64,000 nucleotides of DNA. Origin: Liquidambar formosana. Lineage: Eukaryota; Streptophyta; Magnoliopsida; Saxifragales; Altingiaceae. Positions 1-64,000 of the stretch are shown in pieces (position 1 is the first letter of the stretch; each line of letters starts with the position of its first letter). Location of the stretch: NCBI GenBank assembly GCA_039720395.1, contig CM077829.1, forward strand, positions 26,807,842 through 26,871,841, given 5' to 3'. The position numbers and the translations under genes are program-made. The notes beneath the pieces are model-generated. The model worked only from the letters and a program-made list of their open reading frames with translations, ran no database searches and was not told the origin of the DNA.

Positions 1-388
1 TTGCCTCTTTCACTTGAGAGGTTCCTTCATAGGTAACCTCTAAAGTATCCCAAATTTCTTTGGCACTAGTGCACCTAGAGATTTTACTAAATTCATCATT
101 AGTGAGTGCACAATATAGTAAGCCAATGGCTTTAGAGTTGAGCTCAAGAGACTTGTGATCAGCACTAGTGTATTCTTGAGGCACTTTAGGGAGTGTAACT
201 CCATCTACCACTTTAGTGGGAATCAAAGGACCCTTAGAGGTAATATTCCAAAGCTCATAACTAGTGGATTGAATAAAAATTTGCATTCTAATTTTCCAAA
301 AATTATATAGAGAAGCATCTCCATTAAAAAGGGGTGGTCTATTGGACGATTGTCCTTCGGTGAATCCATTACCACTATAATTGGCCAT
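1..388 (-). CDS. Copia gag, N-terminal part (element A), runs off the left edge
   Basis: Reading the minus strand from the ATG at 388 gives 129 codons with no stop to the window edge. It starts MANYSGNG and contains FNGDASLYNFWKIRMQIFIQ and later LTNDEFSKISRCTSAKEIWD. This is the layout of the UBN2/DUF4219-type gag of plant Ty1/copia elements, in which the N-terminal domain builds the virus-like particle around the element RNA. The start is well placed: the primer-binding site and LTR lie directly upstream (higher coordinates). No frameshift or stop is seen, so A looks younger than its host element B. The rest of gag and pol would lie left of the window. What I see is the open frame and motifs; the family follows from known gag proteins. 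Confidence 0.85.
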   Translation of the reverse strand, partial: MANYSGNGFTEGQSSNRPPLFNGDASLYNFWKIRMQIFIQSTSYELWNITSKGPLIPTKVVDGVTLPKVPQEYTSADHKSLELNSKAIGLLYCALTNDEFSKISRCTSAKEIWDTLEVTYEGTSQVKEA

Positions 389-424
389 ATCGTTCCTCGC
401 AAGACAAATGTGTCAAATGCAAGA

Positions 425-442
425 GGTTAGGCTCTGATACCA
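425..442 (-). other. Primer-binding site of element A (initiator Met tRNA type)
   Basis: On the minus strand the sequence two bases after the LTR end is TGGTATCAGAGCC, the standard match to the 3' end of plant initiator methionine tRNA used to prime minus-strand DNA synthesis. It lies between the LTR (445-1745) and the gag start at 388, in the expected order. Confidence 0.85.
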
Positions 443-960
443 ATTGTTATCCCAAGTGTAAAACCCTAGAGGGGGGGGTGAATAGGGTTTAGCCAATTAA
501 AAATAATTATGGCAAACTAAAAATCAGATTATTGCAACCAATATAAAATGCAACAACAAGCAATAATAAGAGAGAGTTAGAGAATGCAAACACAAGATAT
601 TAACGAGGTTCGGCCTTCCCGCCTACGTCCTCGCCTCAAGAGCACCGCTTGAGGATTCCACAATCCACTATGACAATCTCCTTCAAGGGTGGAGATCAAA
701 CCTCTTACAAAGAGAAGCTCACTTCAAGACAAATCACTCTTGTCTCACTAGGGTTCACACAACCCTTACAACACTTGAATTTGAAGTTGGTTTGTTGTAA
801 ACAATCACTCTAGCAGTAAATACAACTCTTGAAAGCTCAACAAACTTCTAATAATTTGCTCAATTGAATGCTCTTTAAGAATTAGGGCTTGAAAGCTATT
901 TTTCAAAGGATGGAATTGATTGCTCTTGTATGGATACTCATAAATGAGTTTGAAAGCTTG

Positions 961-970
961 TATTTATACC
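961..970 (-). promoter_or_regulatory. TATA box of the element A LTR
   Basis: Minus-strand GGTATAAATA. It is the only good TATA box in the LTR, with the palindrome cluster 118-300 bp upstream and gag about 570 bp downstream, so transcription probably starts near 930. Confidence 0.55.
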
Positions 971-1087
971 CATTTGGCCTATTATGCCCGTTGCAAGCAT
1001 TAAATGCCGGGAAATAGCCGTTTGGTGGCAATAAATGCATCATTGGGCTTTTAAAAAACTAGCCGTTATAGCTTATTTCGAGTGATA

Positions 1088-1259
1088 TAGTCGACTAAAC
1101 ATTCCATATAGTCGACTAAATAAACCAGAAGCAGAAATAGGCCATTTCAGCATGATTTAGTCGACTAAACCTTCCCATATAGTCGACTAAATAAACCAGT
1201 AGCCAAACTGGTCTATTTTTACATGATGTAGTCGACTACATCAATGATGTAGTCGACTA
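1088..1259. promoter_or_regulatory. Six copies of the palindrome TAGTCGACTA in the LTR U3
   Basis: Perfect 10-bp palindromes occur at 1088-1097, 1109-1118, 1158-1167, 1180-1189, 1229-1238 and 1250-1259. They form three pairs about 21 bp apart, with pair starts spaced about 70 bp. Pairs one and two share flanks such as ATATAGTCGACTAAATAAAC. The position upstream of the TATA box suits an enhancer bound by a dimeric factor; that role is inferred. Confidence 0.7.
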
Positions 1260-1745
1260 AACCTTGTATTTTTCTAGGTTTAGCCTCTTATCAAGTGTTT
1301 TCTCCTATTAAGACCATTTCTATCGACTTAGGCCTTTTTGAGATGATAAAATCATTATGATTAGGGGTCCTAAGGTCCATCTAAGTCATTAGAGCACGGT
1401 CATGAGCAATTATGTACATTTTGGAACCTAAAACCTCACTAGTAGCCTAAGTGAGTCTCCATTGACTATGATTGCATGGCTTGAGGTGCTTGTAGGTCCA
1501 TTTGCTAGCTTTTTATGCTCTTGTTGCATCATGCTTGAGTTTCTTTGAAGTCTTGGACACAAGCTTTAAGTTACATGGCTTGGTTGTGCTTTCGGGAGCA
1601 TGTACTTGAGTCATTGATCCTTTTGTGCTTTAGTACCTAGCTTTGATCATTAGCTTGACAATTTAAACCATTAGAGTTCTCATCAATTTCTTGTTATCAT
1701 CAAAATCCAAAAGATACCCTTGGATAAAAGCCAATGGGGCCAACA

Positions 1746-3110
1746 ACTAGCACTTGTTAGGTTGACTCTATAGGAGGATAGCTAGTCTCAAGCTATTTGT
1801 GTGGAGACACTACAACCAACAAGTGGGTGCCTATTACGAGAATAGGTACACTGAATGTGACCAAAGATATGAGATAAACTGAATGGAGTTTTATCCTGCC
1901 TGTCAATCAGTTTCTCATTGTTATAGTGGTACAAGTAATCCTTAAACCTGAGACACCATAGTTGCCTTATGCATGTAGCTTTAGAAGTTTGATAACACTA
2001 AGTGCAAATCCTATTCAGGGGTCTGCAAAGGTGTTCATTGGCCCTACTGCTATGTGTATGAAGGCATGTGAGTGATCAACAAGGGATCCATCACTCTCAG
2101 GAAAAAGAGAGAGAATGTCTCATATAGCATTCATAATATAACTCATTAAATCCATGGCCATGGTAGGATGAATATGAAAAGAGTTTCATGAGTTCATCAA
2201 TGAGTTGATATTCATGATTGAGTATAAAGTAATTAAACTAGGGACTTGACAGACTTCCATGTCCTATTAGTTTAATTGGAGACATTGTGTTGAAGGAAGG
2301 ATGCAATTGTAACCTATAAACTATAACAGAAGGGTTCTTTGTAAATGACTATTCACCTCATTAAGGACCACACCATGAGCCATATGCTAGGTGTTACTCA
2401 TGGTTAGTAGAAGCCCTAATTGATATAAGTGAGTTATAATCAATTAGGGAATTGGAAGGAGTTCCAATTAGACCCTAAATGGAAAGAGTTCCATTGTGCA
2501 CACCTCGTGCTATTCCTACTACTTGATGATGTGAACCCAATGGGTCACACACTGATCATGCAAGATGAGCTTTTAAGTCTATGAGAAAAAGGGTATGAGT
2601 GCATAAAGAATAGTTCTTTGAGGCCATGTTTGTATTTGATATAAACAATAGGGGTTATTGTGCAATTTAGGGAAATTGCATAAAACCCTAAAAGGGTTTC
2701 CCCCCCTAGGGCCGGCCCCTTTAGTGTGGACTATTTAAGTCACACTATGATGTGTGACATCATCACTTTTTAGAAGACACCAAGGGCTGGCCAGAATTTC
2801 CAGCCTCCCTCTCTCTCTCTCCTCTCTTCTCCTACACTAGCAACAACAAGGAAAAGGAGGAAAGGACTTGAAGCTCTAGCTAGGTGTGGATACCGTTGGA
2901 TGCAGCACACTTGGGCTGCTCATTCACCACTGTCCGGAATCAAAGCTTGGAGCAAAAAGGAGAAGACAAAAATTCTGTAAGTGTTCTAACCCTCTTTGTA
3001 GTTAGGATTTGATTTTGTGTTATGCATAGTTAGATTCATGGGCTGTGGAATCGTAGGAAAAATTTTTGTATTCCGCACTTCGATTTTTCCCTCTTGTTCG
3101 ATTCCCAACA
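1746..3110 (+). repeat. 5' LTR of element B (3' portion only)
   Basis: Aligns with 9789-11154 over its whole length. By eye I count about twenty substitutions and one single-base indel, so the two LTRs are close to 98% identical. It ends ATTCCCAACA directly before the primer site. The first 290 bases of the LTR (compare 9500-9788) are missing here because the LTR of element A adjoins. Confidence 0.9.
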
Positions 3111-3111
3111 G

Positions 3112-3124
3112 TGGTATCAGAGCC
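3112..3124 (+). other. Primer-binding site of element B
   Basis: TGGTATCAGAGCC, complementary to the 3' end of plant initiator Met tRNA, one base after the LTR end at 3110. Confidence 0.85.
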
Positions 3125-4618
3125 ATGATTATGCATAATACAAAATACATATGGGCTGGTAATTATGGTGTAGTTGAATGATTCAAAAATCTGGAAAATT
3201 TTTTCTGCATAATTGGTTTTCCTCCATGGCTGAACCTAGGGTTTGGAACCGTAGGTCAATTCTCTTCTACTCCTCTTCTAGTTGATGGTTAAGTGTATCC
3301 ATGGATGCAATAGGTTACATAGGGTTTGAGTCTGGAGAAGAAGAATAGGGAAACTAGGGTTTTATAAAACTGTTATGAACAGTTTTCATGGTTGCCATGA
3401 AAACCCGTCATCTTGTTTTGCTTGCCGAATTCAGAGTTCTTCTCCAAACTTTTCGAGCCATATATGGTTAGAAAGCTCTTTGAATAAGCTTTCCAACCCA
3501 GCAAACGGTGCGTCAATCCGAGTTCTGTAGTGAAAGTTATGAATTTTTTACTACAGGCTGTCTGGAAAGACAGTTTTGCTCGGGAATGATGCAATAGCCA
3601 CAACTTTGAGTTATTGATGGAGATTAAAGGCATGGAAATGGTTGCCATCACTTGGGTTATGTTCTAGACATGGTAGGGAAAGGTTGCCAAGCATTTAGAT
3701 GCATCATAATTGGATTAAGATGCTAGAACAGAAGGAAGAAGGAGAAGAACACCATGGAGGCTGAATCTGGGTTTTAGAACCCTAAGGTTCTTGCAATTAA
3801 TTCTAATTAAAGCTGCTGTATTTATGATGGCAAATCATTATAGGATCATTATATATCATGTGTATATGATTTTCTTTAAGTTTCAAAAAGTTTTTGATGG
3901 AAAAAGATTCAAAAAGTTTGAAAATTTTTCATGAACAGCATAGCAGAATTTTTCTGCAGAAAAGTCATCAATGGAGTTTTGATTAGAATTTGAGTTAGGG
4001 AACTCCAAATTACATGAAACCAATTGCATTAGTTTCCTAAGACATGTAGGATACTGGGAAAATTCGTTTGGTAGCCTAATTCATTCATCTTGCTGGGTTT
4101 TAAATCAATTTCTGACAATGGACAGTATGCTGTAAATTTCTGGGCAGCCTACTGTTGTTTTAATTGTTTAGAACAATTGGTGATGGTTTGATCATCCAAA
4201 CCTCTTCTATTAGCTTAGTATTTCATGTAGGGACATGATACAAAAGCTGGTTTCAATGGAGGAGTCGAATTGATAAGGATTTAGAAGCTATTGTGACCTT
4301 CAAGGTCTGCAACAATGGCTCCAGCAATGGGTTTTGGAAACCCTGATTGTTCTTGATGATGGCAGCCACTTCCACCACTTCTCACGTGTCCAGAGGCTTG
4401 TCCCACACCCCTAGGATGTTCTCCCATGGCTGGCCATGGCCTCCCACAGTCGTTGGTGGCCATGGCAGCCTAGCCAAGCTCAGGCAGCCCCCTGGTAGTG
4501 ACGGCTGCATAGAGTTAAGGATGAAACCCTAATTTTGAGTTAATGATGAAACCCTAATTTCATTATGGCATTAATTAAAACCCTAATTAGAATATTAATT
4601 ACCTTAATTAAGAGTTAA

Positions 4619-4832
4619 TGATTGGTCATTAAATGACCAATCATGGTTATTAATTGTTAGGGCATAATTAATACCATTAATGATGTCTAGGGTTAGGGTT
4701 TTGATAACCCTAATTAGTGTAATTAATTTAGGATAATAAATACCCTATTTGGCATTAATTAAACCCTAATCCCTTTTATTAAATACCGTATGAACCTAGG
4801 GTTTTAATGATTGGACATTAAATGACCAATCA
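4619..4832. repeat. Pair of 25-bp palindromes in the element B leader
   Basis: At 4619-4643 two perfect 12-base arms (TGATTGGTCATT and its complement) flank a single A. A second copy at 4808-4832 differs by one base in the left arm. They lie 189 bp apart in an AT-rich stretch and share similar flanking words (TTAATGATTGG). Confidence 0.65.
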
Positions 4833-6123
4833 TAAGGCATTTAATGATTAGGGCTTGCATTTAGGGTTTAGGGTTATGCATTTAGGGTTTAGGTTTTAGG
4901 GAAACCCTAATACACTAATTCATCATTTAATTGATTTTATTTAATTCCCATGTTAATTATTTAATTAATATTGATTAATTTTATAATGTTTTAAATGGTT
5001 TAAAATACAATTGGGGATTAAATTAAAATTTGTAAATTCTTAATTAAATGAAATTGTTTTGTTTAATTAAGGAAACCCTAATATTGGATATTAGAGTTAT
5101 TTTAGGAAACTTTACATGTTTTCTATTAATTTGATTAATTGAAACTAAATGTCTTAAATGTTAAGACTTTATTTAATTCTGGATATTTTGTTAAAACCTA
5201 ATAAGATTAGGATGCATTAATGAGATTAATGTAAATCATTCAAGAGAATTACCATAATGCCCATATGTTTTAATGCTTACAGTTTTTCTTTACATTATGC
5301 AATGAGATTGTATGTATGTGTTTGGATGATGATTATGGACTATACCCCTTAAACCAATTGTGATTGGCCGTTTTATGAATGGGTTGTAATAATTTTTCAA
5401 GAGTTGTAATTTTATTATGGTGATGTAATTTATTATTTGGGGCTTGCATGCCACCTTCCCTCTCTCTCTATCATTCTCTTATGTACCCCACATTCCCCTT
5501 ATGTATCCCTTTCTATATATTATATAAATGTTATGTAATCGAGAGCGCACTAAGGAGCATGGTGGACCCAAAGGAGTATGATGGAGCCCAACAAGCCAAT
5601 GGTGGAGACCAACAAGCCAATGGTGGAGACCATCAAGCCAAGGGAGCAGATTGAAGGACTTGAAAGCTTAGAGAAGTTTTTCAAGAAAGTATGCATGTTA
5701 CGAATGGTTTATTTTACGATCACCTACACCCACCATAGACCTAGGATTCAATCTATTGGCTTGGATTGAATCTTCTCAAAGTCCATAATCATCATAGTAG
5801 GAGCTTTAATTTATGAGATAATTGTTTTAGCTCCAATACCATAGTTTGGTATATGTTACCTATTCACTTAGGGACTAATATCAAAATATGGTACTTTATA
5901 TATGTTGATATATAAGAGCATGCGATGTATGATTTATAATAGCATGAGATGTATGATTATAAATAGCATAATTTATATGTTTAAATTTTGATACATAGGA
6001 TGCATGTTAATTTGATGAGACCCTTTAAAACCCCTCTTATTTAATATTAAGTTGAAAATGGAGAAGTCATTGGGGAATGAATTCTTCATTGCCTTCCATC
6101 ATTATAGGATCATCTAACGTCCC

Positions 6124-6511
6124 TTAATGTGGGTAACTGGCTGCAGACATGTAGGAGCTACCCATGTTAAAGACATTACTTGAAACTATCACATATGAGA
6201 TATCATGGGGTGCCTAAACTGGTATATACCAAGAAACTAACATGTGAGGTATATATTTGGCGAAACATACCTGTGTGAATGATGGGTTTAACTTAACTAG
6301 GGAAGTATTCCAAGAAACTAACATGTGAGGTGTATGTTCCCTAGAGGCAAAATGGTTGGAACTTGCTTATGAAGCAATAGACAAAGAGTTGTCTTCTTAT
6401 TATGGGTTAGAAGTCAAGAAACTAACATGTGAGGCTTCTAGGTCACAGTGGGACCCCAATCCCCATTAGGAATGAGATTCCCGAATTCCATTAGAGGGTG
6501 TATGGAATTTG
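6124..6511 (+). repeat. Array of potential hairpins with a conserved loop
   Basis: The 19-mer AAGAAACTAACATGTGAGG occurs exactly at 6231, 6312 and 6416. Each copy is bracketed by arms that pair with each other but differ between copies: 6221-6230 with 6248-6257 (8 Watson-Crick plus 2 GU pairs); 6297-6304 with 6337-6344 (8 perfect pairs, plus a weaker inner stem); 6407-6415 with 6433-6441 (7 Watson-Crick plus 2 GU). A 12-pair hairpin at 6124-6135/6159-6170 has ACATGT in its loop. A loop-like variant (GAAACTATCACATATGAG) lies at 6182-6199. A last hairpin pairs 6484-6491 with 6502-6509. The function is unknown. Confidence 0.7.
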
Positions 6512-7794
6512 ATAAAATAGTGGGAGGTACCATATGATTAAAGACCCAATCATTATGGATAAAAATGAAATCTAATTCTTTGTTTATGTAGATTACCTAA
6601 TTACTCACCTCAAAACCCCTATTTCCTAATATAGGATATTGATAGTTTGACTAAACCCGATTTCTTTGATTGACTTAGGAAATTGAGAATTTTTCTCAAT
6701 TTCAAAAGATTGTTTATATGCTATTAGGTCTTTTATTAAAGGCCCTCCATAAAACATCCTAAGAAGAAAAAGACACTATGCGCAATTGGCATCTTGTTGC
6801 CATGTTATATGATAGTATTGATGACTAATGAGCTTCAGAAGCAAAATTAGTCAATGCAAGTGCCTTTGATGTCCTACATCACATACAAAGGTTGTATTAT
6901 GAGTGAAATAATACTATAAAGTATAGTACTTGTAAAGGACTTCTTCTGGACTAGGATGTAATAAAGTTGTTTATTAATAATCATTCTTGTGAAAAATGAT
7001 TAATCACATAGAATAGCTTGAGAAGCTAGATGTGATTTAAAATGGAAGCATAGAGGAAAGCAAGTCTTGAAAAGTCAAAGACAAAGAAATATAATTATTT
7101 TGTAGTAAATATAAGGTATTGTAAAGGGAACTTGATAAAGTATCAGTCTTCCTAAAAGAACCAAACTTTTGAAGTTTTGGTTCATGCTCTAAACTAAATT
7201 GTTGGTTAGTTCTGCTTCTTGGTTTTTGGATTCTAGTATAATCTAAATCGAAGTAGAAAGTTAAGTAGATAATAAGTTACCTTTAAAAATTTTAATAGAG
7301 CAAGAGTTGCTAGATTAATTTTGGGAACTTATTTCTTAACTAAGTCATTTAAGACATTCTAGAAATTTGATTTCCGAATTTAAATGACTAATTAGAGTGA
7401 ATGCAACGTATTCCGAGAATACAAGAGATGTAGAGACTCTCATTTAAATGTAACGATTATGACTTGGTTATGAGATGACCAAACCCATCTTTTACTTGGT
7501 GAAGTGAATGAGTTACATTTATAATTTGACTATACATTGTGATGTATACAGTCATGTAGAGCATGCATTCAATTATAGTAGACTCATCTTAGAATACCAT
7601 AGCTCAATGGTGAATCTAAGAGAACAAATTGAACCCTATTAAGATATGGTTTGATCCATGATGAGTTTTACTAATGTATCCACCTAGGATATACCTTAAA
7701 ATTGCTACATATTGATAATTTAGGGTTCACTCCAGTTTTGTCCCAATTATATCAGATATGATATGGAAGAAACCCAACTTAAAGAAGTTAAGGC

Positions 7795-9480
7795 TAGGGT
7801 TTGTGCTACGTATGTCTGGAAACATAATGTAGACAATCTGGAAATAAAGTCAAGTAAGTGTTGAATTGTGGTATATCCTAAAAATGGTTGGGATAGTATT
7901 TCTATTACTCTAATGAACAAAAAGTTGTCCATTAGGATGATTGCTGGATTTTCTGGAGAAAGAGTTCATTCAAGAAAGATGCAAAAGTAGATAGAATTTA
8001 CAGAATTGTTTGTAAAGCCACAAACCAACAAAGATCCAACCCTTGCCCCTATTGAGGCAAAACCTTTAATTACACCACATTCTTTTCATAGATCAAATTG
8101 GATATTTCTTTAACATAAGAGAGATATTGTATCTCCATTAAAATGTGAAAGAATTGTTCTTTGGTGATAAAGATCACCAAGATAATCCTATTAATTATGG
8201 TTAGGCGATGTTTGACATCAACTTGAGAAATGACTAAGAGTCATTAAATCCAATATGGACAAGTAGAGACCTAAAAGGCTTGGCTATTTAAGAATGTTTT
8301 CAACATAGGCAAAAAGTTGTCTATAATGAAACTTGTTTGATAATAGTTATGCTGAAATCCATTTAGATCTTGTTATCTATAAACACATATTTTGAATATG
8401 AGATATGTCAAAAAGGATATAAAGATGTTATATCAAATGGTGAAAAACCATAAAAGTGTGTAAGTTATAGAAGTCTATTAATAGACTACAAGGTTCTCAT
8501 AATTAGAACATCTATAAAGTTGAAGTAATCAAATTGTTTGATTTCTCTCATTGTATAGATGGACCATGAGTGTATAAAAGGTTAGTGGGAGTGCGATCGT
8601 TTTTCTTTATCCTAAGTATAGATGACATCCTAATCATTATGAATGATATATGAATGACATCCTAATCGTTTTGGTTTTTGGAGAAAAACTAATTCATGAA
8701 AGATTTGGCAGAAGCATCCAACAAGATCTATAGAGATAGATCATATAGATTGCTAAGTATCTCCAAATCATCAAACATAGTTAAAATGTTGAAGGAGTTC
8801 AACATGGAGAATTCTAAGGGAGGTCTGATTTACTTCAGATAAGAATTCATTATTCAAGGGCATGTGCCCTAGGATAACACAAGTAAGGTTCTTAAAGTGT
8901 TAAGAAGCCTTATTCTACACTGTATATTGAACCTGATATCTATTATGTTGTAATTGTTACAAATAGATATCAGTCAATTCAAATTTGGAATATTGGATTG
9001 TATATGGAAATTGTAAACTCATAGTAGATGGGTATATGGATTTGGATATAATCCATATGGGGTATATTTTATATTCACTTTAGTTGGTGAAATACTTAAT
9101 GGAAGAACTGTATGAAAGATACAGTGGATTCCATTATTAAGGGTGAATTAATTGTCGCATTGTCTAGGAGACTGTTTGGATCTATAAGTTCATTTAGAAC
9201 TTGGAATTGTTCCTTCCATTGAGTTGCCCACACCTTGTTTTGTGACAACAATGGGTCTATATCTCAAGTATAGGAATCACGGTCTCATCAAAAGTCCAAA
9301 CACATAGAGCGACAATTCCAAGTGATTAGAGGAATCATTGGAAGAGGTAATAGATACATTACAGAAGATATTATCTACATAAGTTTTTGTAGACCTACTA
9401 ACTAAAGCTTTAAAACATAATTGGTTATGTCTAAGACCAACATCTTGAGAAGATAGGTATGCGATACATGGTCGATTGGC
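7795..9480 (+). pseudogene. Decayed copia pol (integrase C-end, reverse transcriptase, RNase H)
   Basis: Remnants follow copia order in several frames. The integrase C-terminal part is near 7795-7985 (HNVDNLEIKSSKC, then FLEKEFIQERC with a frame change). The RT active-site region is near 8605-8645, reading IDDILIIMND where YVDD is expected, and is followed by a short tandem duplication. The RT tail is near 8690-8850 (KIYRDRSYRLL-like, then FNMENSKG). RNase H lies near 9200-9420 (ELGIVPSIELPTPCFCDNNG, then HQKSKHIERQF). Stops and frameshifts are frequent, so no enzyme can be made. The two LTRs are nevertheless nearly identical, so the damage probably predates this insertion. Confidence 0.8.
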
Positions 9481-9499
9481 TTTAGTGCAAGTGGGAGAT

Positions 9500-11154
9500 T
9501 GTTAGGATTATGCCCTAGAGCCAATCATAGAGATGATTGTTTAGGGATTAGGAACAATCATTTGATTTCATTTATGTATGTCACATTTATTATTGATTTA
9601 ATAAAAGGGCTTATTCTATTATGTTTATATGCATCATTTACATTTACATAATATGTCCATGGAGTTAGAGTTGAGAATATGGAATTACAAAGAGTTGTAA
9701 TTTTGAGACTGTAGATATATCTCTGTACTAAACTCCTAAAGCATTCCTAGTTGAAGGTTCACTATGATGGACAATAATGAACCATAGGACTAGCACTTGT
9801 TAGGTTGACTCTATAGGAGGATAGCTAGTCTCAAGCTATTTGTGTGGAGACACTACAACCAACAAGTGGGTGCCTATTACGAGAATAGGTACACTGAATG
9901 TGACCAAAGATATGAGATAAACTGAATGGAGTTTTATCCTACCTGTCAATCAGTTTCTCATTGTTATAGTGGTACAAGTAATCCTTAGACCTGAGACACT
10001 ATAGTTGCCTTATGCATGTAGCTTTAGAAGTTTGATAACACTAAGTGCAGATCCTATTCAGGGGTCTGCAAAGGTGTTCATTGGCCCTACTGCTATGTGT
10101 ATGAAGGCATGTGAGTGATCAATAAGGGATCCATCACTCTCAGGAAAAAGAGAGAGAATGTCTCATATAGCATTCATAATATAACTCATTAAATCCATGG
10201 CCATAGTAGGATGAATATGAAAAGAGTTTCATGAGTTCATCAATGAGTTGATATTCATGATTGAGTATAAAGTAATTAAACGAGGGACTTGACAGACTTC
10301 CATGTTCTATTAGTTTAATTGGAGACATTGTGTTGAAGGAAGGATGCAATTGTAACCTATAAACTATAACAGAAGGGTTCTTTGTAAATGACTATTCACC
10401 TCATTAAGGACCACACCATGAGCCATATGCTAGGTGTTACTCATGGTTAGTAGAAGCCCTAATTGATATAAGTGAGTTATAATCAATTAGGGAATTGGAA
10501 GGAGTTCCAATTAGACCCTAAAATGGAAAGAGTTCCATTGTGCACACCTCGTGCTATTCCTACTACTTGATGATGTGAACCCAGTGGGTCACACACTGAT
10601 CATGCAAGATGAGCTTTTAAGTCTATGAGAGAAAGGGTATGAGTGCATAAAGAATAGTTCTTTGAGGCCATGTTTGTATTTGATATAAACAATAGGGGTT
10701 ATTGTGCAATTTAGGGAAATTGCATAAAACCCTAAAAGGGTTTCCCCCCCTAGGGCCGGCCCCTTTAGTGTGGACTATTTAAGTCACACTATGATATGTG
10801 ACATCATCACTTTTTAGAAGACACCAAGGGCTGGCCAGAATTTCCAGCCTCCCTCTCTCTCTCTCCTCTCTTCTCCTACACTAGCAACAACAAGGAAAAG
10901 GAAGAAAGGACTTGAAACTCTAGCTAGGTGTGGATACCGTTGGAGGTAGCACACTTGGGCTGCTCATTCACCGCTGTCCAGAATCAAAGCTTGGAGCAAA
11001 AAGGAGAAGACAAAAATTCTGTAAGTGTTCTAACCCTCTTTGTAGTTAGGGTTTGATTTTGTGTTATGCATAGTTAGATTCATGGGCTGTGGAATCGTAG
11101 GAAAAATTTTTATATTCCGCACTTCGATTTTCCCTTCTTGTTCGATTCCAAACA
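9500..11154 (+). repeat. 3' LTR of element B (complete)
   Basis: Starts TGTTAGGATTATGCCC right after the polypurine tract AAGTGGGAGAT and ends ATTCCAAACA: 1655 bp with TG...CA ends. Positions 9789-11154 match the 5' LTR. The next bases (11155 on, starting AGTGC, the expected target duplication) continue the reading frame of a gypsy reverse transcriptase, which marks the insertion point in element C. Confidence 0.9.
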
Positions 11155-11804
11155 AGTGCTTATGCCTAAAAAAGATGGGAAAGTGCGAATGTGTGTGGAC
11201 TTCCGTGACCTTAATGCTACGAGCCTTAAGGACGATTTCCCTCTACCGTATATCGATGTGTTGGTGGACAGTACAGCAGGCCACGCTCTTCTCTCCTTCA
11301 TGGATGGATTTTCCGGTTACAACCAGATAAAGATGGCGCCTCGAGACATGGAAAAGATGGCTTTTATCATGCAGTGGGGCACGTAATGCTACAAGGTAAT
11401 GCCTTTTGGCTTGAGAAACACCGGGGCTACTTACCAAAGAGCTGCTACGACCCTATTGCATGATATGATCCATAAAGAAGTAGAAGGTGTATGTGGACGA
11501 CATGATAGTCAAATCTGTAGACCGAGAAGGACATTTCGTGGCATTGGAGAAGTTCCTAGGAAGTGTGCCTTTGGAGTCACCATAGGAAAGTTGCTAGGTT
11601 TCATGATCACTCAGAGGAGAATTGAAGTTGATCTAGGGAAGATAAAAGCTATCACGAAGATGGAGCTACCAAGAACTGAAAAGCAGATCTGGGGTTTTCT
11701 AGGGAGAGTTCAATACATAAGCCGATTTATCACCTAATCTGACTATGGTGTGCGAGCCGATTTTCAAGCTACTTAAGAAAGGCGTTCCTAAGGAATGGAA
11801 TGAG
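11155..11804 (+). pseudogene. Gypsy reverse transcriptase fragment of element C
   Basis: Starts VLMPKKDGKVRMCVDFRDLN, where the insertion of B cuts the gene, then FMDGFSGYNQIKMAP and MPFGLRNTGATYQRAATTLL. A TAA stop interrupts at about 11385. A frameshift follows HKEVE. The catalytic YVDD box is preserved in the shifted frame at 11490-11501. A deletion removes part of the thumb before KCAFGVT, and further stops follow FLGRVQYISRFI. The enzyme would copy element RNA into DNA; this copy is dead. The last codons before 11810 join in frame to RNase H at 14708 once the solo LTR is removed. Confidence 0.9.
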
Positions 11805-12511
11805 GATGGTGTCACACCCCATTTTTGCCACCTTAGCTAGGGTTTGTCATTTCATGTGTCTTTTTGTTTCCTTTTTGAGTCTAGTCTTTTGCATTGAGTT
11901 TCTAGGGTCCTAAGGATGATGTGTATGAATTTTGGGTCGATTTGGAGTTGATCTTAAGGGTTAATAACTTTTGTGACCTGAGGGGCATAATCGTCTTTTT
12001 GGTCACAAACTTTCCATTTGACCTTGAAATGATCTCCAAGTTGCCAATTAGAGTTCATATGGATGCATTTGAGGTATTTATGGGTTCAATTCGATGAATT
12101 GATGGTTCGGGATTAGAATGGCTCAACACGGCTCAGGTTGGTTAAGAGACCTATTTCGGGTTAGCTCGAATTGGCTCATGATTTTCACTCTATGACTACT
12201 CATTTGAACTTGATTAGTCTTAATTTCATCCCTAAATGTGTTTAGGGAGGTTGAATTTTGAATTGGAAAGCATTCGGTGCGACCCTATGTGCATACCTAA
12301 GCTAAGCGATGGTGAGGCATAGCGGTTAACCGCCTTGTAGGACCCAACCATGCAATCATGGCTAGGGTTTCTTGCCCTCAAGTGACTCAAATTACATTCC
12401 CCTTCGAAACACGGTCGTTTTGGCTTTCGTTTCGTCAAAATCGGAGTTGATTTGAGCCCTGAAACACATTTGGAAGTCAAAGGGGTCAAATATGGGCATA
12501 AGCTGATAGGG

Positions 12512-12594
12512 CCTCGGGTGACCACCCAGGCCTAGACAGCTAGCCGCCTGGGCCCAGGTGGCTAGCCACCCAGCCCCAGATGGTCACTCGAGCC
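12512..12594. promoter_or_regulatory. 80-bp palindromic module, copy 1 (solo LTR)
   Basis: Begins CCTCGGGTGACC and ends GGTCACTCGAG, so the ends are inverted repeats. The interior is made of alternating GGCTAGCC/GGTGGCTAGCCACC-like words that are also palindromic. It lies 185 bp upstream of the TATA box at 12779. Four related copies are listed separately. Confidence 0.7.
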
Positions 12595-12778
12595 TCTTTC
12601 CTTTTTTGAGTGTTGACGCGGCTCCCTTCCTATTTCCTCAGATTTGCTCGCCTCTAGCTGCCATTTAACCCTATTTTCAGCTCTATTTGACCTACTTGAG
12701 CCCCAAGGGAACCTCTAAAAGCCCTTGGATCAATACCTAGGGTTTTAATTCCAACCATTGAGGGTTTTCCCTCAAACC

Positions 12779-12787
12779 CTATAAATA
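12779..12787 (+). promoter_or_regulatory. TATA box of the solo LTR
   Basis: CTATAAATA, followed about 35 bp downstream by a purine-rich leader; position in the LTR matches 24688 in the 3' LTR of C. Confidence 0.6.
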
Positions 12788-14707
12788 CCCCCTTATACTT
12801 CAGCAATAGGGGAGGCAATTTCTGAAGTGGGAGGCATGTGTGAGACTTGGAGGCTATGACAGCCATCCTTAGGGTAGTTTAACCTAAACTTTAAGTGAGA
12901 GAGTGAGAGAGAGAGCTTAAAGGAAGGCTGGAGTTTGGCTTGAAGGCTTGAAGGAAGGAATTCCCAGCAGTGCATAAGAGAAGGAGGACTCTCTACAGCA
13001 GCAACCATAGGTATACCCTTTCTTCTCCCTTTCACTCTTTTAAAGTTAAGGTTTTGCATAGAATAGCATGATTTGAGGTCAAAGCATATGTTTTTATCAT
13101 GTTTTCCTGTTTCTATTAGCTAGTATGCATGTTTAGGATGATATTCATGGGCTGTTTAGTATGCTAGAATGTTATTCCATGCAATTTACTGCATGTTTGG
13201 GATTCTAGGGCTTCCTTAGTGCTGAAATTGGTTTTCTGCATGAAGTAACTCTTTTACATATTAAAGCTTATGATTTTATCATATTTTGCTGTTTCTATTA
13301 GCTAGTATGCATATCTAGGATGATATTCATCGGCTGTTTAGTATGCTAGCGTGTTATTCCATGTGATTTTATGCACCATTGTGATTCTCGGGTTTTTATC
13401 ATCCTTGTGTTGATTTGGTTGCATATAGCATGATAGCTTAGGGTTTTTCTTTGTTTCTTCTTCATAGTTGCTGAATGTGTGCTGCATATTAGATAACTAT
13501 GATGTTTTTGCATTCATATTAGTTGATTTTAGGGTCTTTTTGCATATCATTGCACATAAGGCTGGATTAGGGTTTAGTTAGCTTATGATTCATGTTATTT
13601 GCATGATTTATGGTTGATTTTAAGCCTTACTTCAATTCTGTCCAAAACTGTTTAATGGCTTTAATGATGAATTGTGAGCATGTGTTAGCCTATATTTAAG
13701 CATGATAATTGCTTGGTTAGAAACTAGGTTTGTTTGTTGGTATTTTTGGTATGTTTTGCATGGAAATTGCAGGTGCTTGACAGGTACAATAGGTGCAATT
13801 ACCCCACCAATGTGGGGTGGTTATTTTGGCTATTGTGAGATGAAATCTTGCAAATAAGATAATTACCCTATGCAATAGGGTGGTTATTTTGACAGGTTGC
13901 TTTTGCTTAAGGTAAGTTGGGTATGAAGGTGCCCTAATTCACCTTTCTCTCCTTTCCTTGAAACTTTCCCTTTCTACCCTCCTAGGGTCATTCCTTAATA
14001 GAGGGGTATGGTAGACTCTATAGTGTCCTTTCATATAAAAATTGCCTTTTAAATCAAAGTTTCTATCTTTATAAAATTCCATATCTTCAAAAGAGCTTTT
14101 GAGAATCATTCATTTTTGGAAACTTACCATGTTTCTTATGAAAGGAAACTTAGGGTTTACTATAGGCCTTTATTAGGTTATAACCCTATTCCCTTTCGAA
14201 CTACGTAGACTTTGATCTATGTATTTCCATACATGGTACGTAGGCGCTCTTCGTGAGGTTCAAGTCCGCCTTAGGATACTAAGTATCCTAGGTTTTCTTT
14301 CTCCTTTTTCTCTTTTATATTTCTCTTTGATTTATTTGCTTATATGGATGAATGAATAGATGATATGCATGCTGTCGTGTGATGATAATTGTTAATTGAT
14401 GTGTGATTAAGACTTTGATTTAGCCCAATTAAATTAAGAGACCGTTTAGGGTGATATGGGTGCCTATAGGCTTTGCCTAGAACCTTCCCATATCATAACT
14501 TAGCCTCCAAATCCACTATCATTGGTTTCCAAAAGATCTTTTGCCTTACCATTTTTAAACATGGAGTCATAGTTTTGTTTTCCTAAAACAAAACTAGTTT
14601 TTTTAGGGTTTTCCTTGTTTCCTTTAAAAAATAAGGTGGCAACTCCTTTTCCTTTTTCAAAACCATTTTCTTTTGCAATCCTTGTGGGCCATTTTCCGGG
14701 GTCCACA

Positions 14708-15180
14708 GATGGTCAAGAAGCCTTTGAGACCATTAAAAGATATCTGAGCAATCCCCCAATCTTGGTTCCCCCACGGCAAGGTGAACCGTTACTATTATAC
14801 TTAATGGTTACTAAAACCGCGACGGGAGCCATGTTAGCTTAATACCTTGAAGGGTCGAAAAAGGAAAATGCCATCTACTACTTGAGCAAGAAAATGACAG
14901 ATTATGAAGTAAAGTACAATGCACTAGAAAAGGCTTGCGTAGCATTGGTGTAGGCCACCCAAAAACTCCGCTATTACATGATGTCTTTTGAAGTCCTGCT
15001 GATAAGTCGATTGGATCCTTTGAAGTATTTGCTAGAAAAACCAGTCCTATCGTATAGGAACGGCTCATTGGTCGCTTTTCCTCAATGAGTTTGACATAAA
15101 GTACTTGGCACAGAAGTCCATCAAAAGAAGCGTCGTTGCAGACCACTTGGCAAGTTGCCCTGTGTCATCATCAACCTAAT
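14708..15180 (+). pseudogene. Gypsy RNase H domain of element C (broken)
   Basis: Continues the RT: QEAFETIKRYLSNPPILVPP, then GEPLLLYLMVTKTATGAMLA, a stop, YLEGSKKENAIYYLSKKMTD, YNALEKACVALV, another stop, then LRYYMMSFEVLLISRLDPL and KYLLEKPVLS. It then goes out of frame, with the recognisable tail (DIKYLAQKSIKR) in another frame. This is the connection/RNase H part that removes element RNA during reverse transcription. At least two stops and one frameshift make it non-functional. Confidence 0.85.
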
Positions 15181-15236
15181 TCAATGACGAGTTCCCCAAC
15201 GAAGACATCCTTGAAATCAGGAAGAAGATTTAAAGA

Positions 15237-15689
15237 GTTTACTTCGACGGAGCTGCAAACAAAAGAGGTTATGGAATAGGAGTGCTACTAGTTTCGCCCG
15301 AAGTAGCCTTCATGCCTTTAGCAGTCAAATTGGGGTTCGAAGCTACCAATAACATTGCAGAATATGAGGCCTGCATCTTAGCATTGGAAGCTGCGTTAGA
15401 GTTAGGAATAAAGGAACTGGAGGTGTTTGGGGATTCAGCATTGATCATCTATCAGATAAAAGGGGAGTGGAAAACTCGCAACGAGAAGCTGTTGCCATAT
15501 CACGCCTATTTGGAAGCATTGACCAAAGAGTTTGTAGAGATCGAGTTCAATTACCTGTCAAGAAACAAGAATCAGTTTGCTGATGCCCTAGCAACTCTAG
15601 TTTCGATTGTGGAGATACCAGAAGGAGGAAGTGTGAAACCACTCGTAATCGAATGCAGAGAGAAACCTATTTATTGTTGTTCCATTTGA
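15237..15689 (+). pseudogene. Second, archaeal-like RNase H of the Tat lineage
   Basis: An open frame of about 150 codons beginning VYFDGAANKRGYGIG after an upstream TAA at 15231. Four acidic residues expected for RNase H catalysis are visible: D in YFDGA, E in NIAEYEACI, D in VFGDSALII and D in QFADALA. A second RNase H between RNase H and integrase is characteristic of Tat-type gypsy elements. This is the best preserved part of pol, but it has no start of its own and depends on a broken polyprotein upstream, so I call it a pseudogene fragment. Confidence 0.85.
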
Positions 15690-15699
15690 GAAGGGGAAG

Positions 15700-16965
15700 T
15701 AATAGATAATCACCCCTGGTTTTATGACATAAGGAGGTTCATCGAAGAAAGGGAATATCCAGAGGAAGCATCTCGTGTGGACAGATGAACACTAAGAAGA
15801 TTGGCAAGCCATTACGTGGTATGCAGAGGGAAACTGTATCGAAGGTCCTACGACGAGATTCACTTGCTATGTGTCACAGAGGAAGAAGCTAGAAAACTCA
15901 TCGAAGAAATTCATTAAGGAATGGGGGCTCCGCATATGAATGGATACATGCTGGCTAAGAAAATCATGAGGCTAGGGTATTACTGGTCTACAATGGAGAG
16001 GGATTGCTATACCCATGTCAAGAAGTGTCATAAGTGTCAACGCTTCGCCAACGGACAACACTTGCCCTCCATGCCCTTAACAAGTATGTCAACTCCTGGG
16101 CCGTTTGCAGTATAAGGAATAGATATCATTGGGCAGATTAAGTTGAAGGCTTCCAATGGACACGAATTACATCTTGGTAGCCATCGATTACTTCACCAAG
16201 TGGGGTAGAAGCAGCTTCCTTTAAGGTTTTGAATGCCAAAAAGGTGGCGCAGTTCATACAGCTCAACATTATCTATAGATATGGGATACCACATGAGGTT
16301 ATTTCGGATAACGGTCAGCATTTTCAGAAGGAAACTAAAGAACTCTTGTAGAAGTATAAGATCATTCATCACTTGTCATCTCCGTATCGCCCACAGACTA
16401 ATGGTGCAGTAGAAGCCGCCAACAAGAATATCAAGAAGATACTATAGAAAACGGCGGACACGTACACTGATTGGCATGAGAAACTACTATTGGCATTATA
16501 GGGGTACAGAACATCAGTCAGATCATCAACAAGGGCTACGCCGTATGCTTTAGTGTATGGGATGGAGGCCGTTCTACCAGAGGAATTAGAAGTTCCTTCG
16601 CTAAAGGTTACTATAGAAAGCCAACTGGTAGAGGTGGATTGGATCAAAGGTTGTTATGATGAGTTGGCGCTATTAGATGAAAGACGATTGGGGGCTCTGT
16701 ACCACATACAGGGATATCAGAGAAGAGTCGCAAAGGCGTTCAACAAACATGTCAAAGACAGGGGCTTAAAGAAAAGGGGATTTGGTATTGAAAGAGATCC
16801 GAGCTCCAATTTTTGATCCACGAGGAAAGTTTGAACCCAGTTGGGGTGGCCCGTACGTCATCAAGGAGATATTGCCAACAGGGGCTATTTGACTTATGGA
16901 CTTGGATGAGATCGAGTTCACTCGTCCTACCAATTTGGATCAATTAAAGAAGTATTATGTATAAG
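15700..16965 (+). pseudogene. Gypsy integrase of element C (broken)
   Basis: The zinc-binding module is visible as two histidines (EIH, a stop, then GAPHMNG) and CHKC in KKCHKCQRFANGQ near 16020-16050. The DDE core is scattered over frames: D in GIDIIGQI near 16120, DNGQHFQKE near 16310, and E in NGAVEAANKNIKK near 16400. The tail continues YGMEAVLPEELEVPSLKV near 16555 and on to about 16965. The enzyme would insert element DNA into the genome. At least six stops or frameshifts are visible. Confidence 0.85.
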
Positions 16966-17220
16966 GCCTGCTAGGTTGAAAACCTGTAAGAGCGGCCTAG
17001 GTAAAAGTTAAGGCATTTGAACTACGAAGACCTGATTCCCCAAAAAGAAAAAAGAAAGAGAAAAAAGAAACAAAAAAAAAAGGAAAAAAGAAGAAGAAAG
17101 AGAAAGAAAAAGAGAGAAAAAGAAAAAAAAAAAGAGAGAAAATGGGGATACGTAGGCAACCCACAAAGTTACTTTGGGTGCGGTCCAAACAATACCATCA
17201 CAACAAACTCTCAAAAGTAA
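16966..17220 (+). other. 3' untranslated part of element C with an A/G-rich tract
   Basis: Begins with a block also found in element E (GCTAGGTTGAAAACCTGTAA here; compare 39870). The word GAACTACGAAGACCTGATTC near 17018 is separated from GGGGATACGTAGGCAACCC near 17142 by about 100 bases of almost pure A and G. It does not code, although the purine tract makes a lysine/arginine-rich open frame by chance. Confidence 0.6.
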
Positions 17221-17404
17221 ATTATTATTGGTAATTCATTTGAAACTAATTGATTGACATAGCAATATATTGGTGTTAAGTAAAAGAACTATCGATATGC
17301 CATAGATATTCTATTTCTTAAGTCTTCAAGTTCTCTTGAGTTTCTTCAGAGTTGTCTTGTTTGTCTTCTTTCTTTCTCTCTCAAGTCTCCTTTTCTTTCG
17401 TAAG

Positions 17405-18627
17405 TCATGGTCAGTGTGTTGCCTCCACTGCTTCAAGAATGTCTTCTCTACAAGGCCCAAGTCTCATGTCCCTAATAAGGTTATAAATTCTTTATCTACG
17501 AGAAGCCTCCCTTTCGCCCAAATCATCCTTCAACCATTTCTTATATTCTGGGCTCATCTTGAAAGGTCCTTCAATGTTGGCGATCCGAGTCAATTTCAGG
17601 TCCATAAGCCAACGAGTCCTCGCCTACTTGACCATAGAAAGATCCGACAGGTTCTACAGAGCAATAAGGTCCTATTAAGGACGGTATGGTTTGCATGGCT
17701 CCCATCTGGCAAAGAATTCTCGAGGTCCAATAGAAGGAAGTCGATCTCAGCCCTATGAGTTTGACAAAAGCACACCCTAAGGTTTGGAAAAAGCACTTGT
17801 TCTTTACATCCCCATAAAAAGACAAACCATTTGATGTTCCACCACGACATCGTTTGGAAATAACCGAACCAATCTCTTAAAGAAAATGGCCCAAGGAGTT
17901 CAATTCGGCACAGACAGAAGTGCTGGGGCTTGTATGGATTGATAGTGGTAGGAGATAGAAAATTCAAGCATTCGAGCAGCCACATTTGCAATAAAAAGGG
18001 GCTACCTCCTAAAGGTGCTTTAGGGTTGCCATGAACCTCATCTAAACCATTCAGGGTTTTAGCTAATACCAAGGGAATAATGTTATGTCGCTTGAGAAGA
18101 GGGGCAATCAATTCACATATTTGAACAGGGGCTTGAGGAGTGCTGGTGGAGATAAGAAAACGGCCAATCAAACAGAAAGCGAGGGCACGTTGAAGTTGAG
18201 AGGTGAAAATTAGAGTACCTTTGCTATCGTAAGCTAAGAAAGAGGTTGCTAACTTCATTAAGTCCACCATATGATCCTTTACAAAGATCGTTACATCCTT
18301 CTGAGGAATGCCAAGAAAGTCTGAGAAAGAAGTAAGGTAATTCGAGCGATGTGTAGGAAGGATGAATGGCCCTGCGGGTGAAACTCCAAACAAAGCATAG
18401 AATTCCTCTATAGTTGGGCATAATTCTTCATAATTGAATCAAAATACATGGATGTGAGGATCCCAGAAATACATAGCAGTAGTGAGAAGAGTCGTTTCAA
18501 GCTTCATATACCTTATAGAGAGCAACGGTTCCAAGCCAAAGCACTTAAACTCAATTTTGTCTTTAGGCAGCCATGACTGCCAAAACCCTTTTAAGAACCC
18601 ATCCAAGGCTTCCATAATTATTGTCAA
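17405..18627 (-). pseudogene. Antisense DUF7745-like gene in element C (disrupted)
   Basis: A minus-strand frame starting at 18627 (or the second ATG at 18615, MEALDGFLKGFWQSWLP) runs to 17596. Its single in-frame TGA at 18439-18441 falls where CGA (Arg) is likely, a typical CpG decay. After that stop it reads FNYEELCPTIEEFYALFGV. Past 17596 the recognisable tail MSPEYKKWLKDDLGERE continues in another frame to about 17405. The pattern (TIEEF.ALLG near the N-terminus, a long helical middle, a K/R/E-rich end) is what I recall of the plant DUF7745 family, often found in retroelements; that assignment is from memory and moderate. Its role is unknown. An 80-bp palindromic module lies 130 bp upstream of the start. 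Confidence 0.6.
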
Positions 18628-18758
18628 TAAAAATAAGTGAGCTAGAAGGCTTCCCTCATGTGTTTTTGTAGGGAAAAAGTCATAAATTCGAGTCCTAAAA
18701 GGAGTGGAATCGTCAAAATAGCAAAAATCCTGAAAAATCGCAAAAAAAATGCGTCAAC

Positions 18759-18838
18759 CTCGGGTAACCATCCGAGGCTGGACGGTCAGCCGTCTAGGCC
18801 CAGATGGCTAACCGTCCGAGGCTAGATGGTCACCCGAG
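18759..18838. promoter_or_regulatory. 80-bp palindromic module, copy 2 (upstream of the antisense DUF7745-like gene)
   Basis: Starts CTCGGGTAACC and ends GGTCACCCGAG, with GGCTGGACGGTCAGCCGTC near its centre. It is exactly as long as the copy in the 3' LTR (24421-24500) and nearly identical to it in the left half. It is 130-140 bp upstream of the antisense start codon. Confidence 0.75.
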
Positions 18839-19684
18839 GCTCCGCCTTGTTTTGCCTTATTTCACTCAGTTTTGCCTATTTTCGCTTTCGGATGGCCTTT
18901 TTAGGCCGTTTTAACTCTTGTAAGCTCACACTAACTCAAATTTTCATAAGAAAGGCATCACAACATCATTATAATAGGTTTTAAGAAGCACCACAAGTAT
19001 CCATACTAAGGGTTAAGAAAGTAGTTCAAAGGTTGCAATTATAGAACACAGCATAAAATGCAAAAAGATAGCCATTGTTTCATTGTTTTTACAATCCCAA
19101 CGAAGAAGTAAGTGAACTCAATGAGTCCCAGAGCTTCTTTTTCAGCTTGGCTTAGCTCCGTCACGACCCCCATGAGGTGCTCTAGGAGGGTGCATTGATG
19201 GTAGCAGTTGCACTGACGAAGTCTGTTGCAAAGAAACTAAGTATGAGAATAGGGTGGGTTGAAAACCTCAATTAAGAACTTTAAATGGGTTGAACACTTA
19301 CCGTGGCATCCAAACGGGCTTCCACCATGGATTTGGCTAAGCTCATCCTCACAAGGTCACACCTCAAGCCCTCGCTAAGATCAATGAATTCTTGGGCATA
19401 TGCCGCAGGCACCTAGAATAATCAATAAGATTAAATTGAAGGTAACATCGAAAAAAGAAATACCTATAAAGAGAACTCACCTGTTCTCAACTTGGGTCGA
19501 TCCTAGGGGATTCATCAAAAGGGGGATGGGTGATGGAAGTCTTGACAAAGTTCGACCCTCAGCACAAATCTATGGACTAATTAAGTCGAGGCAAGGGCAG
19601 TGACCGATTTTCCTCCATTTCATCTTCTTCAGAACCATGAATCACCCCCGTACCTGAGCCCACTATCGAGCTATGCCCTTTTGC
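18839..19684. other. Spacer between the two antisense genes
   Basis: I see no conserved coding frame. It would hold the 3' end of the PMD gene transcript and the upstream region of the DUF7745-like gene. Confidence 0.35.
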
Positions 19685-21776
19685 TCATTGACCTTGCAAA
19701 TGTTCACCTATTAAATAAAGTCTCTATCAAAAGAAAAGGCTAGGAAAGCGTCAAAGACTCACCCCTTGAGGAGGGAGGCCTGTCACCCTGGGTCTCATAA
19801 GATATTGATGGCAGAATATGTCGTACACAATGTTAGGAGAAGTGTACTCCTCCGCATCCCAACCCCTTAAAGCATCCCACAACTCCTCCCCTTCCATTAA
19901 CTTAGCATGCCTCATGTTTAGTGGTGGTGGCATTGGAGTCATAACTGCATTCACATCACCCATGACTTGTCGCAAGACTCGCTCCCCTAAGTACCAGTAC
20001 CTGCCCACAGGGCCTTCCAAAAACACCCTTTTGCCAGTCAACATTAAGCTAGGAATGCACCGCTTGGGTAGCATTGGCACCCATATCTTCCAAGGATCCC
20101 ATTTCATCTGTTCAAAAATCCAAAATGAGAAATTGGAAGTAAAAAGGAAAGAAAAGAATGGGGAGAGAATTTCACCATGTCAACTGTTAAGCTTGCTAGG
20201 TGAGCTCTAGTATAGGCATAATCATGACGGTTCGTCACCCAGAAGGACACATAAGTGGGAGAGTAATTCTTAAGGGTAGGCCATTCTATAGTTTCCTCAG
20301 CAAGAGATGGGCGACATAAGTTGAGGTACTCATAACACCAGACCTGTCAAGAGTTGACAAAAGAGTCAAAAAAGAAAAGAAAATATAAAAAAGAGTGAAA
20401 GGAAATAAAAAGGAAGTACTATTACCTCCCAAACAAAAGGCATCCCTCTAAAGTCCTTGGTAACACCGCGGGACATGTCACACATTGTTCGGTACATGGT
20501 GGCCAGAGCCCCTCCCCAATTGAATTTCCTAATCTTACCAACATCTTCCATGCTTGCAAGGAGACTCAAAGGGGCTAGGTCGCCCGTACCAACAAAGAAT
20601 GTGCAGGAAATCATGTAAAGAAGGAATGCCCTTGTAATGCAATCGGGGCTCGCACCCGCGCTCTCCCTTTGCTTTGCAAATTTGTTAAAAAGCCAGGTGC
20701 AGCGCACCGCTTTCTTGATTACCTCAACTTCCATTCCAAGGTAAGCTAGGAGATAATCCTCATCCGTGGATGCCTCTTCATAGAATTCCAAGCTCTTGCC
20801 TTTAATGCTCAAGCCCATGATCATGGGAAAGTCCTTGGGGGTTAAAGTCATCTCCCCAAAGTCGAAGTGGAATGTGTTGGTGGGGTCCCACCATAATTCA
20901 GACAAGGCTAGCAAGGCTTGCCTATTGCATTGATCGTTCCATAAGGAATCTAGGAATGGACCAAAACCGGCATTTTTGATAAGGCTCTTGGCTATAGGTT
21001 GTAAGTTTTCCATGTTCCACCACCACTCAATAAGTCCTTTTATAGAGGACCTAGTGCACATGTCCTGAAAGTTGGGCTATAGCCGTTGAAAATACCTTAA
21101 GAGTTAGTTGAGAGAACATGGAAATATTAAGATTACACTAGCAATTGGTTTCAAATTGTTTTCTAAAAGATGTCAAAAAGTTGTTTTTATTCATGAAATG
21201 AATTGCTACTGAATGTTTATGAGTTTACTTGTTCATATGCCTTAATTTGGCAAGGATTGAATACTTGTTTATCACTTGGGCATTTTATCGAACATTTGGT
21301 GGGTGACACTTCCTAAGCCTTGAAACAAAAGAATTTTGTATGATCAATCCTTGCTAAATCATAGCATATTACTCACTTGAGTGTTTATTTGTTGATATAC
21401 ATTGATTTGGTAAAGATTGAACACCTTTATTTCACTTGGGCATTTTATCGAACACTTGGTGGGTGGCATTTTTCAAGCTTTCAAATGAAAAGGATTTGTG
21501 TGTTCAATCCTTGCCAAATCAAGGGATATCACTCAAAAATACAAGGGGTATACAAAAGAAGTAAAGGGGAATGCAATTTCATCAATAGAATTGAAAGATT
21601 CAAAAGAAAAGTGTCAAGTTGAGTAAACTTACTTCTTGTTGGGAATGGAGGAATGAGAGATGCTTGTCGGGTTCAAGCAACACCATATCTTTTGGAGCAT
21701 CATAGAATGGTGCCTTGTACTTGCTTTTGACCCCATAGAATGGATACTTGGTGCTTGAGTCCTTGCTAGATGACAT
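19685..21776 (-). CDS. Antisense plant mobile domain (PMD) gene in element C, five predicted exons
   Basis: Predicted exons on the minus strand: 21776-21633 (starts MSSSKDSSTKYPFYGV), 21064-20426, 20343-20176, 20107-19763 and a tentative short exon 19723-19685 ending in TGA. All introns are GT-AG (donors GTAAGT, GTAATA, GTGAAA, GTGAGT). Every exon length is a multiple of three, and the 444-codon product has no internal stop. Exon 2 contains the PMD core (LWWDPTNTFHFDFGEMTLTP, then FPMIMGL). Exon 3 has VWCYEYLNLCRPSL. Exon 4 has WVPMLPKRCIPSLMLTGKRV and GRYWYLGERVLRQVMGD. The family (PF10536) includes MAIN and MAIL1, plant nuclear proteins involved in silencing and genome stability; PMD genes captured by gypsy elements are known. 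The intact frame contrasts with the ruined pol. The function in the element is unknown. Confidence 0.8.
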
Positions 21777-22061
21777 TATTGATGATGGAGTTGGGTTTGT
21801 GAAAAATGGGTTTGATTTGGTTTGATTTCAAAAGAAGATGTGAATTGGGTGTTTTGATTGTTAAATGGGTTTGATTTGTTGTTGTTTGATGTGAAAATGA
21901 TGTTTGGATTGAGTGTTTTTGAAATGGGAATGAGAGAATGAGAGTTAGAGAAGAGGGAATGAGAGTTTAGAGAGAGAAACTCTCTAATTTTCAAGTTAGA
22001 AGAGTGTGAGAATGAGTGTGCAAGAAATGGGTTTTATAAACCTAGATTTTTCCTTGGTGGG
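21777..22061 (-). promoter_or_regulatory. Predicted promoter and 5' untranslated region of the antisense PMD gene
   Basis: On the minus strand, TTTATAAAAC at 22031-22040 is a good TATA box. Downstream is a stretch rich in C, T and A (TCTCTCTCTAAACTCTC, CAACAACAAATC) without ATG codons near the start, as expected for a plant leader of about 230 nt before the ATG at 21776. The transcript start is predicted near 22005. Confidence 0.55.
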
Positions 22062-22140
22062 CTCGGGTAAACGACCCCCTTGGACGGTTAGCCGTCTTGC
22101 CTTGGATGGCTGACCATCTGAGGAAAGATAGTCACCCTAG
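22062..22140. promoter_or_regulatory. 80-bp palindromic module, copy 3 (directly upstream of the PMD gene TATA box)
   Basis: Starts CTCGGGTAAACGACC and ends GTCACCCTAG, with GGACGGTTAGCCGTC and GGATGGCTGACCATC inside. It is more diverged than copies 2 and 4. It ends 22-24 bp from the minus-strand TATA box at 22031-22040, much closer than in the LTRs. Confidence 0.7.
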
Positions 22141-22389
22141 CCCACTTTGCCCGTTTGCCCTGTCTCGCGTGCTCGCGACCTCTAAACTTCTCCAAATTGA
22201 CTTGGTATTCACTTTTTGAGTTATGGGATGAAGATATCCCCCAAGTTTATCAAGTTTTAATGAAATTTTGAATCTTGGGTGATTGTATTTATCCACATAA
22301 TGAGAAATTGTTATGGCTATGATAAATAGCTTTCTCATGAAATGAGCTTGGTGTTGAATAGATTGGCTTTCAAGTCTTGAAATTCAATT

Positions 22390-23395
22390 CTCTATATGAT
22401 GATAGTGATATCATATCATGTGATAACGATAATTTCACATGAAATGACTTGATAATCATGTGATAAAGATAATTTCACATGAAATGACGATTTATGAGTT
22501 ATGTTAGTTACGAAGTAACTTGCTATCTTTATGAAATTAGCATGAAATGTACTTTGTTTTTTGATCAATTGACTTTCAATTCAATGTCATATCATGTGAT
22601 AAAGATAATTTCACATGAAATGACATGAAATAAGCTCGATTTTCAATCAATTAACTCTCAATTCAATGTCATTTCATGTGATAAAGATAATTTCACATGA
22701 AATGATAAGAAATGAACTTGATTTTTAGTTAAATGACTTTCAATTCATTATCATATCATGTGATAAAGATAATTTCACATGAAATGATAAGAAATGAGCT
22801 TGATTTTGAATCAATTGACTTTCAATTGGATCTAAAATCATGTGATAACGATAATTTCACATAAAATGATGATTCATGAGTTATAAAATAACTCACTATC
22901 TTTGCTATTTCCATTGAAAGTGGCATGAAATCATGTAATAACGATAATCTCACATGAAATGATGATTCATGAGTTATGAAATAACTCACTACTTTTGCTA
23001 TTTCCACTGAAAGTGGCATGAAATCATGTGATAAGATAATTTCACATGAAATGATGATTCATGAGTTATGAAATAACTCACTATCTTTGCTATTTCCACT
23101 AAAAGTGGCATAAAATCATGTGATAACGATAATTTCACATGAAATGATGATCCATGAGTTATGAAATAACTCACTATCCTTACTATTTCCACTGAAAGTG
23201 ACATGAAATCGTGTGATAATGATAATTTCACATGAAATGATGAGTCATGAGTTATGAAATAACTCACTATCTTCGTTATTCCCCAATGAAATTGGCATGA
23301 AATGCACTTGGTTTTGAATTGATGGACATTCAATTCAACGATAATTTCACATGAAATGACGGCCTATAAGTTTTACTTATTATGAAATAACTTGT
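22390..23395. repeat. Tandem repeat block of element C (about 93-bp units with two built-in hairpins)
   Basis: Five well-kept units of about 93 bp run from 22829 to 23300. More irregular, shorter units lie at 22390-22828 and a remnant at 23335-23395. Each unit contains CATGTGA...TCACATG (7-base arms around about 11 bases) and GAGTTAT-GAA-ATAACTC (7-base arms around 3 bases). Open frames across it are artefacts of the repeat. Tandem repeats before the 3' LTR are usual in Tat/Ogre elements. It also lies upstream of the antisense PMD promoter. Confidence 0.85.
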
Positions 23396-23702
23396 TTTGA
23401 GAATTTCCAATAAAATTGGTAGGATACCTTGTGATGCACTAGTGCAACTAGCTTTGTATCATGAGAAGACCATGTGGATATCACTAATGCAATTAGTGCA
23501 TGGTAAAGGCATTTGCATGAGCGCACTAATGAATGTTGGCATGCAATCGATTATTTGCTTCGATGAAATTATCGCATGCTTGGATATGACGAAGTCTATC
23601 CTTATGGTTCCATTTGAATTTTTTGGTATTAATGAGATTAATCCATCGAACAAAAATGGGTTGTTCTTTAATCATTGGCTCACAAGTGAAACTTGTTCAC
23701 CA

Positions 23703-23714
23703 ATGAGGGGCTTC
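23703..23714 (+). other. Purine-rich tract before the 3' LTR of C
   Basis: ATGAGGGGCTTC directly before the LTR start TGTCACACC. It is the probable plus-strand primer (polypurine tract), and its presence argues that 23715-26711 is a true 3' LTR rather than a solo LTR. Confidence 0.55.
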
Positions 23715-24420
23715 TGTCACACCCCATTTTTGTTACCTTTACTAGGACATATCATTTCATGTAAGATTTTGAGTTCTTTGAGTCTAGTCTTTTGCATTGA
23801 GTTTCTATGGCATTGAATATCATGTGTATGAATTTTGAAGTGATTTGGAGTTCATCTCGATAGTCAATAAGGACTTTTGCGACTTTAAGGGCATAATCGT
23901 CTTTTAAGCCGTATACTTTCCATTTGACCTTGAAATGAACCCTGAGTCATTCCCTTGAGTTCATATGGTTATATAAAGTCTATATATAGGTTTAATTTCA
24001 TGAATTAATGGTTTAAGATCAATTCGGCTCATAACGGTTCGGGTTGGCCAAAAGACCCTTTCTTGGTTTGCTCAAATTGACTCACAAGACCCACTCCATT
24101 TCCTCTCATTTAACTTCAATTTGGCTTTATTTACATCCTAGGTATGTTTAAAGAGGTTGAATTTCAATTGGGAAAGCATTTGGTTTGACCTTGTGTACAA
24201 ACCTAAGCTTAGCGACGGTGAGGCACCATGGTTAACCACCTTTGTAAAACCTAACCATGTACCCATGGTTAAGGATTTTTGTCCTAAAATGCTTAAAAAT
24301 GTGTTCCCCTTCGAAACACAGTCGTTTTGGCTTTTATTTCGTCAAAATCGGACTTAATTTCACTATTTTAGGACTTCTAAGGCGAGTAGGAGTCAAAACC
24401 GGAGCAGAATAGAAGAGCCC

Positions 24421-24500
24421 CTCGGGTAACCGTTCGGGGCTGGACGGTCAGCCGTCCTAGCCCAGACGGCTGACCGACTAGGCCTAATTGGTCACCCGAG
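24421..24500. promoter_or_regulatory. 80-bp palindromic module, copy 4 (3' LTR of C)
   Basis: Best preserved copy: starts CTCGGGTAACC, ends TGGTCACCCGAG, with GGACGGTCAGCCGTCC and GACGGCTGACCG inside. It lies 188 bp upstream of the LTR TATA box. Confidence 0.75.
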
Positions 24501-24687
24501 AGACTTCGTCTTTAACTGGGTTTCTGACTCTTCTTTCCCTCTTTCGACGGTTTCCTCCGCCTTTGCAACTTGTTTTCTCCTAGGATTGTGTAAGTTTGAG
24601 TTGTTTAAGCACTAAGAGAGTCTCTAATAGCCCTAGGATCATTGTTTAATGAATTAATCTTAGCCATTGGTTTAGGGGGTCAGTTCT

Positions 24688-24698
24688 CTATATAAAGG
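24688..24698 (+). promoter_or_regulatory. TATA box of the 3' LTR of C
   Basis: CTATATAAAGG, followed 50-70 bp downstream by the AG-repeat leader. It sits at the equivalent position to 12779 in the solo LTR. Confidence 0.6.
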
Positions 24699-26711
24699 AT
24701 ATGATGTTCAGCACATAGGGGAAGGTGAATTGCACTTTACACTTAGAGAGAGAGAGAGCTACGAGTTTGGAGAGCTAGAAGGACATCAAGAGGAGGCTCT
24801 TCAACTCTAAGCAAGCATGAGAACAAAGAGTTTGAAGACAAGGAAGGTTCTACAAGAGGTAAGCACTTCTTTTGAATGCTGAATATAGGTTTTCTCTTTC
24901 TCCTTCTCCTTCTCCTTCTATGATAGTTCTAGTGCATAATGCAACTCCATATGTTAGGACAATCAATGCTTTTATGATGTGTTATGAATGATTTTGAGAT
25001 GATTTATGGCTTTATATGCTTGATAATCCCTGGTTTACTAAGGTTTTGAAAGTATTGTCTCTTCTATCCTCTTAAATCATGCATAGTTCACATGTTTAGG
25101 TTGCTGTGATAATTGTCATGAGTTGATGCTCCTATTAGTTAATATATATTATATGAATGATGTTCATGATGATTTGAGCATGTGTTAGAGTCTTTTCATA
25201 GGTTTTTATGCATAGTTGTGAGACTAAGGTTTCGATAATCCTAAAATCACACAAGTTTCATACAACATGTTTAGTTTAATTCTGTGAGTATTTTCTCATC
25301 ATAGTCATTCTATATATGCTGCATATAGTTGAATCATGCTAGGTTTGCATTCATATAGTGGGTTTTATAGGGTTTTTGGAGATATTATCCTTTTCTAAGG
25401 ATAATTATCCTTTTTGTTAAGTAGGGTTTTGCATGAGAGCTTTTTGTGATGTGTTTAAGATGAAATCGCTTCTGTTATTTTCTAATATATATATTTTACG
25501 TAGGATGATGATTGCACCTCCCTACAGTGACTTTTTTACGTGAAATTATCTTAGGATAGTTTTGCTTAAGAAAGCTCGCCGTAGGAAGGCCTATTTTCAT
25601 ATGTTACATAAAATGTCATCTTTTCAGTTAGAATAGGCTTTGCTATAATGTTTATTGATATCATTGAGGTCTCTCATGATTGTTAGTGTGTCTCTGGTGG
25701 GTTTTTTTATGCATGTTAGTCAGGTCATTGAACGTAGGATTGAGTTGGGGTCCTTAGTTATTCGTTATTCTTGTTGTTTGCATGATAAATAGATGATTTT
25801 AGGCCTTGTCATGATTCTATCCAGATTAGTATATTGTTCTTCTTGCATGGTTTTGTGCACTTGTAAGGGTGCAAACAGGTACAATAATTGTCATATTACA
25901 AATAGGGCTGCTATTGCTTGAAATTTCTAATGCTTGGAACTATTGCGCTCAGGTAAGTGGGTTTGAAGGTGCCCCAATTCACCTTTCTTTTCTTCTTCTT
26001 TCTCTTCTCCCTCCTAGGGTTATTTCTTAATATGGACATATGGTCCTAATCAAGGGTTTCCTTCATTGATAAAATTCTAGTTTTCTATCAAAGTTTCCAT
26101 CTTGTGGAAGTTTTCAATTTTGGACTATTCAGTACATTCTCGAAGAAGGAAACCTAGGGTTTTTACCATAGGTTTGTATTAGGTTTTAATCTTATTCTTT
26201 TCGAACTACGTGGACTTTGATCCATGTATTTCGCTGCATGGTACGTAGGCGCTCTTCCTGAGGCTCAAGTCCGTTCTAGGATCCAAGTATCCTAGGTTTC
26301 TCTTCTCTTTTCTTTTTTCTATTTCATTTTCTTTTCTTTGTTTGATTATGCATGGATGAAATTGATGGATGGGATATATATTATGCATGCTGTCTTGTGA
26401 TGATATATGATGATATTTTGAATGAAAAAGATCTTAAATTAGCCCAATCAAATTAAGAGACCAACCCGGGCGATGTGGGTGCCTATGGGCTTTGCTCAGA
26501 ACCTTCCATGTCATAACTTAGCCCCCGAATCCAATTTTCTAGTTTCAAAGACTTTGCTTTTCCTTTAATGGAGTCATGTGGTTTTGAAAATAAAACATTT
26601 TACGGTTTTCCTCTTTTCCTTAAAAAATGAGGTGGCGACTCCTGTTCGTTTGTTGTCTTTTTCATACCTATCTTTTGCCAAACCCTTGTGGGCCGTTTTC
26701 TGGGGTTCACA

Positions 26712-28975
26712 CAAGGAATTCAAAGTCTTCTAAGTGTTGGATGTTGAATTCTAAAGAAGGATTTAAGATAGCTTTGCACCAGTCAAGCAAACGAAAAAAT
26801 ATAAAAGTGTCTATTCTAAGCCCCTATCTAGTGAACCACATTGATCTCACAATAGGACATTGGAAAAAAGGTGTTCCAACATCTCAATTTCAACTTTAAA
26901 TAATGGACAGTAAGGGTCCTCAATATGGGATTGAATTACAAGTGTTCCCTTGGTTAGTAAAGCCCTTGAAAAAATTCTCCAGAGTAGGGTCTTTTGCCTT
27001 ACGTGAAGCTTAGATTTCCAAAGCTTCTTCCAAACCGCCTCATCCACATCAGCTACCTGGCCCCATCTACTTTGTTGATTAAAGAAATGGGCTAATTTCA
27101 CAGAAAATTTACCTGATCGTGACACCACCCATTGTAGCTTATCACTACAATCAAGTTGGGGCAAAGGAATCTGTAAGATTGCTTTTACATCATCATCTTC
27201 CATTAAAGCCTCAATCAGATTTTGTTTCTACTCCCCATTTTCAATTAATTCTACAACTTTTGTTGGGACTTCATCCACTTCTTGTCTTGGTGATATCTTG
27301 AAATTTTCTACCACTAGTACCCATGGCTCAGTCCAAATGTCAATTGACTCCCCATTACTAACAACAAAGTAGCCCTTTTCAACACAATATCTCTTGAATT
27401 GAGAATGGCTTTCCAAATTGGCGAGTCAGAGTGATGTTTTTGGACATGAAAAAATGAATTCCTTGGACAATATTTTCTTGATAGTAGGGAAACCCAAAGC
27501 TTATGCTCCCTATATGCCATTTGCCAACCCAACTTGGCAAGAAAAGCCTGGTTTACATCTTTAGTTTTGTGAAAACCCAAGCCTCCTAAATTTTTTGGTT
27601 TACAAATCTGATCCCAGGCTTTTGAACATAAATGATGTTTATTATCATCTGAGTGGCCCCACCAAAACCTCCTTATCTTGCTGTCAATGGTCATACACAA
27701 AGTAGAAGGCAAAGAAAAAGAGGACATGGCATATAAGGGAAGAGATGAGAGAATAGCTTTAACTAGAGTAGATTTCCCTACATAAGAGAGAATCTTTCCT
27801 TTCCACCCTGCAATTTTTCCGCAAAATTTTTCAAGGATTGGTTGGAACGCAACCCTCTTGCTCTCCCTACAGACATAGGGAGCCCAAGGTAGATAGCATT
27901 CCTTCTGATAAGCTTGAAACCCAAGGCAGATTTGATCTCGATAGCCTTGTCATGGGTGATATTCTTAGTGAAGTGCACACCTAACTTGTTAATATTGACC
28001 TCTTGCCCAGACCATTCACTATACAACTCAAGAATTTCCTTAATGGTCTCTGCTTCATTAACATCAGCCCTTCCAAAAATAATCAAATCATCAGCAAACA
28101 TCAGGTGGGAAATAGACGGGTAGTTCCTTGCAATTTTTACACCATGAAGATCCCCATGTTCTTCCTCTCTCAACAAAATTCGAGAAAGGACTTCAGCACA
28201 AATGATAAAAAGGAAAGGTGAGAATGGGCCGCCTTGGCAAAGCCCTTTCTTAGGAATGATATAGCCTATAGGCCCTCTATTAATAAGGATAGAAAAAGTG
28301 GGAGTAGTAATACACTTCATAATCAATTTGATAAAGGAGGAATGAAACCCAGATTTCTCAAAACTTATTCATTGAAATACCATTACACCTCGTCATAAGC
28401 TTTTGCCATGTCAATTTTTGTAGCCATCAAAGCTCTTTTCCCAGATTTCTTGGGGAAAGTATGTAAAACTTCTTGCATTAGAACAACATTCTCAGCAATA
28501 TACCGCCCAGGAATAAAAGCTCTTTGATGGGGCGAGACAATCTCATCAATTACTGTCCTCAACCAGTTAGAATTTTTGAGATAATCTTATATCCGACATT
28601 GCATAAACTTATCAGACGGTATTTATTAATATGCGATGGAATAAGGACAATAAAGGTGTGATTTAACTCATTTACCAAACGCCCAACCCAAAAGAAATTC
28701 TGCACGATAGCTATAACATCTTCTTTGATCGTCTCCCAATAAGATTTCTAAAAGATGGCTGACATACCATTAGGACCAGGAGATTTATGGGAGCGTATAT
28801 GGAAAACTATTTGCTTAATTTCTTCTACCGAGGGGATGGATAAAAGCCTAGAGTTATCATCATCAGAAATAACTGGGGAAAAATGAAATTCTAGATCAGG
28901 TGGACAATCATGGAGATTAAGATTCTCTATATAGAACCCACGTTATCCCACCATGGTTTTTCCATGCGCTTTTTT
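26712..28975 (-). pseudogene. LINE (L1-type) ORF2 fragment: reverse transcriptase and zf-RVT
   Basis: Minus-strand reading from about 28930 gives RT motifs: HKSPGPNGMSAIF near 28790, ALMATKIDMAKAYDEV near 28410, KKGLCQGGPFSPFLFIICAE near 28230, and the catalytic FADD box in HLMFADDLIIFGRADV near 28075. It continues IRRFWWGHSDDNKHHL near 27670 and ends with a zf-RVT region (VVSRSGKFSVKLAHFF, KLWKSKLHVRQKTLLWRIF) down to 26850. Stops and frame changes are frequent (for example TAG before YWYFNE). LINEs copy their own RNA at the target site. The 3' end is cut at 26711 by the insertion of element C; the 5' part is absent. Confidence 0.85.
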
Positions 28976-29264
28976 TTTTTTTTTTTTTTGCCGCCTCTAT
29001 CCCCCCTCCTCAAGCAGTTTTTTATGCGAGAACGTCTCTGAATAAATAGATTACTCTCTCTTGTGGTTCAAGTTTCGATCTTTATTGCCGCTGTCATCCT
29101 CCTCGCCGTCGTCAATCAAGGCAAGTGGATCTATTGCTCTCTTTTAGGTTATTTCTAGGGTTTTTGTAATTTGTAATTTTATTTTGTTCCTTTTGGATTA
29201 AGGATGATATATTGGATGGATTATTGTTTTTCTTGCTCTCTCTTTCTATATATATATATATATA

Positions 29265-29295
<31 letters not shown>

Positions 29296-29484
29296 CTATA
29301 TATATATATATATATATAGATATATTGGATTATTGGGAATTTTTATTATTTAGAATTACTTCATGAAAATTGTTTTGGGGTTTTTAAAGCTCCATTGTTT
29401 GTTCTAGCTAATTGTTTTCTAGTTAAAGGCCCTAACTTTGCAATGTGATTTTGATGATGCATATTCCCAGTTAATGGCCCTAAC
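28976..29484. other. Poly-T, GC-richer stretch and (TA)n microsatellite
   Basis: A T run at 28970-28990 adjoins the LINE. 28990-29130 is richer in C and G with codon-like triplets (CCTCCTCGCCGTCGTC) and resembles the leader of a host gene, but I find no supporting frame. A TA/TC repeat lies at 29248-29325. Confidence 0.35.
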
Positions 29485-30179
29485 TAGGGGTGTTAATGGT
29501 TCGGTTTGGTTTGGTTTTAGGGGAGATTTCAAACCAAACCATTATACTTCGGTTTTGTTCCTCCCAAACCAGAACCAAACCATACTATAAAAAAACCAAA
29601 CCAAACCAAACCATTATATTTCGATTTGGTTCGGTTCGGTTTCGGTTTTAACCTATCAAGTAACAACAAATAATTGAAAATGAAAAAACTGACATGCCAA
29701 ATTCCAAATAAAAACATTTTTAATAAAAGCATTACAATAGCAACTAAAAAAAACAAACATTGTATCAAAACAGAAACATATTGACATATATCAACATGTC
29801 AATATCACACATAACATTAATATACACAACATTACTAGCTAGTTTAATACATGCCAATTTAAAAAAGAGAAAACAATAAGAAACTTAAAATCAACAAAAA
29901 CAAGCCCATTACCTATTTTACCCTTATTAGAATTGGGAATTTACAAACTTTAAGTTTATATATATATATATATGATATATTTTTCGGTTTTTTCGGTTTT
30001 TCGGTTTGGTTTGGTTTTTTAAAACTGAAAACCAAAACCAAACCAATTGAGTTCGGTTTTCTAAAATTAAAACCATAACCAAACCTAATGACAAAAAAAC
30101 CAAACCAAACCACTCGGTTCGGTTTGGTTCAGTTTGGTTCTCGGTTTTAACCAAAACCATTAACACCCCTAGCCCTAAC
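29477..30179. mobile_element. Short hAT-like element with perfect 8-bp target duplication
   Basis: The element is 29485-30171 (687 bp): TAGGGGTGTTAATGGTT at the left and its inverse AACCATTAACACCCCTA at the right. GCCCTAAC flanks it at 29477-29484 and 30172-30179. The ends are crowded with GGTTTGGTTTGG/CCAAACCAAACC words able to pair over 100 bases. It has no transposase and so is non-autonomous. An 8-bp duplication is the hAT signature. Confidence 0.85.
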
Positions 30180-30505
30180 TGTAGGGGACTATTTATTGTG
30201 AATTTTTGTATTGCTTTTATTTATTTTCTTTGATCTAGATTCTGATTTTGCCAAATGGGGTTTGTTGAATTTTCATATTGTTTGCTTCATACACCTAATT
30301 CATGGGTAGATAAGTTTTTAGTATGTATTTTATTTATTTATTTGGTATTGTCTTTTTTTAATAATATTAGTGTTTGGAATTTTTTCCAAACACTAATTCA
30401 CCTAATTCATGTGCATATAAACTAGAGATTTTTCCTTTGTCGCTCAAAACAGTAACAATAGCCATTTGGTGGGTGATTATTAGTGTTTGGAATTTTTCTT
30501 GCATT
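30180..30505. other. Unassigned AT-rich spacer with a small palindrome
   Basis: Continues the sequence left of the hAT element. AGTGTTTGGAA...TTCCAAACACT forms a hairpin at 30370-30395, and TATTAGTGTTTGGAATTTTT recurs at about 30478. No coding frame is supported. Confidence 0.35.
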
Positions 30506-30509
30506 TGGC

Positions 30510-32532
30510 TTATTCTTTCAACTGTCGCTGAAATGACTTTTGAGGCTTACTCCGTTTCTTTGGTATTTTCTTCTCAACAACCTTTTCTTTCCCCATAGGT
30601 TTCTCTTTGGGATTTTCCCACTCTAGCATATCAATTTCTTGCATGTTTTCCTTATGTAGGGTGGGTAACAATGTAGGCACTTCACATGGATTTGACTGTG
30701 GAACTATCAGAACTCCCTCATCAATCAAGTCTTGGACCACTTTCTTTAGTAAGGTGCAATCTTTGGTATTATGGCCAAATTTTCTATAGTATAGGCAAAA
30801 TGATGGGTTAGGGACAAGCGAAGGCTTGGGTGGAAGGGGAGTAATAAGGCCTTTTTTCTTGCACTGGTGAAATACTTTGGTTAGACTCATAGGCAAAGTG
30901 GTGTAATGACGAATGGGTCGAGGTAGACGAGGTGAGTCTTCTATTGCATTGACATTAGAAGTGGGGGGTTGGTTATGTGATGGCAAAGGATTTTGAGTGA
31001 CATTGGGACAGTTAGGTGGGCCTATGATCTTCTTGTCAATGAGGTCTTGTATTTTATGTTTGAGACAGACATAACAGTCTGTTCTATGGCCTTTGGATTG
31101 ATGGAAATGGCAGTACTCATTTTCGTTGTACCACCTAGGTAATGGATTTGGAAGAGGTGTTGGGTCTAGAGGTTTGAGGATGCCCCTTGCTTTCAATATT
31201 TCATAAAATTTGTCCAGTGGTGCATATAAATCAGAGAATTGACGAGGAATAGAATTATTGCCGATGTTCTATGGCTGTTGTGGAGCAATTGCATTCACTT
31301 CAGCAGGTGCCTTTCCATTGTTCCCTACTCGGCGAAACCTTGAGGAATCTTCAATCTTAATGGTGCCATCGGTTATTGCATCTTCAATTTGTGTCCTAAA
31401 GCTAATCAGAGCTTTGAAAGTGGGGAAGTGATGAGCGAACAAGTGTTTATGATATATGAGCAATAGGTTCTTGACCACTATTCGTATCTATTCTTCTTTA
31501 TTGGGCCTATCGAACATTTTAGAAGCTTTCTTCCTCCACCTAGTGATGTAGGAAGAGGAAGATTCATTTGCCGCCTGTTTAGTAGTCTCCAAGTCTCTCC
31601 TTGTCACGTCAACCTCCGTATTGTACTTGTAGTGATCGGTGAATTCTCTACATACGTCTTCCTATGTTCTAGTCTTTGACTCATCCAAACATAGAAACCA
31701 ATGCAAACAAAAAGTGCTAAGTTATTCATGGAATAATTGAGCGATAAACTCCTCGGAAGCCCCACGAGGTTGCATTGCTCGGACATACATTTTTAAATGG
31801 GTTTTAGGGCAACCCGTTCCATCAAATTTATGTAACTCTGGCATTTTGAATGAAATTGGCAATCTCACTTGAGGGAAGAAAGAAAGAGTGTGGATATCTA
31901 CAAAGTCATCTGCACAGTAAATACCCTTCAACGTCTTCTCCAAAGCCAACATCCTTGCAGCCATCATCTTTTGGTCATCACTCATAGGAGGGTTTTCAGC
32001 GGTGGGGACAAAAGTAGATGATTGGGTGTAAATGGGAATATTTTGTAGTAAAGGTTGAGTATGTGGAGGTGGTGGATTTTGAGGCGATGATTGAGTATGT
32101 GGAGGTGGTGGATTTTGGGCTTAGCCTCCAGCTTGGGTAGATGGATTGGATTGGTTTTGGACAATGGGGACTTGAGTATCGGGCATAGCTTAATCTATAG
32201 GAATATTGTGGATAAGGACAGGGGTTCAGGTTGTTGATCTCTTGCACCATTCTTATTGCAGTTTTAGACTTCACCAACACCTCCTCCAACTTCCCAAGTA
32301 TGTCATTTAATAGCCTCTCAATCCTTCGTGGATCTGCTGGAGTCCCAGAAACAGATGTTCCCACGGGTGTAGCCGGGTTATTCAATGCAAAAGTCTCATA
32401 CATGGCGAGGTCTTGTTCGGTACTTCCTCTGATCAAACGACCTGAAGAGTCACGAGTCCAAGCCAGCACTCTATTACAATCAAATGACCCATACTTAGTT
32501 ACAAAGTGACACAAAGCGCCTTTAGTCTCCAC
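30510..32532 (-). pseudogene. Tat-type gag of element D, broken into several frames
   Basis: Four blocks in order. 32532-31996 begins METKGALCHFVTKYGSFDCN. 31985-31722 holds the capsid start (KMPELHKFDGTGCPKTHLKM). 31720-31269 is in changing frames with several stops. 31196-30510 has two zinc-knuckle-like motifs, one in YCHFHQSKGHRTDC and one in CLYYRKFGHNTKDC, then a lysine-rich tail (KEKVVEKKIPKKRSKP). Gag forms the particle and binds element RNA. Frameshifts and stops separate the blocks, and protease is missing downstream. Confidence 0.8.
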
Positions 32533-33324
32533 AATTGATTTTAAACGAGCGAGTAATGGTCTAATAACATTCCTTTAGTTGGGGCTTCTCATCCTTAAGA
32601 GCCCAATGGGCTTTAGGTAAAAAAAGGTTATATTAAAGGGATGTAGGTCGATTGATTTTAAAGTCATGTTACCCCTTAAAAAAATTAACTACCCACATAA
32701 CATTCATTCATATCTCCAACCGCATTCAAGAGTAAGAAACCGGATCACTGTATCGAGGGTTTTGTTTCATCTTCCCAAAGAATCATGATATGAATTGCAT
32801 TGCCATTCATTCTATTCACATTCATTCCCACAATGCACATTCATGCCACACATACATTCATTCCATACACACATACATTCACTCTGTACCGGCATTCATT
32901 CCACGAGCATGGTAACTTTAAACTAGTCGGGTCCATGTGTCCTAAACAGTCCACTATATGCACTAATAGGATAGGATAGTGTTCCCTACTTGCTTGAATC
33001 AACTATATACCTATTACGTGTGGCATTAGGGATGCCGCGTGAGTTAAGTGGTACGTGTTGATCTATTTAATATACCCAAGGGTAAAACTCAAGGGTATGT
33101 GGCAAGAGGAGTTAATAGCTTTGCAAACATGACACACGAGAACGAAGGGAACAGGGGTCAAGCTAGGCTAATGAGAAAAGGCAAGAATACATCGACCTAT
33201 CATTCAAATGCAATTGTGCACATAATGCAATGAAGTAAGCACACATTCAAGCATATGCAAGTGATTGATTTTAATTTTAGTAATTAAATTAGCCCATATA
33301 AATTACTTGAGTCTAGTCCACTAT

Positions 33325-33342
33325 TCCCCAGTAGAGTCACCA
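33325..33342 (-). other. Primer-binding site of element D
   Basis: Minus-strand TGGTGACTCTACTGGGGA begins three bases after the LTR end. The TGG start and position fit a tRNA primer site, and Tat-type elements commonly carry a closely similar sequence. I do not name the tRNA. Confidence 0.65.
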
Positions 33343-33345
33343 GAC

Positions 33346-36300
33346 TGTGAACCACGGGTTTCGATCGGGGGGAGGGAAACCTGTCTTTTTAAAAGACTTG
33401 TAGAAATTTAAATTAATAAAAATATGGTTTTTAAAAGGTTCACAAAAACAAACAAACGAGGAGTCGTCACCTCATTTTTAGGAAAAGAGGAAAACCATAA
33501 AAACAGTTTTTTAAGAAAACCTTTGAAAACAAACCATATGACTCCGATCAAGGAAAGCAAGGTCTTACAAAACAAGAGAGGATTCAGAGACTAAGTTACG
33601 ATGTGGGAAGGTTTTTGGAAACATCCTATAGGCACCGATATCGCCCCAAAATGGGTCTCTAAATTTATATGGGCTATTTCAATCACTTCCTAACTAGTTA
33701 CCTATGCATATGTAAAGAATTATCCATAAACCATCTGCATACATCCATGAACATCCATAAAGCATATAAACATCCATAAAGCATCATAACATTCATGAAC
33801 AAATAGAAGAGATATGGAAAGCATGTAAGTGAGATAGAAAATAAGAAACAGATCCATCCTCCTCCTCTAACAATTACATGTGATGGATAAATGAATAAAC
33901 ATGAGTCCATCCTACTCTTCTAGCAAATATGTGATGGATAAATGAATAAGAATGGGTCCATCCTACTCCTCTAGAAAATATGTGATGGACAAATGGATAA
34001 AAGAAAAAAGAAAAATCTAGGATACTTAGTATCCTAGGGCGGACTTGAACATCAAATGAGCACCTACATACCTTACATATAAAGATGTAAGGATCAAAGT
34101 CCACGTAGTTCGATTGAGAAGGGGTTACTCCCTTTATAATGAACTATAAACCCTAAGTTTCCAACTTAAGAAAGGTTTTAAAAACTTAGGAGTTTCCAAA
34201 AATAACTTGAGAAAAGGTAGGTATTTGAGAAAAAATAGAATTCTAACTCAAATAGAATTTCAGAATGATTTGAATTCAAAAGAGAATAGAACTCCAAATA
34301 AAACAGAATTTTAAGAGAGTTGGAAACTTAAGACTTCTAATCCAAAGTAAAGACAATAACCTGAGGGGGGGAGAAGAGAACAATTCAAACAAAACTTACC
34401 ATGAACCACTTACCATATGCAAATTATCCTGAAACATCGAGAAAACACCAATTAATCACCCCATGTATTCTATAGGGAAATTATCATGCTCAAACCATTC
34501 ATATTCACGTTCAAATCATCATTAGAAGGACCTAATTCAAATCTGGACAGAATACTAAACATGCATATAATGACCTAACACTCATGCAAATAACAAAAAT
34601 TAAAAGAAGGACAAAACCCTAATATGCTTCTATATGCTCTAAACACCCTAACATGCATAAAACTATCAAAAACATGCTAAATATGCATTATCATAATGAA
34701 AATATCATATGACAATCCAAAACATAAGAAGAAAATCTAATATGATGCCTTAGATAAGTATTTTATGTAAGAATGTGAAATAATCATCCTTACGGCGAGC
34801 TTTCTTAAGTAAAACTATTCGGAGATAATTTTACGGAGAAATCACTCTGCATAAATGGTTTCTTCACATATCCTACGTAAAATATATACCTAAGAATGTA
34901 AAGAAACTCACAGCGCACTTAAACACACTCCTAGAAAGCACCTATGCACAACCTCAACCTCTAAGGACGATAATTATCCTTGAAAAGAATAATCATCTAT
35001 ACACCTATGAAGATGAGGCTTACACAGCAAGTGTCCTATACAAAAGATGCTTAAAATCATGCATATAATTGAACCATGAAGAGAAAACGGCCTAAACACA
35101 TCAACTAATTTTCTGTACAAAACGTACCTCTATCTTTAAGAGAGAAACTATCCTAACAGCAAGTAATTCGCAATCCTATTCCACTAGCATGCTTTTTCAT
35201 CATATTTGAATCATATACACTCTAAAATATAAGTATATATGATTTCTAATTGAATACTAAGCCATAACTATGCAGAGAATGGAGTAGAAGAAGAAGGAAT
35301 CGTAAAAGGATACAAAGGAGACTTACAACAAAGCAAAGGTCTTTGCTACGTTCTTCCTTCTTTTTGGCTTGGTTCCCTCCTAGTTCTCCTTTGAAATTTT
35401 AGTAGGAAGCCTTGTCAAAATAGTATGAGTGTGTGCAAACTCGTTCTCCCTCTCTCTCTAGTGAATATGAAGTGTTCAAAAAGCCCCCTATGCTGATGAA
35501 TGAACCTCTATTTATAACCAACCAACCATATAAACCAATAGTTGAGATTAATTCACCATAAAACCAATCTAGGGCTGTAATTAACTCCCATGAATGTTGG
35601 ACAACTCAAAACCACATCCCAATAGGTTTAGAAAACCTTTGGAAGGCTGAAATTCGGAGTGGTAGAGTCTTATTTCATCAAAAACTCAAAGAAGAACAGA
35701 TCAGGACGGAGGCCTTGGGTGACTGGTTGGGGTGAATCAGTTGGACTAGTTGGTCAACCTAGTTGGACCAGTTGGGGTGAACCGGTCACCCGAGATGGAT
35801 TTCAAGTTTCCTCGGTTTTGAGGATTCCTGACCCGTTTCGGCTTCCTAACTTCAAACGGATACAAATTCTTCATTTTAACTTTGATTTGAGTGATTCAAA
35901 AGCCAAAATTTTAAGGATTCAATGTAGAATATTCTTGGACCAAGAATTCCTGACCACGGAAGTGGCTGGGTTTTCATGAGGCGATTAACCAAAAAAATGT
36001 CAATTAACCATAGGGTGATGTGGTGAACCAATCCAAAACCTATCAATAAATTAAATTGGCACTTCAATTAGGCTCATTTCATCATTCTAAGATCAATAGA
36101 ACACTCTGAAACAAATTTGGAGGTCAATTGGAAAATATACGAAGTAAAAGACAAAATTGCCCTTCAAGTCGCAAAAGTTCTAATTAACTATCCAAACCTA
36201 TCTGGAATTGAACCAAATTTGACAAACATATTCAAAATGATCCTAGAAACTAAATGCAATTGATGGGACTCAACAAAGAGACAAAAATATGCATGCAATG

Positions 36301-36424
36301 ATGACCTATTCCTTTAAGGCTTAAAAGAGCAAAAGTGTCCTTTAAGGTTTATGGACTCCTAGATGCTTCTAAACTTAAATAAATGCTATCATGAACTTAT
36401 GGGGGTGAAAACGGGGTGTCTACA
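33346..36424 (-). repeat. 5' LTR of element D
   Basis: 3079 bp, starting TGTAGACACCCCGTTTTC and ending GGTTCACA on the minus strand. It contains a TATA box at 35505-35519 (GGTTATAAATAGAGG), the palindromic module at 35714-35794, and the block GAACTACGTGGACTTTGATC...TAGGTGCTC at about 34115-34060 (shared with the C-type LTRs). Confidence 0.88.
35714..35794. promoter_or_regulatory. 80-bp palindromic module, copy 5 (LTR of D)
   Basis: Starts CTTGGGTGAC and ends CCGGTCACCCGAG. The interior has GTTGGACTAGTTGG/CCTAGTTGGACC words, diverged from the other copies but with the same length and end symmetry. It is 195 bp upstream of the minus-strand TATA box. Confidence 0.65.
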
Positions 36425-38206
36425 CTCACATCAGTCAAAAGCAGATTTCGATAACCAATGCACTATTGGGGATCCAATACGATTAAGGATTAATTAATCC
36501 TCTTGAGATCTGTAATGGTCGGTTGGCACTATTGCTTTATTAACAAATTGGGTAGCCTCGATTGTGCAGACCATTAATCATGGTGATTGTATCGGTTGAC
36601 CGTCAAAGGTCTTAGGTAGTTAATCACGGTTGACCGTCAAGGGATTTAAGTGGTCGAGTGAGAGAGTAGGCTTCAGGTTTTAGGCCTAAAGGCTTGGACA
36701 TACCAGGCCTTGTGTCAGGAGTGACTCCATTTGGTAAAATAGGAAGCCTAAGTGAGTTAACTCGAACCAATTTTTGATAGTGTAAAACCAATTGCAAAAT
36801 TAAAAAAAATTATTAAGCTTTAAAACAATGGACTTAAGCAATAATATGGCCAATTTTGGAACCAACCGACCCACTCGGCATGTGGATTTGAATGGACTTA
36901 ATCATAAGAGATAGGTTTGGGTAATAGACTCAATGTCCAATATCATTTGAATTTAAGCCCTATTAGTGTGAGGATTGTAAAGAAATTATGTAATGGACCC
37001 ATGCCTGGAAAAAAAAAAAGCATAAGAAAAAAAGAGAAAAGAAAATGATGAATGAGCTTGGATCAAGTTGAGAGTAGGATGTGTGCATTGTAAAGGGCTT
37101 AAGTTTAAAAGATAATGGATTTTGTTGACCTATCACATCTGGGTTATTTGACGAATTAGTGAATATGATGAGAGCCCATATGATGATAGGAAAATGGCTT
37201 TAATTAGACATGGAAAATTATGAAATTGGGGCATGAACTCACTTAAACTTAAACTGGTTTCAATGTGATTGAATCATTACCTTTGGGAGAAAAAGATGAT
37301 TGAAGGCTGAATAAAGAATGTGGGGCATTGAAATGTCTATTATTGTTCAGTACCTTTACCAATAGAAATCATGAATTATAATGAACCTACTTTGATTAAG
37401 TCTTTTTCTAAAGTAGCCTTAGAGTTATGGGCTAGGTTTAATAACTGTTGGTGTATCCTTTATTTGCTCTTTGAAGTCAAACATTTCTGGTGTATCTTTG
37501 GATAATGAAATTCCACAAATGTCAAAACTGCCTTAATCCAAGAAGATAATTAATAAGGATCAAGAAGAGAAAGTGAAACCCATCAAAATTGAAACTGTCC
37601 TAGTTGACTCAGGCATTGATGAGAATCTTGAAGAAATATAGTTGTTTCCATTTTGCCCACATGAGAGCGGGTCCACCCCATAACTTTGTTGCACAAGTTC
37701 AAGGACTTATCAAGATATGTTGAGAATGGATATAGAGATTGCATCTTCATTGTTCTAATATCCAGATTTTGAACAATGGAAATCAAGATGAAAAGAGGCC
37801 ATTATTTCTGCTACCCTTTTAAAAAAAAATCCCTTGCTAGCCCTTTGAGCCTGAATATTTCTTTTTAACACCCTAGTCAAGGATTACTCCCTATACTAAG
37901 GGTAAATGTTGCAGAGAGGAGTTGTTTAGAAAAAGCAAAAGAAGAGAAAAGAAAAGAGAAGAGAAAAAAGGCAAAAGTGAAAAAGAAAAGAGAAGATGAT
38001 GTAGAAATGAAATGGGGAGAGTTTACAAGGGGAAAAGAAATGGGACATCATTTGGACAATGAGTAGTGAAGTAATCCTTGACTGATAGGAACCCATGAAA
38101 ATCAATTTTGAGCCTTTATTATCTTTGCTTTCATGAGCCTAGATCTTTGAGCCTACATTACAGTCCACATGAAAGCCTTCTTAGATTGATTGAAATTGTT
38201 TAGAAC
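36425..38206 (+). other. Internal sequence of Tat-like element E, left part
   Basis: Non-coding as far as I can see, with an A/G-rich tract at 37930-38030 like that in the 3' part of element C, and ATCGGTTGACCGTCAA-like words twice near 36590-36640. It is continuous with 39553 onward once the solo LTR is removed, so I assign it to the 3' part of E. Confidence 0.45.
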
Positions 38207-39557
38207 TGTAGACACCCCATTTTGTCCTATATTTGATGGTGAGTTCCTGATGATGAGGTTCGTGATGTTTATTGTCAACCTGGGTCTCTTTTCTACTAGC
38301 AAAGCAAGTAATTGGGTTAGGTGCATATATGCGTGTGTGTATATGTATATAAGATCAATTGGGTAGAGTTCTCCCTATGCACCCTTCTCACACTTCTCAC
38401 CATTGTCATTCATCCCTCATTCATTTCAACTCATTCTCTCTTAATTATGTTCATTGTCTCCAACCAAAGCCTTTTTTATATAGGCTCACATTTACCTAAC
38501 ATTTGAAGTGGTGATGAATTCATTTCCCATTTACGAAGTGGTGTATCCACCATTTATCTCAAGTGATTCATCCATCATTACCAAGTGGTGTATCCACCAC
38601 TTATCACAAGTGATTTATCCACCATTTATCTTAAGTGATAAAAATCTGATGCTGTTTTGCTTCAAACTGACTGTCAAATTCACTTCTATTGTCTGTCAAT
38701 TTATGTCAGATTGACTGTAACTTCACTGTTTCAATAACTTCTTTTCTTTTTAAGTGAGAAACCCACTCTAAGAAAGGATAGAAGTGAGGAATGGTAGAGA
38801 AATTAGGTAAATAGGAGATGTGTAGGATGGCAAAAATAAAAGAAGTAGGGAATGGTGGGGGAAATTAGGTAAGTGAATAAGCTTGCACTTTGATTCTTCC
38901 TTATAAATAGCAAGAGGTTGGGAGAGTTTAAGGACACCAAAAAATTAGAAGGTCAGGAGGGAATAATGAAATTTTGAGAGATAATAGAGAGAAAGAGAGA
39001 CTTGGGGAGGAGAGTTCTTATAGGGAAAATACTAAAAAAGAGAACAGTTGCATTGAGAGAAAATAAAAGAGAGATGACTTGTGAAGAAGGGAAATAGCTT
39101 GCTTAGCTCAATTAAAGGGATGCTGTTGAATTGACAGTGGACCTGAGGGACGGTTTAAACACCAACCAATTTCATTTGTAAGAAGTATGAATTTATATAT
39201 GATAGTAGAATTGTATAAATTATATATATTGTTCACTTTATTAATATGTCATTTGTGTGTGTTTTAATTATTGCATGATATATGGGTGACTTAGATTAAA
39301 TTAAAATACTAAACATAGTCAATGAATACAAAATGAGGGTCGGTTTATTACCGGACATTATTGGGTGCCTAACACCTTCCCAATATGTATCCTAGCTCCG
39401 GACCTTCTCTAGTTAATAAAAATGGTTCTTGTGCCCCTCCAAGTGGTAACTCTTCTTCATATGCTAATCTTCCAGGGTTAGCACCATCAGAACCAAAAGC
39501 AGGTAAAACACATGTAAAAAACGAGCGCATGGTGAAAATCGGTGCGCTTACAAGAAC
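38202..39557 (+). mobile_element. Solo LTR with 5-bp target duplication inside element E
   Basis: LTR 38207-39552 (1346 bp), starting TGTAGACACCCC and ending GTGCGCTTACA, is flanked on both sides by AGAAC (38202-38206 and 39553-39557). It contains TTATAAATAG at 38901. It resembles the 3' LTR at 42362-43666, but the matching flanks and lack of a polypurine tract show it is an independent insertion reduced to one LTR. Confidence 0.88.
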
Positions 39558-39589
39558 AGAATGAACTAAATTTGGCTTGATCCCTTTTG

Positions 39590-39815
39590 GGTATGTAGGC
39601 AACCCTAGGGGTGCAGCCACATCATTTGAAGTCTATATAAAGGTACAATCGCATTATCTATAGTCAATACAAGGGCATGAGCAGAGGAATTCATATGCCT
39701 TTTGAGTACGTAGGCAACCCGTAAAGGTGCAGCCATATCATTTGAAGTCATGTGATGGTACAATCCAATTATCCAAAGTCAATACAGGGCACAAGTAGAG
39801 GGATTCACGTGTAAC
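39590..39815. repeat. Two tandem units of about 110 bp in element E
   Basis: Both units contain GTAGGCAACCC, GGTGCAGCCA, ATCATTTGAAGTC, a GGTACAATC word and AGTCAATAC. The first is at about 39590-39700 and the second at about 39706-39815. Confidence 0.65.
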
Positions 39816-39859
39816 AGTTCAAGAGGACAAGTTATGGAACTTCTTCATAAGCATGGGAT

Positions 39860-40040
39860 AAGGAGGCTCGCTAGGTTAAAAACCTAAAAAGGCAACCTAA
39901 GCAAAAGTTAGGGCATAAAAAAAAAATGAAAAGAAAAAAAAATTGAAATGAAAAAAAAGAAGATAAAAAGAAAAGAAAAAAAGAATGGAAAAAAAAGATG
40001 GGTAGAAAAAAGAAAGAGAAAGAAGAAGAATAAACTCTAC
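39860..40040 (+). other. Conserved 3' untranslated block and A/G tract of element E
   Basis: GCTCGCTAGGTTAAAAACCT...GCAAAAGTTAGGGCAT matches the block following integrase in element C (16970-17015). As in C, it is followed by more than 100 bases of A and G. Confidence 0.6.
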
Positions 40041-40909
40041 AGATATCAGAACTAGATGGAGAGGAAGGCGATCCTAGTTTTCGATTCAAAGGGCAATGCT
40101 GTCAGAATTGTCGTGCCTCAAAATTGATGAAGTCCCTTAATTGTTATATACGAAACATAAGAGTTGACTAAAGATAGTGGCATCATTAATCCTTTTTAAT
40201 TAACTCAAAAAAGAAAAATTGGGGCAATAGCATGAATGGAATGAAATTAAATAGAAACACATCTGGAATGAATAAGGTCAATATTTGTCTTGTTGTTCTT
40301 GGTTTTGTCTAAGTCTTTTGTTTGCTCATGATTCTTGGTATTGTTTGAGTCTCTGGTCACCCTTGTTGAGATTTCAAAGGGATAAGCAATGAAAATAAGT
40401 ACATATGTCATCTATGTGTGTACATGTGTGGGTTTGATACTTGGTGTGCACACTTTCAGGTGGGCCTTTCAGAATCAAGTTTTGTCTTTGTCTTCTACTT
40501 GTATTATGTCTTCTAAGTTCATTTGCTTTTGAGGTCTTCATCGGTACTTGGATATGAAATGCAAAATCCTCAACATGGGAAATGAGCCACAACTCTATTC
40601 AGTACTATGAAAATATTTCAGTGAATGTGTTGAAGGTAAAGATGACATCAATGAGGTGAATGAGTACATGCCCCGATAAGAATAATGACCATATCCAAAA
40701 TGAAAAATGAAAAGAATGATTGAGAGAGAGATAAGTAACCCCACTAGCAAGGCCTTGATTTTGATTAGACTGCATGTAGGGTAGGAATGGGTTTCTAGCA
40801 GTCCATACTTGAGAGTTAGATATTGATTTTCAATTTGAAACCTCTAAGTGGATCTTTGCTGGGTGTGTTCCTTAAGGAACGTCTTTCTTTAAGATTAGAA
40901 TGCTTTCTA

Positions 40910-41475
40910 AGAGTCTTATAGGGATAAATTCCCTTGGTAGGTCTAAATACCCTAATTCGATGATAGTAGAGATGAATTTCTTGGTGGGTCTAAGTACCCT
41001 AATTCGACTTTTGTAAGGATGAATTCCCTTGATGGGTCCAAATACTCTAATTGGATTTTGGCAAATATGAATTTCTTGGTGGGTCCGAGTAACTTGATTC
41101 GATTACTCTAATTTGATTTTGGCAGAGATAAATTTCTTAGTGGGTTCGAGTACCTTGATTCGACTTTTGTAGGGATGAATTCCCTAGATGGGTCTGAGTA
41201 CCTTGAACCGGTTTTAGTAGAAATGATTTCCTTTGACAGGTTTGAGTACCCTGATTTGATTTTGGTAGGGATGAATTCCGTAGGCGGGTCCAAGTACCCT
41301 GATTTGATTTTCGTAGGGATGAATTCCCTTAATGAATCCGAGTACCCTGATTCAATTTTGGTAGGGATGAATTCCCTAGATCTGAGTACCCTTGGCGATT
41401 TTCTTTGGGTTTAAGTACCTAGATTCGGTTTTAGATAAAGATGAATTCCCATGATAAGTTTGAATACCCTCATTC
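40910..41475. repeat. Tandem repeat of about 55-65 bp in element E
   Basis: About nine units built on GATGAATTCCCTTGATGGG, GAGTACCCTGATTCGAT and TTTTGGTAGG. Open frames here arise from the repeat. Confidence 0.8.
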
Positions 41476-41479
41476 GATT

Positions 41480-42010
41480 TTTTGAACCTTTGCCTTGATG
41501 GACAGAAACATGAATTTTCTGACTGGGATGCTTCGGGACCGATCATGTCCTGAAGGGACACTTGTAACTAGAATTATTGTGGGGTTTTAGTATTTCTTGA
41601 GATTTACTACGGGGATCTCAAAAATATGAATTTTTTACTAGGATGCTTTGGGACTAGTCATGGCTTGACAAGACATTTGTAACTTGAATTGTTGCGAGGT
41701 TCTAGTTTTGTGAGATTTGCTACGGGGATTTGACTTTGCCTTGATGGGGGCGAAAATATGAATTTTTTAACTAGGATGTTTCGGGACCAGTCGTGTATTG
41801 ACGAGACATTTGCACTTAGAATTGCTGCGGGGTTCTAGTATTTCGTGAGATTTACTGCGGGGATCTCATTTTGCCTCGATGGGGCAAAAATATAATTATT
41901 TTCAATTGAGATGCTTCGGGACCAGTCATGTCCTGATGGGACATTTGCAACTAGAATTGCTATAGGGTTCTAGTATTTTTTTGGGATTTGCTTCAGGATC
42001 CCTCCTAATC
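41480..42010. repeat. Tandem repeat of about 125 bp in element E
   Basis: Four units, each with GATGCTTCGGGACCAGTCAT, a TGACGGGACATTTG-like word, TAGAATTGCTGCGGGGTTCT, GAGATTTGCTACGGGGATC and CCTCGATGGGGCAAAAATAT. Confidence 0.8.
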
Positions 42011-42027
42011 TTGATTAAGTATTGATC

Positions 42028-42285
42028 AATTTCGAACTATGTAAATGTATGATCTTTGCGGAGTACGTAGGTATTTGGATGCGTCTAGCGCGACCCAATG
42101 CATTGCATGATTGCATGAATGCTTTGCATAAGAACAAGATATTAGTTGAATTTTTGGGATTTGCTATAGGGATCCCACTTTGATCATTTCGAACTCTGTG
42201 AGGGTCTGATCTTTGCGGAATATGTAGGCAGTTGGATGCGCCAAGCACGACCCAATGCATTGCATGATTGCATGAATATTTGCAT
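42028..42285. repeat. Duplicated block TTCGAACTATGT...GTACGTAGG in element E
   Basis: Two copies (about 42028-42125 and 42183-42280) of TTTCGAACT, GATCTTTGCGGA, TACGTAGG, TGGATGCGTC and GCGACCCAATGCATTGCATG. The same GAACTACGT and TACGTAGGC pair is found in the LTRs and 3' untranslated parts of C and D. Confidence 0.7.
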
Positions 42286-42347
42286 GTGGACAAAATGTTA
42301 GTCTATGGATTTTCTTTCGAATCCTCCCCATGAAGTGGGAAGAATTC

Positions 42348-42361
42348 GAAAGAGGGGCAAT
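42348..42361 (+). other. Polypurine tract of element E
   Basis: GAAAGAGGGGCAAT directly before the LTR start TGTAGACAGCCC, fixing the plus orientation of E. Confidence 0.7.
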
Positions 42362-42501
42362 TGTAGACAGCCCATTTTGTCTCTATATTTGATGGTGAGT
42401 TCCCAATGATGAGGTTCATAATGTTTATTGTCAACTTGGATCTCTTTTCTGTGAGCAAAGCAAACAAGTGGGTTAAGTGCATTTAGTGGAAAATATATAT
42501 G

Positions 42502-42540
<39 letters not shown>

Positions 42541-43666
42541 ACATATACTTGTATATACACATATGTATATATGTTTGTATATGTATGTATGTATGTATGT
42601 GTATATATATAATAAGAGAAAAAGAGAGGCACTGAAGCAAAAGAACAAAAGAAATAATGGGAGATGAGATGGAAAGGGTGGGAAAATAGGTGTGCAACAT
42701 TACAACGTGAGGATGAGTGTGCAGCACTTTACTTACTTTTTGGATGAGGGAAATGTGTAGGCTTTGCACAATTTGAGAATCCTTCCCTATAAACCAAATG
42801 GGGAAAGGACAAATGGGTTGGTTGGGTTTTTGGAAGGAGGACGAGTTGAACATTGGAGGTTGGTTAGGTTTTGGCAAAGGGGGGATGGCGGAAAAGAGAG
42901 AAAAAATAATTGAGAATTTGAGAAAGAAGAGGGGAATAGACAGAGAGTGAATGAGAGAAAAAAGGGATGAATACACAGAGGGAGAAAATAGGAGAGAATT
43001 GAAGATAGTTTGCATAGCTCAACATAGGAGATGCTGCTAGATTGACAGTGGACCTGAGGGATGGTTTGAACACCAATTAATTTTTATAAATTATATATTT
43101 GATAATAGGATTGTATAGATTGTTCAAATTGTGATTTTGTTGTATATAATATCTGTTTGAACTAACCCCTTTTGCGGGTGAGCTGGTTTCATCGTGGAGA
43201 AGATGAACTAGTGATGCCATGGATATGCATGATGTAATCGTGCATACGCATAACATGTGATGCGTACGCATATTGATAATATGTGTACGTGTGTTAGTTT
43301 TAATTATTGGTTATATTTTGCCATCAATTGTTTATTTATTATCTTGTGTTATTAACCTGCCATATGTGTGTGTTATTTATCTATTGCATGATTAAAAGGC
43401 AATTCAGATTAAATTAAAATATTAAATATGGTCAATGAATACAAAATGAGGGTCGATTTATTACCGAGCATTGTTGGGTGCTTAGCACCTTCCTAATATA
43501 TACCCTAGCTCCAAACCTTTCTCTGATTAATAAAATTGGTCCTAGACCGTTCCAAGTGGCAACTCTTGTTCGTATGCTAATTCTTTGAAATTAGCACCAT
43601 AAAAAATAAAAGCAAGTAAAATACAGGTAAAAAAGCGAGCGCGTGGTGAAAATTGGTGCGCTCACA
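42362..43666 (+). repeat. 3' LTR of element E
   Basis: About 1305 bp, related to the solo LTR at 38207-39552 at both ends (TGTAGACA...GTGCGCTCACA). It contains a GT repeat at 42508-42540 with TGTA repeats after it, and a CCTATAAACC box near 42786. The frames in the microsatellite are not genes. Confidence 0.8.
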
Positions 43667-44376
43667 CATAGACTTGAGACTACACAAGTATTTTTCTTGA
43701 ATTTATAGCTGTGCAAGTCCAAGTTTATGGGGATCTAGATTTGGTGTTGTAGCATCACTTTTATAGCACTATTTTGCAACTGTTGTGATGGCGACACGTG
43801 GCCATGAGGGGGCATGGACGGCTGAGGCCTTAAACACCTCATTGGGTTGTCGTTTTAAGGGCCAAGGTTGGAAACTAACGGTGTTAAGAGCAAATCAAAA
43901 GGGGATTACCCATTCAAGCCGTTGAAATCACCACTATAGAAGATCTCCGGTGACGACGAGGTTCTATGGCTAGCTTTTAGTATGACAGTGGGCTTCAAAA
44001 TTTGTTATGGCGACCCCATAATTTTGAAGTTCATCCTTCCACCAAATATGACGAAGATGGATCAGGGCAAAAGGGTTAGCACCTTCCATGAACACTGATC
44101 GAAGGTGTCCACCATGGTTGTCTTCGTTAATCTTCGTGTGGACAAAGGTAGCTCCAAATTTAACAAAATTAGGCCACTGCAACACCAAGTGATCGTGGGC
44201 AAAAGATGGAACTCTCTTAGCGGCGAATCACTGGAGACAATTATTAAAGCTAGTCACCGACAATGAAGTAGGCTGATGGGAGGGGATCGAGATCGAGAGA
44301 GATAAAAAAGGAGGAGTGATTTGTGCTTCTTTTTTTTTTTTCTAGATCTGGTGCACGCATAAGAAGAAGAAAACCA

Positions 44377-44412
<36 letters not shown>

Positions 44413-44432
44413 ATATATATATATATATATAA

Positions 44433-45312
44433 GGTGGCGTTATTGCCAGAGACTTGTATGTTATTCTCACGCGCTTGTGGTATAAATGGTCTATTTTGCC
44501 CTTTACAAAAAGGCTCATTTAAAAAGTCCTCATACACTATGACAGTTCACCATTCTTCTCATCATAATGGATAACTACGATAAGACTACCGAGTCACTAA
44601 AGAGAAGACTCACAAACGAATCATTGGTGTTCTACTCAGTAGCTCTTTCAAAAGATTCGTAGATGTCACTAACAATTACACGGGTTCACTCTATATCATG
44701 CCCTTGTGTTCATAATTTCTTTTAGATCTGAACCTGTTGGTTTGATTATTCTATTTGGTTTTTGAGGAAATGCAAGAAAAAGGATGAAACTAAAATTTTG
44801 AGACCATCAAGAAAGTTATAGTTCACCACCACTCCACCTTCGTATAGATCTCTATTATCGTGGCCTTTAAATTTATTGGCTATGAGATTAAAGTTTATGC
44901 TAGATTTAGTTGGGGTTTGTAATGTTGAGAGGTTATGGTGTTCTGAGATGGCGATGGTGTTGATGGCTGGTATAATGGAATGGGTTTCGAATAGAGGTGA
45001 CTACGGGTTAGAGATAAGGTGCGTTCGGTGGCTACGGGGTAGAGTAGCAGCAAAAATAGAGGATTTGAGTGAAAAATAAGGTAGCATAGGAGGCTTATGG
45101 CTTCAGGGAAGATGGTTGTTCACTGGTCCAAAAATGGGGTAGCAAACATGAAACGTGGCCGAAGAAGAAAATAGTAGTGCCAACACATGATGCTGGTGGT
45201 CCTTTCTACTTGTAAAATAGGCTTCATCACAAGAGAGTCATTAAGGGCATAATTGGCAATTTTCACGAAAAGCCGTGGAAGCATCAAACCATTCTTTGGT
45301 AATAACGCTACC
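44433..45312. mobile_element. Small inverted-repeat element with gene-like filler
   Basis: The left end GGTGGCGTTATTGCC and right end GGTAATAACGCTACC are inverted copies; similarity continues inward for about 90 bases (AATGGTCTATTTTGCCC against GGGCATAATTGGCAATTTTC). The middle has no recognisable protein. A TA repeat lies just left (44382-44430). Confidence 0.6.
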
Positions 45313-45327
45313 CTCTATATATCTATA

Positions 45328-47309
45328 TCTATACTACCTATAAAAAGATGAATGTGAGAAAAACTTTTGATTGACTAATATATCCTTATTTTAATTTTTA
45401 AATACACAACTACCCTTCTGCATATATAGGAAATATAGCAATATAAAACAAATACCTTAATAAGAATTCTAAGGAAACTATACAATTATCCTTTTACATA
45501 TATAGGAAATATAGCAATATAAAACACATACTTTAATAAGAATTCTAAAAAAACTATAATTCGTATAATAATTAACTAAAACCAAACCCAGATAGGAATT
45601 CTAAGAAAATAGAAATTATAATTTGTATATCTATACTACATATAAAAGTTTGTATCTTAAAAAAAGGACAATATTACCATTATTCATTAATAAAAATATC
45701 TAGATTATTCCTAATTCTTTGCTATACATGTTTATACAAAATTATTTGGAAAACACATTAGCATATATTTAGAGATCTAATAATAATGTATAACCAATCA
45801 ACTATACGTCTGCCTTCTCCCTTCTACCTATATGCTTCTCTTCTTTTCTCCTTTTATACATTTAGTCTTAATTTGCATTCTCTGCATATTATCCAGTGAA
45901 TCTCACAAATAATCAACGATGGTGATTCTTAGCATCTCCCTCCCCTCTCCTCTTCTTTGTAGGCAAGCATTTAAAACTATGAGTAAGTTTTGAAAACTAC
46001 CTTTATTTTTTGTGGCTGTCTTTTATAGTATTTATTATTTATTAGATAGGGGTTTTTCTTTTCTGTTTCTGAACTTTGTATTGGGTGGGCTTAGGCATAG
46101 ATAGTTAGCATTCAGAATTTTAGAATTAAATACCAGCGTGTTTAGTTTTATAATGCTTATTTTGTAACCGTCAACCGGTGCATCAGCTTGACATTAATTC
46201 TTTTCTCTTCTTTCTTATAAATCGAGTATTTAATCTTTCTCTTTTTCTCTCTTTACAGACTCAAAAACCCGTTATAAAAAGGTACCAATTTTTTTTCTTT
46301 TCTAGATTCTTCGTTTTGATATGCTCAATATATCTGTAATATAATCTTGGAGATTAAAACTTCCTTCGTAAGAGATTAATTTGCTTTATTTTTTGTATGT
46401 TACAATTTTTATATTTTATAAAATATTTTAAGTATTTTTTTTAGTGATTTGTTGACAAAAATATGTTTGTAAGAAATTGTCATTGTCATGGTTATAAGTT
46501 ATTGTTCCCTATTTCACTATTTTTTTTTTTTTATATATCATTTATAGGATCAATTATAGTCAGTAATTTTGTTTCTTAAAATCTGTTCTAGGATCAATTA
46601 TAGTCAGCAATTATAGTGGTTTTTTATCTTCCTGATCAATGAATTGTAAGTGCATCTTGATTTTTATCATTCTCTTAATTCAGTGATCATGGGTGTGCTT
46701 AAAATTAGATGATCAAAGGTGCACACAAATTTTAATTGGTGGCCAGTTATTTATTTATTTATTTATTATTTTCTCTATATTCTTAGAAAGCTTCATTATC
46801 TTGACAAAGGTTCTTCAAATCTTTGTGTTATATCTTATAATATATATAGGCATATGTAACGTTATGCAAGTTTATAAATCTTCTTATAATTGTATAGCCG
46901 TCTTTCAAACCTTTTTTTTTTTTTTTTTGGTTCTTAAGTTCATCTGGATGTTAGTTTCAATATTGCATCTCGATCTTATTGGAATGAGAAATAAGAAAAA
47001 TTAAAATAAATATTATTCTACCCAAACAGGAAAAGAAAAAAAATTTGTTATGTAAGTGAAAAAAATCAAAATTTACAAATTTGAGTTATAGTGGGAGAAG
47101 GATAAAAGGTAATGTGTGGAAACTAAAATTTGAGGAATTCTATCTAGAAGAAAACATTGTTACATGATTGTAAAAAGTTTGGTAGTTATATGAATTAGAG
47201 TTCTACTGAGAAATAAACAATGAGTAAGTATAGAAATTTAAATTTGATTTAAAAATTATTTTTTACAACACAAATATTGTCACATGCAACACACGTGTGC
47301 ATCAACTAG
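45328..47309 (+). mobile_element. Non-autonomous Helitron
   Basis: The 5' end TCTATACTACCTATAAAAAG follows an A. The 3' end is a short hairpin (ATGCA-A-CAC-AC-GTG-TGCAT, 47284-47302) six bases before CTAG, followed by T: the layout expected for Helitrons, which insert between A and T and end CTRR after a hairpin. A second 5'-like end, TCTATACTACATATAAAAG, lies at 45630. No Rep/helicase gene is present. Confidence 0.7.
45408..45565. repeat. Tandem duplication within the Helitron 5' part
   Basis: Two units of about 77 bp share CATATATAGGAAATATAGCA, ATATAAAACA and TTAATAAGAATTCTAA. Confidence 0.65.
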
Positions 47310-48015
47310 TATATATATATATATATATTTTCCCTCAGATCTAGTCCACAGCCATGGCTTTCTCAAGAAAAAAAAAAAAAAAGGGATAGGTTTGTTAAAG
47401 AGATGGGAGAGAAGGGGTTCCGGCATTAAGCTCGTTGGAAGATAATTGGGCCGATGGATAGAGGAGGTTGTGGCCGGCATGAGTGTGGGTCGCAGAGGTA
47501 GGAGAAGATGACAGCATCTTTAACGAAATGGGGAATCCATGAGAAAGGGCCAAATTCATATTTGCATTTTTTTTCCCCAAATTACCTTATTCATGCTTCA
47601 TGCCCATCGTTGGAAAAAATGGAGTTTGTTGGTCGGAGATGCTCCCATGGTTAGAGAAAGGGTTTAATTAAAGGGTTGGAGATGAAACTACCATTTCCGA
47701 AGTTGGACATCGCATGAGAAAATGACTGGAACCCCGAAGCTCGTCGTTGACAACAACCGTCCATTGCAAGCCAAAATGCTCGTCGCCGAGAAATAGATTG
47801 GGTAAATCAGTTGAATGGTTTTGCAGGCCAAAACGCATCATTACGTCGTCAGAAATTAATGTTCAATCATTTGGACCTAAACACATGCTTTCTGCTGTGT
47901 TTTGAACCTCAGCCGTCAATACCCCTTTATGGCCACGTGTCGTCATCGCAAACGTTACAATATGGTGTTGTAAAAGATATGCTACAGCACCAAATCCGGA
48001 TCCAGTTTATGGACT

Positions 48016-48387
48016 CTGGCCAAACTCCAAAGTCCCCTAATTAAGTATGGAGTTGGTCGGTACCGTTTCTCATAAGTTACTTAACTTTCCTAGAAGATAA
48101 CAAATCCGCCCGCAGATTTTTTATTATAAAAATAATTCCGGTACCAAAAGGAAAGGTGGTTATTTTTGCAAATACATCAACATCAGGGCGTTTTCGGCCA
48201 CACGAATAACAGAAAGTGAGAGAGAAAACAAAGTTGGGGATCAATCGGATTGAATTTAGGGCATTTTGTTGCGACACCTTCATTTTAGGGCTTCAGATCG
48301 CCTCACTTTTCTAGGGTTCCAAACAGCTTTAGTGTGTATATATATATATATATATACTGGGTTTCGGTATAGGTCTAGGGTTTGGTG
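48016..48387 (+). promoter_or_regulatory. Probable promoter and 5' leader of the POB1-like gene
   Basis: The unique sequence between the last transposable-element arm (ending 48015) and the ATG at 48388 is only 372 bp. It has a TTATTATAAAAATAAT box at 48119-48134 and pyrimidine-rich leader words (TAGGGCTTCAGATCGCC). A TA repeat lies at 48337-48356, just before the start codon. The transcript start is not certain. Confidence 0.45.
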
Positions 48388-48646
48388 ATGAAGGATTCGA
48401 ACGTCGATCTTTTCGATCCACGAACGATAATGGACTCAGACTTCTCGCCTGGTGGAGCTGACGGGTCGCCATCCGAGTCAGACTTCGCATTCGCTTTCAA
48501 CGACAGCAACTTCTCCGATCGTGTTCTGAGGATTGAAATCGTGGCCGATTTGCCGGATAGCAAATCAGACGGCGAGGGATGCAATAGCATCGCTGATTGG
48601 GCCAGGAACCGTAAGAGACGGAGGGAGGAGGTCAAGAAAGAGAATA
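48388..48646 (+). CDS. POB1: POB1/LRB-type BTB/POZ protein, exon 1
   Basis: Starts at ATG 48388 ([20 protein letters not shown]); an in-frame TTG six bases earlier is not a normal plant start. The 86 codons plus one base match the N-terminus of the Arabidopsis POB1/LRB family, including [20 protein letters not shown] and [16 protein letters not shown], whose basic [11 protein letters not shown] looks like a nuclear signal. The exon ends at 48646 before GTTAGT; the split codon A|CT continues in exon 2. LRB/POB1 proteins are nuclear substrate adaptors of CUL3 ubiquitin ligases acting in light signalling (PIF3, phytochrome B) and in PUB17 turnover. Family membership is clear; which paralogue this is cannot be told. 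Confidence 0.9.
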
Positions 48647-49453
48647 GTTAGTTTTTCTTCTTCTTCTTTTGTTTTGTTTTTTTGTTTGTTTGTTTGTTTG
48701 TTTGTTTTTTTATTATTGTAAGTGCGAAAAATGCGTTAATTTACTATTTGGTTTCTGAGAAAAACAAAGGGAAAAGAAAGAAAAAAATATAAATTTTGAC
48801 GATTTTCTTCTGTCTGGGCGTTATTTCCGTTCGCGGGAATTGGAAAAATCAACTCAACTAAGTTAAATATTAATCGGTGACCAAACAAAGCAAAAGGGTT
48901 TGTGGATTTTATTCCTCTTAGCGTTTTATTTTTGTTTAGTATTTTATTTTTATTGTAAAATTTTAATTTACTTCTGTATTTTTTTTATTTTTTTATTTTT
49001 TTAGATGCTGTTTTTGAAACTTTGATATGAACTTGTATGTTTGTAACTGAGTGTTGAATCTTAGACGATTTTAAAATGTATGTTGGGCTTGAAAGAGGTT
49101 TTTTGCCACGTTCATTTAGAACAGGGGAACAATGGTTCTGGTTGTGCTAGAATAATGGGTCATCAAAGTGTATGTCTAGCCTTTACACATATATTTCACG
49201 TTGTTTCCACTTACCAGGAAAAAAAAAAAAGTTTTATGATTCAGAATTTTTCCCAACGAGTCCTCATGCCTTGGCAGCGTTGTATGATTGTGTCATTATC
49301 AATAGTATCAAACTTTTTCTCAACATTTGTCATTAAGAAATCACTCATTTATTTATTGCCCATGCTTTTACGCAATTGACTATTCACCACAAGTCCACAA
49401 AATCCCTTCCTTCATCCTTCATAGAGGAAACAAGATTCATAGATATACAATCC

Positions 49454-49602
49454 CGGTCAGGTAAGGACATGCTGATATTATATAAGTGCCATGCATTGGG
49501 GGTTGTACCTCGTGCATTGGCCTAATGTTCCCCTACCAATGCATGAGGTCCAACCATCAATGCAAGTGCTGATAAGTTATATTAGCATGTCCCTACCTGA
49601 TC
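49454..49602. mobile_element. Foldback MITE, copy 1
   Basis: The 149-bp sequence pairs with itself: GGTCAGGTAAGGACATGCTG at the left against CAGCATGTCC-like ACATGCTAATATAAC on the inverse of the right end (GCATGTCCCTACCTGATC). The middle TGCATTGGGGGTTGTACCTC is echoed inverted. A related copy is at 58903-59075. Confidence 0.7.
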
Positions 49603-49816
49603 ACATACATATACACATACATACAAAAACAATTCACATCTAGTTTCAAATATTCATACATCCATTATTTAATTGAAACCCTAAACAACACAAGGAGGCA
49701 AACCAAAAATAAGTGGAACAGGGGATTGAAAAAAAAAAATTACTAAACAGTTCTGTGGTTGCACATGCGCACACATGCATCATAGTGCATCTGCCCCTTG
49801 ATGTGACTATTATTGG

Positions 49817-51179
49817 CATAGTTCTTGAAGTTGCAAGGAGTACCCTAACCCTAGGCGCAAAGGACTAGGACTACTGGGCCTAGGCTTAAGGTGCAGAAAA
49901 GTGCAGGCCTGAGTGAAGTGAGGCACACTTAAAAGAAAAATAAATTAAGAATAATTATTAAACACAATTAAAATTGAATACTTTCATACTTTGGCCTACA
50001 CCCACAAATCACAACTCTAAATTTGCTGATGAGGAAGAAGAAAAAGAAGGATAAAGAAAGAAGAAAAGAAAAAAAAGAAATTTTCAGTAGGAAAAAGAAA
50101 ATTTCAGAAAAAAGAATAAATTTGCAACAACAAAAAAAACTGATCACTTGGGCTTAGGGCTATTTGTAGAAGAAGAAAGAAGAAGAAGAAAGAAGAAAGA
50201 AGAAAGAAGGAATTTGAAGCAGGGAGAAAAATTGCAGAAGAAATTTGCATTAGTAGAAGATATTAGAAGTGGGGAAAAACGATTGCAAAAGAAATTTTTG
50301 GGAAAAAGAAAAAAATAAAGAAATTTGCAGGGGAAAAAGGATCACTTGGGCTTAGGAGGAGGAGGAGGAGGAGGAGGAGGAGAAGGAGGAGGTTTAGCAC
50401 AGAAGAAGGCTAGTAACAAGAAACAAGAATCAAGAAAGAAGTAGAAGAGACAAGAAGCATACCTAGGGATTCTTAGAAACGTTGCTGAGAAGGAGTTGAG
50501 GTTTGGTACTTCATTAAAAAAAAAGAAGGAGCTGGGGTTTGGTGTTGTGCATTGCACCAATCCTCACACGAGTTCTTAACTTCATTCTTGTTTAATCTCA
50601 ACTTCATTTTTGTTTAGTCTAATGGTGATAAAGTTATATTAAAAAAAAAAAAAAAAGAAAGTATAAGTGGCTTTAGTGGAGAGCCTTTTTTTTTTTTTCT
50701 TTTGGGCTTTGCAAAAGAACCTCATAGGCGTGCTTAAAGTAGCATCTGACAGCAAGAAGAAGGAGAAACAAGTAACAAGAAACAATTAACCAGAAACAAG
50801 AAACAAGAATGAAGAACGAAGAAAGAAGTAGTAGAAGAGACAAGAAACATACCTATGGTTTCTCAGAAACGTTGCTGAGAAGGAGCTGGGGTTTGGTGTT
50901 GTACACAGCACCAATCCTCACATGAGTTCTTAACTTCATTCTTGTTTAATCTAAACTTCATTATTGTTTAATCTAATGTTGATAAAGTTATATTGAAAAA
51001 CATAAATCAAACTACAAGTGGCTTTAGTGAAGCGCTTTTCTTTGGGGGGGATTTGCAAAAAAACATCCTAGGCGCGCTTAAAGTAGCATTTGACTAAAGG
51101 GGACTCACCTGAGGATAAAAAAAGCTCAAGGCTGCTCCTTTTTATGCCTTGTGCTTGAGGTGTGCTTTTAACAACCATG
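49817..51179. mobile_element. hAT-like non-autonomous element with an internal duplication
   Basis: The left end CATAGTTCTTGAAGTTGCAA resembles the inverse of the right end (CATGGTTGTTAAAAGCACAC), and CCTAGGCGCAAAGG-type words lie inside both ends. Between about 50395-50750 and 50760-51095 a 340-bp stretch is duplicated in tandem (both with GAAACGTTGCTGAGAAGGAG and CACCAATCCTCACA). The flanks TTATTGG/TTTATTGG may be a target duplication. A/G-rich and GGA-repeat tracts make spurious frames. Confidence 0.5.
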
Positions 51180-51534
51180 ATATTTATTGGTTTGATTGAT
51201 GGGTATGGGACTTGTATGATGGTACATTGGTACTTATCAAATTACCATATTTCCACTAGGATATAGGTGTTTGGAAGCCTTCTTTGTCAGAATGTGCATT
51301 TTGATTTAAAAAAATATCGATGTGAAATGATTGAATTGGGAGGGATGCCCTATCATTGTCTTCATTGTGAAGTGATGATATAGTGGCCCCATCAAATTGC
51401 CAGGTTTTTGGTCAAAACCTTACTAAACCCCCTTATTTGGGAAGGAAACCTTGCTAGACATTGTTGAGGTTCTTTTAAGGGCATAAATGCAAGAGTTGCA
51501 TGGTTTAGAGTTTGAAGGTTTAATGATGGTCTAA

Positions 51535-51880
51535 GAAGCATGGATACCGACATGTGACACGGTTACGACACTGACATGGACACATCGACACTATAAATTC
51601 TCAAAATCTAGGACACGACACAGTGATGACATGCTATTAATGAAATGCATATTTTATGTATATAGCTAAATAATATCGTATAACTTCACATCCATCATTC
51701 AAAATGCATCTTTTGTATTGTTTTTGGAAACCCTAGTGGAGTTATTCATTGATAAAATAGGACAAAAAGGAAAAAGAAGAAGATAAAAAAGACAAAAAAG
51801 GATGAAAAGATAGAGGTGTCGTGTTGGAGGTGAGTCAGAGGAGTGTCGTGTCTGAGTTGCGATAGTAGTAAGACTAGGGG
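51535..51880. repeat. Dispersed repeat rich in GACACG/CGTGTC words
   Basis: The left part has GTGACACGGTTACGACACTG and GGACACGACACAG; the right part has the inverse GTGTCGTGTTGG and GTGTCGTGTCTGAG. It resembles a common plant foldback repeat; the exact ends are unclear. Confidence 0.4.
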
Positions 51881-52030
51881 CAAAGCCACAAAATTAGTCT
51901 TGGCACTAAAAGAAGGATTTTGACCCTATAGTTTAGGGGGCAAAGTGTAACTTACCCTTAAAAATTAGGGCTAAAAGTTAGACAACCAAAGCAGTTTTGA
52001 GTTTTAACTATTGGGGAATGGTCAAATTTA

Positions 52031-52039
52031 CAAAAGGAT

Positions 52040-52091
<52 letters not shown>

Positions 52092-52092
52092 A
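52031..52092. repeat. (TA)n microsatellite and T run
   Basis: About 20 TA units at 52031-52069 followed by a T run to 52090. Confidence 0.85.
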
Positions 52093-52555
52093 TTCTTTAT
52101 ATTTATAAGAGAATGTGAATAAGTAATGGACTGATACGCTCCTTTTGGGCTAACAGATAGAGAGAAAAGAGCAACCAAAGTAGCGACAGATTCCCGATCT
52201 CCCCCTCTTTTAAGATTAGATCAAGATCTTTTATGCCTTGAAATAAAGCATTATTCAAAGATAGTAGGCAAGGCAAGGCACTATAACAAAGTGAAGTAGG
52301 GTCAGCAGAGGAGCATTGTTTTGAGGGAGGGAAAACATGATTTTATATTAGATAGAAATGGCTGGCCCATAGTCTCCTCATGTGCAAATCTACCTATAGC
52401 ATAGACTTGATTGATCACCTCATTTCTATCCATGCGATCCACAAAAATTCCATGAATCCCTTGGTTGATAAATTTGACGATGCAGCAGAGGACGGTTGTT
52501 TGACGCCTCTCTCCACCCCCTCCCTTCGCCTTTGGGTGAGATGCCCTTTTTACTC

Positions 52556-53895
<1,340 letters not shown>

Positions 53896-53989
53896 TATTA
53901 GTGATATCCTATAATTGGATTTGAGGCTTGTGGTCAAACAATGAGGCCAAAGTTCTGAATTTTTCACTATCAGAATCTTTCTCCTATTC

Positions 53990-55075
53990 GTGTTCTATAT
54001 TACTTATACCCATGGACTAGAAAATCGAAAATATCAGTGATATATTGCCATATTGGGGGTCATAGGTACCAAATGTCGATGTTTTATTGTTTTGACAAAA
54101 TATCGGTGATATAACGAAAATATTGGTAAATATTGAATATATCAGAAAATACCCATATTGTTGACTATTTTTCACAATATGTCGCTTTTGTATCGTGACA
54201 ATATTACATGGATTTTGGTACGGGTTTTAGGTGCGGGTATGTGTCAAGGTGTCGGATTCGTATGCTTTTCAAAGATTTTTCACTATTTTGAAGTGTTGAG
54301 CAAGAGTACCCACACCCATGTCACAAGTGTTCGACACGGTTACTTCACACATTTTGAAGTGACCATGTAACATAGATTGTGGATATGTCGCTGATGTATT
54401 GTGGATATATCGTATATATATCGTTAACCATTCTTTTTCTACGAATAACAAAGCTTCACGTGAACTCATAGTAGTCTTTATTGCTACCAAGCTTGCAACC
54501 CTCTACTTCTCTATTTTTTTCTTAAGATTCCAATGGCCATTTAAAAAAAAGGAAAGTAATGCTTCACATGAATTGATGGCAGTCCTTAAGGACTGCTTTT
54601 CTTCATGTTGCTGCATCCTTCTACATTTTTATTTGTTTTACGAGTCATTGCTCATATCAAAAAGAAAAAAGAAAAAAAACTTTTCATGAGGTTTGCAGCC
54701 AGCATGCAGATGCACTTTGTGTATACATGTGTAATTGATATGTATTTTCAATATGTAATGTTATGTGACATTTAGATGTTGAATTTGCATAAATTTCTAT
54801 TATTGATTTGCTTAGCGCGAAACACTTTTTATATCCTACACAACACATACTTGTCTTATATGCATTTAAATTGTAGTATGTTGATTCTAAACTATGTAGT
54901 AGAGTCTAAATCATTGTTTTACAGAGTTTCAAAGAAAATTTCCTTGTTTAACTAAAAAAAATCTATCATTATCTCTAAATCGATATTGATATTTTTAATA
55001 TATCTGATATATTCATCGATATATTTGTGTTTTCAGACCCTCGATATAATCATCGATATCGATATTTAAGTCCTA
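53990..55075. repeat. AT-rich dispersed repeat with GATATATCG words
   Basis: ATATCAGTGATATATTG, AATATCGGTGATATAACG and TATCGATATTGATATT-like words cluster at both ends. It resembles a known type of plant dispersed repeat; no frame is supported. Confidence 0.35.
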
Positions 55076-55397
55076 GGTCTCATCACTATTGCAACTTGGG
55101 ACATGTGGACAACAAACAAATTTTCCTTGTCCAATATAGAAGAAAAAAATGTATTATAGAAACATGCATATACTAAAAAAGTGGACCAAAAATGTATCAG
55201 GTAAATTTTATTCAAACCAAAAAATTAGGGATATCCCCTATACATACGAGGTATACACAAAAAAGGCATAAAAAAGATGTATACAAGGTGTAACAGCTCA
55301 CAAAGAAAAAACGAAACCTATAAACTTAAGTTATACCCAACCTACCAACCTATTTAGCCACCTTTCTTCTCTTTCTTCCACTTTTGTTTTTTGGGGC

Positions 55398-55560
55398 TTT
55401 ATGTAACGCCCCGGCCTTACTACTAGCATGGTATTGTCCACTTTGGGGTACCCCTCATGGCTTTAAAACATGTCATACTAGTTGTGGAGCGAAGTCTACA
55501 TATATAGCGCAGTCACTTTTCTAGCAAGGTGATGTGGCACCCTGGGGTATTACAATTTAG
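55398..55560. repeat. Dispersed repeat starting GTAACGCCCCGG
   Basis: TGTAACGCCCCGGCCTTACT...GGTATTGTCCACTTTGGG...GATGTGGCACCCTGGGG is a pattern I recognise as a high-copy non-coding plant repeat; the class is not certain. Confidence 0.35.
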
Positions 55561-56912
55561 CTCTTATTCGAGAATACAATCAACATGTTACTAGTTTGGT
55601 ATCTAAGTATGGAAGGGGTATCAACATACTACCAGTTTGGTATCCAACTTATTGTGGAAGTGAGTTTTGGGCATTTGGTATAGGAAAGAAGTTTCACATA
55701 TCGCTTATTATCATCATAAGGATAGTAGGTCTTATGAATCATGATTTGTGAATGATGTAATGACATAATGGTATTTTGATTTGCTGGTGGTGGATAAATG
55801 AATAAAGTTGGAGTGCAACAGAGAAACATGAATGATTTACGAGGTATTTTTTATTTCTTTTGGCTGGATAAAAGCTTTATGGGCCAATTCTTGTAAGTTA
55901 TTCTATCGTCAATATTGGGAATTTGGGATGATGCATGTTAAGATAGGTAAAATTTGGAATCTCTGGTTTTTCCAACTTTAGACTCCATGTGTAGGTTATA
56001 CGTATAATTTAGAACTGATAATTGGTCTCAATACTTATTTCAATTGGAAAGGCTATTGTAAATGTTTTTTAGTGCATAAGCAGTGATGCAGCACAACCTA
56101 GAATAATGTTGTATGCTGTTATGGTGGGCTTAAGGGTTGTGGTTTTAGGTTTTGAAGGGTAGAAGGCTTTGTAATTGAACTAGGGTTGGAGTAGGCCAAG
56201 GTTAAAAGGTATTAAGTGGCTGGAATTGCAATAATTAGTTGCTGGAATTTCTCGACAGCAGCTTCTTTAAGGTTTAGAATGTTAGGACAAAGGCTTATGG
56301 TGTGGCAATAGGGTTAGGGTTGTGGGAGTAGGGTTTTAGGTTGAATTATTAAAAAGACAATGAAAATAGGGGTTGGTTGTGGGTTGTTAGAAAACACAGC
56401 ACTCTAGAGAATTGGAGAAAAGAGAAGTAGAAGTAGAAGTAGAAGAGAGAAGCTAGGCAAGCATGCCTTCAATAACCAAATTAAAATACTTAATATTTCA
56501 TTAGTCAAAGTCTAAATTCATTTTGGTACAATAGCCCTTATTTATAGACTCTAGAAAACTTGTAAGGCAAGTAAAAACCTTCTAAAAACAAGCCTAACCA
56601 ATATGGAAACCACCTAGGACATTTTTAGAAATTAGAAAACTACCAAATTAGAAAATAGAAAATCTGTAAATTACTAAAATACCCCTAACCATAATTAAGA
56701 CTTAATAAATAGAAACTAATGACTCAAATAACTACCATGGACACTTTCCTTTGGGACCAAAAAGGCTTCTTCATTATGAAGGGGTCCACGAACTTAGGCT
56801 TAGGCTTCGAACAAGAGTATTTTTTCTCTAACCAAGGGTCACACCATCAATTCTCCCCCTCTCAAAAGAATGACTCCATCGAGTTTGGAGCTTTACCAAG
56901 AATGGAATCTCC

Positions 56913-57420
56913 CTATTTAATGTGCTTAGGAAGAAAAGATCCAGCCGACCTCTTGAGCTTTAATAGTGGCAAGTTTCTTGCAGGTACAAGCTTCATCTCG
57001 AAGTTCCCATGCTTGAAAGAATATGTATTATTGTAGCCACAATGTTGCACCTTCCAATCAAATAGCCATGGTCGGCCCAATAAGATATGGAACACTTTCA
57101 CAAGTAGCACATCACATTGCACAGAATTAACTAATCCTCCAATGGAATAAGTCACCAAACACCTCTCATGAACTTTGAGATTGGTGTTATTTACCTATGT
57201 TACTTTATTTGGGTTTGGATGTGGCTTTGTTTGCAACCCAAGTTTGCAGATAGCATCTTCTGAAGCAACATTGGTGTAACTGCCAGTGTCAATAATCATA
57301 GTACATAAGTTCTCATTACAACAGACACGTGTCTGAAAAATACTGCTCTTGTGCCAATCTTCCTTTTCAATATCATTTTGTGTAGTGAAAAGAAGGCGTA
57401 AAACTAAGCAGGGTTTTTCA
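56913..57420 (-). pseudogene. Gypsy (probably chromovirus-type) protease fragment
   Basis: Minus-strand frame with an SSIFQTRVCCNENLCTMIID stretch leading into the catalytic IIDTGSYTNV near 57290. A TAG then replaces the usual Trp (about 57195). It continues RCLVTYSIGGLVNSVQCDVL and LLGRPWLFDWKVQHCGYNNT. The DTGS box and LLGRPW are hallmarks of gypsy retropepsin, which cuts the element polyprotein. Gag and reverse transcriptase are not visible on either side, so this is an isolated remnant in intron 1. Confidence 0.8.
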
Positions 57421-58074
57421 TCATCAGTACCATTGCAACTCTTGTAATCTTGAAAATTTTGGGCTAATATTATTTTTAGAAAATGATATAGTAATTAGTA
57501 ATTACTCTATTATATAATAGATTGAAAATGATAGTAAATGAATTTTTAAAACAGTTGAAATTAAAAAAAAAAAAAAACTGAAAATTAAAGAAATTAATCT
57601 TTGTTCTAATCTAGTAAATTTGGCCTTACAATAGTGTTAGATAATGATATAACAGAAAGTATTTACTATTTATTATTATAGAAATAAATAATGATTATAA
57701 ATCTTACCAAAAAAGAAATGATAATAAAGGAATAAAGAAAAAATAAAGAACCTATACGTATAGGTGGGTATGGGCCTTTATGGCATAGTATTAGTTCCTA
57801 ATGACTTTTATGGACGCGAGTCCCTGTGCACTCCTGTATAAGTGCGTAAAAGCGTAGCACCACCTTTGCAAACTGCTTGTTAGGCAATATTTTTAAATTG
57901 TGAATGAGACTTTCTTTGTTGGCTATGCTCTAATGGGGGGTGGACTCTTCTGTTTCAGTGTTTCTCTGGTTTGGTTAAGAAATCCAAGATGGTACTCTCA
58001 TAGTCTCATGGTCTTAGTTCTGGCCATGTGAGTTAACTAATCATACTGAACATGCATTTTCCCTACATTAGAAT

Positions 58075-58215
58075 GATGCTGATACGAGCCCTCGAGTAAA
58101 ACTTAGCCTTGAAAACCGGCTTGCAAGGGGAGGGTGCTCAAGAGCTAATATACACATTGTCAAGCCCAGATTTAACTGATGTGGGACGTTAAGATCGTAG
58201 CAGATGCTTGAGGAT
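58075..58215. repeat. Dispersed repeat (GATACGAGCCC...GATGTGGGACG)
   Basis: GATACGAGCCCTCGAGTAAA, CCTTGAAAACCGGCTTGCAA, GGGTGCTCAAGAGC and CTGATGTGGGACG form a pattern common in plant introns and spacers, possibly SINE-like. Confidence 0.35.
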
Positions 58216-58233
58216 TTTTTTCTTTTTCTTTTT

Positions 58234-58290
58234 GGGGGGTGCGGTGGGGTGGGGTGGGTGGGGTGGGGTGGGGTGGGGGGCTTGGGGCGG
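58234..58290 (+). repeat. GGGGT repeat, G-quadruplex-capable
   Basis: At least nine runs of three or more G within 57 bases on the sense strand of the POB1-like intron, mostly GGGGT units, ending 14 bp before the hAT element. Confidence 0.8.
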
Positions 58291-58761
58291 TTGTAGTCAT
58301 TGGCAGGGACGGAACCAAAGGGGTGCAGGGTGTCCCATGGTTCAAAGTCTTGGTTGTGGTCATCTCGGTCTCGCCCAACCTGTTGTGTCTCGGGTGAGAT
58401 GCAATTTTGCAAATGAAATAATGTTTAAAAAAATTCAAAAAAAGCTATGATTTTTTTTTTTAAAATTTTTTTTAAAAAAATTTTAATATAAAAAATATGA
58501 TGATTACATTAGAACCATCAAATAAGCAAAATAATAAACTTCAGGCATATAATATTGTCAAAAACATAAAAATAGGCGCTAGCGCGCTACTGTAACATGA
58601 AATAATACTATATTTAAGTTTTAGATATCTAATATAATCCAAAGAACATAAATAAACATCAAATATCAATGATGGGTAAATAATATCATATATGTTTCCC
58701 AACCACACGTGTACGACATATCTTAGATCCAAAGGTATTCATGCATTTTTTGTATTTTAAA

Positions 58762-58867
58762 AAATACATACATACATACATACATATATACATACATATA
58801 TATATATATACATATACACATACATATATATATATACATATACACATACATATATATATATACATAT

Positions 58868-58901
<34 letters not shown>
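58762..58901. repeat. TACATA/TATA microsatellite
   Basis: A compound of TACA, TATA and CATATACACATA units. Open frames through it are artefacts. Confidence 0.85.
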
Positions 58902-58902
<1 letters not shown>

Positions 58903-59072
58903 GGATGATGATCAGGTAAGCACGTGCTGATATAACTTATATCAAAACCCGCATTGGGAGTTGTACCTTGTGCATTAGTGAGATGTGAGGTGCATTGAAC
59001 CAATGCAAGGGGTACAACCCCCAATGCATAGTGCTGATGTAATTTACATCAGCACGTGCTGATGGGATCACC

Positions 59073-59075
<3 letters not shown>
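58903..59075. mobile_element. Foldback MITE, copy 2 (inside the hAT element)
   Basis: Left GATCAGGTAAGCACGTGCTG pairs with right CAGCACGTGCTGATGGGATC. The inner words GCATTGGGAGTTGTACC and GGTACAACCCCCAATGC pair as well. It is related to 49454-49602. Confidence 0.75.
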
Positions 59076-59123
<48 letters not shown>

Positions 59124-59480
59124 TTTAAATAACAGAAAATTCAACATTAAAAGGAATTTCATGCAAAAATATTTTTTTCAAAATAGTCTTGCAAAAAAAT
59201 TATGCGTATATGTTCCCCAATTAATTACATATACATATCTTAGATCCATATACATTCATGCATATTTTGTGTTTGTTAATTTTTTTTTTAAAAAAAAAAA
59301 GAAGAAAATTCGAAGTGTATATATATATATATAGAAGTTCATGATCATTTAAAATATATATGTATTTGTACATCCATAAAAAAAAAGGGGAAAAAAAAAA
59401 AAAGCAAAAAAAAAAAAAAAAAAAAAAAAACCAATACACGATAAGTATCAATTAAAAAAAAAAAAAAAAAAACTAACTAA
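59076..59480. repeat. (TA)n, T and A runs
   Basis: A TA repeat at 59076-59116, a T run, a second TA run near 59318, and long A runs at 59380-59475. Confidence 0.8.
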
Positions 59481-60599
59481 AACTAAAACTAAAATCAAAT
59501 GGGCCAGCCAAACTCCTTAAGTGGTTCTCCAATAGTTGAACCACTCGAGCGAGAGAGAACCAGAGAGTGAGACTAAGTGAGTGCTCCCACCGATGGTCGA
59601 TGAGCAGTGACTGTCGACGAGTAGCGATGGCTGACGAGAAGGATGTTGCTACCGCCCACCGTAGACAACCAGATCTGATAAAAGACCACCAAACCTGAGA
59701 AAAGATCACTAGATGTGGATTCAAGAACCTAGTTGAGCAACCCCTAAAGCCACGAAGTGATGATTACAAACCCAATTCACCCTCGAATGCCTCGACCCTC
59801 ACTAGATCTCTTTGTCTTAGAAGTGGGAAACTATTGCATATTGGTACGATAAATGTCGAACAGTTTAGATGAGATATCGTTTGAAACCCACGGGAAGCCG
59901 ATATCTCGACCTTCTCGTCCCTATTTGTTTGAGATCTCGATGTTATCGGATGAGAAAGGGGATAAAACATATATTCTTGTATCGGTGGGATTAATCGTCT
60001 TGGGCATAGACGATTCCAGGTTGACCTGGCGAGATCTGGGTGAGATGATCAAGATTTCGAACTGTAATCCCGACAACTTTTTTTTTTTTTTTTTTTAATA
60101 ATTTAAAATTTTAATTATATTTAGGTTCCAAAATTCTGAAAAATTTGTATACATGGCCAGCTCAATAGGATTGTTTTAAACTAAAAATTATGAACATTAT
60201 CTCCTTGAATTAAACCCTTTATTAATTTCACTTAAAAGCCCATTACTTAAATAATAAAAGAAGAAAATCTTTATGGGCATTTTATTAATTTTGATGCAAC
60301 TGGGAGGCAACTCATCAAGTTTGGTATTTAAATAAAAAAGCAATGCTATATTACCCAAAGAGTTTGTCTGAATCCTCCTCATCCAAATGACATTACAGTT
60401 GGCTAACCAATTAAAAAATCATTAATGCAAATGTTAAAAAACACCAAAAATTTTTGTCCAAAATATGTGGCAGCAGCTGCCACGTCTTTTGGACCAGTAG
60501 ATTTGAGCCACCACACCTGTTGGACAAGTAGATTTGAAATTTTATGAAATTTTTAATTAGGTCGTTAAGCTGCCACATCGTTTGGACAAGTAGATATGA

Positions 60600-61108
60600 G
60601 GGTTTATGGGCGGAAATGATGGATCATCTCTTTATTCATTGTGGAGTGGCGAGAAGTTTATGGGAATTGGTTCCATCTTTCTGGAGTGAATTGGGTTCTT
60701 CCTTCAACCACTCATGACACTATTATTGGTTGGTGGTGTAGAGGGGGCCGGAAGGGTACTAAGGCAGTGTGGAAGATGGTTTCCTCATGCACTTTTTTGG
60801 TGTATTTGGAAAGAAAGAAATTTGAGAACTTTCAACAGAGAGGAAAGGAACTATGTGGAGCTCAAGTCTATTTTGATTAAATATCTCTATTGGTGGTTTA
60901 GTAGCTATAAGGGTGGTTGTTACATTTCTTTTTTAACTTTCATTGACTCCCTTAAGTTTTAGTTGGGATTGGGGCTTTGTTGTTTCCCCCGTTTTGTTGG
61001 TCCCCCGGTTTTGTTATAGGGAGGCCAAGCTTTTCACTTGTATATGTCTTATGTATGAGGGTTAAGCCCTTTTGGTTTCAATACATATCATTACTTCATA
61101 AAAAAGAA
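60600..61108 (+). pseudogene. LINE 3' end (ORF2 C-terminus and tail)
   Basis: Plus strand with HPLFIHCGVAR-like words, then in one frame HALFWCIWKERNLRTF near 60790 and ELKSILIKYLYWW near 60860, as in the C-terminal part of plant L1 ORF2. Past the stop at 60960 the tail contains GGGTTAAGCCCTTTTGGTTT and ends TTCATAAAAAAG, a short A tail. It is severely 5'-truncated and lies inside the hAT element. Confidence 0.75.
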
Positions 61109-62020
61109 TAAGATGTGAGGAAAAAATTGGATTATATAGCATTGCTCTTTTTAGGACAGCTATTCATTGTGGGATGACATGATAACTGTCACGTCATTTG
61201 GGCAAGTAAATTTAGAAATTTTAGCATTTTCTTAAACAAATATAGGTTATTTGTAATTTTTTTTTAAAATTTGTATTCATGCTACTAGTTCAGCCCCACC
61301 AACTGAAGAATCCTTGGTCCGTCCCTGGTCATTGGGAATGATGCTTGAGCTTTTAGTCTGTCTAGCAAATATGAGGAAATCTTACCCTTATTCCCATGTG
61401 ATACCTTGATTAAATGCTATGATGAGGTGAATTTTATAACTTCACTGCTCCTTAAGTAGTTTCCAATTTCGTATGAGCAATATATCATGTTCCATTGGAA
61501 TGGATGCACTTATTCACTTTGCGGACACCACTTATTTTTTTATAGTTTTTTTATGTGGTGGTGAAGCGTTTAGTATGGGATTGGTTTTTCTTAGAGCTGT
61601 CATTGAAATGCTTATTACTGTGAAGAACACACTCTTTTTCTGGCAATAATTTTTTTAAAGTAATACATTTTTCTGTTTCTACAGTCTGTAGTTTTAAGAT
61701 TGTTCCGTCAATAGTTAGGTACCGATAGTTGTTAGACTTACAGTTCAATGTTCTACGAAACTTTTCTCTGCTGGGAATGGAGATTTTTTCTTTCTTTTTT
61801 TTTTTTTTTTTTAAATTTTTTTTTTCCCACTGTTTTTCACCTTTTCTTATATTTGTACTTTTATGGTAAGAGTTTAACTTAGTGGACTGTTTACTATCAT
61901 GTGTACAACCATGGACCTGCTGTATGCAACACACACGCAGATAGACATTATTTTAGTATTTTTCCCTATTGTAAATACAAATTTTATTGATTTTGATTCT
62001 ATTTACTCTATGGCCCTTAG

Positions 62021-62173
62021 CTGTGGATGTTCTTGTACCACGTGAGGAGCAGATTTTGAACTGCAACATGCCAGATACAGAGGATGGTTTGGTTTATGAA
62101 AATCAAGATGACGAAGCTGTGGCAATGATTGAGGAATCACCTCCATGTGGTGGAATGAACTTGAACCGACATG
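62021..62173 (+). CDS. POB1: POB1/LRB-type protein, exon 2
   Basis: Begins after TTAG at 62020, completing a Thr codon from exon 1. It reads VDVLVPREEQILNCNMPDTE, then DDEAVAMIEESP, and ends with the first base of a Gly codon at 62173 before GTATGT. This acidic linker matches the region between the N-terminal block and the BTB domain of POB1/LRB proteins (EEQIL and an EGEAMVEE-like acidic run). It is the least conserved part of the family, so support rests on splice sites, phase and the EEQIL anchor. Confidence 0.85.
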
Positions 62174-62481
62174 GTATGTCCCCTTTTTTCTTTCCTTTTG
62201 GTTTTAACTTTGTTTATGTTAATTCATTCTTGAAGCCCCCTTACCAATCTGATATGGAATCATGATTATAATTATAACAACCTTGAGATCAATTACTCGG
62301 CTTTGGTAGGCTGTGGCAATATCTCTTCCTAAACATGGGTCCCACCCTCGTCTATAAAGAGAAATTTGAAGTTTTGGGTTTGTCATTTATATATACATTC
62401 ATCAGAAGTTGTCTTCAATTCAAATTGTATTAGTTGTCTGCTGCATGTCACACATTCCAAGATCATTTGATACTTTTCTAG

Positions 62482-62603
62482 GTGATGAAGCTGCTCATAG
62501 CAATGATTCATCCTGGAGCATGGACTGTTCAACAGTTCTTAGGGTCAAGACTATACACATTAGCTCTCCAATTTTAGCAGCAAAGAGTCCGTTTTTTTAT
62601 AAG
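62482..62603 (+). CDS. POB1: POB1/LRB-type protein, exon 3 (start of the BTB domain)
   Basis: Acceptor CTAG at 62481; donor GTGAGAG at 62604. It reads [20 protein letters not shown] and [20 protein letters not shown], an almost perfect match to the POB1/LRB BTB entry (the [17 protein letters not shown] core). The reading frame is complete at the 3' end (phase 0). The BTB domain mediates dimerisation and CUL3 binding. Confidence 0.93.
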
Positions 62604-62686
62604 GTGAGAGTTTTTACTTTGATTTGCACTGCTTTTCTTTCTTGGCTTTCTTGAATAACTATTTTATTTTGGGCCTCTTATTGTAG

Positions 62687-62750
62687 CTTTTTTCAAATGG
62701 GATGAGAGAATCAGAGCAGCGACATGTAACTCTACGAATTAATGCTTCTG
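62687..62750 (+). CDS. POB1: POB1/LRB-type protein, exon 4 (BTB domain continues)
   Basis: Acceptor TTGTAG at 62686; donor GTATTC at 62751. It reads LFSNGMRESEQRHVTLRINA then Ser and the first base of the next codon, conserved in the family. The rest of the BTB domain, the BACK region and the C-terminus are not in the window: 62751-64000 contains no matching exon, so intron 4 is at least 1.25 kb. Confidence 0.92.
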
Positions 62751-62866
62751 GTATTCACAGAAACACTTAATTGGTTCTATTTTGGCCACACATCTTATGA
62801 ATACTGTTCAATTATATATATATATAGATATATAGATATACTGGGCTGTTCTTGTGCTGGATGCCT

Positions 62867-62993
62867 GGATATCATGAACTATCCTACATGATCACAGCCA
62901 TCCGTGGACAACATGCATGGGAGCATGACATTTCATGCACGGGCGCATGTCGACTATGGATGGCTGTGATTGTATGGGATAGCTGGGGTATTC
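62867..62993. mobile_element. Foldback element in intron 4
   Basis: Two arms of about 49 bases, imperfectly inverted, share GATCACAGCCATCCGTGG and its counterpart CTATGGATGGCTGTGATTG, plus CTATCCTACATG/TGTATGGGATAG. About 30 bases separate the arms. Confidence 0.65.
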
Positions 62994-63006
62994 CACACAT
63001 GATCAA

Positions 63007-63041
63007 AGCGCGCGCGCGCGCGCACACACACACACACACAT
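63007..63041. repeat. (GC)n(AC)n microsatellite
   Basis: About seven GC units run into about nine AC units. The alternating purine-pyrimidine run could adopt Z-DNA. Confidence 0.85.
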
Positions 63042-63078
63042 ACATGTACTGATATGCATATATAGATACTTAAAATTG

Positions 63079-64000
63079 TTAACTTTGTGTGATCAATAAT
63101 GTGGTTGTTGATCTTATACTTATGGTATGGTTGTACCTTCAGAACTAATTTTTGCTTCATCTATTTTTTCTATAGTCATTTTAAAATGGTCAATCCATTG
63201 TGGAGGTTACCCCCTCGGGGATTCACCTTCTACGGATCAATTGGTTGGTGTCTTGGTGAGAACATGTATTGATCCCTGCAATGCATTCTTAAAATGTTCC
63301 TGTGCTACAAAGATGTATAAAATGAGTGAAGCACCTAAGTCAGATGCACTAAGTTATAGAGACATTTCATTCACAGCAAGGTGTAGAACAAGAAAAATAA
63401 ACACAGGCAATTCAATTGCGTCCTAACATTTGGGGGTGACAGGCATATCGCAAAGTGGGTGGCACATCACCAATGGATGAAACTGGTGGATTTATTTGGT
63501 GGATGTAGCTTGACTTCTTATATGTCAAGGACCAATAGAGTACCTGAATTTCTCTTCAAAGCTAAGATAATGTCTTCAAGCCAATTGGGATTGGTTAAAA
63601 AGTTTGTAAGTTTTTGCCGTCAACACTCATGAAAATAGTGATGCTCTTGCTAGAACTGTAAATGGACCGAACTGAGTCCAAGTAATAGGTGACTCGTTGT
63701 TGGCTTGGTAAAAAAGGAAAAAGGATAAAAATAAAATGGAGCTTAACTCGTTTGTGTTGCAAATGGTATGAGTAACAAAGCCCATGTCAGAAAATGTGCA
63801 TTTTTCTAGAAGGACATTTCAAGGAAAAATTGTTACAGTTCATTTATATGAATTCTAGTTAATTCTTAGCTTTATGTGATCAATAATTTAGCTGTTGATC
63901 TCGTTCTTATGGTCTGGCTGTTGCACTGGCACTCATTTGTATTGCATCTATTTTTCCTTTAAAATTTTTAAAGAGACAATCCATGATGGAGGGTACCTGA
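63079..64000 (+). repeat. Direct repeat of about 134 bp at the two ends of a 0.9-kb stretch in intron 4
   Basis: 63079-63212 and 63867-64000 share TGTGATCAATAAT, CTGTTGATCTCGTTCTTATG-type words, GCATCTATTTTT and CAATCCATGATGGAGG-type words, in the same order. The right copy runs to the window edge. The 650 bp between them has no recognised frame. Confidence 0.6.

What the first reader, a model, noticed from the sequence alone, without database searches (positions are those of the whole stretch)
12512..35794. An 80-bp quasi-palindromic module shared by three LTR promoters and both antisense genes of element C
Five copies, each 79-83 bp, lie at 12512-12594, 18759-18838, 22062-22140, 24421-24500 and 35714-35794. 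Each starts CTCGGGTRACC-like and ends GGTCACCCGAG-like, with further internal palindromes around GGACGGTCAGCCGTC. In the three LTRs the module is 185-195 bp upstream of the TATA box. Inside element C one copy sits about 24 bp upstream of the antisense PMD gene TATA box and another about 130 bp upstream of the antisense DUF7745-like start. The same signal therefore marks sense and antisense promoters of one element. Symmetry is kept although interior sequences diverge (copy 5). A role as a binding platform or as an RNA/DNA hairpin is inference.
Basis: partly seen in the sequence, partly recalled or inferred. Interest (0 to 1): 0.78.

Follow-up and report, generated by a model that had tools for sequence, protein, structure and literature searches.

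The report
Family-matched palindromic switch in plant retrotransposons
Related jumping genes in a sweetgum genome carry the same 80-letter mirror-image DNA module at their main promoter and at the promoter of a backwards-reading gene, and where a family differs in the module's short recognition words it differs at both places, as if one matching protein, perhaps made by the element itself, reads both.

The parts
12513..12592 (.). module copy 1 (S family, half-site mostly GGYGG/CCRCC), U3 of a solo LTR, 187 bp upstream of its TATAWA
11810..14707 (+). solo LTR of the S family (TG..CA), nested in pol of element C; target duplication GATGG at 11805-11809 and 14708-14712
   Evidence: sequence; similarity to 23715-26711
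11078..15686 (+). pol pieces of element C split by the solo LTR: RVT_1 in 11078-11383, RT_RNaseH_2 about 14711-14839, RVT_3/RNase_H 15234-15686 (two RNase H-type domains)
   Evidence: RVT_1 and RT_RNaseH_2 below the curated cut-off, E 4.6e-6 and 3.4e-6
18759..18838 (.). module copy 2 (C family, GACGG/GATGG), about 143 bp upstream of the antisense PMD/DUF7745-type gene; no TATAWA within 400 bp
17599..18615 (-). antisense PMD/DUF7745-type gene, broken in this copy (frame 18615-18442 then 18438-17599)
   Evidence: PMD E 1.6e-4 (below cut-off); 5 of 6 database relatives carry PF24924, 4 of them PF10536 too
22062..22140 (.). module copy 3 (C family, GACGG/GATGG), 23 bp upstream of the antisense PMD TATA box
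22033..22038 (-). TATAAA of the antisense PMD gene (GGTTTATAAAACC)
20369..21776 (-). antisense PMD gene: exon 1 21776-21633, intron 21632-21065 (GTAAGT..CAG, in phase), exon 2 from 21064; exon model by eye
   Evidence: PMD PF10536 E 1.2e-21
22400..23340 (+). tandem repeats between antisense genes and 3' LTR
24421..24500 (.). module copy 4 (C family), U3 of the C 3' LTR, 188/190 bp upstream of TATAWA
23715..26711 (+). 3' LTR of element C, preceded by polypurine tract AATGAGGGGCTTC
35714..35794 (.). module copy 5 (D family, decayed ACCGGT half-sites), 197 bp upstream of TATAWA of the D LTR
33346..36424 (-). 5' LTR of element D, followed by primer-binding-site-like TCTGGTGACTCTACTGGGGA; ends placed by eye

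Best explanation
The module is a DNA-binding platform of Tat-like Ty3/gypsy retrotransposons: a lattice of half-sites at 22-bp unit pitch (about two helical turns, one face), 80 bp in all, used upstream of the LTR promoter and of the antisense-gene promoter. SHOWN: anatomy, near-constant length, fixed distance to the LTR TATA box in families C and S, presence at LTR and antisense-promoter sites in many C insertions, and family-specific half-sites that agree between LTR and antisense PMD promoter in three of three families (S and D with two antisense loci each). INFERRED: a sequence-specific factor binds the lattice and co-diverges with it. MOST LIKELY FACTOR: the element's own antisense PMD (or PMD/DUF7745) protein, acting like VANC of VANDAL transposons: made from the antisense promoter, it binds its own promoter and the LTRs of its family and counters silencing or activates transcription. 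My sub-estimates: protein-binding platform 0.75; element-encoded binder given a platform 0.55; anti-silencing versus plain activation or repression not resolved.
Confidence: 0.5

Rival explanations
1. Host transcription factor platform: a host factor (for example of the AP2/ERF class) binds the array; families switched half-site as they switched host factor or tuned affinity.
For: S right half-sites read AGCCGCC, the GCC box (recalled, no call); C half-sites (GCCGTC, ACCGTC) are one base away. Sirevirus palindromic boxes upstream of TATA were likened to host stress sites (PMC2829016).
Against: D half-site ACCGGT does not fit that class (recalled). A host factor gives no reason for half-sites to differ between families that share one host yet agree within a family at two sites.
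Confidence: 0.25
2. Non-selective copying: the module is moved from LTR to internal sites by template switching in reverse transcription or by gene conversion, so matching half-sites reflect recent copying, not a common binder.
For: Module edges mark the limit of homology; D LTR and D antisense modules also share linkers in part (difference 0.29); C copy-2-site linkers resemble C LTR linkers (0.25).
Against: C antisense-PMD modules share half-sites but not linkers with the C LTR (linker difference 0.57-0.71); copying would carry linkers. The antisense site looks ancestral: the sequence beside it matches that of C in both D loci (about 61%), and CCCTAGCCCGCTTTG at the module's far end is shared by C loci and D locus L105, not L104.
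Confidence: 0.15
3. RNA hairpin: the 80-nt inverted repeat folds in genomic or antisense RNA and acts as a signal or as a source of small RNAs, as proposed for palindromes of maize Sirevirus LTRs.
For: Predicted folds of -35 to -54 kcal/mol; an excess of small RNAs at palindrome clusters of Sireviruses is reported (PMC10760457 passage citing Bousios 2016). C antisense-PMD modules have more G-U (81) than A-C (67) in element sense.
Against: Over all 51 distinct modules A-C 246 vs G-U 156 in element sense (related copies, so not independent). In C antisense-PMD modules only 0.33 of linker pairs match in the majority sequence.
Confidence: 0.1

Closest known systems
Sirevirus repeated palindromic boxes (RM, CGG-CCG core), Bousios et al. 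2010, PMC2829016 (abstract and passages read)
   Same: Palindromic GC-rich boxes upstream of the LTR TATA box, extra boxes at the 5' side of an additional internal gene (env) in some elements, family-specific sequence with a CGG..CCG core.
   Different: Ty1/copia; many separate boxes rather than one fixed 80-bp lattice; sense env gene rather than antisense PMD genes; agreement of LTR and internal half-sites across families not described in the passages read.
VANC anti-silencing system of VANDAL transposons, Hosaka et al. 2017, PMC5735166 (passages read)
   Same: Element-encoded protein with DUF1985; family-specific short motifs in multiplied non-coding arrays that evolve together; here a PMD protein with a predicted VANC21-like fold and family-specific arrays.
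   Different: VANDALs are not LTR retrotransposons (recalled: DNA transposons); VANC motifs are not described as an 80-bp palindromic lattice in the passages read; no binding or demethylation shown here.
Retand/Tat elements with antisense ORFs (Vicient 2025, PMC11963269, abstract and passages; Vicient and Casacuberta 2020, PMC7264820, passages)
   Same: Antisense ORFs between pol and 3' LTR, tandem repeats in about half; maize Grande gene23 has its own antisense promoter and a nuclear protein; a regulatory role was proposed.
   Different: 97% of clusters carry TRP28; PMD is not named in the passages searched; no shared LTR/antisense promoter module described there.
PMD proteins MAIN/MAIL1 of Arabidopsis (PMC9899485 passages; PMC7156037 listing and one passage)
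   Same: PMD proteins act in gene expression and transposon silencing; a promoter motif (DOWN) is linked to them.
   Different: Host genes; motif CATGCAGTTT is unlike the half-sites here.

Membership tests
Tat-lineage Ty3/gypsy | two RNase H-type domains after reverse transcriptase | tested here: met
   RT_RNaseH_2 E 3.4e-6 (27.5 bits, cut-off 29.8, half the domain) and RVT_3 E 2.2e-21; the feature is named for Tat in PMC9289625
Tat-lineage Ty3/gypsy | integrase downstream of RNase H (gypsy order) | tested here: inconclusive
   integrase-like stretches seen by eye at 15918-16816; Pfam no match for 16502-16813
Retand lineage | antisense ORFs between pol and 3' LTR | tested here: met
   PMD and PMD/DUF7745 on the minus strand at 17599-21776
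Retand lineage | TRP28 (PF04195) antisense ORF | tested here: not met
   12 antisense pieces of this decayed copy scanned, no PF04195; so not filed as Retand
Sirevirus RM boxes | Ty1/copia host element | tested here: not met
   element C's reverse transcriptase matches RVT_1 (E 4.6e-6, below cut-off), followed by RT_RNaseH_2 and RVT_3; that copia elements match RVT_2 instead is recalled
Sirevirus RM boxes | palindromic CGG-CCG boxes upstream of LTR TATA | tested here: met
   C and S families (GACGG..CCGTC, GGCGG..CCGCC); D ACCGGT differs
VANC-type anti-silencing system | element-encoded protein with DUF1985 | tested here: inconclusive
VANC-type anti-silencing system | family-specific short motifs in multiplied arrays in own non-coding DNA | tested here: met
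VANC-type anti-silencing system | protein binds motif and removes methylation | not testable with these tools
   needs ChIP, EMSA, bisulfite sequencing

The most novel reading that the evidence does not exclude
Antisense PMD proteins of plant Tat-like retrotransposons are VANC-like, sequence-specific regulators. Each family's protein reads its own half-site (GACGG, GGCGG or ACCGGT) in an 80-bp palindromic lattice placed at the LTR and at the protein's own promoter, forming a self-addressed, family-private circuit that counters silencing. PMD, DUF1985 and VANC would then be one superfamily of transposon-encoded DNA-binding regulators.
Probability: 0.35. Interest if true: 0.9.

Novelty: new variant of a known kind. 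Interest (0 to 1): 0.78.

Why it matters
The function of antisense genes of large plant retrotransposons is described as unknown (PMC7264820, PMC11963269). Here an antisense promoter and the LTR share a matched, family-specific recognition array. That points to a trans-acting regulator and gives a direct test with 80-bp probes. A PMD-VANC link would extend sequence-specific anti-silencing from VANDAL transposons to abundant LTR retrotransposons, and bears on how host PMD proteins (MAIN, MAIL1) came to act in transposon silencing.

Tried and rejected
MITE or inserted palindromic transposon: rejected; no target duplication seen at module edges, and the LTR position relative to TATA is fixed in two families. 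L050 looked like an element with an S LTR on a C interior, an exception to family matching; it is an S LTR nested inside a C LTR. Structure of the DUF7745-type protein: useless model, pLDDT 36.8. Sequence search of PDB with the PMD protein or alignment: no hit up to E 1 and E 10. Viral contigs: no module pattern and one distant RNase H relative. Genome-wide count of modules by length: not completed. Literature: searches (no paper) showed no module of this kind in the listings seen; one search listed one paper, the VANC paper, in which 'plant mobile domain' does not occur. Most subscription papers are not in that library.

Rows dropped before counts: of 41 C- and S-type copies shown (6 copy-2-site, 20 copy-3-site, 14 LTR, 1 S LTR), cut 35; I left out copy-2-site L047 and L056 (insertions) and copy-3-site L040, L042, L046, L048, the last four only because I did not list them; the copy-3 matches of L040, L042 and L046 are 79, 80 and 79 bp. 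and 107 further left out the two 79-bp copies. One search cut 14 of 20 D LTR copies and used the nine of 80 bp. One search repeats the half-site count with all 30 copy-3 loci and all 20 D LTR loci plus the window, but 4 copy-2-site loci plus the window, and 10 S LTR copies.
Full report
WHAT WAS CHECKED. The five copies are present as described. Whole-copy dyad symmetry exceeds all 500 dinucleotide shuffles in four of five; for copy 3, which has lost a base, 12 of 500 shuffles reach it. A scan of the whole window for GC-rich 80-bp dyads, blind to the finding, lists 10 places: copies 1, 2, 4, 5 and six others; copy 3 falls below the threshold; five block-shuffled windows gave none.

ARCHITECTURE. 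The window lies in a 718-Mb genome; three contig lengths equal those recorded for Liquidambar formosana proteins. Element C (+) has pol pieces with reverse transcriptase, two RNase H-type domains, and integrase-like stretches seen by eye. Behind them lie two antisense genes, tandem repeats and a 3' LTR at 23715-26711. The 12512 copy lies in a solo LTR of a related family (S), 11810-14707, flanked by GATGG, inside C's pol. Copy 5 lies in the 5' LTR of element D on the minus strand. The antisense PMD gene has a TATA box 23 bp from module copy 3, and an in-phase GT..AG intron by eye. The other antisense gene is of PMD/DUF7745 type: of 6 database relatives 5 carry DUF7745.

ANATOMY OF THE MODULE. 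Copies 1, 2 and 4 show autocorrelation at 22 and 44 bp above shuffles; copies 3 and 5 do not, copy 3 having lost a base and copy 5 being of another family. In C and S the module reads as four 14-bp units separated by 8-bp linkers, 80 bp in all. The inner two units are palindromic (4 to 7 of 7 pairs in copies 1, 2, 4), the outer two are not by themselves (1 to 4 of 7) but pair with each other across the module. Of 35 C- and S-type copies cut from genomic loci, 33 are exactly 80 bp and two 79; six of the 41 copies shown were left out of that set (see Tried and rejected), two of them for insertions. A further copy-2-site module is shortened to 36 bp, that is by two units (L058). Of 20 D LTR copies, 14 were cut by pattern: nine 80 bp, five 79; six were not cut.

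GENOME EVIDENCE. Searches scored only the best candidates: 40 of 1318 (copy 1), 40 of 701 (copy 3), 40 of 226 (copy 5), 150 of 4288 (PMD protein). Twenty C-family loci of 7.5 kb, chosen by match to copy 3, give 38 dyads of 25 or more of 40 pairs: 15 at the copy-3 site, 14 at the LTR site (one in a nested S LTR), 5 at the copy-2 site (one the shortened copy) and 4 elsewhere; three loci give none. The four others look, by eye, like LTR-type modules, three of them C-type in reverse and one S-type. The LTR module ends 186-190 bp before TATAWA in 13 of 14 C LTRs and in 8 of 8 S LTRs, the window's own among the latter. At the antisense PMD promoter 7 of 20 have TTTATAAAA at 21-24 bp, 11 have TTTTTAAA or TTTTAAAAA at the same place, 2 have other flanks. 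C PMD-promoter and C LTR modules differ by 9% in cores but 71% in linkers, with linker length kept. Within C insertions the module (0.916) is scarcely better conserved than its right flank (0.898), and better than its left flank (0.782, where some loci are interrupted by other insertions).

FAMILY-MATCHED HALF-SITES. Counted per module in both orientations: GACGG plus its T variant GATGG 5.4 at the C copy-2 site (n 5), 4.1 in the C LTR (15), 5.1 at the C PMD promoter (30); GGYGG 4.6 in the S LTR (10, with 1.1 GACGG/GATGG) and 4.5 at the S PMD promoter (2); ACCGGT 3.5 in the D LTR (21) and 4.0 at the D PMD promoter (2). ACCGGT is 0 outside D; GGYGG is at most 0.2 outside S. The S PMD-promoter modules (L060, L061) were found at the place matching C's, below the dyad threshold; two further S interiors (L062, L063) lacked that region. 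From S I wrote the prediction that D's antisense module should carry the D half-site (note). I then found two D 3' LTRs among 20 screened, by their polypurine tract, and fetched part of the interior of both: each has four ACCGGT in the module (L104; L105). L104's module is a dyad of 27 of 40 pairs; L105's is shorter by one unit and below 22. Both stretches match C's PMD-promoter side at about 61%, and L104 reaches the PMD exon at 67%. Over eight modules, half-site columns differ 0.20 within family across sites, 0.51 at the same site across families and 0.51 with both different; linkers 0.46, 0.52 and 0.59. Between family majority sequences of LTR modules, dyad partners differ together beyond chance: S-D 14 pairs (9 compensated) vs 7.5 expected, 0 of 5000; C-D 14 (7) vs 8.4, 1 of 5000; C-S 5 (2) vs 1.9, 65 of 5000.

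AGAINST A HAIRPIN. In element sense, non-Watson-Crick dyad pairs of 51 distinct modules are 246 A-C, 156 G-U and 157 other; the C antisense-PMD modules alone have 67 A-C and 81 G-U. So there is no general sign that sense RNA folding is kept; copies are related, so I give no probability.

COMPARISON. Sirevirus LTRs have palindromic boxes upstream of TATA and, in some, extra boxes before env (PMC2829016): the nearest precedent for the placement. Retand elements have antisense ORFs and often tandem repeats (PMC11963269), and Grande gene23 has its own promoter (PMC7264820). PMD in gypsy elements is known (PMC9289625). New here, as far as the passages read and searches show: one module shared by LTR and antisense promoters, with family-matched half-sites, and the PMD-VANC link.

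LIMITS. S and D antisense modules: two loci each. Copy-2-site modules of S and D were not reached. Borders of cores were set by eye on the window copies; half-site columns follow the D lattice.

Noticed in passing
window 1746-3110 and 9789-11154: A young LTR pair, 98.3% identical, about 8 kb apart; its second LTR ends close to where element C's reverse transcriptase begins, so it is probably nested in C.
   Followed up: no
window about 26630, 14632 and 33472: Near the 3' end of all three LTRs lies sequence like AATGAGGTGGCGACTCC that resembles the primer-binding-site region TCTGGTGACTCTACTGGGGA after the D LTR (by eye).
   Followed up: no
window 62930, 58988, 49527: Other strong 80-bp dyads (30, 27 and 26 of 40 pairs) that do not look like the module; 58988 and 49527 resemble each other and look MITE-like; similar sequence occurs next to D LTR locus L086.
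   Followed up: partly
window 22400-23340: Tandem repeats of 82-93 bp between the antisense promoter and the 3' LTR, also present in related C loci (output partly cut).
   Followed up: no
own genome: PMD protein query: 4288 candidates at first look; the 150 scored copies are all at least 85% identical, many without a stop inside.
   Followed up: no
L058 copy-2 site; L105: Module length changes: loss of two 22-bp units (36 bp left) and loss of one D unit, so the array can shrink by units.
   Followed up: no
P0012: A PMD protein labelled as from the bacterium Modestobacter lapidis on a 674-base contig, probably plant contamination.
   Followed up: no
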